IMG/VR virus record: IMGVR_UViG_3300013212_000064 | Coordinates: 1-39,728 of that record | Strand: one strand, 5' to 3' | Origin: a virus | DNA: 39,728 nt | Part shown: positions 1 through 39,728 of the stretch, in pieces | Layout: every line of letters starts with the position of its first letter | Numbering within the stretch: position 1 is the first letter of the stretch | The notes under the pieces: model-generated | Database searches by the model: none | The model's input: only the letters and a program-made list of their open reading frames with translations | What the model was told of the DNA's origin: nothing | Made by a program: the position numbers and the translations under genes

Positions 1-447
1 GGGCAGGGGCGTGAGGTGGCGGTGTGGGCGGCGTTTGCCACCTTGCCGGATCTGCACGTTCTGGCGGCAGCCAGGCCAGCGCGCGCGGCGTGGCCGTGGC
101 CGCTGTGGCCGGCGCTGGCGTGGTGGCTGCTGGCGCTGTGGCAGCTGCCACGCTGGGCGGCCGCCGCCGGGCTGGTATGGTCTGTGCTGCTGTTTGTGCT
201 GTACTGGCAAGACAAGCGTGCGGCGCAGGCCGGTCGCTGGCGCACGCCGGAAAGCACCCTGCACCTGCTGGCAGTGGTGGGAGGCTGGCCCGGTGCGGCA
301 TTGGCGCAGCACTGGCTGCGTCACAAATCGGCCAAGCCCGGTTTTCGCCGTGTGTTCTGGTTGACGGTGCTGCTGAACCTGCTGGCGCTGACGGCCTGGG
401 CGTGGCCCGCACTGCCTGCTGCACTGCTGGCTGCCAACTTCGGCTAG
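1..447 (+). CDS. DUF1294 family membrane protein (5' partial)
   Basis: The frame is open from the first base, so the true start lies left of the window; a GTG at 16 is available but need not be the start. The visible 148 residues are very hydrophobic and rich in Trp, Ala and Leu, with several membrane segments. The central sequence around the residues DKRAA and RTPESTLH, followed by GGWPGA and HKSAKPGF, is the typical DUF1294 signature. Members are small inner-membrane proteins of unknown function, often fused to an N-terminal cold-shock domain; whether that domain is present cannot be seen. It precedes yajQ by 33 bp on the same strand. The family call is firm; no function is claimed. Confidence 0.8.
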   Translation, partial: GQGREVAVWAAFATLPDLHVLAAARPARAAWPWPLWPALAWWLLALWQLPRWAAAAGLVWSVLLFVLYWQDKRAAQAGRWRTPESTLHLLAVVGGWPGAALAQHWLRHKSAKPGFRRVFWLTVLLNLLALTAWAWPALPAALLAANFG

Positions 448-450
448 AAT
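445..450 (+). promoter_or_regulatory. possible -10 element for yajQ
   Basis: TAGAAT overlaps the stop codon of the upstream gene, 30 bp before the yajQ start, and matches a sigma-70 -10 box. No good -35 hexamer is visible at the right distance, so this is tentative. Confidence 0.35.
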
Positions 451-480
451 ACGCGCCACTCTCGCATAAGGAAGAACAAG

Positions 481-981
481 ATGCCATCGTTTGACATTGT
501 GTCCGAAGTGGACAAAAACGAAGTCCGCAATGCGGTAGACCAATCCAACAAGGAAGTTTCTACCCGCTACGACTTCAAGGGCAGCGACGCCCGTATCGAA
601 AGCGGCGACAAGACGCTGACGCTGTTTGCCGACAGCGAATTCCAGCTGGATCAGGTGAACGACATCCTGACCACCAAGCTGGCCAAGCGCGGTGTGGACG
701 TGCGCTGCATGGAGTACGGCAAGCTGGAGAAGGTCAGCGGCAACAAGGTGAAGAAGGTGCTGACCGTGAAGGAAGGCCTGGAAACCGACCTGGCCAAGAA
801 GATCGTGAAGCTCATCAAGGACAGCAAGCTGAAGGTGCAAGCCAGCATCCAGGGCGAGGCGGTGCGCGTTTCCGGCGCCAAGCGCGACGTGCTGCAAGAA
901 GTGATGGCACTGATGCGCAAGGAAATTGCCGGCGATATGGAAAACGGCTTCCCGCTGCAGTTCAACAACTTCCGCGATTGA
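481..981 (+). CDS. yajQ: YajQ family nucleotide / cyclic di-GMP binding protein
   Basis: A complete 166-residue member of the YajQ family (usual length about 160-163). It begins [11 protein letters not shown] and keeps the landmarks [12 protein letters not shown] near residues 29-40, [11 protein letters not shown] in the middle and the C-terminal [10 protein letters not shown]. The family has two ferredoxin-like domains; characterised members in Xanthomonas and Pseudomonas bind cyclic di-GMP and affect gene expression, and YajQ has also been reported to bind nucleic acids. The protein is cytosolic. The ATG is preceded by AAGGAAG at good spacing. A strong hairpin follows the stop codon. This is a core host gene. 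Confidence 0.95.
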
Positions 982-1026
982 TGCCATAGCCGGCCACGTT
1001 GTGCAAACGTTGGCCGCATGACGCGA

Positions 1027-1054
1027 CAAGGCCGCTGCACATGCAGCGGCCTTG
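1027..1054. terminator. bidirectional intrinsic terminator between yajQ and yghU
   Basis: A perfect 12-bp inverted repeat (CAAGGCCGCTGC with its complement) encloses the loop ACAT, midway between two convergent genes, with a short T-rich stretch on the + side. It can serve both genes. Confidence 0.8.
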
Positions 1055-1067
1055 TGCTTTGTGGCGC

Positions 1068-1910
1068 TTAGCGGTCCAGGTCGGCGGCGCTGTGGCGTTC
1101 GGCCAGTTGCTCGGCCTCGTCGCCCCAGGTGCGGTTGACGCGGCGGCCACGTTGTACCGCCGGGCGTTCGGCGATCTCGCGTGCCCAGCGCTGTACGTGC
1201 GGGTAGTCGTCCACCTGCAGGAACTCGGCGGCGCCGTACAGCTGGCCCAGCACCAGCGCACCGTACCACGGCCATACCGCGATATCGGCAATGCTGTAGC
1301 TGTCACCGCCCAGGTACGGGCTGTCGGCCAGGCGGCGGTTCAGCACGTCCAGCTGGCGCTTGGCTTCCATGCTGAAGCGGTCGATCGCGTATTCGATCTT
1401 CACCGGCGCGTACTGGTAGAAATGACCAAAACCGCCGCCCAGATACGGCGCGCTGCCCATCTGCCAGAACAGCCAGTTCAGCGTTTCGGTGCGGCCGGCT
1501 AAGTCCTGCGGCAGGAACGCGCCGAACTTTTCTGCCAGGTACAGCAAGATGGCGCCGGACTCGAACACGCGTACCGGCTGCTCGCCGCTGTAGTCCATCA
1601 GTGCCGGGATCTTGCTGTTTGGGTTGACCTCGACAAAGCCACTGCCGAACTGGTCACCCTGCTGGATACGGATCAGCCAGGCATCGTATTCGGCGCCGGT
1701 GTGGCCTAACGCCAGCAGTTCTTCCAGCAGGATGGTGACTTTCACACCGTTGGGGGTGGCCAGCGAGTACAGCTGCAGCGGATGTTGGCCGCGTGGCAGT
1801 GCTTGCTCGTGGGTGGGGCCGGCAATCGGGCGGTTGATATTGGCAAACTGGCCGCCATTGGCCTGTTTCCACTCCCAGACGCGGGGCGGGGTGTACGGTT
1901 GCTCGCTCAT
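1068..1910 (-). CDS. yghU: YghU-type glutathione S-transferase
   Basis: A 280-residue glutathione transferase of the YghU/YfcG (nu) class; E. coli YghU is 288 residues. The N-terminal extension contains FANINRPIAGPTHE, followed by the thioredoxin-fold landmarks NGVKVTILLEELL, VNPNSKIPAL and RVFESGAILLYLAE (the glutathione-binding ES pair), then the helical domain with LGGGFGHFY. Such enzymes bind two glutathione molecules and have disulfide-reductase activity, acting in the cytosol. The ATG at 1910 has a GGAG site upstream; the frame stays open further but lacks a better start. It is convergent with yajQ. The prophage starts only about 150-200 bp upstream of its start codon, so its promoter may have been separated or replaced by the insertion. 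Confidence 0.95.
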   Translation of the reverse strand: MSEQPYTPPRVWEWKQANGGQFANINRPIAGPTHEQALPRGQHPLQLYSLATPNGVKVTILLEELLALGHTGAEYDAWLIRIQQGDQFGSGFVEVNPNSKIPALMDYSGEQPVRVFESGAILLYLAEKFGAFLPQDLAGRTETLNWLFWQMGSAPYLGGGFGHFYQYAPVKIEYAIDRFSMEAKRQLDVLNRRLADSPYLGGDSYSIADIAVWPWYGALVLGQLYGAAEFLQVDDYPHVQRWAREIAERPAVQRGRRVNRTWGDEAEQLAERHSAADLDR

Positions 1911-2011
1911 GCGGGGCTCCTGCGGTAGTAGACAAGGTTGGCCGCAAGGCGCGGCATGGCAGGCAGATGGGGGCGGGGCGGCAGGCTTAAAGACGCGTGG
2001 CCGGGCGGCTG

Positions 2012-2051
2012 GCAGAATGAAGCGCGGCGCGAAAATTGAGCGCCATTCTGC
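2012..2051. repeat. inverted repeat upstream of yghU, host side of the phage boundary
   Basis: GCAGAATG at 2012-2019 is repeated inverted as CATTCTGC at 2044-2051, around a GCGC-rich centre. It lies between the presumed phage end and yghU and may be an operator or structure in the yghU leader; nothing more is supported. Confidence 0.4.
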
Positions 2052-2068
2052 GCGATAAATGGGACAGC

Positions 2069-2108
2069 TTTCATTTTCCAGCATTTGCAAAGGAATTTCA
2101 CTTTTACA
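2069..2108. repeat. two imperfect direct repeats near the phage terminus
   Basis: TTTCATTTTCCAG (2069-2081) and TTTCACTTTTACAG (2095-2108) are imperfect direct repeats about 27 bp apart, just outside the last phage gene. Transposase-binding sites at Mu- and Tn552-type ends are arranged as spaced repeats of this kind, so these may be end-binding sites. The call is tentative because the other terminus is not visible. Confidence 0.35.
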
Positions 2109-2111
2109 GTT

Positions 2112-2133
2112 CAAAGGGGCCTTTCGGCCCCTT
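2112..2133 (-). terminator. intrinsic terminator after the methylase gene
   Basis: On the - strand AAGGGGCC, loop GAAA and GGCCCCTT are followed by a short T run. It lies 18 bp past the stop of the methylase gene and ends the last late operon before host DNA. Confidence 0.75.
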
Positions 2134-2151
2134 CGTCGTTTCTGGTCAGGA

Positions 2152-2928
2152 TCACCAGTTGCGGATGATCAGCTCGCCCTTCCTGTCCTTGCTGCGGCCG
2201 GCACCGCCCACCGTGTAGTTGATGTCCACCCGGTCAATGGTCAGCCCGTCGAACGCCTGGCGCATTTCCGGGATGTCGTTGACCGAGATGATCATGCGCC
2301 CCTGGATGGTTTTGGCCAGCTCGGCCATGCGCTGGTACTGGTGCAGGCCGAAGTCGATGCCATAGCCTTCGGTGCCCCAGTACGGTGGGTCGCAGTAGAT
2401 CAGTGTGTGCTCCCGATCGTACTTCCTGATGCAGTCCGCCCAGTCCAGGTTTTCGATGTAGGTACGGCTCAAGCGCAAGTGTGCGGCCGACAGGTCTTCT
2501 TCCAGGCGCAGCAAGTTCAGTTTGGGTGGGCTGGTGGTCGCCGTGCCGAACGACTGTGATTCGACCTTGCCGCCAAATGCCATCTTCTGCAGGTAGAAAA
2601 ATCTCGCCGCACGCTGGATGTCGGTCAGCGTCTCCTCGGGCGTGATCTGCAGCCACTTGAAGATTTGCCGCGAGGTCAGCGCCCATTTGAATTGCCGGAC
2701 GAACTCCTCCAGATGGTGGCGCACGACCCTATATAGGTTGACCAGCTCGCCGTTCACGTCGTTGATCACCTCGACCTTGGTCGGCTCTTTCAGGAAATAG
2801 AGCGCGGCCGCACCGCAGAACGGTTCGACGTAGCAGGTGTGCTCCGGGAACAGCGGGAGAATGTGTTTTGCCAGGCGACGTTTGCCGCCGATCCACGGCA
2901 CGATGGGTGTTGCTGTTGCTTGTAACAT
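2152..2928 (-). CDS. D12-class DNA adenine methyltransferase (Dam type)
   Basis: A 258-residue N6-adenine methyltransferase of the D12 class. Visible motifs are PWIGGKR (residues 11-17, AdoMet binding), VEPFCGAAALYF (34-45, motif I) and DPPYWGTEGY (180-189, catalytic motif IV). Dam-like enzymes methylate adenine in short palindromes such as GATC, but the specificity here is not proven. ATG 2928 is preferred because GAAAGAGG lies just upstream; a TTG at 2946 is in frame but has no such site. It is the last gene before the phage end, the place where Mu carries its modification gene mom. It may protect phage DNA from restriction or affect methylation-sensitive phage promoters; both are inferences. 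Confidence 0.88.
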   Translation of the reverse strand: MLQATATPIVPWIGGKRRLAKHILPLFPEHTCYVEPFCGAAALYFLKEPTKVEVINDVNGELVNLYRVVRHHLEEFVRQFKWALTSRQIFKWLQITPEETLTDIQRAARFFYLQKMAFGGKVESQSFGTATTSPPKLNLLRLEEDLSAAHLRLSRTYIENLDWADCIRKYDREHTLIYCDPPYWGTEGYGIDFGLHQYQRMAELAKTIQGRMIISVNDIPEMRQAFDGLTIDRVDINYTVGGAGRSKDRKGELIIRNW

Positions 2929-3036
2929 CTGCAAGCCTCTTTCCAAATGTGAAAATCACCGATAGGCTTACCGAACCGTGGGCCTACGGTAGGCAGCCTT
3001 GGGATGACTTGCAGGCTATCTCTGCGGGTCAGCTGG

Positions 3037-3064
3037 CCGGGCGGGTGCTCTAACACCCACCCGG
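3037..3064 (-). other. strong hairpin between the HExxH gene and the methylase gene
   Basis: CCGGGTGGGTG and CACCCGCCCGG (- strand) pair over 11 bp with one mismatch around the loop TTAGAG. No T run follows, so it may be a weak terminator, a processing site or an mRNA 3' end. A second small palindrome, GCCTAC-G-GTAGGC, lies nearer the methylase start. Confidence 0.45.
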
Positions 3065-3079
3065 TCGCTGTCTTCTCTC

Positions 3080-3463
3080 CTACGCGCTCAACAAGCGGCG
3101 CGCATCGTTGTACTGCAATCCCAACTGGTAGCGGGAACTCATCAAGTGCCGTGCAGCGTCATCCAGACGCAGGCCGTGTCGCACCTGCTCCTTGTACGCT
3201 TGCACCTCACACCACTGCCGGTAGCGTGGCCACAGCGCCAGCAGCGTGCCCTGCAGGCCGCCGCAGGCCAGCACAATGACCACCAGCAGCAGCGCTGCTA
3301 TGGCACTAGCTTGGCACCACTGCAGCACATGACGGTATTCATGAGCGTGCAGGCCGGCATCGTGGCGGTAGGCCGGGCGGATGCGTACCAGCGGACCGTT
3401 GGCCGCACCGGCCACACCGACCGGCAAGCGGTCGGTGTGGATCACCAGGTGCGGGAGCTTCAC
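3080..3463 (-). CDS. small membrane protein with HExxH motif (putative metallopeptidase-like)
   Basis: A 127-residue protein of unknown function. It has HEYRH at residues 41-45, matching the zinc-peptidase HExxH pattern, one hydrophobic segment at about 53-79, and EVQAY at 86-90, which could supply a third zinc ligand as in gluzincins. No signal peptide is obvious. I have the impression that similar small proteins occur near tail-fibre genes of other prophages, but cannot verify it. The GTG start at 3463 overlaps the stop of the upstream gene (GTGA), so translation is probably coupled. Role unknown; processing of a tail or envelope component is only a guess. Confidence 0.65.
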   Translation of the reverse strand: MKLPHLVIHTDRLPVGVAGAANGPLVRIRPAYRHDAGLHAHEYRHVLQWCQASAIAALLLVVIVLACGGLQGTLLALWPRYRQWCEVQAYKEQVRHGLRLDDAARHLMSSRYQLGLQYNDARRLLSA

Positions 3464-3687
3464 GGATTGATCTCGGCCAGTGCAGACGGGTCGGGGTTCT
3501 CGCCGTTCGACCAGTCGCGGCAGGCATCAATGAAAGTCTTCATCTTCGCTTTCTCTGCCGCGTCGTCAGCCATCAGCACATTAAGCTGGCGGTACTCTGG
3601 ATAGTGCGCGCGGATGTGATGTGCGCACAGCTCACGGGCATGGCCGGCCGCAATTTGCGCCAGCAGATCATTATTCGTTGCATTCAT
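3460..3687 (-). CDS. conserved phage hypothetical protein next to tail fibre
   Basis: A 75-residue acidic, mostly helical protein with the C-terminal pattern KTFIDACRDWSNG. Short proteins with an ending of this kind lie after tail-fibre genes in many Mu- and P2-like phages, and some are annotated as tail-fibre assembly related. ATG 3687 is preceded by AAAGGAG at seven bases. The stop overlaps the next gene's start. It belongs to the baseplate and fibre operon. No catalytic motif or membrane segment is visible, and the function is not known. Confidence 0.7.
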   Translation of the reverse strand: MNATNNDLLAQIAAGHARELCAHHIRAHYPEYRQLNVLMADDAAEKAKMKTFIDACRDWSNGENPDPSALAEINP

Positions 3688-3705
3688 AGACTTCTCCTTT
3701 TCTTG

Positions 3706-4434
3706 TTACGCGGGCTGCATTGCGCGGGCGTAGATCGGCAAATGTTCGTCTGGCAAATAGCCCAGCCATGCATGCGGCAGCATGAACTCAAGCTCGATGG
3801 GCGCCGTCATACCGACGAGGACCTGGCCGTAGTAAGCACGCAGGCCGTCGTCACCATTGTGGTGGCTTGCGATACGCTTCCACTGCGTACCGATGATCTT
3901 GCTGTTATTCGGCTCACCAGTCATCACGCCCGATGCCAGCCGTGCCCAGACAGACAGCGTGATCGACCGACCCGCCACGGACATCGGATAGCCCCACGCA
4001 AGCGGCAGAGGAATGACGGGTACGCCGCCCTGGTCTTGTGTCGTACCCGGCCGCGGAATCACGCGCACGCGCAGCACTTGCGGCAGTGGGCAGTAGTGCT
4101 GCGGCCGGATAAAGCCGTATTCACCATCTACCAGCGGACGCGTTCCCAAGATGATGACTTCGCTATTCGAGCACCAGGCATAGAAGCCGGTCGGCAGCGT
4201 GCCTTTAACGCCGACAGTGCCATCTTCAACACCGGCAGCTGCACCGCTCCACAACAGGTTGTTGGGGAACGTGTTGATCGCCGGGTATTCACCACGCACG
4301 CCCGCCCGCCAGTTTTCCAGCTCGGCGATTTCAGCGGCTACTTTGGCATCGATTTGCCCCATTTTTGCGGCGACTTCACCCGTCAGCCCGTTTGCAGCGG
4401 CAACAAGGTCCGCGATGTTTTTCTCAAGACTCAT
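3706..4434 (-). CDS. putative distal tail fibre protein
   Basis: A 242-residue protein whose first 40 residues (after MSLEKNIADLVAAANGL) form an alanine-rich coiled coil, as at the N terminus of many phage fibre proteins. A Gly- and Trp-containing part without recognised motifs follows and would be the receptor-binding or shaft part. ATG 4434 has GGGAG upstream inside the end of the previous gene, two bases after its stop; an in-frame TTG at 4440 is less likely. Adjacent to the short H-like fibre gene, it probably completes a fibre split over two genes. The host receptor is unknown. Confidence 0.65.
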   Translation of the reverse strand: MSLEKNIADLVAAANGLTGEVAAKMGQIDAKVAAEIAELENWRAGVRGEYPAINTFPNNLLWSGAAAGVEDGTVGVKGTLPTGFYAWCSNSEVIILGTRPLVDGEYGFIRPQHYCPLPQVLRVRVIPRPGTTQDQGGVPVIPLPLAWGYPMSVAGRSITLSVWARLASGVMTGEPNNSKIIGTQWKRIASHHNGDDGLRAYYGQVLVGMTAPIELEFMLPHAWLGYLPDEHLPIYARAMQPA

Positions 4435-4436
4435 AG

Positions 4437-5144
4437 TCAACTCCCAAGGAAAGGCTGCAGCGCAATGCGTTGCAGATTGATGAGGCCGGCGGCTTGCGCT
4501 GTAGCCAGCTCGGTTATCTGTGCGTGGCGTTCGTCAACCACGGCTTTCAGCTGCATGCCCTGGCCTGCGGCCTTTGCAACTTGTTCTTCGGCTTCTTTAA
4601 GCCATCGCTCTGCAGCGGTAAGTCGCCGCCCCTGCTCGTTCAGCTCATCACCACGCTTCATGCCGCGATGCATCTCGCTGATCTGCGCGATGGCCAGCTC
4701 GGTGTATTCCTCGGCCATCGCCAGCGACAGCCCAGCCCCGGTCGACTGCACCGTGACGCTGTCCGCCGGTACCGCCGACAGAGTCAGGTCGTAGGCCAGC
4801 AGCAGGTCGACACCGCTGGCTTTGTAAGCCAGTGGCTTGGCCGGGTCGCTCCAGATCGCCAGGCAGGTGCCGTCGGCGAGGTAGAAGCCCACCTCCCGCA
4901 CCCAGAATTCGGCATTGCCGTCCGCCAGCGCGGTCAGGTGGATCTGGCGGCTGGTCAGGCGCTGGCCGTCGGCCACCGGGTAGCGGGCGCGCTCGGACTG
5001 CAGCCGCGTCATGCCCTGGTTCGGGGTATACGCGGCGTCGCCGAGGGCGATGTGGGTGATCTGGGCCGACACGCCGTCGTTCGACGCGCGCCAGATCGCG
5101 TTGAGGCCGGCCTCGGTGATGGTCGGCAGTAAGGGGGTGCTCAT
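4437..5144 (-). CDS. tail fibre protein, H-like N-terminal attachment part
   Basis: A 235-residue protein. Its N-terminal 130 residues, beginning MSTPLLPTITEAGLNAIW and including QITHIALGD and FWVREVGFYL, match the conserved fibre N-terminal domain of P2 H-type proteins (DUF3751 kind), which joins the fibre to the baseplate. The last 80 residues are coiled coil. P2 H is far longer (about 670 residues), so the distal part is missing and is probably supplied by the next gene. ATG 5144 has GGAGG five bases upstream and overlaps the stop of gene I (ATGA). Good family match, with a shortened architecture. Confidence 0.82.
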   Translation of the reverse strand: MSTPLLPTITEAGLNAIWRASNDGVSAQITHIALGDAAYTPNQGMTRLQSERARYPVADGQRLTSRQIHLTALADGNAEFWVREVGFYLADGTCLAIWSDPAKPLAYKASGVDLLLAYDLTLSAVPADSVTVQSTGAGLSLAMAEEYTELAIAQISEMHRGMKRGDELNEQGRRLTAAERWLKEAEEQVAKAAGQGMQLKAVVDERHAQITELATAQAAGLINLQRIALQPFLGS

Positions 5145-5902
5145 TGGGCCTCCATGGATACGCGAATGATGGACAGCGGCCGCGCCGCGTTGGCGAGCCG
5201 CACAGGGTTGAGGGCGGCGGTCGGCTGCACTGCAACAGGCGTGGCGCTGACGCGGGCGACAGCGGCAGCCTGGCCGACACTGGCGAGCCGCAAGGGCTGC
5301 TGCGCCAGCGTCGGCTGGACTGGCTGAACCTCGCTGCTCCAGCGGCCAACGGCGGCGATCTGGCCGGCGCTGGCGATCTGTAGCGGCTGGTCGAAACGCA
5401 CCCCCACTTTGAAGTCGAAGCTGGAACGCACCGGCTTGACCATGTCGACCATGCGCTGCAGCCGCTCGTACAGCTCGGCCGTCAGTACTGGCGCGCCAGG
5501 CAACAAGTTGCTGTTGACCCAGGCCGTCAGCGCGAAGGTGTACGGTGCGGCCGCCGGCTGTTGCTGCCACCACTCCACCAGCGTCACATCCACGTTCAGC
5601 ACACCGAATACTTCCTTCACCGCCCACACCGTGCCCTTGTAGCGGTGCAGCTCGACGGCCCGCTTGATCAGGGTGCGGCGCTGCTCGTCGGTGTTAGCCA
5701 GCAGCCAGCCCTCGTCGCCCATCACATGCATCTGCTCGGCCAGCAGCGGCAGCAGGTCTGCGCCGACCAGGTCGACCAGATAAACCAGCAGTGTCGACAG
5801 GTCGAGCCGGGAAAAGCGCTCAGTCAGAGTGGCGAGCGGGCCGAAGCGCGGATCGTTGGCCAGTACGTTGGGCACGGCGGTCTGCTGCAGGCGGTCAGCC
5901 AT
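5141..5902 (-). CDS. I: phage tail protein I (baseplate)
   Basis: A 253-residue homologue of P2 gpI, a baseplate protein acting with gpJ at the wedge where fibres attach. The first 170 residues contain the family landmarks LANDPRFGPLA, LLVYLVDLVGAD and GTVWAVKEVFG. The final 80 residues are a degenerate tandem repeat with 30-residue period (QPLQIASAG, QPLRLASVG, NPVRLANAA), giving a longer protein than P2 gpI (about 176 residues). ATG 5902 has GGGAGG upstream and overlaps the J stop by eight bases; the stop overlaps the fibre gene start. Translation is therefore coupled from J to the fibre gene. Confidence 0.88.
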   Translation of the reverse strand: MADRLQQTAVPNVLANDPRFGPLATLTERFSRLDLSTLLVYLVDLVGADLLPLLAEQMHVMGDEGWLLANTDEQRRTLIKRAVELHRYKGTVWAVKEVFGVLNVDVTLVEWWQQQPAAAPYTFALTAWVNSNLLPGAPVLTAELYERLQRMVDMVKPVRSSFDFKVGVRFDQPLQIASAGQIAAVGRWSSEVQPVQPTLAQQPLRLASVGQAAAVARVSATPVAVQPTAALNPVRLANAARPLSIIRVSMEAQ

Positions 5903-7043
5903 CGATGCCTCCCGCCAGCTCCACGCTGATCTCGGTGCAATGCGCCCAGCCTTCCGGCGGTACGGCCAGTGCCTGGAGCGGCTCCAACAGTTCGACCTGG
6001 TACACGCCGGCGACCGACAGCACCGCGACGATCTGCGACGGCACCGGGTCGCGGCCGAGTGCTGCGGACTGGGTGAGCGCGTAAGCTGCAGCCGCGTCGT
6101 GGGCAGTGTCCAAGGTGGTGCTGGCATCGGCGCTGCTGAACAGGGTCAGGCGAGCGCGGATCGCGTAGGGGTACTCCCCCGGTGGCAGCACCTCGACTAG
6201 GTCGGTCATCGGCCGCGTCTTGTCGGCGCTGCAGGTGGCGGTGACGGCCGCCAGGATGGATGCCCCCGGCAGGCCGGACTTCACCAGCGGGAACAGGCGC
6301 ACCACGCCGGCCGGCACGCCGTTCTGAGAGACCAGCTGGCCGTTCTGCATCACCAGCTGTGGGCCAACTACGGCTACGTCGACGATGTCCTGGTGCGCAC
6401 GCAGGGCGTGGTGGCGGTACGCCAGGCGGCTGCCGGCAACGGTGAACGACTCGGGGGCCAAGCGGATGCGATCGCGCAGGCGGTCGTCGGTCTCTTCGTC
6501 GGCACCGCCCAGCGTGACGCCGAGGTTGGCCACCGTGTCGACGTCGACACCCAGGTCATCGACCAGCGCGTTCACCTGGCCCTGCAAGTAGCCGTTGGCG
6601 GCCGAACCGGGTTCGATCGCCACCACGGCCAGGTCGGCATAGGTGGCGGCGGCCGGGACGATGATCTGGGCTTCGGTCTGGAACTGCACGCCACTGCCGG
6701 TCTCGACGCGGGTCTCGGCGGGGATGGCCAGGGCGCTGGCCAAGGCTTCAGTGAAGGTCAGACGCACGATGCAGCGGGCGCTTTGTGCTGGCAGCCGGCT
6801 TACCCCCACCAACTCGCCCAGGTAGTCCAGCATCGGCGCGCGGGCGAAGGCCACCAGGTTCTGGCGGCCGGTATCGTTGATAGCGGCGCGGGTGACGCTC
6901 TCGCGGTAGGCAATCAGGTCGATCATCAGGCGGTCGACGTGGGCCGGGTACAGCGTCTTGCCGGTCATCGCCTCGTAGGCGCTGATCAGCTCTTGGGTGA
7001 CCGCAGTCGGGTCGTCGGAAATGAACTTCGGGAGGTCGCTCAC
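5895..7043 (-). CDS. J: baseplate assembly protein J
   Basis: A 382-residue baseplate J-like protein that forms the baseplate wedges of contractile tails. The N terminus (MSDLPKFISDDPTAVTQELI) and the segment AINDTGRQNLVAFARAPMLDYLGELVGV are typical of the family, and DEETDDRLRDRIRLAPESFTVAGS lies in the middle. The start is GTG at 7043, with GGAGG eight bases before it, and overlaps the W stop (GTGA). Its stop overlaps gene I. Length and order (W-J-I-fibre) match P2. Confidence 0.92.
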   Translation of the reverse strand: MSDLPKFISDDPTAVTQELISAYEAMTGKTLYPAHVDRLMIDLIAYRESVTRAAINDTGRQNLVAFARAPMLDYLGELVGVSRLPAQSARCIVRLTFTEALASALAIPAETRVETGSGVQFQTEAQIIVPAAATYADLAVVAIEPGSAANGYLQGQVNALVDDLGVDVDTVANLGVTLGGADEETDDRLRDRIRLAPESFTVAGSRLAYRHHALRAHQDIVDVAVVGPQLVMQNGQLVSQNGVPAGVVRLFPLVKSGLPGASILAAVTATCSADKTRPMTDLVEVLPPGEYPYAIRARLTLFSSADASTTLDTAHDAAAAYALTQSAALGRDPVPSQIVAVLSVAGVYQVELLEPLQALAVPPEGWAHCTEISVELAGGIDG

Positions 7044-7405
7044 AGCGCCACCTCCGTCTCGACTTGCACGCCGTTGGCCAGGCGCGATTGCACAAGCAGG
7101 CGGACGTGGCCAGGTGTGAGATGGTCGAACAGCACGCGCTCAACGGTGACACGCGGCTCGCCGTACAGCGGGTCGCTGATGGCTTCGACCACCTCACGTA
7201 CCACATGCGGCCGGGCGCGATCCACCGGGTAATCGAGATATTGGTGCAGCTTGCTGCCAAACTGCGGCCGTAGCGGATCGGCACCCTTCGGGGTGCGCAG
7301 GATCACGCGGATAGCCTGGTGGATGTCGTCGAAGTTTTCGACGACGCCGTCCCCGCCAAGGGCGGGCTGCCAGTGCAGTGAGGAGATGTCAGATAGCCGG
7401 GTCAT
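7040..7405 (-). CDS. W: baseplate protein W (GPW/gp25 family)
   Basis: A 121-residue member of the GPW/gp25 family, a baseplate wedge component related to T4 gp25. The core IRVILRTPKGADPLRPQFG and the conserved arginine in RVTVERV are visible. The name 'lysozyme' sometimes given to the family is historical. ATG 7405 is used, although the ribosome site is weak; another ATG eight bases upstream is out of frame and closes at once. It is the first gene of the baseplate/fibre operon and lies 35 bp downstream of a TTAA-N6-TTAA element. Confidence 0.9.
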   Translation of the reverse strand: MTRLSDISSLHWQPALGGDGVVENFDDIHQAIRVILRTPKGADPLRPQFGSKLHQYLDYPVDRARPHVVREVVEAISDPLYGEPRVTVERVLFDHLTPGHVRLLVQSRLANGVQVETEVAL

Positions 7406-7440
7406 GGCGACATGGTGCCGCCGCGCCCGCCCGAGGGATA

Positions 7441-7454
7441 TTAACGGGGTTTAA
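7441..7454 (-). promoter_or_regulatory. putative late promoter element of the W-J-I-fibre operon
   Basis: TTAA-N6-TTAA with spacer CGGGGT (+ strand), 35 bp upstream of W. It is one of four such sites, each just before a late operon. The right half overlaps the stop codon of the acetyltransferase gene. No -35 box is visible, as expected for an activator-dependent promoter. Confidence 0.65.
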
Positions 7455-7951
7455 TGATGAGCTGGTTGATACACGTACAGTGTCAAGTCTGCCGCTCCCT
7501 GCTCTGGATGGTAGGGGCTGCCTGTGGCGGTAAAACCTGCATACTTAAGGTAGTGATGCATCGCAGGGTTCCCGGTCGTCGCATATATTGCTGAGCCAGC
7601 TGCGGCCTGGATGAGTTCATGGATGATTTTTTGTCCTAATCCCTGGCCGCGATAGGCTGCCGCAACGTAAGCCCAGCCAAGTTCTAAGGGAAAATCTGTA
7701 GCAGATAGGCTGCTTCGTGCTTTTTGTTGGAACACCTTCAGACGATACTCCGTACGTGGGTTCTTCAGAGCGCCTATTGCGGCTAGGTTGCCGTCATGGT
7801 CATGACCAAACAATAGGAATTGACTGCGTTGGATTATCTCCTGCAACCCCGCACTCGCCACTTGCCCACCATCACGAACAAATTTAGCAAACTCATCAAT
7901 CTCGTCACTAGAACACTGACTTGGGCTTTTGACTGTAAAGCTGATGGGCAT
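7451..7951 (-). CDS. GNAT family N-acetyltransferase (moron-like)
   Basis: A 166-residue GNAT acetyltransferase. The acetyl-CoA-binding motif A is visible as YRGQGLGQKI at residues 100-109, preceded by the strand LGWAYVAAAY, and a C-terminal HHYLKYAGF resembles motif B. The substrate cannot be told. ATG 7951 has GGAGA five bases upstream. The gene lies between baseplate genes V and W, which are adjacent in P2, and looks more AT-rich than its neighbours, so it appears inserted. Its stop codon lies within the putative late promoter of the next operon. A role in modifying a host or phage molecule is inference. Confidence 0.85.
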   Translation of the reverse strand: MPISFTVKSPSQCSSDEIDEFAKFVRDGGQVASAGLQEIIQRSQFLLFGHDHDGNLAAIGALKNPRTEYRLKVFQQKARSSLSATDFPLELGWAYVAAAYRGQGLGQKIIHELIQAAAGSAIYATTGNPAMHHYLKYAGFTATGSPYHPEQGAADLTLYVYQPAHH

Positions 7952-7971
7952 GGTATCTCCATGGATTGGAT

Positions 7972-8607
7972 TCAGTGGGAATGATGATTGGAATTGCCGC
8001 CTGAGTCCATTACGGCACCGCTGGCGTCGATATTGCCGTCGACCTGGACGTTGCCCTCGACCTGCACGCCACCGCTGATGGTGGCGGCCGCACCAGCACC
8101 ACCCGAGCCGGCCATGCCACTCTGGTAGGTCAGTTTGCCCTTGACTAGCAGATTGCCGGTGGTCTCGGTGTCTGGCGTGTCGATCGTCACCTTAGTGCCG
8201 GCCTTGAGCAGGATCTCCGCGCCGACTTCGACGATCACCTTCTGGATGCCGCCCTTGATCGTCAGCATATGGCTGGCGCGGTCGTATTCCAGCTCGGTAT
8301 TGTCGGCAAAGCGGCGGTGCCACTTGTCGCGGCTGGCCACCGGCACCGCGTCGGCCTCCGAGAAGATCGCGCCCAGCACCACCCCATCCTCACCGCGTGC
8401 ATCCAGCAGCACGGCCACGTGCTCGCCCAGGTCGGGCAGCCAGTAGTCCTTGTCACGCTTGCTCTTACGGGTCAGTACCGGCAGCCAGGCAGTGCGCAGG
8501 TTATCCAGCTCGGGCAGGCGCACCCGCACGCGCATGCTCTTCTCGTCGACGGCGGCCACGGTGCCGAACTTCAGGGTAGAGCCAGCTTCGGCAAAGGTTT
8601 CGTTCAT
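7972..8607 (-). CDS. V: baseplate spike protein V
   Basis: A 211-residue P2 gpV-type tail spike, the central tip that pierces the outer membrane. The N-terminal OB-fold part contains GTVAAVDEKSMRVRVRLPE; the C-terminal half is a repetitive beta structure (GNLLVKGKL, GGVQVEGNVQVDGNI) ending in SNHHSH, the HxH iron-binding apex of the family. Length matches P2 gpV (211). ATG 8607 has AGAGGAAA upstream, two bases after the D stop. It is the last gene of the tape-measure operon before the inserted acetyltransferase gene. Confidence 0.93.
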   Translation of the reverse strand: MNETFAEAGSTLKFGTVAAVDEKSMRVRVRLPELDNLRTAWLPVLTRKSKRDKDYWLPDLGEHVAVLLDARGEDGVVLGAIFSEADAVPVASRDKWHRRFADNTELEYDRASHMLTIKGGIQKVIVEVGAEILLKAGTKVTIDTPDTETTGNLLVKGKLTYQSGMAGSGGAGAAATISGGVQVEGNVQVDGNIDASGAVMDSGGNSNHHSH

Positions 8608-8609
8608 GG

Positions 8610-9770
8610 TTATTTCCTCTTGGTTGTGGTGCCTACCGCCTGCACTTTGCCGTCCTTCACGCCGTACACCACCATCCCCTTGGGTGCCGCAGGCTTCTTG
8701 CTGGCGCTCTTGGCCTTGGCTGCCGGTGCTACACGCTTCAGCTCCAGCGTGGTCAGGTAGCCGTCGCTCCGGCTGATGCGGTGGGTGGCGCGGGTGATGG
8801 TGTAGTTGCCGGACAGCTTGCCCAGGTCGGCCAGTGAGATCACGCTGCCGGCGGCCAGCACCGGGTCACCCTCGACGGTGATTTCCATGCTGGTGCGGTC
8901 GAGCAGACGGCGATCGAGGTGGGCGCGGGCCTGCGCCTCGGCGGCCTGCTTGGTCGGCGCGCGGCGGGTCAGCTTGACGGTGTCGGCGCTGCTGCCCTTG
9001 CCGGCATCGGTGCTGCCGACCACGGTGGTCTCGCCGTTCTTCACGCCATACACCACCAGCTGCTTGCGCTTGGGGTCGTGGTACTTCACCTGTGCAGAGG
9101 CTGGCACGTCGCTCAGCTTGTCGGTGGCCTGCCAGCTGATCAGCTGCTCCGGGCGATAGCTGCGCACGGACTTGGCCAGATGCAGGTCGGCACCCTTCCA
9201 GAACACGAGCTTGCTGTTGTTCTCGGTCACCTTGAAGGCGTAGCCATACTCCCCGGCCAGGCGGGCGAGGAAGGCCAGATCGGTTTCGTGGTACTGCGTA
9301 GCCCGGTCGATGGCGATCGCTTCGATCTTGCCCACCAGCGTCATCTTGTGAGCCTTGGCCACGCGCTGGGCAATCGCTGCCAGCGTGATCTTCTCGTAAG
9401 CGCGACCCTTGCGGGTGCGCACAGCCTTCTGCACGCCGGTGGCCAGGGCGCGGATACGGACGGTGGACGGCGGTGCCTGGTAGCCGACCTCATCGATGTC
9501 GAAGCGGCCGACCGAGACCAGCGGCGCCCCCAGGTAGCCCAGCTTCAGCGTCAGCGCTGCGCCCTTGTCCGGGTACCAGCTGTCGAGCCAGCGGTCGTCA
9601 CTGTCCTCCAGCTCGACGTCCAGCTCATCCGACTCAGCCGACAAGTGGTCGATATAGGTGATGCCCAGCACGAAGGGGGCGATGTCGGCGGTGATCGCCT
9701 TGCCGTTGTACGCCAGGTCGAAGGCTGGCGTCGGCACATCTGCCAGCCGGTAGTCGTTCAGCGTTTCCAT
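8610..9770 (-). CDS. D: tail protein D (late control D family)
   Basis: A 386-residue member of the P2 gpD / Mu gp44 family, which forms the hub between tail tube and spike. Landmarks are ELDVELEDSDDRW near residues 49-61, LTLKLGYLG, and ATQYHETDLAFLARLAGEYGY at 157-177. An LVVYGVKNG segment at 238-246 is echoed at the C terminus as MVVYGVKDG (366-374), a small internal repeat unlike the rest of the family core. The Lys/Ala-rich tail precedes this second copy. ATG 9770 overlaps the X gene by 13 bases; the ribosome site is weak, so coupling is likely. Confidence 0.9.
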   Translation of the reverse strand: METLNDYRLADVPTPAFDLAYNGKAITADIAPFVLGITYIDHLSAESDELDVELEDSDDRWLDSWYPDKGAALTLKLGYLGAPLVSVGRFDIDEVGYQAPPSTVRIRALATGVQKAVRTRKGRAYEKITLAAIAQRVAKAHKMTLVGKIEAIAIDRATQYHETDLAFLARLAGEYGYAFKVTENNSKLVFWKGADLHLAKSVRSYRPEQLISWQATDKLSDVPASAQVKYHDPKRKQLVVYGVKNGETTVVGSTDAGKGSSADTVKLTRRAPTKQAAEAQARAHLDRRLLDRTSMEITVEGDPVLAAGSVISLADLGKLSGNYTITRATHRISRSDGYLTTLELKRVAPAAKAKSASKKPAAPKGMVVYGVKDGKVQAVGTTTKRK

Positions 9771-9970
9771 GGTGGCAGCGCCTCGAGCGCGGTGGCGGCC
9801 TCGGCCTGGATCACCGGGATGGCCAGGTTCAGGCCTCCGGGCAATACCTCAACGACAGGCACATGCGGGTTAGCCTCAATCAGCAGCGGCACGTGCTTGA
9901 CGTCGCCGTAGTAGCGCCAGGCGATCGAGTCCCAGCGGTCTCCGTCTTGGGTCAGGTGGTTCAGGTACAT
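9758..9970 (-). CDS. X: tail protein X (LysM-like)
   Basis: A 70-residue P2 gpX homologue. It has the short LysM-like fold with DRWDSIAWRYYGD at residues 11-23 and LLIEANPHVP. In P2-like phages this small protein is needed for tail assembly, probably at the tube end or baseplate. ATG 9970 follows the U stop by ten bases, and the ribosome-binding site is weak. The end overlaps gene D by 13 bases. Confidence 0.9.
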   Translation of the reverse strand: MYLNHLTQDGDRWDSIAWRYYGDVKHVPLLIEANPHVPVVEVLPGGLNLAIPVIQAEAATALEALPPWKR

Positions 9971-9980
9971 GGCGGGCCTA

Positions 9981-10910
9981 TCAGGAAAGGGCGCTGCGTG
10001 TGGCAGCCTTGGCGGCGAGGCGAGCTAGCGGCTTGGTCAGCGCGTCCAGCTCTTGCTCAGTACGGTCGGTCAGGCCACCGGCAGCCGACAGCTTGCCCTG
10101 CAGGTTGTTGCCATCAGCGCCAGACAGCAGACCAGATAGCGACGACAGGTCGCTCTTGACCCGTGCCAGCCCCTTGGCCAGCCGTCCGGCATCGCCAGCT
10201 GTGGCCGCTAGCTGCCCAAACTGCTGGATGCTGACAGTGGCCAGTCCGAGACCGGGCAATACACCCTGGGCATCGCGCATCACGCCTGGCAGGCGGCCGA
10301 TTACCGCCAATGGGTCGCGGCCAGCCAGGCTGCGCAAGCCCTGCACCGTGCGGATCACACCACTGGAAGTGGCCAAGGCGCTCTTGGCACGTGCCACAGC
10401 CAGGCCCAGACCGCCCGCGTTAGCCTTCAGCAGCGTGCTGGTCGCCTGCGGAAAGCTCTTGGCCAGCGGCACCCGGCTGGCGGGCAGCAGCGCGCTCGTG
10501 AGCCCCTGCAGCGCGGGTGCTTGGGGCTTGCGCGCCTGGCCGGTGAACTCTTTCAGCGACAGCTGTGCCTCCGCTGCCAATAGGCTACCGGCACGGTCGG
10601 TATGGCGGCCGGTGGCCTGCAGGGCGGTAATGACGAAGCGGCCCTTGTAGTCGCCGTTGCCCAGTACCAATGCCAAGGCTGCGCGAGACTGCATGGCCCC
10701 CCGTAGACGGATCAGCTCGGCTTCCGGGTCGCAGTAGGTAGCGTGAAACACCAGGTCGATGCGGATCTCGTCCAGTTTGTCACCGACGAACTGCAGCTTC
10801 GGCTTGCCGCCGATCAGCGCGTGCTCCGCGTAGTCGCTACCGAAATGCGCTTCCATGCCGTCGAAGTAGGTAATCAGGTCGAATTCGATTTCACCCAATA
10901 CGGCATACAT
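9981..10910 (-). CDS. U: tail protein U with C-terminal extension
   Basis: The N-terminal 130 residues match P2 gpU: MYAVLGEIEFDLITYFDG, then KPKLQFVGDKLDEIRIDLVFHA and the ending AQLSLKEF. The protein is 309 residues against about 159 for P2 gpU. The extra C-terminal 170 residues are rich in Ala, Leu and Gly, mostly helical and without recognised motifs. gpU takes part in tail completion. The start ATG overlaps the tape-measure stop by one base (TGATG), so translation is coupled. The family call is good; the extension has no known role. Confidence 0.85.
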   Translation of the reverse strand: MYAVLGEIEFDLITYFDGMEAHFGSDYAEHALIGGKPKLQFVGDKLDEIRIDLVFHATYCDPEAELIRLRGAMQSRAALALVLGNGDYKGRFVITALQATGRHTDRAGSLLAAEAQLSLKEFTGQARKPQAPALQGLTSALLPASRVPLAKSFPQATSTLLKANAGGLGLAVARAKSALATSSGVIRTVQGLRSLAGRDPLAVIGRLPGVMRDAQGVLPGLGLATVSIQQFGQLAATAGDAGRLAKGLARVKSDLSSLSGLLSGADGNNLQGKLSAAGGLTDRTEQELDALTKPLARLAAKAATRSALS

Positions 10911-13900
10911 CAGCTGTTACCTCCATAGCTACGGCGTTTCTTGTCGGCCTCGTAGCGCTTCATCATTCGCTCGAACTCGGCAAAGGAAAGCTGCATCGCC
11001 TGGCTGACCTGCTGCTGTACTTCCTTGGGCGTGCCGGGCTGCAGGGTGATCTGTGGGGAGAACACGATATGCATGGCTGCCGGCGCCGCACCCGCTGCGC
11101 CCGTCGTCGGGGTGGCGGCACGTGCTTCTTTCACCCGCTCGGCCAGGCGCTCCCGCTCCGGGGTACTACCAGGTGGTACGACCGTGGGTAGACGTGGCAC
11201 CAGCAGCGTTGGCGTGGCAGGTACGATGCGCTGGTGCACCGTCTGCATGGTGTTGTTCACGGACGGAAGCGCACCCAGGGCGGGTGCCGGCAAGGCGGGC
11301 TGGCCCCAGGCGGTGGTCGTGGCCAGTGCCATGCCGGCGGTAGCCTTGGCCACCATGCCAGCGGTACGACCGATGCCAATGGCCGCACCCTGGGCGATGT
11401 TGTCACCGAAACCCATAAAGACACGCGAAGGCGACTTGATACCGAGGGTGCTGGTAAACCAACCCTTGATGCTGCTACCGAACTGGACGATGGTGTCGCG
11501 GGCAGCACCAAACTTTGTTTTGATGCCATTCACCAAGCCATCGACGATGTCACCGCCGAGCCGAATGAACTTGCCCGGCAGATCGAAAACCGACTTGACC
11601 AGCCGGCCAACCCACATGACCGCATTGGCAATACCCTGGCCAACCGCCACGCCAAGGTTTCTCGCCGCACCGCCGGTGTCGTTGGCTTGCTGGAAGATAT
11701 TCTTTAGCCAGCCCCACACGGCACGCAAAGGGGGCATCAACGGGACGAATGCGGCGCTGGCCACGCTGGCCAACTGACGGAATGCCGGCATCAACGGGGC
11801 GAGCCCCGAGCGTAACCCTTGCCACAGGCCGGCGAAGAAGCCCTTGATCGGTTGCCAGTACTTGTAAACCAGGAATGCGGCACCCCCGATGACGGCGACT
11901 GCAATACCGATGGGGTTGGTCAGCAATGCAAGAGAGAACGCCCGTACCGCTACCGTCGCGGTGCGAATGCCCGAAACCAATTGCCCACCGAATGAGGCCG
12001 CCAAACCCCGCAACCCTGCAGTGGTGAGCAGGTTGGTGCGCACCCAAGGCAATGACGCAGCTGTCCAGGCGCGCATTGCTGTAGTAGCCGCCTGGAATCT
12101 GCCTAGCAAAGCACCTGCCATGGAGTTGGCTAGCCCACGAACCCCAGACATGGTCAGCAGGTTAGTGCGTACCCAAGACCACGAAGTAGCCGCCCAGGCT
12201 CGCATCGCTGCAGTAATCGCATGCACTCGGCCCAATAAGGGGCCGACCATGGAGCCAACCAGCCCACGAATCCCCGACACAGTCAGCAGGTTGGCACGCA
12301 CCCAGGCCCCTTGCGTGATGACCCAGGTACGTGTCGCAGCTACCGCCCCCCGAATGCTGCCAGTCAGCTGACCGGACATCGCACTGATCCAAGTACGGGT
12401 TGCTCCGGCTAGCTCCTTAACACCATTGCCGAAAGGTTGCAGGAGTTGACCGACTTTCATGATGCCCTCACGAAAGGTCTGCAGCCTCGAGGCTGCAGAC
12501 GTGAAGTGGCCGGTCTGCCACATGGCACGCAGCAACGTCCACTTACCCGACACAGTTGTGACTAGGGTGCTCATGGCATTGAGTGGCGATTGCACCAGGT
12601 TAATGCCATACCTGATGCCAATGAAGGCCATCTTGCCAGCCAGCAGCCCGCCTACCAAGCCAATTACACCCTTGATCACGCCGGGATGGGTCTTGGCCCA
12701 TTCACCGAAGGCTTTGATGCCAGGCTTCAGCTCTTGCAGCATCTCGGTCAGTGGTGGCAGTAGCGCGTCGCCGATGGTGATGCCGATATCCGTCATGCCG
12801 ATCTTGAATGCTTTGAGCTGCTCGGTGGCTGTCTCCATGCGCTTCTTATAGTCATCTCCCAGCAGGTCTTTCTCGCTGGCATCCTTGGCACCCTGCTGGA
12901 TGTCCTTCATCTCCTTCATATTGGCGATGGCTGGGCGAATGAACGACATGGCCTGCATGTCCTGGAACAGCTCACCGAGTTTGTAGGCTTCGGATAAGCG
13001 CTGCAGCGCGGCTTCACGCTCCTTGTCATCCTTGATGGCCATCACTTTCTGGAACTGCCCGGCGGCCTCCGGCCCTTTCTGACCCATGTACTGGGTGATG
13101 ATCTCCAGCATGGACTGCACCGGCGTCATGCCTTGGGCGCGCAAGTTCATCATGCTTTGTTTGAGATCGATGCCTGCTTTCTCGAAGTCCTTGAGGGTGT
13201 CCGGAGAGGTGATTTTCTGCAGAAAGTTCTTGAAGTTGTTGGCGGCCTCGTCGTTTGAGCCGGCGCCTTTGCGGGCGATCTGCAGCGCGGCGCCGATCTC
13301 GGCCACAGCGTCTTTGCCAGTGACACCGAGCGCTTGGAACGACGGCGATAAGGCCGGCAGCCACTTGGCCATGTCGCGGATCTCAAACTGGCCGCGCTTA
13401 CCGGCGTAGGCAAGCATATTGAGTGCGCCCTCGAAGCCCTGCTCGCCAACCTTGAGGTTGTCCTTCAGTGCGATGGCAACACTACCAAGGTCATCCATGC
13501 TGGCGCGGGTGGCGGTCGCCGCCTTGGCCATGACCGGGGCGTACTTCTCCAGCGCCTTGGCGTCCTGGATGCCGCCGGCCACCAGCACGGAGGTGCCCCG
13601 TGCCACCTCGGACTGGACTTGGTTCCACCGTACTGCCGCGTCGCGCACGGCACTGCCAAGTTTGGCCTCTTCGGCGCTGGAAAATTCGCCGGTGATGGCG
13701 GTGTCACGCATCTGATCCTGGAAACTGGCCGCCACGCGTACCGACTGCACGACCGGCGCGCCCAGGGCGAGTGCTGTACCGGCAGTTTCCATCGCTTGGC
13801 CGCGCAGGTCGGCGCGACCTGCTTTGAGCGCTTCGCCACGTGCCATGCTGGCGGTCAGTTTCTCTTGCTTGGCGTGCAGTTGATCGATGGTCTGACCGAG

Positions 13901-14113
13901 CCGTTCATACTGGCGCCGTAGCTCACCTACGTTACGGGAGGGACGGAGCATGGCGCGTGCCATGACATCGCCCAGCCGGGCGTGCCTGACGCGCAATTCG
14001 TCGGCTGTCTGGCCTAGCTTCAACGCGGTACCGCGCGCCGAGGCGAAAGCGGCCTGGAAAGTGCCGGATAGTGCCGCGCCGATCTTTACCCCGATAAGCA
14101 GTTCGTTGGCCAT
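10910..14113 (-). CDS. tail tape measure protein
   Basis: A 1067-residue tape measure protein, which sets tail length and leaves the tail during DNA ejection. The N-terminal 110 residues are coiled coil. The conserved phage_TMP region lies at about 120-400 (AASFQDQMRDTAITGEF, KTDFF-type helices). The middle carries hydrophobic helices, including NPIGIAVAVIGGAAFLVYKYW. Three tandem 43-residue repeats sit in the middle (see the repeat entry). The C terminus is Pro/Ala/Thr-rich. ATG 14113 has only a weak ribosome site. It follows the chaperone genes E/E' and precedes U, as in P2. Confidence 0.93.
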   Translation of the reverse strand: MANELLIGVKIGAALSGTFQAAFASARGTALKLGQTADELRVRHARLGDVMARAMLRPSRNVGELRRQYERLGQTIDQLHAKQEKLTASMARGEALKAGRADLRGQAMETAGTALALGAPVVQSVRVAASFQDQMRDTAITGEFSSAEEAKLGSAVRDAAVRWNQVQSEVARGTSVLVAGGIQDAKALEKYAPVMAKAATATRASMDDLGSVAIALKDNLKVGEQGFEGALNMLAYAGKRGQFEIRDMAKWLPALSPSFQALGVTGKDAVAEIGAALQIARKGAGSNDEAANNFKNFLQKITSPDTLKDFEKAGIDLKQSMMNLRAQGMTPVQSMLEIITQYMGQKGPEAAGQFQKVMAIKDDKEREAALQRLSEAYKLGELFQDMQAMSFIRPAIANMKEMKDIQQGAKDASEKDLLGDDYKKRMETATEQLKAFKIGMTDIGITIGDALLPPLTEMLQELKPGIKAFGEWAKTHPGVIKGVIGLVGGLLAGKMAFIGIRYGINLVQSPLNAMSTLVTTVSGKWTLLRAMWQTGHFTSAASRLQTFREGIMKVGQLLQPFGNGVKELAGATRTWISAMSGQLTGSIRGAVAATRTWVITQGAWVRANLLTVSGIRGLVGSMVGPLLGRVHAITAAMRAWAATSWSWVRTNLLTMSGVRGLANSMAGALLGRFQAATTAMRAWTAASLPWVRTNLLTTAGLRGLAASFGGQLVSGIRTATVAVRAFSLALLTNPIGIAVAVIGGAAFLVYKYWQPIKGFFAGLWQGLRSGLAPLMPAFRQLASVASAAFVPLMPPLRAVWGWLKNIFQQANDTGGAARNLGVAVGQGIANAVMWVGRLVKSVFDLPGKFIRLGGDIVDGLVNGIKTKFGAARDTIVQFGSSIKGWFTSTLGIKSPSRVFMGFGDNIAQGAAIGIGRTAGMVAKATAGMALATTTAWGQPALPAPALGALPSVNNTMQTVHQRIVPATPTLLVPRLPTVVPPGSTPERERLAERVKEARAATPTTGAAGAAPAAMHIVFSPQITLQPGTPKEVQQQVSQAMQLSFAEFERMMKRYEADKKRRSYGGNS
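11948..12334 (-). repeat. three tandem 129-bp repeats inside the tape measure gene
   Basis: Units at 12206-12334, 12077-12205 and 11948-12076 each encode 43 residues. They share WVR(A/T)NLLT at positions 11-18 and (I/V/L)RGL at 22-25. The shared segment AGCAGGTT recurs at 12027, 12156 and 12285, exactly 129 bp apart. A partial, more diverged copy may precede the first unit. Confidence 0.9.
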
Positions 14114-14142
14114 GTGGTCTGATCTTTTGCTATGCTGAAAAC

Positions 14143-14403
14143 ATGTTTGAAAAAACCGCCCTCACTACCGCCAAGACGATCTACTGGTTGGCCATCGGCA
14201 GCTGTGCCGCATGGCTTGCTTGGCTGTGCTTTGCGCACCTGCCGTTTTGGGCTGCGCTGTTACTCTTTCCCGTTACGCTGGTGCTGATCGGGTTGGCCGG
14301 CGCGCCATTGGCGGCCGGCGCTTCACTCGTGGTGGGCTTTCTGGCGGCGGCGGTGCTGTTTATCGTCCGTAAAGCGACCGCATCATCTCGTTCCGACGCT
14401 TGA
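14143..14403 (+). CDS. small hydrophobic membrane protein on the opposite strand
   Basis: An 86-residue protein with two or three membrane segments (IYWLAIGSCAAWLAWLCFAHL, WAALLLFPVTLVLIGLAGAPL, SLVVGFLAAAVLFIVR) and a short charged C terminus. It is on the + strand inside the otherwise leftward tail operon, divergent from the tape measure gene by 29 bp, and its end overlaps the E' frame by 44 bp in antisense. TATGCT at 14131 could be a -10 box; the ribosome site is weak. A protein this regular in hydrophobicity is unlikely to be a random shadow, but GC-rich sequence can give such frames. If real it is probably a lysogeny-expressed membrane protein. Confidence 0.45.
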   Translation: MFEKTALTTAKTIYWLAIGSCAAWLAWLCFAHLPFWAALLLFPVTLVLIGLAGAPLAAGASLVVGFLAAAVLFIVRKATASSRSDA

Positions 14404-14551
14404 TCTCGCGTTCGGCAACTTCGATCCAGCCCCAGTAATCGTCCATGTCCAGCGCGTCAATCTCGGACGGCTGAATCTGCAATACCGTCAGCAGTACTTC
14501 GTCCAGTGGCTTCAGTGTCTTCTCGGCCATCCACCATGCCGCGAAAAGCAT
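14360..14551 (-). CDS. tail assembly chaperone E' frame
   Basis: A 63-codon frame that overlaps the end of E and continues to the tape measure region. The sequence PSEIDALDMDDYWGWIEVAE followed by a basic helix is typical of the GpE' frame of P2-type phages, whose product is made as an E-E' fusion by ribosomal frameshifting. Relative to E this frame is +1 (equivalently -2), not -1. The ATG at 14551 inside E has no ribosome site, which supports expression as a fusion. The fusion helps assemble the tail around the tape measure protein and is not usually part of the virion. Confidence 0.75.
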   Translation of the reverse strand: MLFAAWWMAEKTLKPLDEVLLTVLQIQPSEIDALDMDDYWGWIEVAEREIKRRNEMMRSLYGR

Positions 14552-14765
14552 CTTGTAGTGCCTTGGAGTCGGCCAAATCCAGTTGATCGATATCTTCCAG
14601 CGTCAAACCAGTCAGACGGGCGAACAGGAAGTCTTCCTGATCGGCATCGTCTTTACTGAACTTGGCGGCCGCTTTCATATCGCCACGCTTGCCGCGACGC
14701 AGGGTGAGGCTTTCGATACGCTGGCCTGCAGCGTTGGTGAACGGGAACTTCAGGGGGATATGCAT
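14457..14765 (-). CDS. E: tail assembly chaperone E
   Basis: A 102-residue P2 gpE-type tail assembly protein (phage_TAC family). Landmarks are the strand IPLKFPFTNAAGQRIESLTLRR and FLFARLTGLTLEDIDQLDLADS. ATG 14765 has a strong AGGAGT site. It is the first gene of the operon E-E'-tape measure-U-X-D-V and lies 77 bp downstream of a TTAA-N6-TTAA element. Near its end a shift into the E' frame is expected; candidate sites are TTT-C (+1) and CGA-GAA-GAC (-2, Glu tRNA moving from GAA to GAG). Confidence 0.87.
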   Translation of the reverse strand: MHIPLKFPFTNAAGQRIESLTLRRGKRGDMKAAAKFSKDDADQEDFLFARLTGLTLEDIDQLDLADSKALQDAFRGMVDGREDTEATGRSTADGIADSAVRD

Positions 14766-14842
14766 GGTGACTCCTTCGTGTAGGTTGTGTCGGGGGTATG
14801 AGGTACACGAAGGATTGTCGGCTGGCACCGAGCGGAGGTCAG

Positions 14843-14856
14843 TTAAACGGCTTTAA
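14843..14856 (-). promoter_or_regulatory. putative late promoter element of the E-tape measure operon
   Basis: TTAA-N6-TTAA (spacer ACGGCT on +), the second of four copies and part of the larger dyad GTTAAACGGCTTTAAC. It lies 77 bp upstream of E, directly after a terminator that closes the preceding gene. Confidence 0.65.
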
Positions 14857-14861
14857 CAAAT

Positions 14862-14893
14862 GAAAAGGCCCGCCAGAGAAGAGCTGGAGGGCC
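14862..14893 (-). terminator. intrinsic terminator after the membrane-anchored moron-like gene
   Basis: - strand stem GGCCCTCCAG with CTGGCGGGCC (one G-U pair), loop CTCTTCT, followed by TTTT. It separates the gene at 14976-15497 from the late promoter element at 14843. Confidence 0.85.
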
Positions 14894-14975
14894 AAGCTGT
14901 AACTAAAATATGGAAGCCAAATGTTTCTGGTGTGTTGCACACGCTCCGGAATAAACAGTCTAGTTCAGGACTTGG

Positions 14976-15497
14976 TCAAGCATCCTGATTCGCCTGCTGA
15001 ACAGTTTTATGCTCCTTACGATTCAGGAGGTATCGCTCACCTTTGCGGGAGGTAGAGCAGTACAGAACAACAAAAAGGTAGCCCTCCTGAATCATCTTGT
15101 CGACGTCCTCGTCTTGCACGCATATTCCGAGCCATTGGTCACCTACCTCAAACTTGTACGGTAACCGCTGTGCTTCTGAGGGCCTAGGGATAATAAATGT
15201 AGCATCGTAACTTTTTTTCCTCAGATACGCCTTCCACCAACTTTTGTAGTACAGATAACCAAGGTTGGTAATCGTAGTTGCTCGATCACCGACATTAACT
15301 GCCTTGACGCTAATGTAGGTTGCCGGATCGGGAAGCGGGCTACCAATAAGCTTCATGCCAGTAGTGGCGTCAATCCGAACGTCTGGCCCCTCGTTCAGCC
15401 ACTTGTATGCGTCCCAGCCAAGGATGAACGTTGAGACCACTGCGGCGTACGCGGCGATGGTCAGCGTTAGTGTTTCGTTCAGCGACAATCCAAACAT
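14976..15497 (-). CDS. membrane-anchored protein of unknown function (moron-like)
   Basis: A 173-residue protein with one N-terminal membrane segment (about residues 8-28, LTLTIAAYAAVVSTFILGW) followed by a soluble part with mixed strands and helices and a charged C-terminal tail. I recognise no family. It is more AT-rich than the tail genes. ATG 15497 has GAGAGG upstream; an upstream in-frame extension to 15686 overlaps the tube gene and is rejected. The gene lies between two terminators (15597-15621 and 14862-14893), so it must have its own promoter, as typical of morons expressed in lysogens. Superinfection exclusion is a possible but untested role. Confidence 0.75.
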   Translation of the reverse strand: MFGLSLNETLTLTIAAYAAVVSTFILGWDAYKWLNEGPDVRIDATTGMKLIGSPLPDPATYISVKAVNVGDRATTITNLGYLYYKSWWKAYLRKKSYDATFIIPRPSEAQRLPYKFEVGDQWLGICVQDEDVDKMIQEGYLFVVLYCSTSRKGERYLLNRKEHKTVQQANQDA

Positions 15498-15596
15498 AGA
15501 GCCTCTCCAGCAGTATCGTATTCGCATATGTTGCCATATTCTTTCAGCACTGGGAGCATGCGGATCCAGCCCATTGATACGGGCGCCCAAGTAAAT

Positions 15597-15621
15597 GCAA
15601 AAGGCCCACCGAAGTGGGCCT
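15597..15621 (-). terminator. intrinsic terminator after the tail tube gene
   Basis: - strand stem AGGCCCAC / GTGGGCCT closed by a UUCG tetraloop and followed by TTTT. It ends the protease-capsid-tube operon. Confidence 0.92.
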
Positions 15622-15642
15622 GCAGGGGGAAGTGTGGGGCAA

Positions 15643-16167
15643 TCAGCCGCCGATATTGGCGCGGTAGTTTGCCAGCATGTCCTCACCGCCGACGCGGAAG
15701 ATATTAGCCAGGTAATCCAACTCCAGGATTTCCTCGCCGTCCAGCACCTGCTTGATGTAGGTGGCCGAGAAGCTCGACGGGAACTCAGCGTTGTCGTGCT
15801 GCTTGTAGGTGCCCAGCGGGTTCTTCTTGAAGGAGATGGTCAGGTAGGTAACCAGCGGTTTCTCCTCCAGGCGGCCGCCCTGGCCGTAGGTCTCGACACT
15901 GGAACGGCACTGCAGCTGAACCGTCTTGTACGGGTTGGCCGTAGCCTTCATCGCCTCGGGGTAGAAGCTGTTCCACTTGATCTCGCCTTCCAGCTTGTCA
16001 AAGCCGGATGGCAGTTCGATCTTGCCGATCATGCCCAGCGCCTTGTGCTCGGTCATGATGGCCTGCACATCGGGCAGTTTCACCTCTTCGGCGCGGCCCA
16101 GTAGGCTGTTGCCTTCCATATAGATGTTGGCGTTGGTGATGCGGTTGACCTGGATTTTGCCAGCCAT
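15643..16167 (-). CDS. FII: major tail tube protein
   Basis: A 174-residue P2 FII-type tail tube protein, polymerised inside the sheath. Landmarks are MAGKIQVNRITNANIYMEGN at the start, KLPDVQAIMTEHKALGMIG and the end of the beta core around NPLGTYKQHDN. Length matches P2 FII (172). ATG 16167 has GGAGG upstream, inside the sequence GATCATG; the in-frame TTG at 16173 is not preferred. The sheath gene ends just upstream, and a strong terminator follows. Confidence 0.93.
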   Translation of the reverse strand: MAGKIQVNRITNANIYMEGNSLLGRAEEVKLPDVQAIMTEHKALGMIGKIELPSGFDKLEGEIKWNSFYPEAMKATANPYKTVQLQCRSSVETYGQGGRLEEKPLVTYLTISFKKNPLGTYKQHDNAEFPSSFSATYIKQVLDGEEILELDYLANIFRVGGEDMLANYRANIGG

Positions 16168-16169
16168 GA

Positions 16170-17600
16170 TCAATTACCTCCCTTCAGGGTTGCCAGATAT
16201 TCGTCGGTGATCTCGGTCTCGAAGGTGAGCCGTTCCATCGGCGGCGGCGGGGTGTACTTGTAGCTGATCAGCACGTGGCCAGCTGCCAGCTCGGTCTTGG
16301 TGTTACGCGCGGGGTCATACCACGCCTTGAAACCCAGCACCGCGCCGTCGCCAATCAGCTTGCGGCCGTAGCCGTTCACCGACTCCACCAGTGCGTCGAT
16401 CAGCGCTTGCTCTATCGGCCGGTCCATATACTGCAGGCTGAAGTAGCGGATCGACTCGTTAATGATGTCGCCGGTGCGCCGTACCGGGATGAAGTTCTTC
16501 ATGTGCGTCAGCACCGGCCAGGCGGCCGAACGGTTGCCCCACACCCGCATGCCACTACCGAAGCTGTTGAACACGGTGACGATACCGGCCTCGTTCAGCA
16601 GGTTCACTTCCGAGTTCGGGTCGTCGATCATGGCCGACAGGTTGCGCTCCAGGCCGACGATGCCCTTGATCTCGGTATTGGACGGCGACCACCAAAACCC
16701 GCGCTCCAGGTCTTTGGCCGCAATCACGCCGGCCAACCGCTGGCTATAGGGTTCCAGCCGCTCGCTATCAGTGGCTGCGTCGTACACCTTCAGATGCGGA
16801 TAACACAGGATGGCCCGCTCGCTGGAGGTGTTGAAGTTGATGCTGCCAGCGGGGCCACGCCCTGCCAGTGCCTGCGCGAAGGTGGTACCCACCGGCGCGT
16901 CGATCAGCGCGAAAGCATCCAGGTAGTCGGCCATGGCAATCAGCTCGGCCGACACCGACGTCTGCGTGCAGTACGCCGGGGCGATCAGCAGCTTGGCGAA
17001 GAAGCCCATCAGGTTATACGTATCGCGCAGTGCCTTCATGCCGGTGCGCTGACCAGCGGCGTTGACGGTGCCGATGATGTCGGCGGCCGTTACCTTGCTC
17101 GGGTCAGCATAATCGTAGCCGGCCTTGATGCTCGCACCCGTTGCGATGGCGCCCCCCTTGATGCGAACAATCTCGCCAGTAACCGGGGTGACGGTGTAGT
17201 CGGTGTCCTTCACGTAGGTGGTCGCGCTGTCGTTGCTCTTCAGCACCAGATTGGCCACCGCACCGTGGGCCAGCTTCACGCGGTCAGTCGAGGCGTCGAA
17301 GGTAATGGCTTCGCTCGGTACGTTGGTCTTGTGGATGGCCGGGTCGAGCACGTTGATCACGATCACCGTGCCAGCGCCTTGGTCGTAGATGGCATCCAGC
17401 GCCTGCGGGATGGTGAAGCCGGCCAGCTGCGGGCCAAAGTTAGCCGCGTCGCGATCGGACAGCACCAGAATCGGCTGATTGATTGCGCCGATTGCCGCAG
17501 TGCCAATCAGACCCACGACCGCACTTTTGATCGTTTTAACGGGGCGCCCGCCGTTATCCTTTTCGATGGTCTCGACGCCATGCAGGTAGTTAGCTGGCAT
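16170..17600 (-). CDS. FI: tail sheath protein
   Basis: A 476-residue contractile tail sheath protein of the P2 FI/Mu L type. The N terminus MPANYLHGVETIEKDNGGRPV, the SAVVGLIGTA strand and the C-terminal region VWGNRSAAWPVLTHMKNFIPVRRTGDII and YMDRPIEQALIDALVESVNGY are typical. The middle has the domain most variable among sheaths. ATG 17600 has GGAGAG upstream. The sheath contracts to drive the tube through the envelope. Order sheath-tube matches P2 and Mu. Confidence 0.95.
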   Translation of the reverse strand: MPANYLHGVETIEKDNGGRPVKTIKSAVVGLIGTAAIGAINQPILVLSDRDAANFGPQLAGFTIPQALDAIYDQGAGTVIVINVLDPAIHKTNVPSEAITFDASTDRVKLAHGAVANLVLKSNDSATTYVKDTDYTVTPVTGEIVRIKGGAIATGASIKAGYDYADPSKVTAADIIGTVNAAGQRTGMKALRDTYNLMGFFAKLLIAPAYCTQTSVSAELIAMADYLDAFALIDAPVGTTFAQALAGRGPAGSINFNTSSERAILCYPHLKVYDAATDSERLEPYSQRLAGVIAAKDLERGFWWSPSNTEIKGIVGLERNLSAMIDDPNSEVNLLNEAGIVTVFNSFGSGMRVWGNRSAAWPVLTHMKNFIPVRRTGDIINESIRYFSLQYMDRPIEQALIDALVESVNGYGRKLIGDGAVLGFKAWYDPARNTKTELAAGHVLISYKYTPPPPMERLTFETEITDEYLATLKGGN

Positions 17601-17784
17601 TGCCGCTCTCCTTGGCTTTGGTTTGCTTGGGCTGGGCGACCGGCGTCAGGTGGCCGAGTGCCAGCAGCGTCTGGGTGTAGTCGTGCGCTTCCGGCAGCTC
17701 GACTTCGCCGCCGGGGCACAGCATCGCTTCTTGGCCATCGGCGAGCGTGACCCCGCTCATCGGGCCGGAATACTGGTATTTCAT
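17590..17784 (-). CDS. small conserved phage protein between gp37-like and sheath
   Basis: A 64-residue protein with a strand-rich start (MKYQYSGPMSGVTLADGQEA) and the acidic motif VELPEAHDYTQTLLALGHL, ending in a basic tail. It occupies the position of Mu gp38 (DUF2635) before the sheath gene and may be an equivalent, but similarity is too short for a firm family call. ATG 17784 has GAGGAG upstream and overlaps the end of the gp37-like gene; the longer in-frame start at 17886 is rejected. The stop overlaps the sheath start by 11 bases. Confidence 0.75.
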   Translation of the reverse strand: MKYQYSGPMSGVTLADGQEAMLCPGGEVELPEAHDYTQTLLALGHLTPVAQPKQTKAKESGNAS

Positions 17785-18245
17785 GGTTGCTCCTCGTGTG
17801 TAACGACGGTGAGAAGGGGTTCGGTGCCGATATCGGCGTCTTCCACCAGCATCGCCTCGCCGGCAAAGTCGACGGCGTACTGCCACAGGCCGGCGTTTTC
17901 GCCCAGGAACTTCTCGGACACGGCCGTGAGCTTCCTGCAGTCCGGCGGGCGGAAGCCCACCAGCGCCCGGCGCACCAGGTCGAGCACGTCGACCGCACCG
18001 CCCCGGCCGTTAAGCTGGCGCAACACCACAGTGACCGACAGCTTCACGGTGCGTGGCTGAGCGATGTAATGGGTATCGACGGTGTCGCCGAACTGGCTGC
18101 CGAGGTAGCTCACCAGCAGCGCGCCCTTGGGGTGGTTCAGCCGGTAGTCCGCAGGACGCTCCGGAAAGTATTCGACCGCCAGGGCGGGCAGCCGGGTGCG
18201 CAGGCAACCCACCACGGCGTCGATGATCTCTAGCGTGGTGGCCAT
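17781..18245 (-). CDS. Mu gp37-like head-tail protein
   Basis: A 154-residue protein of the Gp37 family (Mu gp37). Landmarks are MATTLEIIDAVVGCLRTRLP, the strand GALLVSYLGSQFG and LSVTVVLRQLNGRGGAVDVLDLVRRALVGFRPP. Family members probably act in tail completion or head-tail joining. ATG 18245 overlaps the stop of the gp36-like gene (TGATG). It belongs to the capsid-to-tube operon. Confidence 0.85.
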   Translation of the reverse strand: MATTLEIIDAVVGCLRTRLPALAVEYFPERPADYRLNHPKGALLVSYLGSQFGDTVDTHYIAQPRTVKLSVTVVLRQLNGRGGAVDVLDLVRRALVGFRPPDCRKLTAVSEKFLGENAGLWQYAVDFAGEAMLVEDADIGTEPLLTVVTHEEQP

Positions 18246-18694
18246 CAGTAACGATCCAGCAAGTTGGAACTGAAGCGGCGCGGTCGTGCCCGCACCTTCA
18301 TCTCACCCGGCTCCGGGGCAGCCTCTCCGGTAGGCATGCCAATGGTGAGCTTGCCGTCACGGATCGCTTCCAGCATTTGCAGGGCGGACTTGTAGGTGCG
18401 GGTCACCGCGTCGGGAAGCTCGCTGCCTTCCGGCCGCCGGGCATACAGCCAGTGCCGCGCCAGGTTGACCGTCATGTTCTTGACCATCGACGGCACCGGG
18501 TCGAGCGGCAAGTTGTAGCGGCCACGCAGATGGGCGTCGACCAGCTCCTCGCCCTGGTGCACGGCTTCCTCCACCACGGTCAGGTTAAGCGTCGGTTCCG
18601 GTTGGCCATATTCGACCACCGTGTCGTTCGACAGCTGGATCAGGGTGGCCAGCGGCATCGCCAGCTGCAGGTCGGCAAGCGAGCAGTAGCGCAT
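18245..18694 (-). CDS. Mu gp36-like protein (DUF1320)
   Basis: A 149-residue DUF1320 member, Mu gp36-like. The start MRYCSLADLQLAMP, the helix HQGEELVDAHLRGRYNLPLDPVP and the NLARHWLYARR segment are typical. Such proteins resemble head-completion or connector proteins at the capsid vertex. ATG 18694 lies three bases after the preceding stop with only a weak ribosome site, so coupling is likely. Confidence 0.88.
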   Translation of the reverse strand: MRYCSLADLQLAMPLATLIQLSNDTVVEYGQPEPTLNLTVVEEAVHQGEELVDAHLRGRYNLPLDPVPSMVKNMTVNLARHWLYARRPEGSELPDAVTRTYKSALQMLEAIRDGKLTIGMPTGEAAPEPGEMKVRARPRRFSSNLLDRY

Positions 18695-18696
18695 GG

Positions 18697-19029
18697 TCAG
18701 ATGCCCCGCACGATGCGGATCAGCTCACCGGCGGCCGTGGCTGCATCCCAGGCGATACCGTTGGCGACACCGGCGGCCTTGGTGATGGCACGGCCCTGGC
18801 TGTCTGCTTGCACCTCGGCGCCGGCCGCGATGGCGGCGCCGGCCTCGACCAGGATCACGCCCAGCACGTTGGCCGGGGCCATGTTGTCCGCTTCGGTGTC
18901 AGTCTCCGTCACACCCAGTGCCTTGGCGCCCTCGGCGCAGACGCCACCGTTGAAGCCGACGAAGCGGCGTGCGGAAAGGTCAGCGATGGCCAGCACCGAG
19001 GCGACCAGGATCACGTTTTGTGACTTCAT
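18697..19029 (-). CDS. putative capsid decoration protein (DUF2190-like)
   Basis: A 110-residue Ala/Gly/Val-rich, strand-rich protein between the gp35-like and gp36-like genes. The pattern GVTETDTEADNMAPANVLGVILVEAGAAI followed by AGEVQADSQGR-type sequence resembles the DUF2190 group of small capsid cement proteins, but the similarity is judged by eye. ATG 19029 has GGAGA upstream and overlaps the preceding stop (ATGA). Confidence 0.65.
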   Translation of the reverse strand: MKSQNVILVASVLAIADLSARRFVGFNGGVCAEGAKALGVTETDTEADNMAPANVLGVILVEAGAAIAAGAEVQADSQGRAITKAAGVANGIAWDAATAAGELIRIVRGI

Positions 19030-19262
19030 TGCTTGTCTCCTTCACCCTTGTCGTCGGACTGGCCCTTGTCGTCGGCCTTGGCGGTTTTCGCTGGCTTCGG
19101 TTGCTCGACCAGGGTCAGCGGCTCGGTGGAGGCTACCGGCTCCAGCCAGCGGCGCTTCTCTGCTGCCTCGTCGTCACCCAGTTCGATCGTGCTGCCTTCC
19201 GGGTAGCGTTTGCCGTCGTGATCCAGATCGATGCCGCGCACGCGGTAAGTTTTCGTAGCCAT
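19026..19262 (-). CDS. Mu gp35-like small protein with acidic-basic tail
   Basis: A 78-residue protein with a short folded N terminus (MATKTYRVRGIDLDHDGKRYPEGSTIELGD) and a disordered tail holding two DDKG-type repeats (KGQSDDKGEGDKQ). It occupies the Mu gp35 position just after the major capsid gene. The function is unknown; it may act in head maturation. ATG 19262 follows the capsid stop by nine bases, with a purine-rich site. Confidence 0.72.
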   Translation of the reverse strand: MATKTYRVRGIDLDHDGKRYPEGSTIELGDDEAAEKRRWLEPVASTEPLTLVEQPKPAKTAKADDKGQSDDKGEGDKQ

Positions 19263-19271
19263 GCTGCCCCC

Positions 19272-20198
19272 TTAGTTGACGTCTGCAATCAGATAGCCGG
19301 CGTCGGCACCGACCACCACCAGCTTGTAGATATCGGTGTGACGCACAAAGCTGACCTTGCCGCCTTCGGCGTCGTACTTGTCGGTTTCCGGCATACCCTT
19401 CTTGCGCAGGGTGTAGCCGAATGACGGGGTGTCGTGGTCGGCATTCTGGCCGGCACCCGGCTTGGCCACGTAGGCCAGCACCACGTTGTCGCCCCAGATA
19501 TCACCGGTGGCACCGGCACCATTGGCGGCGAGGGCTTCGCCGATGAAGATGTCTTCCACGCCCCACAGGGCTTTGAGGTGCTCCAGCGTGATGAGCTTGC
19601 GCTCATTGCTGCCCAGCGCAGCGGCCAGCTTGGTGTGGAACTTCAGGGAGGCGTAGGTGGCTGCACCGATGACTGCGGTATTAGGGCGCATGCCGGTGCG
19701 CTGGCGGATGACTTCCTTACCGTCTTCCACGTCCTTGATCGGGTCACCACCGCTATTGACCCATTTGCTGGAGCCAGACAACGTCACTTTGGCGCCGGAC
19801 AGGTAGGTACTCGGGTTCTGCGCCAGGTAGGCCGCGCGTACCTCACGGCCCAGGTCGATGGCGTCCTTGACGCGCCGTGCCGCCTTGGCTTCTTCGTTGA
19901 ACATAGCCTCGGCCTGTTCGCGGTAGTCCACCGGGTAGGCCAGGTCGTGCTCGCGCAATACCACGTCCAGGGTGTCGGCATCGTCCGCCGTCATCACGTT
20001 CGACTTGGCACGGATAGCGCGTTCGGTGTCCCACAGGCGGAAGGCTTCTTTGCCAAACAGCGGGATGATGCCGGACTCTTTGTCGATGTCTGCCACCGGG
20101 AACAGGTTTTCACCGATGTACTGCGCGTTGCGGTAGCCACGCGCCAGGCTGGTCAGTACCGGGTCGACGACCCGGAGTTTTTTCAAGCGGTCTGCCAT
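19272..20198 (-). CDS. T: major capsid protein
   Basis: A 308-residue major head subunit in the Mu gpT position, directly after the protease/scaffold gene. It is HK97-like by position; the sequence has the landmarks LTSLARGYRNAQYIGENLFP and GDIWGDNVVLAYVAKPGAG near the C terminus. The length matches Mu gpT (about 305). ATG 20198 has GGAAG upstream. The capsid is assembled on the scaffold from the preceding gene and matured by the protease. Confidence 0.9.
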   Translation of the reverse strand: MADRLKKLRVVDPVLTSLARGYRNAQYIGENLFPVADIDKESGIIPLFGKEAFRLWDTERAIRAKSNVMTADDADTLDVVLREHDLAYPVDYREQAEAMFNEEAKAARRVKDAIDLGREVRAAYLAQNPSTYLSGAKVTLSGSSKWVNSGGDPIKDVEDGKEVIRQRTGMRPNTAVIGAATYASLKFHTKLAAALGSNERKLITLEHLKALWGVEDIFIGEALAANGAGATGDIWGDNVVLAYVAKPGAGQNADHDTPSFGYTLRKKGMPETDKYDAEGGKVSFVRHTDIYKLVVVGADAGYLIADVN

Positions 20199-20225
20199 GA
20201 CAGCTTCCTTGTAAGTGAGTGGTGG

Positions 20226-20696
20226 TTACAGCAGCTGGCGCACAGCCTGCTCGTAGGGGATACCTTTTTCGGCGGCCAGCTCGGTGGCGCGTACATGAAG
20301 GCTCAGGCGATCGGGGTCGGTGGACTTTTCGGCAAACTCGGCGGCATTGGCGTCGCCGCCTTTGCCGGACTTGTCCTTGGTGGCGGTCTCGCCAAACTCG
20401 ACTACTTTGGGCATGTCGCCGAGGAATGACTTGAAGGCGGTAGCCAGCGGCTGCCGGGCAGCACCTTCGCCAAATTCCACCGCACTCTCGCCATCGGCAA
20501 AGTCGAGGAAAGCCACCACGGCATCCTTGTGTTTCGGCGCCAGCTTGCCTTCACCGATCATCTGTTCGGCAAAGGCAGCGTGCTCGCCGTGGCGCTTGGC
20601 TGCCGCTGCCGATTTCGTCGCGGCCTCCGCTGCTGCCAGGCGTTGTTTCAGCTGGGCGTTTTCGGCCTCCAGCGCGGCCTTTTCTTCAGGGGTCAC
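20226..20696 (-). CDS. nested scaffold protein (Mu Z-like), internal start in the protease gene
   Basis: An in-frame GTG at 20696 within the protease gene is preceded by GAGGAG at six bases, better than the site of the full gene. It would give a 156-residue protein beginning TPEEKAAL after the start, consisting of the coiled coil and scaffold tail only. In Mu the scaffold gene Z lies inside I in just this way. The expression is inferred; the site is seen. Confidence 0.65.
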   Translation of the reverse strand: MTPEEKAALEAENAQLKQRLAAAEAATKSAAAAKRHGEHAAFAEQMIGEGKLAPKHKDAVVAFLDFADGESAVEFGEGAARQPLATAFKSFLGDMPKVVEFGETATKDKSGKGGDANAAEFAEKSTDPDRLSLHVRATELAAEKGIPYEQAVRQLL

Positions 20697-21359
20697 ATGA
20701 CGCTCCTCTTCGGTGGTTTGGGTCGGGGAAATAGTGGTGTCGGTAGGGTCAGCAAAGGCGGCACGCGGCGCATCGTCCTGGCGTGCAGCTTCGCGGATAG
20801 ATTCGATCTGCCAGTCGGGCACCACCTGGTCGGCGGTCTCCTGGTCGAACTTGGCCAGCAGCCATTCGCGCATGCGACGCCACAGCGAGGCATTGGTCTC
20901 CATGCCCCAATCGCCGAACTCGACCACGCCTTCTTCGGCATCGGCGAATTCGGCCTGCTTGAGGCCCTTTACGGCGGGTGGCTGGGCACCCAGAAAACCG
21001 ACATGGCGCAGGTAGTACACGCCGGGTACCGGATTGTTGGGGGCGTCGGGCAGATAGAAGCTAGCGCTAATCTTCTTGTAGCGGCCGGTGGCCACCAGTT
21101 CGGCGAAGTCGGCGTCGACCTGATGTGGGTCGGCGTTCAAACCATCGCGGCCGACGGCCAGCGACTTCACCCAGCCATAGGCTGGGGCATCGTGTTTGGG
21201 GTGTCCGATGACGATGGGCGCTTCATGCAGCGCTGGATCGTAGGCGCGGGCACTGGCCGCGAGGTCGGACTCGGAAAAATCAAGCACCACACCAGACATC
21301 GCGGTCTGGCGGCCGGGCTTGAAGATGTGCAGGGGTTTGGTCGCGTTCATGACCGACAT
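20226..21359 (-). CDS. I: phage head maturation protease with fused scaffold
   Basis: A 377-residue Mu gpI-type protein. The N-terminal 160 residues form the protease part (GVVLDFSESDLAASARAYD, APIVIGHPKHDAPAYGWV and KISASFYLPD); the C-terminal half is a coiled-coil scaffold (EEKAALEAENAQLKQRLAAAE) with a helical tail. In Mu the protease cleaves itself and the scaffold. ATG 21359 or 21350 (MNATK) are possible; neither has a clear ribosome site. A second start for the scaffold alone is described separately. It is the first gene of its operon, 27 bp downstream of a TTAA-N6-TTAA element. Confidence 0.88.
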   Translation of the reverse strand: MSVMNATKPLHIFKPGRQTAMSGVVLDFSESDLAASARAYDPALHEAPIVIGHPKHDAPAYGWVKSLAVGRDGLNADPHQVDADFAELVATGRYKKISASFYLPDAPNNPVPGVYYLRHVGFLGAQPPAVKGLKQAEFADAEEGVVEFGDWGMETNASLWRRMREWLLAKFDQETADQVVPDWQIESIREAARQDDAPRAAFADPTDTTISPTQTTEEERHVTPEEKAALEAENAQLKQRLAAAEAATKSAAAAKRHGEHAAFAEQMIGEGKLAPKHKDAVVAFLDFADGESAVEFGEGAARQPLATAFKSFLGDMPKVVEFGETATKDKSGKGGDANAAEFAEKSTDPDRLSLHVRATELAAEKGIPYEQAVRQLL

Positions 21360-21386
21360 GATCGGCGGCGAACGGAGAGCTGGCTT

Positions 21387-21400
21387 TTAACTGGGATTAA
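21387..21400 (-). promoter_or_regulatory. putative late promoter element of the protease-capsid operon
   Basis: TTAA-N6-TTAA (spacer CTGGGA on +) within the longer dyad TTTTAACTGGGATTAAAA, 27 bp before the protease start. It is the third of four copies and corresponds in position to Mu P-I. Confidence 0.68.
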
Positions 21401-21413
21401 AACTTGGGGAGTG

Positions 21414-21436
21414 CGGCGGGTAAGGATTACCCGCCG
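21414..21436 (-). terminator. hairpin separating the DUF2158 gene from the protease promoter
   Basis: A perfect 10-bp stem CGGCGGGTAA / TTACCCGCCG with a three-base loop, 22 bp past the DUF2158 stop and 14 bp before the late element. It lacks a T run, so termination is likely but not certain. Confidence 0.6.
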
Positions 21437-21457
21437 TTACATTACGAACTTACCGGA

Positions 21458-21667
21458 TCAAAGGTGAATTGTGGACTTCCCTTCTTTTATTTTTTCCAAA
21501 GCTACTAGAGGGAATACTTGGGACACTAGGTCATCGCCATTCTGAAACCATGCACAACTAGCACTAAGGTTTCCATCTTCTGCATAGTCGGCGATTTCAT
21601 TGATGGTCATCTCAGGGCCACCGCTTCGTAGTCGAACAACATCACCCAGCTGAAAACTCGCAATCAT
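21458..21667 (-). CDS. DUF2158 family protein (YodC-like)
   Basis: A 69-residue protein matching the DUF2158/YodC pattern: FQLGDVVRLRSGGPEMTI at residues 5-22 followed by CAWFQNG, which suggests a small SH3-like barrel. E. coli YodC is 60 residues and its function is unknown. ATG 21667 with AGAGG upstream is chosen over the in-frame TTG at 21703. The gene is isolated between the G gene and the protease operon, is AT-richer than its neighbours and is bracketed by a palindrome and a hairpin, so it looks like an inserted accessory gene. Confidence 0.82.
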   Translation of the reverse strand: MIASFQLGDVVRLRSGGPEMTINEIADYAEDGNLSASCAWFQNGDDLVSQVFPLVALEKIKEGKSTIHL

Positions 21668-21711
21668 ATTTGCCTCTGTGACTAGTGGTTGAGGAGTGTT
21701 CAATATACCGA

Positions 21712-21742
21712 AGCCATAAAGCCTTTATAAAGCTTTATGGCT
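21712..21742. repeat. AT-rich nested palindrome upstream of the DUF2158 gene
   Basis: AGCCATAAAG and CTTTATGGCT form a 10-bp inverted repeat, with another palindrome, CTTTATAAAG, between the arms. TATATT lies just downstream (- strand) and could be a -10 box. It may be an operator or a terminator of the head operon; no T run is present. Confidence 0.55.
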
Positions 21743-21803
21743 TTGTGATCGGGGCTAAGGGCTACCGTTGCGCGTCAGAAAGGTCACAACGCCGCCAAAG
21801 CGG

Positions 21804-22256
21804 CTAAATGCCGGCAGCGGTTTTCAGATGGCGCAGCACGGTGCCGAGCACCGCTTCGCTGGCTTCGGGCTGCAGATCGCCGTCCGTAGTGACGGGCAGA
21901 TAGGGGCGAGCTTCGACCTCGACTGACTGACCACGGCCAGCTTTGCCACCGAGCTGGTGGATGCGGGCGTACTCGGCATTGCTACCAATCACTACCGAGG
22001 CGGCGTCGTAGTCCGTGACGATGGACGAGGCCAGGCGGCCGGTCTGTTGCAGGGTGACACCGCTCTCGCTGCTGGCTCGTTGGCTGGGCGTCCAACGTGG
22101 CCGGCCTTCGGCGGCAAAGTTGTCTTCCACCACCATGGCCAGCGTGCCGGCAATCTTGCGCATGGCCGGGGTCATGTCGAGCACCGACGACTCCAGCCGC
22201 GCCAGCGCCGCCTGCAGCTGCTTATCATCTACGGTGATGCTGACGAATTCGTTCAT
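21804..22256 (-). CDS. G: virion morphogenesis protein (Mu G-like)
   Basis: A 150-residue phage virion morphogenesis protein. Landmarks are SITVDDKQLQAALARLESSV at the start, the helix MTPAMRKIAGTLAMVVEDNF, GRPRWTPSQRASSESGVTLQQTGRLASSI and YARIHQLGG. In Mu, gpG acts in tail or head-tail joining and shows similarity to P2 gpS. ATG 22256 has AAGGAGC upstream and overlaps the F stop (ATGA). It is the last gene of the lysis/packaging/portal operon. Confidence 0.9.
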   Translation of the reverse strand: MNEFVSITVDDKQLQAALARLESSVLDMTPAMRKIAGTLAMVVEDNFAAEGRPRWTPSQRASSESGVTLQQTGRLASSIVTDYDAASVVIGSNAEYARIHQLGGKAGRGQSVEVEARPYLPVTTDGDLQPEASEAVLGTVLRHLKTAAGI

Positions 22257-23086
22257 GACAGCTCCTTCTTGGCCAACGTGGCCAGGTTGCCGGTATAGCG
22301 CCCAAGGTCGGGTGCCCACGCGGCGGCACCAGGGTTGTAGCTCCAACCCACATCTGGCGAGACGGTGACCGTTTTGCCTGTGGCAGGGTCAACCGCACGG
22401 AAGGTGGCCACCTCGCGCTCCTCGCCTGTTTTCACCGACACAGTTTTCATTGTGCTACCCAGCTTGCCTTCGGAGGTTTCTACCTGCACGCCCCCCGCCG
22501 CGATGTCGTCTGCTGACAGGGTGGTAACCCGGCAGCGGCAGCCCCAGCCGTTGGGCGGGTAGAACGATTGCCAGAACGGGTCATCGTGGCGCAGCACCTT
22601 GCCGTTCATCGCGCGGTGGCTGGGCCGGGTACGGCCGTCCAGGATGGCGACGTAGCGCCAGTACGGGCGGTCGTCTACGTTCTCGATCTGGGCTTGCCAA
22701 CGGCCCGCCATGTAGGCGGTCTGCAGGTTGGTACGGAAGATGGTCTGCAGGCGCCACGCGCTGCCCAGCTGCACCAGGCTGACCTCGCCGGTTTCCTCGT
22801 CGGCGTGCTCCTGCTTGCCCCACCAGCCCTTGGCCTGCAGCACCGGCGTCAGCTCCTTTTTAAACCAGGCAAAGGACTTGCCCTCGGCCAGTGCCTTTTC
22901 CACCGCTTCGCGTATGTCCTGCAGGATGTCCAGTCGCGTTGCCTTGGCCACGGTGAATGCCTGGGCTTGGGCGTCTTGCCACAGTTCCTCCCAGTGCCAG
23001 GTGATGGCGTAGCCCTTGTTCTTCAGGTATGCCACCGCCTCTTTTGGCGGCAGGCTCATGCAGTAGGCGAGATCCACTTTAGGCAT
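22253..23086 (-). CDS. F: head morphogenesis protein (Mu F / SPP1 gp7 family)
   Basis: A 277-residue minor head protein of the Mu gpF/SPP1 gp7 family. The family signature is visible as RTNLQTAYMAGRWQ (near residues 119-132), GRTRPSHRAMNGKV and PPNGWGCRCRV with its cysteines. In SPP1 gp7 binds the portal and affects DNA ejection. ATG 23086 is chosen; it overlaps the portal stop by eight bases, and its ribosome site is weak, so coupling is likely. A longer in-frame start at 23215 is rejected. Confidence 0.92.
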   Translation of the reverse strand: MPKVDLAYCMSLPPKEAVAYLKNKGYAITWHWEELWQDAQAQAFTVAKATRLDILQDIREAVEKALAEGKSFAWFKKELTPVLQAKGWWGKQEHADEETGEVSLVQLGSAWRLQTIFRTNLQTAYMAGRWQAQIENVDDRPYWRYVAILDGRTRPSHRAMNGKVLRHDDPFWQSFYPPNGWGCRCRVTTLSADDIAAGGVQVETSEGKLGSTMKTVSVKTGEEREVATFRAVDPATGKTVTVSPDVGWSYNPGAAAWAPDLGRYTGNLATLAKKELS

Positions 23087-24545
23087 GGAGGCGCCCCCAC
23101 AGCTTGGCAACAAAGAGGGCACGCGCCAGGCGCTCCTGCAGACCTGTAGCGTCCATCTGCGGGTACAGCTCGGCAAGTAGCCCCAGCAGCTCATCGGGCT
23201 GGGCACCGCCTTCAATCCGCTTTAACAGCGGCGCCAGCATCGCTTGGGCGTCGGCGTTGAGCGCGTCGGCCGACAGCGCATCGAAGGCGGCGTCCAGCGC
23301 GTCCTGGTCGGGCGCTTCCTCGCCCTCGGCAAACTCAGCCGCCGGTACGTCCGGCGTGGCAGCCTCGACCAGGTCGCCGTCCTGCAACTGGTAGGCGCGC
23401 TTGAAGTAGGCCGGCGTCAGCTTGGCGCCGGCGCGCATCAGCTTCTCGTCGCGTTCAGCCAGCACCTTGTCGACTTCCTCCTGCTCCCATAGCGAGAACA
23501 CCGGGCGGGCACCATCGTTGAAATTCAGCTCGCACACCCAGCGGATCAGGGTATTCATCGCCTCTTCAACGATGGCCGAGTCGCCGTCGCGGATGTCGCG
23601 GGTCACTTCCAGCCCGGCCTGGGCCGAGGCACGGTTGGCGGTGGCCTCGGTGGTCTGGTTCTGGCCCAAGAGCGCGATCGATACCTCGGAGCGGCAGAAG
23701 TGCAGCAGGCGCTCGTACACCTCGGCGCTACCGGTCTTGCCGGCCGCTTCCTTGATCTCCACGCTGGCATCATCAGGGATCACCGCCACCGCGTCCTGCA
23801 CCATGGCTTCCAGGTTGTCCAGCAACAGATCGGTCTCGGCCGGCGTGGCGCTGCGTGGGTGTTTGCCGATGATCCACGGCGCGCCGTACTTCTCGGTGAA
23901 TTGCACCCAGAACTTGAGGCCACCCTTCTTGAAGGTGGTGGGCCAGAACACCATGGACAGGTCGGCAAAGCCGTAGGGGTTGTCATAGCTGGCGTCCTGG
24001 CGTGGCACCAGGAACTTGCGTGCGGGTAGCTCCTCGCCCTGCAGGCGGTTGTTTTTGGAGCGAAAGCGCAGCTGGTTGGCCGCGTCGTAAACGAACCAGT
24101 CGGCCGGCTTGCCGACGATGTCGACCGGCACCACGTAGCCGCCAACCTTGCCCCACATCACCTCCATCGGCTGGTAGCCGTAGAGCACGGCGTCCAGCAT
24201 CTCGGTGATGATTCTGGATAGGTCCAGGTCGGCGAAGATGCTCTCGATCGACTTGGCCACACGACTCTTGGCCTTGTCACGATCCAGCCCCCATTCCAGC
24301 GCCTTCACCGCCGCCTTACGACGACGGACGCAGCCACCCACGTGGGCATCGGCACGCAGCTCGCGATAGACCTTGATGTCCTTACCCAGTGCCTTCAGTA
24401 CGCTGTCCGGGTTGGGCAAATACATGCCCAGGGTGTGAAAGTCGATACTGCGCTCGCGCGTGGCGATCTGTTCGGACAGCGATTTGCGCGGCTCCCCGAA
24501 CTGGACAAACTCGGTGGGGCTGACCCACATGCCTTTAGCTTTCAT
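23079..24545 (-). CDS. portal protein (DUF935, Mu gp29)
   Basis: A 488-residue DUF935 portal protein like Mu gp29, forming the dodecameric ring through which DNA enters the head. Visible landmarks are LPNPDSVLKALGKDIKVYRE near residues 42-61, RRRKAAVKALEWGL, YGYQPMEVMW and FKKGGLKFWVQFTEKYGAPW. ATG 24545 overlaps the terminase stop (ATGA) and has AGGGG upstream. Order terminase-portal-F matches Mu. Confidence 0.93.
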   Translation of the reverse strand: MKAKGMWVSPTEFVQFGEPRKSLSEQIATRERSIDFHTLGMYLPNPDSVLKALGKDIKVYRELRADAHVGGCVRRRKAAVKALEWGLDRDKAKSRVAKSIESIFADLDLSRIITEMLDAVLYGYQPMEVMWGKVGGYVVPVDIVGKPADWFVYDAANQLRFRSKNNRLQGEELPARKFLVPRQDASYDNPYGFADLSMVFWPTTFKKGGLKFWVQFTEKYGAPWIIGKHPRSATPAETDLLLDNLEAMVQDAVAVIPDDASVEIKEAAGKTGSAEVYERLLHFCRSEVSIALLGQNQTTEATANRASAQAGLEVTRDIRDGDSAIVEEAMNTLIRWVCELNFNDGARPVFSLWEQEEVDKVLAERDEKLMRAGAKLTPAYFKRAYQLQDGDLVEAATPDVPAAEFAEGEEAPDQDALDAAFDALSADALNADAQAMLAPLLKRIEGGAQPDELLGLLAELYPQMDATGLQERLARALFVAKLWGRLHA

Positions 24546-26155
24546 TGGTACCCCTGGGTGATTCTGGCACCGGTGCGACGGCGGCGGGACTTCACCGTCA
24601 CCGGGCCTTTGTTGATTTCGCGGCTGGCGTAATACGCCAACGCTACGGCCACTGCAGCATCACCGTGGCGTTTGCCCTGGTCTTCACCGGTACTGCGGCT
24701 ATCCGGGATACGAGGTACGCCCTTGACGATTTGCACCGCCCGCAAGTCGGCCAGCACATCGGCGTCTTTGGGCAGGCCATCCAGCGTGCCGTCCTCGAGC
24801 GCAGCTTTCACCGGCGGCATGTGTTCGCGGTACCAGGACTCGGTCAGCATCACCTGCTGGATACGGCTTGCACCGTAGCGCTGCATGGCGTACTCGGCCA
24901 GAAACTGGCCGTTACCACGTGCATCGAAGGCACCGCCGGTAAAGCCCGGCAAACGATCCAGCAGGTAAAAGCACACTTGTTCCTGCTGGCGGAACGGCAC
25001 ATTGCGCAGCTCCAGGATGAAGGGCACACGGCGTACCAGGTTTTGCTGCTGGATCAGCGGCACGTGCACGGTAAGGTCGCCGGTGCGGCCAAAGTCTTCG
25101 CCGTTAAAGCTGATGGCATCTGTCGGTAGTGCAGCCAGCAGCGGCGCCAGATGTTCCTCCAGCCAGTCGCGGCAATCGGCGATGCGGATGTGGTCGGGCA
25201 GCAGCTCGAAGCCCGGCGGGCACGCCCAGCGCAGCACCGGGGTATCGGCCGACATGCGCGACTCCACCAGGGCACGGGACAGCCAGGCACCGCCGCTGTG
25301 CTTGGGAATGCAGCCGTATTCTTCCTCGGCAGACTCGGTGTTGGGCGCGTTCTTATACAGGTCGTCGCGCCATTTCTTTTCGCCTTCCGGCGACCAGGTC
25401 TGGCCGGTGACGTAGCAGATGCGCTTGTACAGGCCATCCGCGATGGCATCGTCCAGCGTGATGCGGTGGATGCTGTAATCCTTGCGGCCGGCGCGGGCGT
25501 CTTCGATGTACTGGTTAAAAAGGTTCTCCACGCCATTGTGTGTGCTGATCAGCCGTACCTTGTTGCCCCACATGGTCAGTGCCAGCGCGGCCTTCAGCAG
25601 CTCTTCCAGGCTGTCGTGGAAGGCCGCCTCGTCGATCACTACATCGCCCTGCAGGCCACGCAGGTTGGATGGCCGGCTGGATAGTGCCTGGATTTTGAAG
25701 CCGGACTTCGGGAAGCGGATCATGTAGGTGAGGATTTCTTCCTGCTTGCCCTCATCCCAGAAGGTCTGCTCGTACACGTCGGCCTGCGCCAGCTCGTTGA
25801 ACGCCTTGGCGAACAGTGCACAAGCGGCGATGTACTCCAGCGCCATTTCCTTCTTGCTGCCTACGTAGAAGGTATTGCAGCCCTGGCGGCGGCGCGGCCG
25901 GGCCGCCTTCACCACGTTGCGGCCGGCCTCTGCCCAGGTCAGGCCGGTACGGCGCGACTTCTCCGCGAACATGATCTGGGCTTCGTCTTCGAACCAGCGC
26001 TGCTGGTACGGCAGGAATACCGGCTGATTAGAAGGGATGGCGTCGGCCACCTCTTGCGGCACCACCACGCCGGCCAGCGCCAGCTCCTCCGCCAGGTCGA
26101 TCTTGCGGGGGATGCCGACGGACACCAACGATAAGTTCTGCTGCTTGGCCATCAT
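24542..26155 (-). CDS. terminase large subunit (Mu gp28 type)
   Basis: A 537-residue packaging ATPase/nuclease of the Mu gp28 type. The ATPase has the Walker-A-like AEKSRRTGLTWA at residues 64-75 and Walker B VVIDEAAF at 172-179; the nuclease domain carries the acidic motif FNGEDFGRTGD near 350 and the late acidic segment HGDAAVAVALA. It packages phage DNA and, in transposable phages, cuts host sequence beyond the ends. Two adjacent ATGs (26155, 26152) are possible; AAGGA lies close upstream, and the first overlaps the preceding stop. Confidence 0.93.
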   Translation of the reverse strand: MMAKQQNLSLVSVGIPRKIDLAEELALAGVVVPQEVADAIPSNQPVFLPYQQRWFEDEAQIMFAEKSRRTGLTWAEAGRNVVKAARPRRRQGCNTFYVGSKKEMALEYIAACALFAKAFNELAQADVYEQTFWDEGKQEEILTYMIRFPKSGFKIQALSSRPSNLRGLQGDVVIDEAAFHDSLEELLKAALALTMWGNKVRLISTHNGVENLFNQYIEDARAGRKDYSIHRITLDDAIADGLYKRICYVTGQTWSPEGEKKWRDDLYKNAPNTESAEEEYGCIPKHSGGAWLSRALVESRMSADTPVLRWACPPGFELLPDHIRIADCRDWLEEHLAPLLAALPTDAISFNGEDFGRTGDLTVHVPLIQQQNLVRRVPFILELRNVPFRQQEQVCFYLLDRLPGFTGGAFDARGNGQFLAEYAMQRYGASRIQQVMLTESWYREHMPPVKAALEDGTLDGLPKDADVLADLRAVQIVKGVPRIPDSRSTGEDQGKRHGDAAVAVALAYYASREINKGPVTVKSRRRRTGARITQGYQ

Positions 26156-26721
26156 TCCTTACCCAGCAGAATGCGGCGGATGCGGGCTTCCATCTGCTCG
26201 CTCATACCATCGGCGCCGCGCATTTCTTCCAGCTTTTCTTCCTGCTCGGCCAGCAGCTGGGCACGGGCCTCGCGCTCGATGCGGGCCTGCTCGTCCAGAC
26301 GGAAGCGTTTCTGGTTCACGCTGGCGCGGGCCAGAGTGGCAATGTTCTTGGCCGCACTGGATAGCAGACCGATGCGCTCGGCCGGGTCGACGTCTTCGTC
26401 TCCGGCCTCCTGCAGGTTGACGATGCTCTCGAACAGCTCGGTCTGCACCAGGGCGATCACGGCTTCGGAGCGGGCGTCCTGGTCGTCGGCCGCACCTTCT
26501 GTCAAGAGACGCGCCGCCTCGGTGCTGGCCTTGATGGCAGCAAAACGACGCTCGATCTTCTGGCCGTAGCGGTGGATGGCGGATTTGCTGATAGCGAAGC
26601 CCTTGTCGCGCAGCGCGGCTTCCAGCAGCTGGTAGCCACTGAAGTTGCCCTCCACCAGAGACTTATCCAGCCACTCTCGTACCGACTGGGGCAGTTGGCC
26701 AACACTGTTGCGGCGGGCCAT
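26152..26721 (-). CDS. Mu gp27-like protein (DUF3486), probable terminase small subunit
   Basis: A 189-residue DUF3486 protein in the Mu gp27 position. The start MARRNSVGQLPQSVREWLDK and the helix-turn-helix-like segment YQLLEAALRDKGFAISKSAIHRYGQKIE are typical, followed by a long helical, coiled-coil C terminus. It lies next to the large terminase and is thought to be the DNA-recognition subunit. ATG 26721 is preferred because the family begins there; an upstream in-frame start at 26754 is not. Confidence 0.88.
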   Translation of the reverse strand: MARRNSVGQLPQSVREWLDKSLVEGNFSGYQLLEAALRDKGFAISKSAIHRYGQKIERRFAAIKASTEAARLLTEGAADDQDARSEAVIALVQTELFESIVNLQEAGDEDVDPAERIGLLSSAAKNIATLARASVNQKRFRLDEQARIEREARAQLLAEQEEKLEEMRGADGMSEQMEARIRRILLGKE

Positions 26722-26722
26722 A

Positions 26723-27034
26723 TCACTGGCTCCAGTATTTCTGCGGCCGGGCAATGCCGGGTTCGCAGTCGATGGTGTACTCGGCGATGTCGGTACCGTA
26801 GCGGGTCAGGCTGCCCCACCAGCGCCCGGATGGCTCCTTGCGCAGTTCGACCAGGTCACGGTCGGACAGGTAGTCCAGCTCGCGCCGGACTTCGATCGGC
26901 GTCACGTCCGGGTAGATAGACTGCATGGTCATCTGGATAGGCCCTTCGGACAGCTCTTCCGGGCGGGCGTTGTACAGCGCCAGCAGCAGATACCAGCGCA
27001 GGCTTTCACGGCGTACTTTGGCTTGATCAATCAC
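26723..27034 (-). CDS. Mu gp26-like protein, winged-helix-like
   Basis: A 103-residue protein in the Mu gp26 position between the gp25-like and gp27-like genes. The pattern LRWYLLLALYNARPE, then PDVTPIEVRRELDYLSDRDLVEL and a beta wing (GRWWGSLTRYG) suggests a winged helix, which would bind DNA or a partner protein. The start is GTG at 27034, with AAAGGGG upstream and an eight-base overlap with the gp25-like gene. Its role in head assembly or packaging is unknown. Confidence 0.8.
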   Translation of the reverse strand: MIDQAKVRRESLRWYLLLALYNARPEELSEGPIQMTMQSIYPDVTPIEVRRELDYLSDRDLVELRKEPSGRWWGSLTRYGTDIAEYTIDCEPGIARPQKYWSQ

Positions 27035-27404
27035 GGTTGGCCCCTTTTAGTTGCCAGTTCTCAAGGCGCAACGCCACCGCATCAAGCTTGGCCTCGATCA
27101 CGGTCTGGTTGCGGATATAGTCTTCGCGGCGCACGTACTGCAGCGGCAGCTCGGCTTTCCACTGCAGGAAGTCGCGGTCGAGTGCCTGTAGTCGCGCCAC
27201 CACTTTTTGCTCTTCTTCTGCATGACGATTCAGTGTGGCCTGCATGGCGGTGTCGGCCGTCTTGCGGGCGTCTTCCAGCGCCTGGAAGCGCTCGTCCAGG
27301 CGACGGTCTATCTGGCTGAACAGCACCTTGGCGCCGCCGGCGACAAAGCCAAAGAAAGCCAGCAACAACGTGAGTAGCTGCCAGAACTCCACTTGTACGG
27401 TCAT
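27027..27404 (-). CDS. Mu gp25-like protein (DUF2730)
   Basis: A 125-residue protein with one N-terminal membrane segment (LLTLLLAFFGFVAGGAKVLF, about 10-29) and a long coiled coil (about 30-115). This is the DUF2730 architecture of Mu gp25, found after lysis genes in many transposable phages; its function is unknown. ATG 27404 has GGGAG upstream and overlaps the Rz stop (ATGA). It is placed between the spanins and the packaging genes. Confidence 0.83.
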   Translation of the reverse strand: MTVQVEFWQLLTLLLAFFGFVAGGAKVLFSQIDRRLDERFQALEDARKTADTAMQATLNRHAEEEQKVVARLQALDRDFLQWKAELPLQYVRREDYIRNQTVIEAKLDAVALRLENWQLKGANRD

Positions 27405-28003
27405 GGCTTGCTCCCTTCATGCCAGTCCAGCAGGCGGTTCAACTGTGACTCGATGTCGCGGCAGCGCTGTCCGTAGTCGGTGATGTGTTCCAGGATGTCA
27501 GCCTGCTGTACGCCGGCATCAAGGGCTTCGGCGGGGTCGGCCGCATCAGCAGCTCCGGCGGCAGGGATGGTTGGGGGCACAGAGGCGGCACCGATGGCGC
27601 CGTTGTACACGCCGACAAAGCCATGAGTGAAAACGCACTGAGGAACAGGCTGCAGCGGCGCGCCAGGCGCCGGGCGGTATTGGCTGGTGACACGGGTGAT
27701 TCTCCGTTTCAGTTGGTCGGTCTCTTCGGCGTGCCGGGCACGCTCCTGGAGCAGCTGGAAACCCAGCTGGTTGGCGGTGGCGGTCAGCTCGCGCTCTTTG
27801 TCGAGGGCCTGCCCGGCGGCGGTAGCCATCAGCAAGGCGTGGTCACGCTTGAGGTTGGCCAGCGCGGTCTCGCCCTTGGCCTGGGCCGAGCGGTGGCCCA
27901 GGCCGTAGCCCCCGGCACCGGCCGCCAGGGTGGTGATGGCGACCAGGCCAAGGCCGGCCAGTGCTGCCTGCAGGCGGGTGGCGATGAAGGGGGTATCAAG
28001 CAT
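27401..28003 (-). CDS. Rz: inner-membrane spanin (Rz-like)
   Basis: A 200-residue protein with an N-terminal membrane anchor (residues 10-35) and a long periplasmic coiled coil with LANLKRDHALLMATAAGQALDKERELTATAN-type heptads, the layout of Rz i-spanins. ATG 28003 has a perfect GGAGG. The o-spanin gene lies nested in its 3' half in another frame, as in many phages, which strengthens the call. Together they fuse inner and outer membranes in the last step of lysis. Confidence 0.85.
   Translation of the reverse strand: MLDTPFIATRLQAALAGLGLVAITTLAAGAGGYGLGHRSAQAKGETALANLKRDHALLMATAAGQALDKERELTATANQLGFQLLQERARHAEETDQLKRRITRVTSQYRPAPGAPLQPVPQCVFTHGFVGVYNGAIGAASVPPTIPAAGAADAADPAEALDAGVQQADILEHITDYGQRCRDIESQLNRLLDWHEGSKP
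27439..27693 (-). CDS. Rz1: outer-membrane spanin lipoprotein (Rz1-like), nested in Rz
   Basis: An 84-residue lipoprotein entirely inside the Rz gene in another frame. A basic start and hydrophobic segment lead to the lipobox LSAC at about residues 26-29, followed by a proline-rich mature part (APSVPPLCPQPSLPPELL), the classical Rz1 make-up. The start is GTG at 27693, with GGAGA seven bases upstream. Later ATGs would destroy the signal sequence. Confidence 0.88.
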   Translation of the reverse strand: MSPANTARRLARRCSLFLSAFSLMALSACTTAPSVPPLCPQPSLPPELLMRPTPPKPLMPAYSRLTSWNTSPTTDSAAATSSHS

Positions 28004-28226
28004 TGCCGACCTCCTGCTTGTCGCGCTTGGAGGCAATCCAGCTGCGGGCAGCCGAGTAGCCGCCCACCACGCCTAGATAGACCAGCCAGGTATCGGTAGT
28101 CAGCTGGCCAGCCACGCCCTGGTAGATGAACATGCCAGTGGCAGAGGCGCAGGCCACATTGGCCCACAGCTTGCTGTGGCTCAGACGGCCGCTGGCTGGG
28201 TTGGTAAACAGATCAGACAGTCGCAT
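27996..28226 (-). CDS. putative holin
   Basis: A 76-residue protein with two hydrophobic segments (about LWANVACASATGMFIYQGV and WLVYLGVVGGYSAARSW) and a basic C terminus, between the amidase and spanin genes. A small membrane protein here is most simply the holin that releases the endolysin, though two-segment proteins of this kind could be an antiholin or accessory lysis protein. ATG 28226 has GGAGT upstream. The end overlaps Rz by eight bases. Confidence 0.68.
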   Translation of the reverse strand: MRLSDLFTNPASGRLSHSKLWANVACASATGMFIYQGVAGQLTTDTWLVYLGVVGGYSAARSWIASKRDKQEVGNA

Positions 28227-28230
28227 GGGC

Positions 28231-28749
28231 TTACTCCTGCAGGCTGCCAACCAGTGGTTTCATCCCACCCTGTAGCCAGTCGGCCACGTTGAAGCCAGGG
28301 CAGGTTTTGAGCCACTCGCCAGGCTCTACGGTGCCGTCGCCATCCTTGTCTGGCGACAGGTCACGGTGGCCTACCACGCGGGCAGCCGGGTACTGCGTCT
28401 TCAGCGCTTTTACCAGGCTGTGTAGCGCATCCCACTGCGCCCGGGTAAAGCGGCTGGTGCCTACCAGACAGATGCCGATGGATTGAGCGTTAAAGCCCTG
28501 AACGTGCGCGCCGACCTCGGCAATGCCTCGGCCGGTGTGCTTGCTGCCATCGGTATCCAGCACGAAGTGGTAGCCGATGGCGGGTAGATGCGGGTTGAGC
28601 TGTGCCAGCGCAGCCGGCTGGCGTTTGAAGCCACGCTGGGCATGCCAGCTATCGATGACCGCTGCGGCGCTTTTGGTAGGGCTACCCAGCTGGCGGCCAT
28701 TGGCGCTGGCCGAGCAGTGGATAACGATGCAGTTGATGGTGCGAGACAT
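28231..28749 (-). CDS. N-acetylmuramoyl-L-alanine amidase (endolysin)
   Basis: A 172-residue amidase_2 family endolysin that cuts the amide bond between muramic acid and the peptide. Zinc ligands are visible as H11 (VIHCSAS), H128 (VVGHRDLSPD) and C150 (KTCPGF), with Y60 in GYHF. The segment DKDGDGTVEPGEW (134-146) has the spacing of an EF-hand calcium loop. No signal peptide is present, so it needs a holin. ATG 28749 has GGAGGGG upstream. It is the first gene of the lysis operon, 57 bp after a late element. Confidence 0.94.
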   Translation of the reverse strand: MSRTINCIVIHCSASANGRQLGSPTKSAAAVIDSWHAQRGFKRQPAALAQLNPHLPAIGYHFVLDTDGSKHTGRGIAEVGAHVQGFNAQSIGICLVGTSRFTRAQWDALHSLVKALKTQYPAARVVGHRDLSPDKDGDGTVEPGEWLKTCPGFNVADWLQGGMKPLVGSLQE

Positions 28750-28806
28750 GATCCCCTCCAGACGTGAACATGCCGCCATTGTCGGCGGCATATTCGGGAG
28801 GGGCTT

Positions 28807-28820
28807 TTAATCGAGATTAG
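28807..28820 (-). promoter_or_regulatory. putative late promoter element of the lysis/packaging operon
   Basis: TTAA-N6-TTAG (spacer TCGAGA on +), the fourth copy, with one mismatch. It lies six bases past the end of the membrane protein gene and 57 bp upstream of the amidase gene, matching the place of Mu P-lys. Confidence 0.6.
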
Positions 28821-28826
28821 AGAGAT

Positions 28827-30050
28827 TCAGCAGAAAACTATAGGAATTACGGAAGTAACACTTTCCAACCATAACCAAGCAGCGGGAGTGAGGCAGAAGT
28901 ACACGACATGAGCTAGAACAAGCCCAATGATTAGTACAAAAGCAATTGCCCATAGAATGCGACGCTGCATGGACAATCGTGCGTCTAACATCGCAAAGAT
29001 GTCGTTGAATGTTGGAGCAACGGTTTGATGCTTTTTCTGAATGAGATCTTTCTGACGTGTGATTTCACCCTTCAGCACCTCGAGTGTATGCCTCTGATTC
29101 CAGATCAGCAAGCCGACCAAATGTACAAAAATCCAGCAGCCAAGCAATACGGCAGAATTCACCCAAGTCTCATAGCTGGTTGCTTTTTCAGCCCCGGCAT
29201 CCTTCATTTGTGTGGCTACTATGATCGTAGCAACTGGGATGCTAAGCATTTGGTTCTGAATATCAGCAAAAACTTTATGAATTTTCCCCGTGTATTCGAC
29301 CTTTGCTGCTTCGAGCTCACTTCTAACTTTGTCATAAGAGAAGTTGGAAACGAACAGCCGATAGCCATCGGCAAACTTATTTTGCAGCTCAGGAAGATGA
29401 GAGAGTAGTCGCTGGAACCGCTCAGCAGGAGAAGCCCCCTTAACGATGCTAATTGCCGCATCTGCGAGGATGGCAAGCTTTTGCTCCTTGTGAGTATCGT
29501 TCGTGAAGGAGTCTTCTAGCTTTTTTATGGCAGACAGATCGGCGGCTAAAAGATCAGCTGTGCAATAGTTCACTGGAAGCGTGAATTTTCCCTCGTGAAT
29601 GAATATCAGCTCTTCTCTTTCGGCTTCTAGGTATGCCGCCGCTTCTCTGAGTAGCAGGATGAAGCTGAGCAAAGTTTTATAGCTCTGCACCTCCGGGGGG
29701 ACAGAGCTATCACCTGGAGCATACTTGCTATCAATTAAAAAGTATCTCTTTGGCTCTTCAATGCGGGCCTTCCTGGTTCGGAGAAGGCCATCTAAATCAC
29801 TAGATAGCACACCAATGCCGAGCCTTGGTTCCCCAACGAGCAAGCGTACAGTCTGCCCAACTGCAAGTTTGTCAGGGTTTCCAGACGCCAGGCTCATTCC
29901 TGAGTCATCAAGGTTTTCCTCTTCCAAAAGCAACGCAAGCGTATCCCTCAAGTCTTGACTTGATAGGGTAAGCGTACCGGCCTTGGCATTTTGGTCAAAT
30001 GCCAAGCTCCGATAAATACTTAGCAGAAGCGGGAATGTAACCTTACTCAT
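28827..30050 (-). CDS. membrane protein partner of NA37 protein (candidate defence effector)
   Basis: A 407-residue protein I cannot assign to a family. The first 260 residues are soluble and mainly helical, with a strand-rich part near 60-110 (LAVGQTVRLLVGEPRLGIG). The C-terminal part has membrane segments near 298-317 (AVLLGCWIFVHLVGLLIW) and 364-387, with a coiled coil between, and ends hydrophobically. ATG 30050 has GGAGATA upstream and overlaps the NA37 stop by eight bases, so the two are made together. The pair is AT-rich relative to the phage. An N-terminal sensor and membrane-acting C terminus would suit an abortive-infection effector, but this is inference. Confidence 0.8.
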   Translation of the reverse strand: MSKVTFPLLLSIYRSLAFDQNAKAGTLTLSSQDLRDTLALLLEEENLDDSGMSLASGNPDKLAVGQTVRLLVGEPRLGIGVLSSDLDGLLRTRKARIEEPKRYFLIDSKYAPGDSSVPPEVQSYKTLLSFILLLREAAAYLEAEREELIFIHEGKFTLPVNYCTADLLAADLSAIKKLEDSFTNDTHKEQKLAILADAAISIVKGASPAERFQRLLSHLPELQNKFADGYRLFVSNFSYDKVRSELEAAKVEYTGKIHKVFADIQNQMLSIPVATIIVATQMKDAGAEKATSYETWVNSAVLLGCWIFVHLVGLLIWNQRHTLEVLKGEITRQKDLIQKKHQTVAPTFNDIFAMLDARLSMQRRILWAIAFVLIIGLVLAHVVYFCLTPAAWLWLESVTSVIPIVFC

Positions 30051-31101
30051 TATCTCCGTCGTCTTGTTGCATCTCTTTACGTAGCCTGATCTTGAGTTCT
30101 TCAGGCACGTTTGTGATAGTCAATGATTCGTCGTCATTGAAAATAATTTGCTTCTCATTAAGGGCGGTACGGTCAAACTCAATTTTCCAATATGGGGTTT
30201 TCCCGGAGAACTTCACCAGCCGCCGTAACACTCGCCGATCTGGGACAAATCCCTCTGAAAGCTTCAGTTCCGGATCGGATAGCACTTCCACCAACGCTTC
30301 CGGTGAGACAGGCCAGAGCTCATTCGCAAATGTCTGGATATCAAGAGGCTCATCGTCTTTGGCAAGTTTTGTGCAAATAGCATGGGCGCTGCTAAGAAAT
30401 CTCTCTTTTGCGACTTCGTCCATTTCTTGCTTTTCCGCGAAGACCTCTAGGCCACCAATAAGGGTAGCTGTCTCTGCAGCCGCAGCCACACTATTGTCGC
30501 AACCAAGAAATGCTTTGAAGTAGTCAGAAACCTTGGCCTGATCTCGCCCTTTAAGGAAACTCAAGTAGCGTTCTCCACCAGAGTTCCAGCTGGTCATGTC
30601 GATCCTACCTGCCAGCCTAAACCCCTTGATGTCAAGGTAAAGGCTGTCCTTCACATCTTTCCCCTCCGTTAACGCAGCCCCTAGCTCATCGGTGAGAATT
30701 GCAACTAGAAGGTAGTCGGAGGCGTCTCTCGTTGTGTGTGCGATGAAAACATGACCTCCAGTCGCGGCTGTCTTAGCAGCTTTTGTGCAGAGGGTCTTCA
30801 TCATCGCTCGCGTAAGCTCTAGAAAAGTCTTGCTCTTATCTACATGGTACTCTCGGACATATCTTTGTACAGGGTAGTTATCCTGATCGTCTTCAAAGCG
30901 ACCATGCGATTTTCCCGCCCGCTTGGCGTATTCGCTAACTAGCTGATCCACCAAACGCTGGACGGTTTTCGTAACAAGAAGAAGATCTTCTCTTTCATCA
31001 ACAGCAAACCCGCCCCCCTCCTGTTTCAGGAGGTCATGGACAATAACGCCATTAATTTTGTTCAGTGATTCAGCTGCTTCAATAGTTTCAGGTGCCGACA
31101 T
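30043..31101 (-). CDS. NA37/YejK-type nucleoid-associated protein
   Basis: A 352-residue protein of the 37-kDa nucleoid-associated (NdpA/YejK) family. The landmarks are GGHVFIAHTT at 115-124, LLVAILTDELGAAL at 131-144, and GERYLSFLKGR followed by VSDYFKAFLGC at 176-201. YejK binds the nucleoid in E. coli and its function is unclear. This copy is a phage accessory gene, AT-rich, placed after the repressor operon. ATG 31101 has AAGGAA upstream. It is coupled to the downstream membrane protein. A role in sensing phage DNA replication or foreign DNA is a hypothesis. Confidence 0.85.
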   Translation of the reverse strand: MSAPETIEAAESLNKINGVIVHDLLKQEGGGFAVDEREDLLLVTKTVQRLVDQLVSEYAKRAGKSHGRFEDDQDNYPVQRYVREYHVDKSKTFLELTRAMMKTLCTKAAKTAATGGHVFIAHTTRDASDYLLVAILTDELGAALTEGKDVKDSLYLDIKGFRLAGRIDMTSWNSGGERYLSFLKGRDQAKVSDYFKAFLGCDNSVAAAAETATLIGGLEVFAEKQEMDEVAKERFLSSAHAICTKLAKDDEPLDIQTFANELWPVSPEALVEVLSDPELKLSEGFVPDRRVLRRLVKFSGKTPYWKIEFDRTALNEKQIIFNDDESLTITNVPEELKIRLRKEMQQDDGDNE

Positions 31102-31208
31102 GTAGGTTCTTCCTTGTTAACTCATGTACAACTTGTCCAACTGTTTGAACGAGATTGACTACCCCTGCTGACCGATGTGTAAGACATTTTTTATTCAAAC
31201 CATCTCAG

Positions 31209-32027
31209 CTACTGTTTACGTCGATTTTTGCTTTTGATCTCTTCCCAGCTCACCGCATCGCTGCTGGCTATGCAGCGCCAGTCCGGTGCATTCTCGCGGA
31301 CCAGCACGGCACCCACGCTGTAGGGTTGCCCGGCAAACTCGCATACGGTGAGCCTGGCCTGTACGACTTTCAGTGCCTGGTTTGTCTGGAAGTGCGTGAA
31401 GCTGAGGTAGCTGGTAGCCGCCAAAGCGAGCATGGCCGTTACCCCCATGGTGACGACGCCGCGTCTGGCTTTGGCCAGGTTGGCGGTAGCGCTGCTGCAG
31501 GTCTGGCATAGCGGCCTGGCGGGCTTGGCTTGGCGCAGGGCATCGATTTGCCGCTGAGCTTGCTGTGCCTGTTGCGTTGCCGCTGTGATTTGCTGCGCCA
31601 GCTTTTCTTGCAATAGGCCCTTGGCCTCTACGGCTTGGGCTAGTGCGCCCTCTGCTGCGTCCAGCCTTGCTTTTGCATCCAGTGCCTGTGCTGCCATCTC
31701 ATCGGCCACACGTTGCAGCTTTAGCAGCTGTTCGATATTCAAACTCTTGAACATGCTGTTATTGAACAGCTGCAGGCTGATGCGTTCTACGGCTTGCTTA
31801 CACCCGGCTTCGTCGCATGTCCGGAGCAGCGTACTGACCACCCTGTTGATGTCATGGGCTGGCACAGAGCTGGTGGCTGGCACGGCGCCCACATGGATAT
31901 GCACTGCGCTAGCGTCGTTAACATTCAGCGCGGCCCCGACGTTGCCTCCGATCAGGAATCCAGGGGCTTGATTGACGATATCCCGCCCTGCGACACCGCC
32001 ATCTACATTGCCTTGAAACTCTTGCAT
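31209..32027 (-). CDS. coiled-coil membrane protein co-transcribed with the repressor
   Basis: A 272-residue protein of unknown function. The N terminus (residues 4-19, FQGNVDGGVAGRDIVN) repeats the pattern at the C terminus of the repressor just upstream. A helical part (60-105), a coiled coil (105-165), a CQTC pair at 174-177, one membrane segment (about 191-210) and a 60-residue C-terminal part follow. ATG 32027 lies two bases after the repressor stop, so it is expressed with it in the lysogen. The shared motif suggests it interacts with, or copies an interaction surface of, the repressor; this is inference. Confidence 0.78.
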   Translation of the reverse strand: MQEFQGNVDGGVAGRDIVNQAPGFLIGGNVGAALNVNDASAVHIHVGAVPATSSVPAHDINRVVSTLLRTCDEAGCKQAVERISLQLFNNSMFKSLNIEQLLKLQRVADEMAAQALDAKARLDAAEGALAQAVEAKGLLQEKLAQQITAATQQAQQAQRQIDALRQAKPARPLCQTCSSATANLAKARRGVVTMGVTAMLALAATSYLSFTHFQTNQALKVVQARLTVCEFAGQPYSVGAVLVRENAPDWRCIASSDAVSWEEIKSKNRRKQ

Positions 32028-32029
32028 CG

Positions 32030-32437
32030 TTACTTGGCTTTCCCAGGATTGTTGATGATGTCGCGGGCAGCAACGCCGCCACTTACAGCACCGTGAAACA
32101 CCTGCTTCACACCCTCGCTACCTGCTGATGCGCCACCAGCGGCCAAGCCAGCCATTGTCGAAGCCTTTACTGCCAATGGTGCAGCTCTAAATAGACGAAC
32201 CAGCTCATTCTCGTCGGGCGATAGTGCAGCGGCGGAGCGTACACCCGTAATGATGTATTGCACGTCAGCACCCATCTTGGCGATTGCCGCAAAGTAAGTC
32301 CCGCTCGGTGACGATTCGTTTTGTTCGTACTTGAGCTGAGCGAGCTTCTTTACTCCCCCGATTTCACCCATTGCAGGCTGGCTGAGACCGAGTCGCTCAC
32401 GCTCCTCACGGAGACGCGTGCCGATATTTATTTCCAT
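32030..32437 (-). CDS. phage repressor (HTH, XRE type)
   Basis: A 135-residue regulator with an N-terminal helix-turn-helix (residues 6-55; RLREERERLGLSQPAMGEIGG) of the phage cI/XRE kind and a short helical C-terminal part ending in VFHGAVSGGVAARDIIN. It is divergent from the early operon and adjacent to an operator dyad, the place of a lysogeny repressor. It lacks the LexA/CI protease domain, so RecA-stimulated self-cleavage is not expected. ATG 32437 has AAGAGA upstream; an upstream in-frame start overlaps the operator. Confidence 0.88.
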   Translation of the reverse strand: MEINIGTRLREERERLGLSQPAMGEIGGVKKLAQLKYEQNESSPSGTYFAAIAKMGADVQYIITGVRSAAALSPDENELVRLFRAAPLAVKASTMAGLAAGGASAGSEGVKQVFHGAVSGGVAARDIINNPGKAK

Positions 32438-32447
32438 ATCAATTCTC

Positions 32448-32476
32448 TTGACTGGTATGTTTTTACATACCATAAT
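32448..32476 (+). promoter_or_regulatory. early promoter of the transposition operon
   Basis: TTGACT (32448-32453), a 17-bp spacer and CATAAT (32471-32476) give a near-consensus sigma-70 promoter reading right into the gp16-like gene. The spacer is filled by the operator dyad below. A leftward repressor promoter probably overlaps on the other strand (TTGAAG further right). Confidence 0.82.
32453..32472. promoter_or_regulatory. repressor operator dyad
   Basis: TGGTATGT-TTTT-ACATACCA is a perfect 8-bp inverted repeat with a four-base spacer, placed between the -35 and -10 boxes of the early promoter and 15 bp from the repressor start. Binding here would block the early promoter. Confidence 0.85.
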
Positions 32477-32509
32477 CACTTCAACAAATCGCCAACATCA
32501 TTCACACAA

Positions 32510-32527
32510 GCCACCCCGCCAGGTGGC
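32510..32527 (+). other. hairpin in the early leader
   Basis: GCCACC and GGTGGC pair around a six-base loop, between the early promoter and the first early gene. It might affect the leader RNA; no T run follows. Confidence 0.4.
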
Positions 32528-32553
32528 TGTGAAAACACCAAGGAGCCACTGAC

Positions 32554-32745
32554 ATGACCCCTGAACAAGTAAAAGCCAAGTTCCGCCGCGAGGGTAAAAC
32601 CTTCACCCAGTTTGCCGCCGAGCATGGCTATACCCGCAATGCCGTTTACCGCGTGCTGAACGGTTTCGACAAGGGCAACTACGGCAAGGCCCACGAGATC
32701 GCCGTCAAACTCGGCCTGAAGGCCGAGCAGCAACACGCAGCATAA
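32554..32745 (+). CDS. BcepMu gp16 family DNA-binding protein
   Basis: A 63-residue protein matching the small phage family named after BcepMu gp16: MTPEQVKAKFRREGKTFTQFAAEHGYTRNAVYRVLNG, then KGNYGKAHEIAVKLGLK. It contains a helix-turn-helix (about 17-38) and, as the first gene of the early operon, may be a Ner/Cro-like regulator. ATG 32554 has AAGGAG upstream. Its presence is strong evidence for BcepMu-type affiliation. Confidence 0.88.
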   Translation: MTPEQVKAKFRREGKTFTQFAAEHGYTRNAVYRVLNGFDKGNYGKAHEIAVKLGLKAEQQHAA

Positions 32746-32763
32746 GGCTGGATACCACCATGA

Positions 32764-33078
32764 CTAACCGCTTGTATCACCAGCAAATCCGGGCGTTTGA
32801 CGTAGCGGTGCTACGTTCGATAGCTCGTGCTGCCGGATTGCATCTGCTACCTCATGGGGCTCGCGCAGCAGCACTCCGTGTAGCAGTTCAAGCGCATCTC
32901 GCTCTACAGCAAGCGTCATCGGATGCTGATCGGGCAGCGCGATGAGCGTATGCATATCACCCATCAATCCGGGCAGATCAAGAACATTGGCGTCGGCCAA
33001 GCGTTTTACCAGCACGCCGAACAAGTTGTGCAGGCCGGCAAAGGCGGCAGCCAGTTCTTCGCGGTCTTTGAATTCCAC
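32764..33078 (-). CDS. possible small helical protein, antisense to early operon
   Basis: A 104-residue, mostly helical protein beginning with GTG at 33078, with GGGAG seven bases upstream. Its amphipathic pattern (LAAAFAGLHNLFGVLVKRLA and DMHTLIALPDQHPMTLAVERDAL) looks like a natural protein, and no convincing + strand gene fills 32750-33180. A dyad between it and the next rightward gene could serve divergent promoters. The family is unknown. The short + strand frame over the same bases is less likely. Confidence 0.48.
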   Translation of the reverse strand: MEFKDREELAAAFAGLHNLFGVLVKRLADANVLDLPGLMGDMHTLIALPDQHPMTLAVERDALELLHGVLLREPHEVADAIRQHELSNVAPLRQTPGFAGDTSG

Positions 33079-33122
33079 AGTGTGCTCCCAAGGGCAAATT
33101 ATCCGCTTTTCATTCTATTGGC

Positions 33123-33137
33123 TGCAAATGGTTTGCA
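33123..33137. promoter_or_regulatory. operator-like dyad between divergent genes
   Basis: TGCAAA-TGG-TTTGCA is a perfect palindrome, followed five bases later by another TGCAAA half. It lies 51 bp before the next rightward gene and looks like a binding site for one of the phage regulators. Confidence 0.55.
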
Positions 33138-33187
33138 TAGATGCAAAACGGGAATTTGTTTGGAGCCTATCGAAATGAGGCAATCCA

Positions 33188-33667
33188 ATGACTAAACGCA
33201 ATTGGAAGCGCATGCGGCCGCATAGCCTGCGCCACGCGCTGGAACTGTGTAAGGACTACGCCCGCGAACGCCACAACCTGTCGGTGGAGCGCATTGCCGA
33301 GCTGATGGGGCTGACGGACCACTGGACGCTCTACAAGTGGTTTCAGACCGGGCGCATGCCTACCAACCTGATTCGCCCTTACGAAACGGCGTGCGGCATT
33401 GACTTTGTCACCCGCTGGCTGGCAGCCAGCAGCGGCCGCTTGCTGATCGACATGCCAAGCGGGCGCAACACCACCGCCCAAGATATGCAGGTTCTGCAGA
33501 GCGTGCTGAACGACACCGTGGGCCAGCTGCTGCAGTTTTACGCGGGCAAGACCAAGGAGGCAGACACGCTGGCTGCTATCCAGCAGGCGATGGAAGGCTT
33601 GGCCTGGCATCGCGGCAATGTCGAGAAGCACCTGCAACCCGAGCTGGAACTAGGAGCAAACGAATGA
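33188..33667 (+). CDS. phage helix-turn-helix regulator
   Basis: A 159-residue protein with a probable helix-turn-helix near residues 30-58 (LSVERIAELMGLTDHWTLYKWF) and a helical C terminus. It is in the early operon, where BcepMu- and Mu-like phages have Ner- or CII-like control genes; the exact role is unknown. ATG 33188 has GAGG at eight bases. Its end overlaps the next gene (ATGA). Confidence 0.75.
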   Translation: MTKRNWKRMRPHSLRHALELCKDYARERHNLSVERIAELMGLTDHWTLYKWFQTGRMPTNLIRPYETACGIDFVTRWLAASSGRLLIDMPSGRNTTAQDMQVLQSVLNDTVGQLLQFYAGKTKEADTLAAIQQAMEGLAWHRGNVEKHLQPELELGANE

Positions 33668-33975
33668 GCACACCCAACCACACCGCCAAAAGTGCCGAGA
33701 AGGTACTGGAGGTACTGACTGTGCTGCTGGGCCACTTTGCCCACGGCCTGACGCCGGGCGAGCTGGCCCGCGCTACCGATCTGTCGCCGTCGAACATCAC
33801 CCGCTACGTGGCCACGCTGGAAGAGAAAGGCTTTGCCGAGCGTATCCCCGAGACCGGGCGTATCCGCCCCTCGGTGAAGCTGGCCCAGCACGCTGTGGGC
33901 ATCCTGCGCAGCCTGGACAGTGCCAAGCAGCGCATCGACGAAATCCAGAACCGCCTGGCCACCAATTATCTGTAA
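33664..33975 (+). CDS. IclR-like winged-helix protein
   Basis: A 103-residue protein whose sequence KSAEKVLEVLTVLLGHFAHGLTPGELARATDLSPSNITRYVATLEEKGFAER is the typical N-terminal winged helix of IclR regulators. The ligand-binding domain of IclR is absent, so it is a DNA-binding domain alone with a short helical tail. ATG 33664 has GGAG upstream and overlaps the previous stop. It probably regulates phage genes; targets are unknown. Confidence 0.85.
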   Translation: MSTPNHTAKSAEKVLEVLTVLLGHFAHGLTPGELARATDLSPSNITRYVATLEEKGFAERIPETGRIRPSVKLAQHAVGILRSLDSAKQRIDEIQNRLATNYL

Positions 33976-33987
33976 CCGGAGAACAAG

Positions 33988-34965
33988 ATGCCGCGAACCG
34001 CTGTAGAAACGATCAACCCTAGTGCCAGTGTGGAACTGGACAACTTGCCGCAGCTGACCCAGGCAGCCAACCAACTGGCCGTAATGCACGAAGAGCGCCA
34101 GGCCACGGTGCGCGCGGTAGCTGCCCAGCTGGGTTATCAGCTCCCCGCCGACTGCACCGACCCCGACCTGATCCAGCGTGACATCGCGGCCAACATGCGC
34201 CGCAGTGTAGAGGCGTGCCTCGAGGTCGGGCGCGGACTGCGAGTACTTAAGGAGGCTTGCGAGCATGGTGGCTTCATTGTCCGACTGGAGGCTCTTGGCC
34301 TTGACCGGCATGTCGCAGCCCGCTTTATTCAGGCAGCGACGAAGTTCTCAAATGTGCCGTCAACGGCACATTTGACCAAGGCGATTGGCAACCAGACGAA
34401 GCTATTCGAGATGCTTGTCCTGGATGACGAGCAGATCGAAGAGCTGGAGCTGACCGGCCAAACCGGCGAGCTGAAGCTGGACGACATCGCCACAATGAGC
34501 GTTAAGGAACTACGGGGTGCGCTACGCGAACTCCGCGAAAACACTGAGGCCCAGGCCCGACTGCTCGCTGACAAGAACACCAAGATTGACGAACTGGCCG
34601 CCAAGCTCACCACGCGCAAGACCCATGTCAAGACCCCGCCGCCGGATGTCGAGGGCGAGGAAATCCGCAAGGAAGCCAGCGTCTTCGCCTTCGAGGCCGA
34701 ATCGGTGATACGCGGCAAGCTGCGCGCCGCCTTCCAGACTCTGACCGAGCACACCGAGAAGCACGGCATGCCGCACGACGATTTCATGGCTGGCCTGTTA
34801 GGTCAGATGGAACTGGCGGTGCGCCAGCTGCGCAGCGAATTCGGCGTCAAGGATGCCCCGGACGGCGAAGAGATGCCGGAGTGGATGCGTGAAGCAACCC
34901 CGCAGCCGGTGGTGGACGAGGATCAACTTGACCTGCTGGCGGAAGCCGGGCTGACCGAGGCGTAA
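33988..34965 (+). CDS. DUF3102 family phage protein
   Basis: A 325-residue protein with the DUF3102 landmarks: RRSVEACLEVGRGLRVLKEACEHGGF near residues 71-96, then GLDRHVAARFIQAATKF and GNQTKLFEMLVLDDEQIEEL. A coiled-coil segment (about 175-215) and an acidic C terminus follow. The first part resembles the DNA-binding helix bundle of plasmid partition proteins. It precedes the transposase gene in this and related phages; its function in replication is unknown. ATG 33988 has GGAG upstream. Confidence 0.85.
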   Translation: MPRTAVETINPSASVELDNLPQLTQAANQLAVMHEERQATVRAVAAQLGYQLPADCTDPDLIQRDIAANMRRSVEACLEVGRGLRVLKEACEHGGFIVRLEALGLDRHVAARFIQAATKFSNVPSTAHLTKAIGNQTKLFEMLVLDDEQIEELELTGQTGELKLDDIATMSVKELRGALRELRENTEAQARLLADKNTKIDELAAKLTTRKTHVKTPPPDVEGEEIRKEASVFAFEAESVIRGKLRAAFQTLTEHTEKHGMPHDDFMAGLLGQMELAVRQLRSEFGVKDAPDGEEMPEWMREATPQPVVDEDQLDLLAEAGLTEA

Positions 34966-34968
34966 ATC

Positions 34969-36756
34969 ATGAGTGCCGTCCTGACCGAACGATTGGTGGC
35001 CGTGGCTCACGCCGCCCGCAATGCCGGGCACGGCGGCAAAGGGGCCATCTACGACGCAGCCTGCCGCGAGCTGTGCCTGTCGCGTGCCTCGCTGCTGAAG
35101 AAGATCAAGGAGGTCACCGTGACCCCACCACGCAAACGCCGCTCCGATGCCGGGCAAAGTGCGCTGGCCCGTGACGAGGCCATGCTGATCTCCGCGCTGC
35201 TGATGGAGTCCACCCGCAAGAACGGCAAGCGCCTGTACTCGCTGGGTGATGCGATTGAAACACTGCGCGCCAACGGCATGATCCGCGCCGAGTTCCTGGA
35301 CAAGGAGACCGGCGAGCTGCGCCCGCTGTCCGAGAGCACCATCATCCGCGCCCTGCGCACCTACGGCCTGCACCCGGATCAACTGATGGCACCGGCACCG
35401 GTCACCGAGCTGGCCAGCCTGCACCCAAACCATGTCTGGCAGATCGACGCCAGCTTGTGCGTGCTCTACTACCTGAAGCCTTCCGCCGACAACCGCGCCA
35501 ACGGCTTGCGCGTGATGGATCACGCCGAGTTCTACAAGAACAAGCCCAAGAACCTGGCGCGCATCGCTAATGACCGGGTCTGGAGTTACGAGATCACCGA
35601 CCATACCAGCGGCTGGATTTACGTCGAGTACGTGATGGGCGCCGAATCGGGCGAGAACCTGTGCTCGGTACTGATCAATGCCATGCAGGAGCGCGGCGGC
35701 ACCGACTTGATGCACGGTGTGCCGCTGATACTGAATATGGACCCTGGCTCGGCTAACACGGCATCGATGACACAGAACCTGTGCCGGGCCTTGGGCATCC
35801 AGATGATTGTCCACAAGGTGGGCAATGCGCGTTCCACTGGGCAGGTGGAGAACGCCCGCAACATCATCGAACGCAAGCTGGAACCGGGTCTCAAGTTCCA
35901 GCCAGTCAACAGCTTGGACGAACTTAACGCACTGGCCAAGAAATGGCGCAGTCACTTCAACGCTACCGCCGTACATGGTCGCCACGGCAAGACGCGCAGC
36001 CAGGTGTGGATGTCGATCCTGGCCAGCCAGCTGATCAAGGCGCCCTCGGTCGAAGTGTGCCGCGAACTGGCGGTAGCCAGCCCGGAAAGCCGCAAGGTAT
36101 CGCCGAAGCTGCGCGTGTCCTTCCAGGGCCGCGAGTACGACGTGTCGACCGTACCGGATGTGATGGTGGGCGAGAAGCTGATGATCACCCGCAACCCGTG
36201 GCGCTCGGACGCTGCCCAGGTGGTGCTGGTGGGCGAGGACGGCCGCGAAGTATTCCATGTGGTGAGCGAGGTGGTGAAGAACGAGTACGGCTTTGCCGGG
36301 ACGGCTGCCACCATCGGCGAAGCGTTCAAGCGCCACGCAGATACCCCGGCACAGAAAGCCATCAAAGACATTGAACAGCTCGTTACCGGCACGGACAGCC
36401 TGGCTGCAGCCGAGGCCGCGCGCAAGGCGAAGGCGCTGCCGTTCGGTGGTCGACTCGACCCCTACAAGCACATCGACGACGCCGAGCTGCCGACCTACCT
36501 GCCACGTCGTGGTACCGCCCACGATCTGGCCGCGCCCAAGGTCGAGTTTCCGCCGCTGTCCCACGTCGAGGCGGCAAAGCAGATCAAGCCAATGGTCGAG
36601 GCCGCAGGCGGCGAATGGACGGCAGATCGCTTCCAGTGGCTGGCCCAGCGCTTCCCGGCCGGCGTACCCCAAGACCAGCTCGACACCATCGTGGCCGAGC
36701 TGACCAGCCCCGCTGTGGGCACGAAGACGCCGCTTCGCGTGGTGAAGTCGGCGTAA
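34969..36756 (+). CDS. A: DDE transposase A (Mu A / Tn552 type)
   Basis: A 595-residue DDE transposase of the BcepMu TnpA kind. The catalytic triad is visible as D160 (VWQID), D258 (LNMDPG) and E294 (STGQVENAR), with 35 residues between the last two. An N-terminal helix-turn-helix part (1-135) would bind the phage ends, and a beta-barrel part follows the catalytic core (about 385-450). It catalyses end cleavage and strand transfer for integration and replicative transposition. ATG 34969 has GAGG upstream. The ATPase gene follows after ten bases. Confidence 0.95.
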   Translation: MSAVLTERLVAVAHAARNAGHGGKGAIYDAACRELCLSRASLLKKIKEVTVTPPRKRRSDAGQSALARDEAMLISALLMESTRKNGKRLYSLGDAIETLRANGMIRAEFLDKETGELRPLSESTIIRALRTYGLHPDQLMAPAPVTELASLHPNHVWQIDASLCVLYYLKPSADNRANGLRVMDHAEFYKNKPKNLARIANDRVWSYEITDHTSGWIYVEYVMGAESGENLCSVLINAMQERGGTDLMHGVPLILNMDPGSANTASMTQNLCRALGIQMIVHKVGNARSTGQVENARNIIERKLEPGLKFQPVNSLDELNALAKKWRSHFNATAVHGRHGKTRSQVWMSILASQLIKAPSVEVCRELAVASPESRKVSPKLRVSFQGREYDVSTVPDVMVGEKLMITRNPWRSDAAQVVLVGEDGREVFHVVSEVVKNEYGFAGTAATIGEAFKRHADTPAQKAIKDIEQLVTGTDSLAAAEAARKAKALPFGGRLDPYKHIDDAELPTYLPRRGTAHDLAAPKVEFPPLSHVEAAKQIKPMVEAAGGEWTADRFQWLAQRFPAGVPQDQLDTIVAELTSPAVGTKTPLRVVKSA

Positions 36757-36766
36757 GGAGCACGCG

Positions 36767-37987
36767 ATGTTGAAGCTGAAAAACGTACTGCAGAAGGTAG
36801 GCCGCAAGCAGGCCGACTTGGCCGAGCACTTGGGCCTGTCGCAAGCCGCTGTGGCCCAGATCGTCAATCACGGTGAATGGCCGAAAAGCCTGGATGAACT
36901 GGATTTGCAGGAGCGCATTTTCGACTACCTGGAAGTCCACGGCGCCAAAGAAGCTGATCTGGCCGGCGCCTTTGAAGAGGTGAGCGAGCCGCGCGATGTC
37001 TTGGCGGATAAGGCGGCCCGCTCGGTCTCCCCACTGAAAACAGGCAGTAAAACCACTACCGAATCCAACCAGGAGGACTCCATGCTACTGCGCAAACAGA
37101 CCCTTTATCCAGCCACCCGCAAACATTTCAACCTGTTCCGCGACCCGTTCTCGGATGACGCCATCCAGTCGCACGAGGATATGTACGTTAGCCCCGACAT
37201 CCGCTATGTGCGCGAGGCCATGCTGCAGACTGCCAAACACGGCGGCTTGCTGGCGGTTGTCGCCGAATCCGGCGCCGGCAAGACCACGCTGATGCGCGAC
37301 CTGGAGGACCGCATCCTGCGCGAGACCCAGCCGATCCTGCTGATCAAACCCTACGTGCTGGCGATGGAAGACAACGACCAGAAGGGCAAGACGCTGAAGG
37401 CCACCCACATTGCCGAGGCGATCATGGCCGCCGTGGCCCCGCTGGAGAAGCCGAAGAGCAGCCCGGAGGCGCGCTTTGCCCAACTGCACAAGGCATTGAA
37501 GGAAAGCCACGCCGCCGGCTACCGCCATTGCCTGGTGATTGACGAGGCGCACGCACTGCCGATCCCGACCATCAAGCACCTGAAGCGCTTTTTCGAACTG
37601 GAGCTGGGCTTCAAGAAGCTGCTGTCGATCATCTTGATCGGCCAGCCAGAGTTGAAAACCAAGCTGTCCGAGCGCGACGCTGCCGTGCGCGAAGTGGTGC
37701 AGCGCTGCGAGATGGTGGAGCTGGCCCCGCTCGAGGGCGGCCGCCTGGATGAATACCTGAAGTTCAAATTCGAGCGCCTGAGCAAACCGGTGGGCGAAGT
37801 GATCGACGCCAGCGGCATCGACGCCTTGCGCGCCAAGCTGACCCTGACCTCCCCACGCCGCGACCGGCCAGAGACGGTGTCGCTGCTGTACCCGCTGGCC
37901 GTGGGCAACCTGCTGACCGCCTGCATGAACCTGGCTGCCGAGATCGGCGTGCCGGTGGTCAATGCCGATGTGGTCAAGGGGGTGTGA
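36767..37987 (+). CDS. B: AAA+ transposition protein B (ExeA-like) with N-terminal HTH
   Basis: A 406-residue AAA+ ATPase, the Mu B equivalent. Walker A AESGAGKTT is at 166-174, Walker B CLVIDEAH at 255-262, and sensor-like ILIGQPELK follows. The first 60 residues hold a helix-turn-helix (RKQADLAEHLGLSQAAVAQI), which is joined to the ATPase by a Ser/Thr-rich linker. It selects target DNA and activates A. ATG 36767 has AAGGAG. An internal ATG at 37082 with a perfect AGGAGG could make a shorter form without the helix-turn-helix. Confidence 0.93.
   Translation: MLKLKNVLQKVGRKQADLAEHLGLSQAAVAQIVNHGEWPKSLDELDLQERIFDYLEVHGAKEADLAGAFEEVSEPRDVLADKAARSVSPLKTGSKTTTESNQEDSMLLRKQTLYPATRKHFNLFRDPFSDDAIQSHEDMYVSPDIRYVREAMLQTAKHGGLLAVVAESGAGKTTLMRDLEDRILRETQPILLIKPYVLAMEDNDQKGKTLKATHIAEAIMAAVAPLEKPKSSPEARFAQLHKALKESHAAGYRHCLVIDEAHALPIPTIKHLKRFFELELGFKKLLSIILIGQPELKTKLSERDAAVREVVQRCEMVELAPLEGGRLDEYLKFKFERLSKPVGEVIDASGIDALRAKLTLTSPRRDRPETVSLLYPLAVGNLLTACMNLAAEIGVPVVNADVVKGV
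37082..37987 (+). CDS. possible short form of B from an internal start
   Basis: ATG 37082 (residue 106) is preceded by AGGAGG at five bases, stronger than the first start. The 301-residue product would contain the full AAA+ domain but not the helix-turn-helix or linker. Production is inferred only from the sites. Confidence 0.5.
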   Translation: MLLRKQTLYPATRKHFNLFRDPFSDDAIQSHEDMYVSPDIRYVREAMLQTAKHGGLLAVVAESGAGKTTLMRDLEDRILRETQPILLIKPYVLAMEDNDQKGKTLKATHIAEAIMAAVAPLEKPKSSPEARFAQLHKALKESHAAGYRHCLVIDEAHALPIPTIKHLKRFFELELGFKKLLSIILIGQPELKTKLSERDAAVREVVQRCEMVELAPLEGGRLDEYLKFKFERLSKPVGEVIDASGIDALRAKLTLTSPRRDRPETVSLLYPLAVGNLLTACMNLAAEIGVPVVNADVVKGV

Positions 37988-37988
37988 T

Positions 37989-38297
37989 ATGGCGGCTGCG
38001 ATTGCTGTAGCGCGACCCCGCCAGCCGGTAAATGCCTTGATGTTGGCCGCAACCTTGAAAGCCGCTGCTGCGATTGAGGCATTGAGCCAGAACGGCTTCA
38101 CCGTCATAGGCGTGGAACTGGACACGCCGTCTCGGCCGACTATCCGTATCCAGACCTGCAGCCAGTGCCATCGGCTGATTGCCAGTAACGAGGCGGTGTA
38201 TTTCAGCTTTGGGCAGCGCGACCATTTTGGCCCTTATCGCGAGGGGCAGTTTGCCCTGGGGGGCTGCCGGATTGTGTGGACCGAGTTTGGTCATTAA
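37989..38297 (+). CDS. small conserved phage protein with CxxC
   Basis: A 102-residue protein with an alanine-rich N-terminal helix, a strand-rich centre (GFTVIGVELD) and CSQCHR, half of a possible zinc site; another Cys lies near the C terminus (GGCRIVW). It follows B by one base after its stop. ATG 37989 has a purine-rich AAGGGGG upstream. It is unrecognised; the position suggests a role in replication or regulation. Confidence 0.72.
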   Translation: MAAAIAVARPRQPVNALMLAATLKAAAAIEALSQNGFTVIGVELDTPSRPTIRIQTCSQCHRLIASNEAVYFSFGQRDHFGPYREGQFALGGCRIVWTEFGH

Positions 38298-38313
38298 TTG
38301 AAGGGAAATCGTC

Positions 38314-38580
38314 ATGAGTAAACAGCGTAAAGACTATCGCGCATTGCGTAGTGGTAAGGGACTGAACCAGTTTGATTTCTGGGCTCAGGTGGGGGTGACG
38401 CAGTCCGGTGGCAGCCGCTATGAGAGTGGCCGCAACGTGCCCAAGCCGGTGGCAGAACTGGTGCGCCTGCACCACGAGCTGGGGATTGATACCAGGCTGA
38501 TCACCAAAGAGAACGCTGTACTGATCCAGGCCGTGCTGGAGAACGGCATGAAGGTTCGCACGAATGAGCGCACCACCTGA
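38314..38580 (+). CDS. XRE-type helix-turn-helix regulator
   Basis: An 88-residue protein with a helix-turn-helix near residues 10-45 (LNQFDFWAQVGVTQSGGSRYESG) and a short helical tail. It is the third or fourth DNA-binding protein of the early operon. It could control middle or late genes; it has no visible similarity to Mor or C. ATG 38314 has AAGGGA upstream. Confidence 0.82.
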   Translation: MSKQRKDYRALRSGKGLNQFDFWAQVGVTQSGGSRYESGRNVPKPVAELVRLHHELGIDTRLITKENAVLIQAVLENGMKVRTNERTT

Positions 38581-38908
38581 GCTGGATGAAGAGACCAAGG
38601 CAAGGCTGCGCTGGGAGGCGGAAAGGTTGGCCGCAGAGCAGGAAATCAGCCTGCAGGACGCCCGGCAAATCGTGTGGGCAGATTATCAGGATGAGTTTGC
38701 GGCCTGCGTGGCCATCGCCGAGCCGGAAACCGTGGCGCTGGATACGCCGGCACCGGAACAGCCAGCCCTGCTGGTAGATGCACCGGCACACCATAGCAGG
38801 GGATTCTGGAAGGCCAGCGAGACAACCTTCTTCACCCCGGAAAGGTTGGCCGCGAACCGCGAGCAACTGAACAAGGTGAAGCAATTGATAGGACTAAGGA
38901 GCAAATGA
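38564..38908 (+). CDS. conserved hypothetical phage protein
   Basis: A 114-residue acidic protein, helical at both ends, with a Pro/Ala-rich middle (ETVALDTPAPEQPALLVDAP). It resembles nothing I can name. ATG 38564 overlaps the preceding gene by 17 bases and its stop overlaps the DUF3164 gene start, which supports a real gene in a tight operon. Confidence 0.7.
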   Translation: MSAPPELDEETKARLRWEAERLAAEQEISLQDARQIVWADYQDEFAACVAIAEPETVALDTPAPEQPALLVDAPAHHSRGFWKASETTFFTPERLAANREQLNKVKQLIGLRSK

Positions 38909-39531
38909 TGGAAGCAACAAAACAGGGAGTACCGGCAGGCTACTGGAAAGACGCCAAGGGCTGCTTGATCCCCGAAAGCATGATCAAGCCGATCGACAAA
39001 GAGCGCGATCGCCTGGTGAACGAACTGGTGGGCAAGGCGCGTGGCGTGACCGACGTGCTGGCCAAATTCAAGGCCGAAGCCTTTGGCGATATCGCCGCAT
39101 TTCTTGACCTGTCGGCCGAGCAGTACGACGCCAAGCTGGGTGGCAAGAAAGGCAACCTGACGCTGTATAGCTTCGACGGCAAGTACCGCATCCAGCGCGC
39201 CATTCAGGATCGTATCGCTTTCGACGAGCGCCTGCAGGCCGCCCGTGTACTGATCGACGAGTGCCTGGCCGACTGGACGGAAGGCGCCAGCCCGGAGCTG
39301 CAGGCCATCGTGAACCAGGCGTTCGACACTGATAAGGAAGGCCAGATCAACACCGGCCGCGTGCTGTCCCTGCGCCGCCTGGACATCAAGGACGAGCGCT
39401 GGCAGCGCGCGATGACGGCCATTGGCGAGGCCGTGCAGGTGGTGGGCAGCAAGAGCTATATCCGTGTGTACGAGCGCATCGGCGAGACCGACCAGTACCA
39501 GCCGATCGCCCTTGATATCGCGGGGGTGTGA
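38905..39531 (+). CDS. DUF3164 family protein
   Basis: A 208-residue DUF3164 protein, common after the B gene in transposable phages. Landmarks are YWKDAKGCLIPESMIKPIDKERD, GDIAAFLDLSAEQYDAKLGGKKGN, RIAFDERLQAARVLIDECL, DKEGQINTGRVLSLRRL and the C-terminal VQVVGSKSYIRVYER. The function is unknown. Two adjacent ATGs (38905, 38908) follow AAGGAG; the second has the better spacing. Confidence 0.9.
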   Translation: MMEATKQGVPAGYWKDAKGCLIPESMIKPIDKERDRLVNELVGKARGVTDVLAKFKAEAFGDIAAFLDLSAEQYDAKLGGKKGNLTLYSFDGKYRIQRAIQDRIAFDERLQAARVLIDECLADWTEGASPELQAIVNQAFDTDKEGQINTGRVLSLRRLDIKDERWQRAMTAIGEAVQVVGSKSYIRVYERIGETDQYQPIALDIAGV

Positions 39532-39532
39532 G

Positions 39533-39728
39533 ATGGCTACCGTTGCTTACTGCTGGGCAAGCGGGCTGATTGAGTTTGGCGAGTCGGTACCGGAAGGCGC
39601 CATCCCGATGGTTTCGGGAGATGACCAGAAGGTGCGCGAACTGATGGATGCCGTTGCCCGTATCGCCCACGACAACGTGACGTTGCTGGTGCCTGGTGTG
39701 CCAGAAGCTGATGACGACAAAGCCAAAC
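39533..39728 (+). CDS. conserved phage protein (3' partial)
   Basis: The frame is open to the edge of the window, with 65 codons visible. The start MATVAYCWASGLIEFGESVPEGAIP and the later NVTLLVPGVPEA are, from memory, a pattern seen in small proteins near the early operon of several transposable phages. The function is unknown. It begins one base after the DUF3164 stop; the ribosome site is weak (GGGGGTGTGAG). Confidence 0.78.
   Translation, partial: MATVAYCWASGLIEFGESVPEGAIPMVSGDDQKVRELMDAVARIAHDNVTLLVPGVPEADDDKAK

What the first reader, a model, noticed from the sequence alone, without database searches (positions are those of the whole stretch)
7441..28820. A four-copy TTAA-N6-TTAA element marks the late operons
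TTAA-N6-TTAA occurs at 7441, 14843 and 21387, and with one mismatch (TTAG) at 28807. Each lies just upstream of the first gene of a leftward operon: W, E, protease and amidase. The half-sites are always exactly ten bases apart and the spacer is mixed to GC-rich. Scanning by eye I found no other exact copy; with about 62% GC less than one is expected by chance. Mu has four late promoters activated by C at a TTAT-N6-ATAA dyad, placed before lys, I, P and mom. This phage thus seems to have its own set with a different half-site, but I see no Mor/C gene, so the activator is unknown or beyond the window.
Basis: partly seen in the sequence, partly recalled or inferred. Interest (0 to 1): 0.75.

Follow-up and report, generated by a model that had tools for sequence, protein, structure and literature searches.

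The report
Late-gene promoters of a Mu-like phage
This Mu-like virus of bacteria switches on its four blocks of late genes with one shared DNA switch that is conserved in dozens of relatives, and each switch appears to sit inside an RNA hairpin that would keep the late genes silent unless transcription starts at that exact spot.

Summary
All four TTAA-N6-TTAA sites share a second conserved block on the coding strand: a -10-like hexamer (SAYNMT) exactly 23 bp downstream. This is the layout of the Mu Mor/C-activated promoters, with a different half-site. The composite motif is conserved before the same genes in dozens of Mu-like prophages, commonly three to five copies each, mostly on one strand. 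The missing activator is a single Mor/C-family gene behind gemA; in a 96.5% identical relative it starts 1.05 kb beyond the window's cut end.

Two further features emerged. (1) W (33 of 34 lineages) and protease (20 of 40) start at the predicted +1, so their late mRNAs should be leaderless. (2) Each promoter lies inside an inverted repeat that would hide the start codon or Shine-Dalgarno in read-through RNA, while RNA starting at the late promoter lacks the 5' arm. The arms covary (0 of 500 shuffles); start-region pairing exceeds shuffles (z 4.3-6.4), control gene starts stay mostly near chance, and a further set of W sites repeats it. Phage T4 uses this logic at gene e. All mechanism is inferred; no transcript start or binding was measured.

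The parts
28807..28820 (-). Activator dyad of the lysis/packaging operon, CTAATCTCGATTAA (one mismatch)
28778..28783 (-). -10-like hexamer GACAAT, 23 bp after the dyad
   Evidence: fixed offset in relatives
28753..28803 (-). Nested inverted repeat: CCCCTCC/GGAGGGG (Shine-Dalgarno) outside, ATGCCGCC/GGCGGCAT around the -10 inside
   Evidence: fold -34.7 kcal/mol for read-through RNA against -3.4 for late RNA
28231..28749 (-). Amidase gene, corrected start 28749 with Shine-Dalgarno GGAGGGG
21387..21400 (-). Activator dyad of the head operon, TTAATCCCAGTTAA
21358..21363 (-). -10-like hexamer GATCAT
21341..21376 (-). Inverted repeat that pairs the protease start region in read-through RNA
   Evidence: fold -14.4 kcal/mol; covariation in relatives
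20226..21350 (-). Head maturation protease; ATG at 21350, one base after predicted +1 (0-1 nt leader)
14843..14856 (-). Activator dyad of the tail operon, TTAAAGCCGTTTAA
14814..14819 (-). -10-like hexamer GACAAT
14772..14814 (-). Stem CCTTCGTGTA/TACACGAAGG; six bases of the 5' arm precede predicted +1 (14807), the 3' arm holds the Shine-Dalgarno
   Evidence: fold -21.9 against -2.8 kcal/mol
14457..14765 (-). Tail assembly chaperone E, corrected start 14765
7441..7454 (-). Activator dyad of the baseplate operon, TTAAACCCCGTTAA
7412..7417 (-). -10-like hexamer CACCAT
7395..7432 (-). Inverted repeat that pairs the W start region in read-through RNA
   Evidence: fold -23.5 kcal/mol; W set
7040..7405 (-). 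Baseplate wedge W; ATG at predicted +1, leaderless
35920..39728 (+). Cut early operon; in the 96.5% identical relative it continues to gemA and mor, with mor starting 1.05 kb past the window end

Best explanation
The four sites are the late promoters of a BcepMu-type transposable phage. A dimer of a Mor/C-family activator, encoded once at the end of the early operon behind gemA, binds TTAA-N6-TTAA centred near -42.5 and helps host RNA polymerase start at a weak promoter that has a -10-like hexamer (SAYNMT) 23 bp downstream and no recognisable -35. With one Mor/C protein instead of Mu's Mor then C, early genes would lead straight to four late operons (lysis/packaging, head, tail, baseplate). 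A second layer is RNA: each promoter lies inside an inverted repeat. Read-through RNA from upstream would fold a hairpin that hides the start codon (W, protease) or the Shine-Dalgarno (E, amidase). RNA that starts at the late promoter lacks the 5' arm and can be translated, for W and protease as a leaderless message beginning at or next to the AUG. Shown by sequence: the sites, spacing, conservation, start-codon positions, covarying arms and mor synteny. Inferred: activator binding, transcription start at +1, translational silencing.
For: Three exact copies against 0.05 expected; leave-one-out recovery of all four. Hexamer at offset 23 in 12 of 40 non-redundant oriented dyads, at most 2 at any other offset. 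Dyad with at most one mismatch upstream of protease in 81 of 118 non-redundant loci, against 12 of 343 control windows; upstream of W in 29 of 34, control 0 of 34. Composite motif in 36 of 39 records, reversed-pattern control 1 hit in all. One PF08765 gene per relative, two in Mu; of the three records without the motif one has no Mor match and two have short or weak ones. mor by synteny 1.05 kb past the window. Mor dyad centre -43.5 in Mu (PMC4287176); Mu Pmom dyad to -10 is 24 bp. Start codon 49-50 nt from the dyad start in 33 of 34 W and 20 of 40 protease lineages, with no Shine-Dalgarno upstream of the 25 leaderless starts tested. Arms covary, 0 of 500 shuffles; start-region pairing z 6.4 and 4.3 against shuffles, 5.4 and 7.0 against swapped upstream parts, W set z 5.1.
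Against: No transcript ends, footprints or mutants were available. The half-site and the 23 bp gap differ from Mu (TTAT/ATAA, 24 bp). The leadered effect is modest (0.61 against 0.56), and if transcription began about 6 nt further upstream the stem of leadered genes would be in the late mRNA. One control comparison (portal starts, leaderless-type window) reached z 2.1. Stems upstream of the E and protease dyads may already stop most read-through. Related sequences are not fully independent in spite of filtering; a few contigs recur in the W set.
Confidence: 0.8

Rival explanations
1. The sites are Mor/C-activated late promoters, but the inverted repeats do not act in RNA: they are DNA features (cruciform, easier melting, or the operator of a second protein).
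For: In leaderless sites the repeat is centred on the -10 hexamer. Mu C acts at open-complex formation at Plys, PI and PP (PMC4461284), so melting is a sensitive step.
Against: The arms differ in sequence while staying complementary, unlike a protein operator. In leadered sites the pairing is not around the -10 but between the stretch just upstream of +1 and the Shine-Dalgarno region. Only an RNA model fits both classes.
Confidence: 0.15
2. In leadered genes the stem is a 5'-terminal hairpin of the late mRNA itself (stability or translational control), because transcription begins about 6 nt further upstream than assumed.
For: The 5' arm of the leadered class begins right after the hexamer (partner peak at 42-48).
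Against: It would put the dyad centre at about -36.5 instead of the -43.5 of Mor, and a start directly next to the -10 is unusual. It cannot explain the leaderless class, whose 5' arm lies upstream of the -10.
Confidence: 0.12
3. The sites are bound by another phage protein (an HTH regulator encoded at 32030-33975 or 38314-38580), for example a repressor of late genes, and not by Mor/C.
For: Several HTH proteins are encoded in the window.
Against: Spacing of half-sites and position relative to the -10 match Mor/C, Mor/C co-occurs with the motif across records, and the promoters lack a -35, so an activator is expected.
Confidence: 0.06
4. Chance repeats of a short AT-rich word in a GC-rich genome.
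For: One-mismatch dyads occur elsewhere in the window.
Against: Shuffle, control-window and reversed-pattern tests, and conservation at the same junctions.
Confidence: 0.01

Closest known systems
Phage Mu late promoters Plys, PI, PP, Pmom activated by C, and Pm activated by Mor
   Same: Two half-sites ten bases apart overlapping the -35 region, a weak -10, four late operons including lysis and protease (gene I), an activator of the Mor/C family, mor directly behind gemA
   Different: Half-site TTAA instead of TTAT/ATAA, 23 instead of 24 bp to the -10, one Mor/C gene instead of two, operons starting at E and W instead of P and mom, start codons at +1
T4 gene e (also soc, 49, I-TevI) start-hiding hairpin with an internal late promoter
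   Same: Long transcripts carry a hairpin over the Shine-Dalgarno or AUG; the late promoter lies in the DNA of the 5' arm, so late RNA lacks it (PMC3014915)
   Different: Here at all four late operons examined, with host-type promoters and a Mor/C activator instead of gp55; in W and protease the late RNA would be leaderless; silencing is not measured here
BcepMu and KS10 (Burkholderia transposable phages)
   Same: KS10 is annotated with a Mor gene directly behind a Mu gp16 (GemA) relative (PMC2628397); related morphogenesis genes
   Different: No late promoter set was described in the papers that could be read; the BcepMu record and its original paper were not available here

Membership tests
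Mor/C-activated promoters of Mu-like phages | Dyad of two half-sites ten bases apart, upstream of late operons | tested here: met
Mor/C-activated promoters of Mu-like phages | Fixed distance from the dyad to a weak -10, without a sigma-70 -35 | tested here: met
   offset 23; no sigma-70-type pair at the sites; Mu gap 24
Mor/C-activated promoters of Mu-like phages | Half-site of Mu C, TTAT/ATAA | tested here: not met
   Half-site is TTAA; this makes it a variant, not the Mu C regulon itself
Mor/C-activated promoters of Mu-like phages | Mor/C-family activator encoded by the phage | tested here: inconclusive
   Absent from the cut window; present in nearly all relatives and 1.05 kb beyond the cut point by synteny
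Mor/C-activated promoters of Mu-like phages | Transcription depends on the activator and starts about 43 bp downstream of the dyad centre | not testable with these tools
   Needs RNA 5' ends and a mor mutant
T4 e-type start-hiding hairpin with internal late promoter | Long RNA pairs the start codon or Shine-Dalgarno; RNA from the late promoter does not | tested here: met
   In silico only:
T4 e-type start-hiding hairpin with internal late promoter | Long transcripts exist and are poorly translated | not testable with these tools
   Needs RNA and reporter work

The most novel reading that the evidence does not exclude
A whole clade of Mu-like phages gates late expression twice with one short element. 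A single Mor/C activator turns on all late operons directly, and every late promoter is built into a start-hiding RNA hairpin, so that only transcripts born at that promoter are translated; for the baseplate and many protease genes as leaderless mRNAs whose AUG is the first or second nucleotide.
Probability: 0.6. Interest if true: 0.75.

Novelty: new variant of a known kind. Interest (0 to 1): 0.62.

Why it matters
It gives a testable late-gene switch for a large clade of Mu-like prophages in Proteobacteria, for which no late promoters were described in the papers I could read. It ties an orphan Mor/C family to a defined DNA site. It suggests that the promoter-in-a-hairpin trick known from a few T4 genes is a general rule at the late operons of these prophages, keeping lysis and structural genes silent under read-through in the lysogen. 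It also predicts natural leaderless mRNAs for virion genes, which would correct many annotated start codons.

Tried and rejected
Mor/C gene inside the window: none; it lies beyond the cut. Simple sigma-70 promoters at the sites: none found. The terminator scan gave no hit at the sites because its loops are limited to 8 bases; folding shows stems upstream of E (followed by TTTT) and of protease only. A first covariation test on all 183 loose sites gave weak signals, because leaderless and leadered sites have their arms in different places; after separation by start position the signal was clear in leaderless sites. Leadered sites show no pairing around the -10, only between the stretch just upstream of +1 and the Shine-Dalgarno region. 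Mu PI and PP could not be matched to a clear C dyad by pattern, so only Plys and Pmom were used for spacing. The phage collection gave no close DNA relative, and BcepMu (NC_005882) is not held. Ten literature searches found no description of this motif, but the original BcepMu paper is not in the library.

Full report
Observation. This is correct: the pattern occurs exactly three times in 39,728 bases, where dinucleotide shuffles give 0.05. The fourth site, 28807, would not stand alone, since about two one-mismatch hits are expected and two others occur inside genes. Reading the coding (minus) strand resolves the doubt. All four sites are followed by exactly 23 bp and then CACCAT, GACAAT, GATCAT or GACAAT. 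A profile built from any three finds the fourth as the best of all remaining positions on both strands.

Anatomy. The four operons begin with amidase (lysis and packaging), head maturation protease, the tail assembly chaperone E and the baseplate wedge W. The shared hexamer reads SAYNMT, that is, the A at position 2 and the T at position 6 of a -10 element with a non-consensus first base. No sigma-70-type pair of hexamers was found at the sites. If the hexamer occupies -12 to -7, the dyad lies at -49 to -36, centred at -42.5. Mu Mor binds a dyad at -51 to -36 centred at -43.5 (PMC4287176), and in Mu itself the Pmom dyad TTATGCCCCAATAA lies 24 bp before TAAGAT. The layout is therefore that of a Mor/C-activated promoter with another half-site.

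Conservation. In 30 related loci plus the window, 40 non-redundant oriented dyads were found; the hexamer pattern stands at offset 23 in 12 of them and at no other offset more than twice. Upstream of protease orthologues from bacterial genomes and viral contigs, 81 of 118 non-redundant loci have the dyad with at most one mismatch, against 12 of 343 control windows. The composite motif (up to one mismatch) is present in 36 of 39 records, commonly three to five times and mostly on one strand; the reversed pattern gave one hit in all 39.

Activator. The window has no Mor/C gene, but 14 of 20 related records and 29 of 30 in a second set that includes Mu have PF08765, once per relative (in one the match is split in two), twice in Mu. 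Of the three records without the composite motif, one has no Mor match and the other two have only short or weak ones. The gene follows gemA, as mor does in Mu. The last 3.8 kb of the window are 96.5% identical to a prophage in a beta-proteobacterial genome, where mor starts 1.05 kb after the point at which the window stops. The protein matches the solved Mu Mor and C proteins. A single Mor/C protein implies a shorter cascade than in Mu; this step is inferred.

Start codons at +1. With gene starts anchored by homology, W starts 49 nt from the dyad start in all five lineages kept in the first set, and protease 49 or 50 nt in 20 of 40. That is 7 or 8 nt after the -10-like hexamer, where transcription should begin. 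A further scan with W proteins gave 34 non-redundant loci (a few contigs overlap with the first set): 33 start at 49 or 50. None of the 25 leaderless starts of the first set has a Shine-Dalgarno upstream. E always has a leader and often a Shine-Dalgarno, as does amidase.

Hairpins. In the window, the amidase Shine-Dalgarno GGAGGGG is complementary to CCCCTCC in the promoter spacer, with a second stem around the -10 (-34.7 kcal/mol). The E Shine-Dalgarno lies in a 10-bp stem whose 5' arm is CCTTCGTGTA, of which six bases precede +1 (-21.9 in read-through RNA against -2.8 in late RNA). The W and protease start regions lie in stems with the -10 in or near the loop. Across relatives the arms of leaderless sites covary: score 0.398 against 0.206 +/- 0.043 in shuffles, 0 of 500, and the maximum is at slide 0. 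Partition-function folding of read-through RNA shows the start region more paired than with shuffled own upstream sequence: z 6.4 for leaderless and 4.3 for leadered sites. Starts of sheath, capsid, portal and terminase genes give z between -1.1 and 0.9, apart from one portal comparison at 2.1. Swapping upstream parts between sites gives z 5.4 and 7.0. The partner positions peak at 29-36 from the dyad start for leaderless sites and at 42-48 for leadered sites, in both cases upstream of the predicted +1. The W set repeats the result (z 5.1, 0 of 100 shuffles).

Mechanism. The most economical reading is double gating. A Mor/C dimer activates the promoter; and because the promoter is embedded in the hairpin, only RNA born there lacks the 5' arm and can be translated. 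T4 does this at gene e, where longer early transcripts fold an inhibitory structure that lowers lysozyme synthesis about 100-fold while late transcripts lack its 5' part (PMC3014915). In the window, cargo-like genes on the same strand lie directly upstream of the lysis operon, an obvious source of read-through in a lysogen; this last point is inference.

Limits. Nothing here is experimental. The leadered effect is modest and would need another reading if transcription began about 6 nt further upstream. The activator's binding site is inferred from geometry and co-occurrence. Folding was done in silico on short RNAs without ribosomes.

Novelty. The promoter type is a variant of the Mu Mor/C class; the hairpin logic is a known kind from T4. 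The combination at all late operon starts of a prophage clade, with leaderless starts, was not found in the literature that could be searched; the original BcepMu paper was not available.

Noticed in passing
28827-32479 (-): Genes on the late strand directly upstream of the lysis operon (phrog_5023, a nucleoid-associated protein, a membrane protein, an HTH protein) in a stretch whose GC falls to about 48%, against 62% around it: likely acquired cargo, and a possible source of read-through into amidase.
   Followed up: partly
39728 (window end): The record stops inside the early operon; close relatives continue with gemA and mor.
   Followed up: yes
L072:10406-10480: Phage Mu Plys shows a similar arrangement: CCTGA upstream of the -10 can pair with the lys Shine-Dalgarno TCAGG (fold -20.7 against -3.1 kcal/mol for RNA from the late start). 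The rule may extend to Mu itself.
   Followed up: partly
G012:18290-18361, G037:10542-10613 and others: Some relatives have the -10-like hexamer at offset 23 on both sides of one dyad, so the palindromic site might drive divergent transcription.
   Followed up: no
all sites, first base of the hexamer: The first base of the -10 hexamer is C or G in 71 of 74 sites, where consensus promoters have T: a shared weakness that would make the promoters activator-dependent. Sites were partly selected on this hexamer.
   Followed up: no
consensus of 74 sites: The conserved element extends beyond TTAA-N6-TTAA: roughly TTAAACYCGATTAAAAGNC, so the downstream half-site has a conserved AAG-N-C tail.
   Followed up: no
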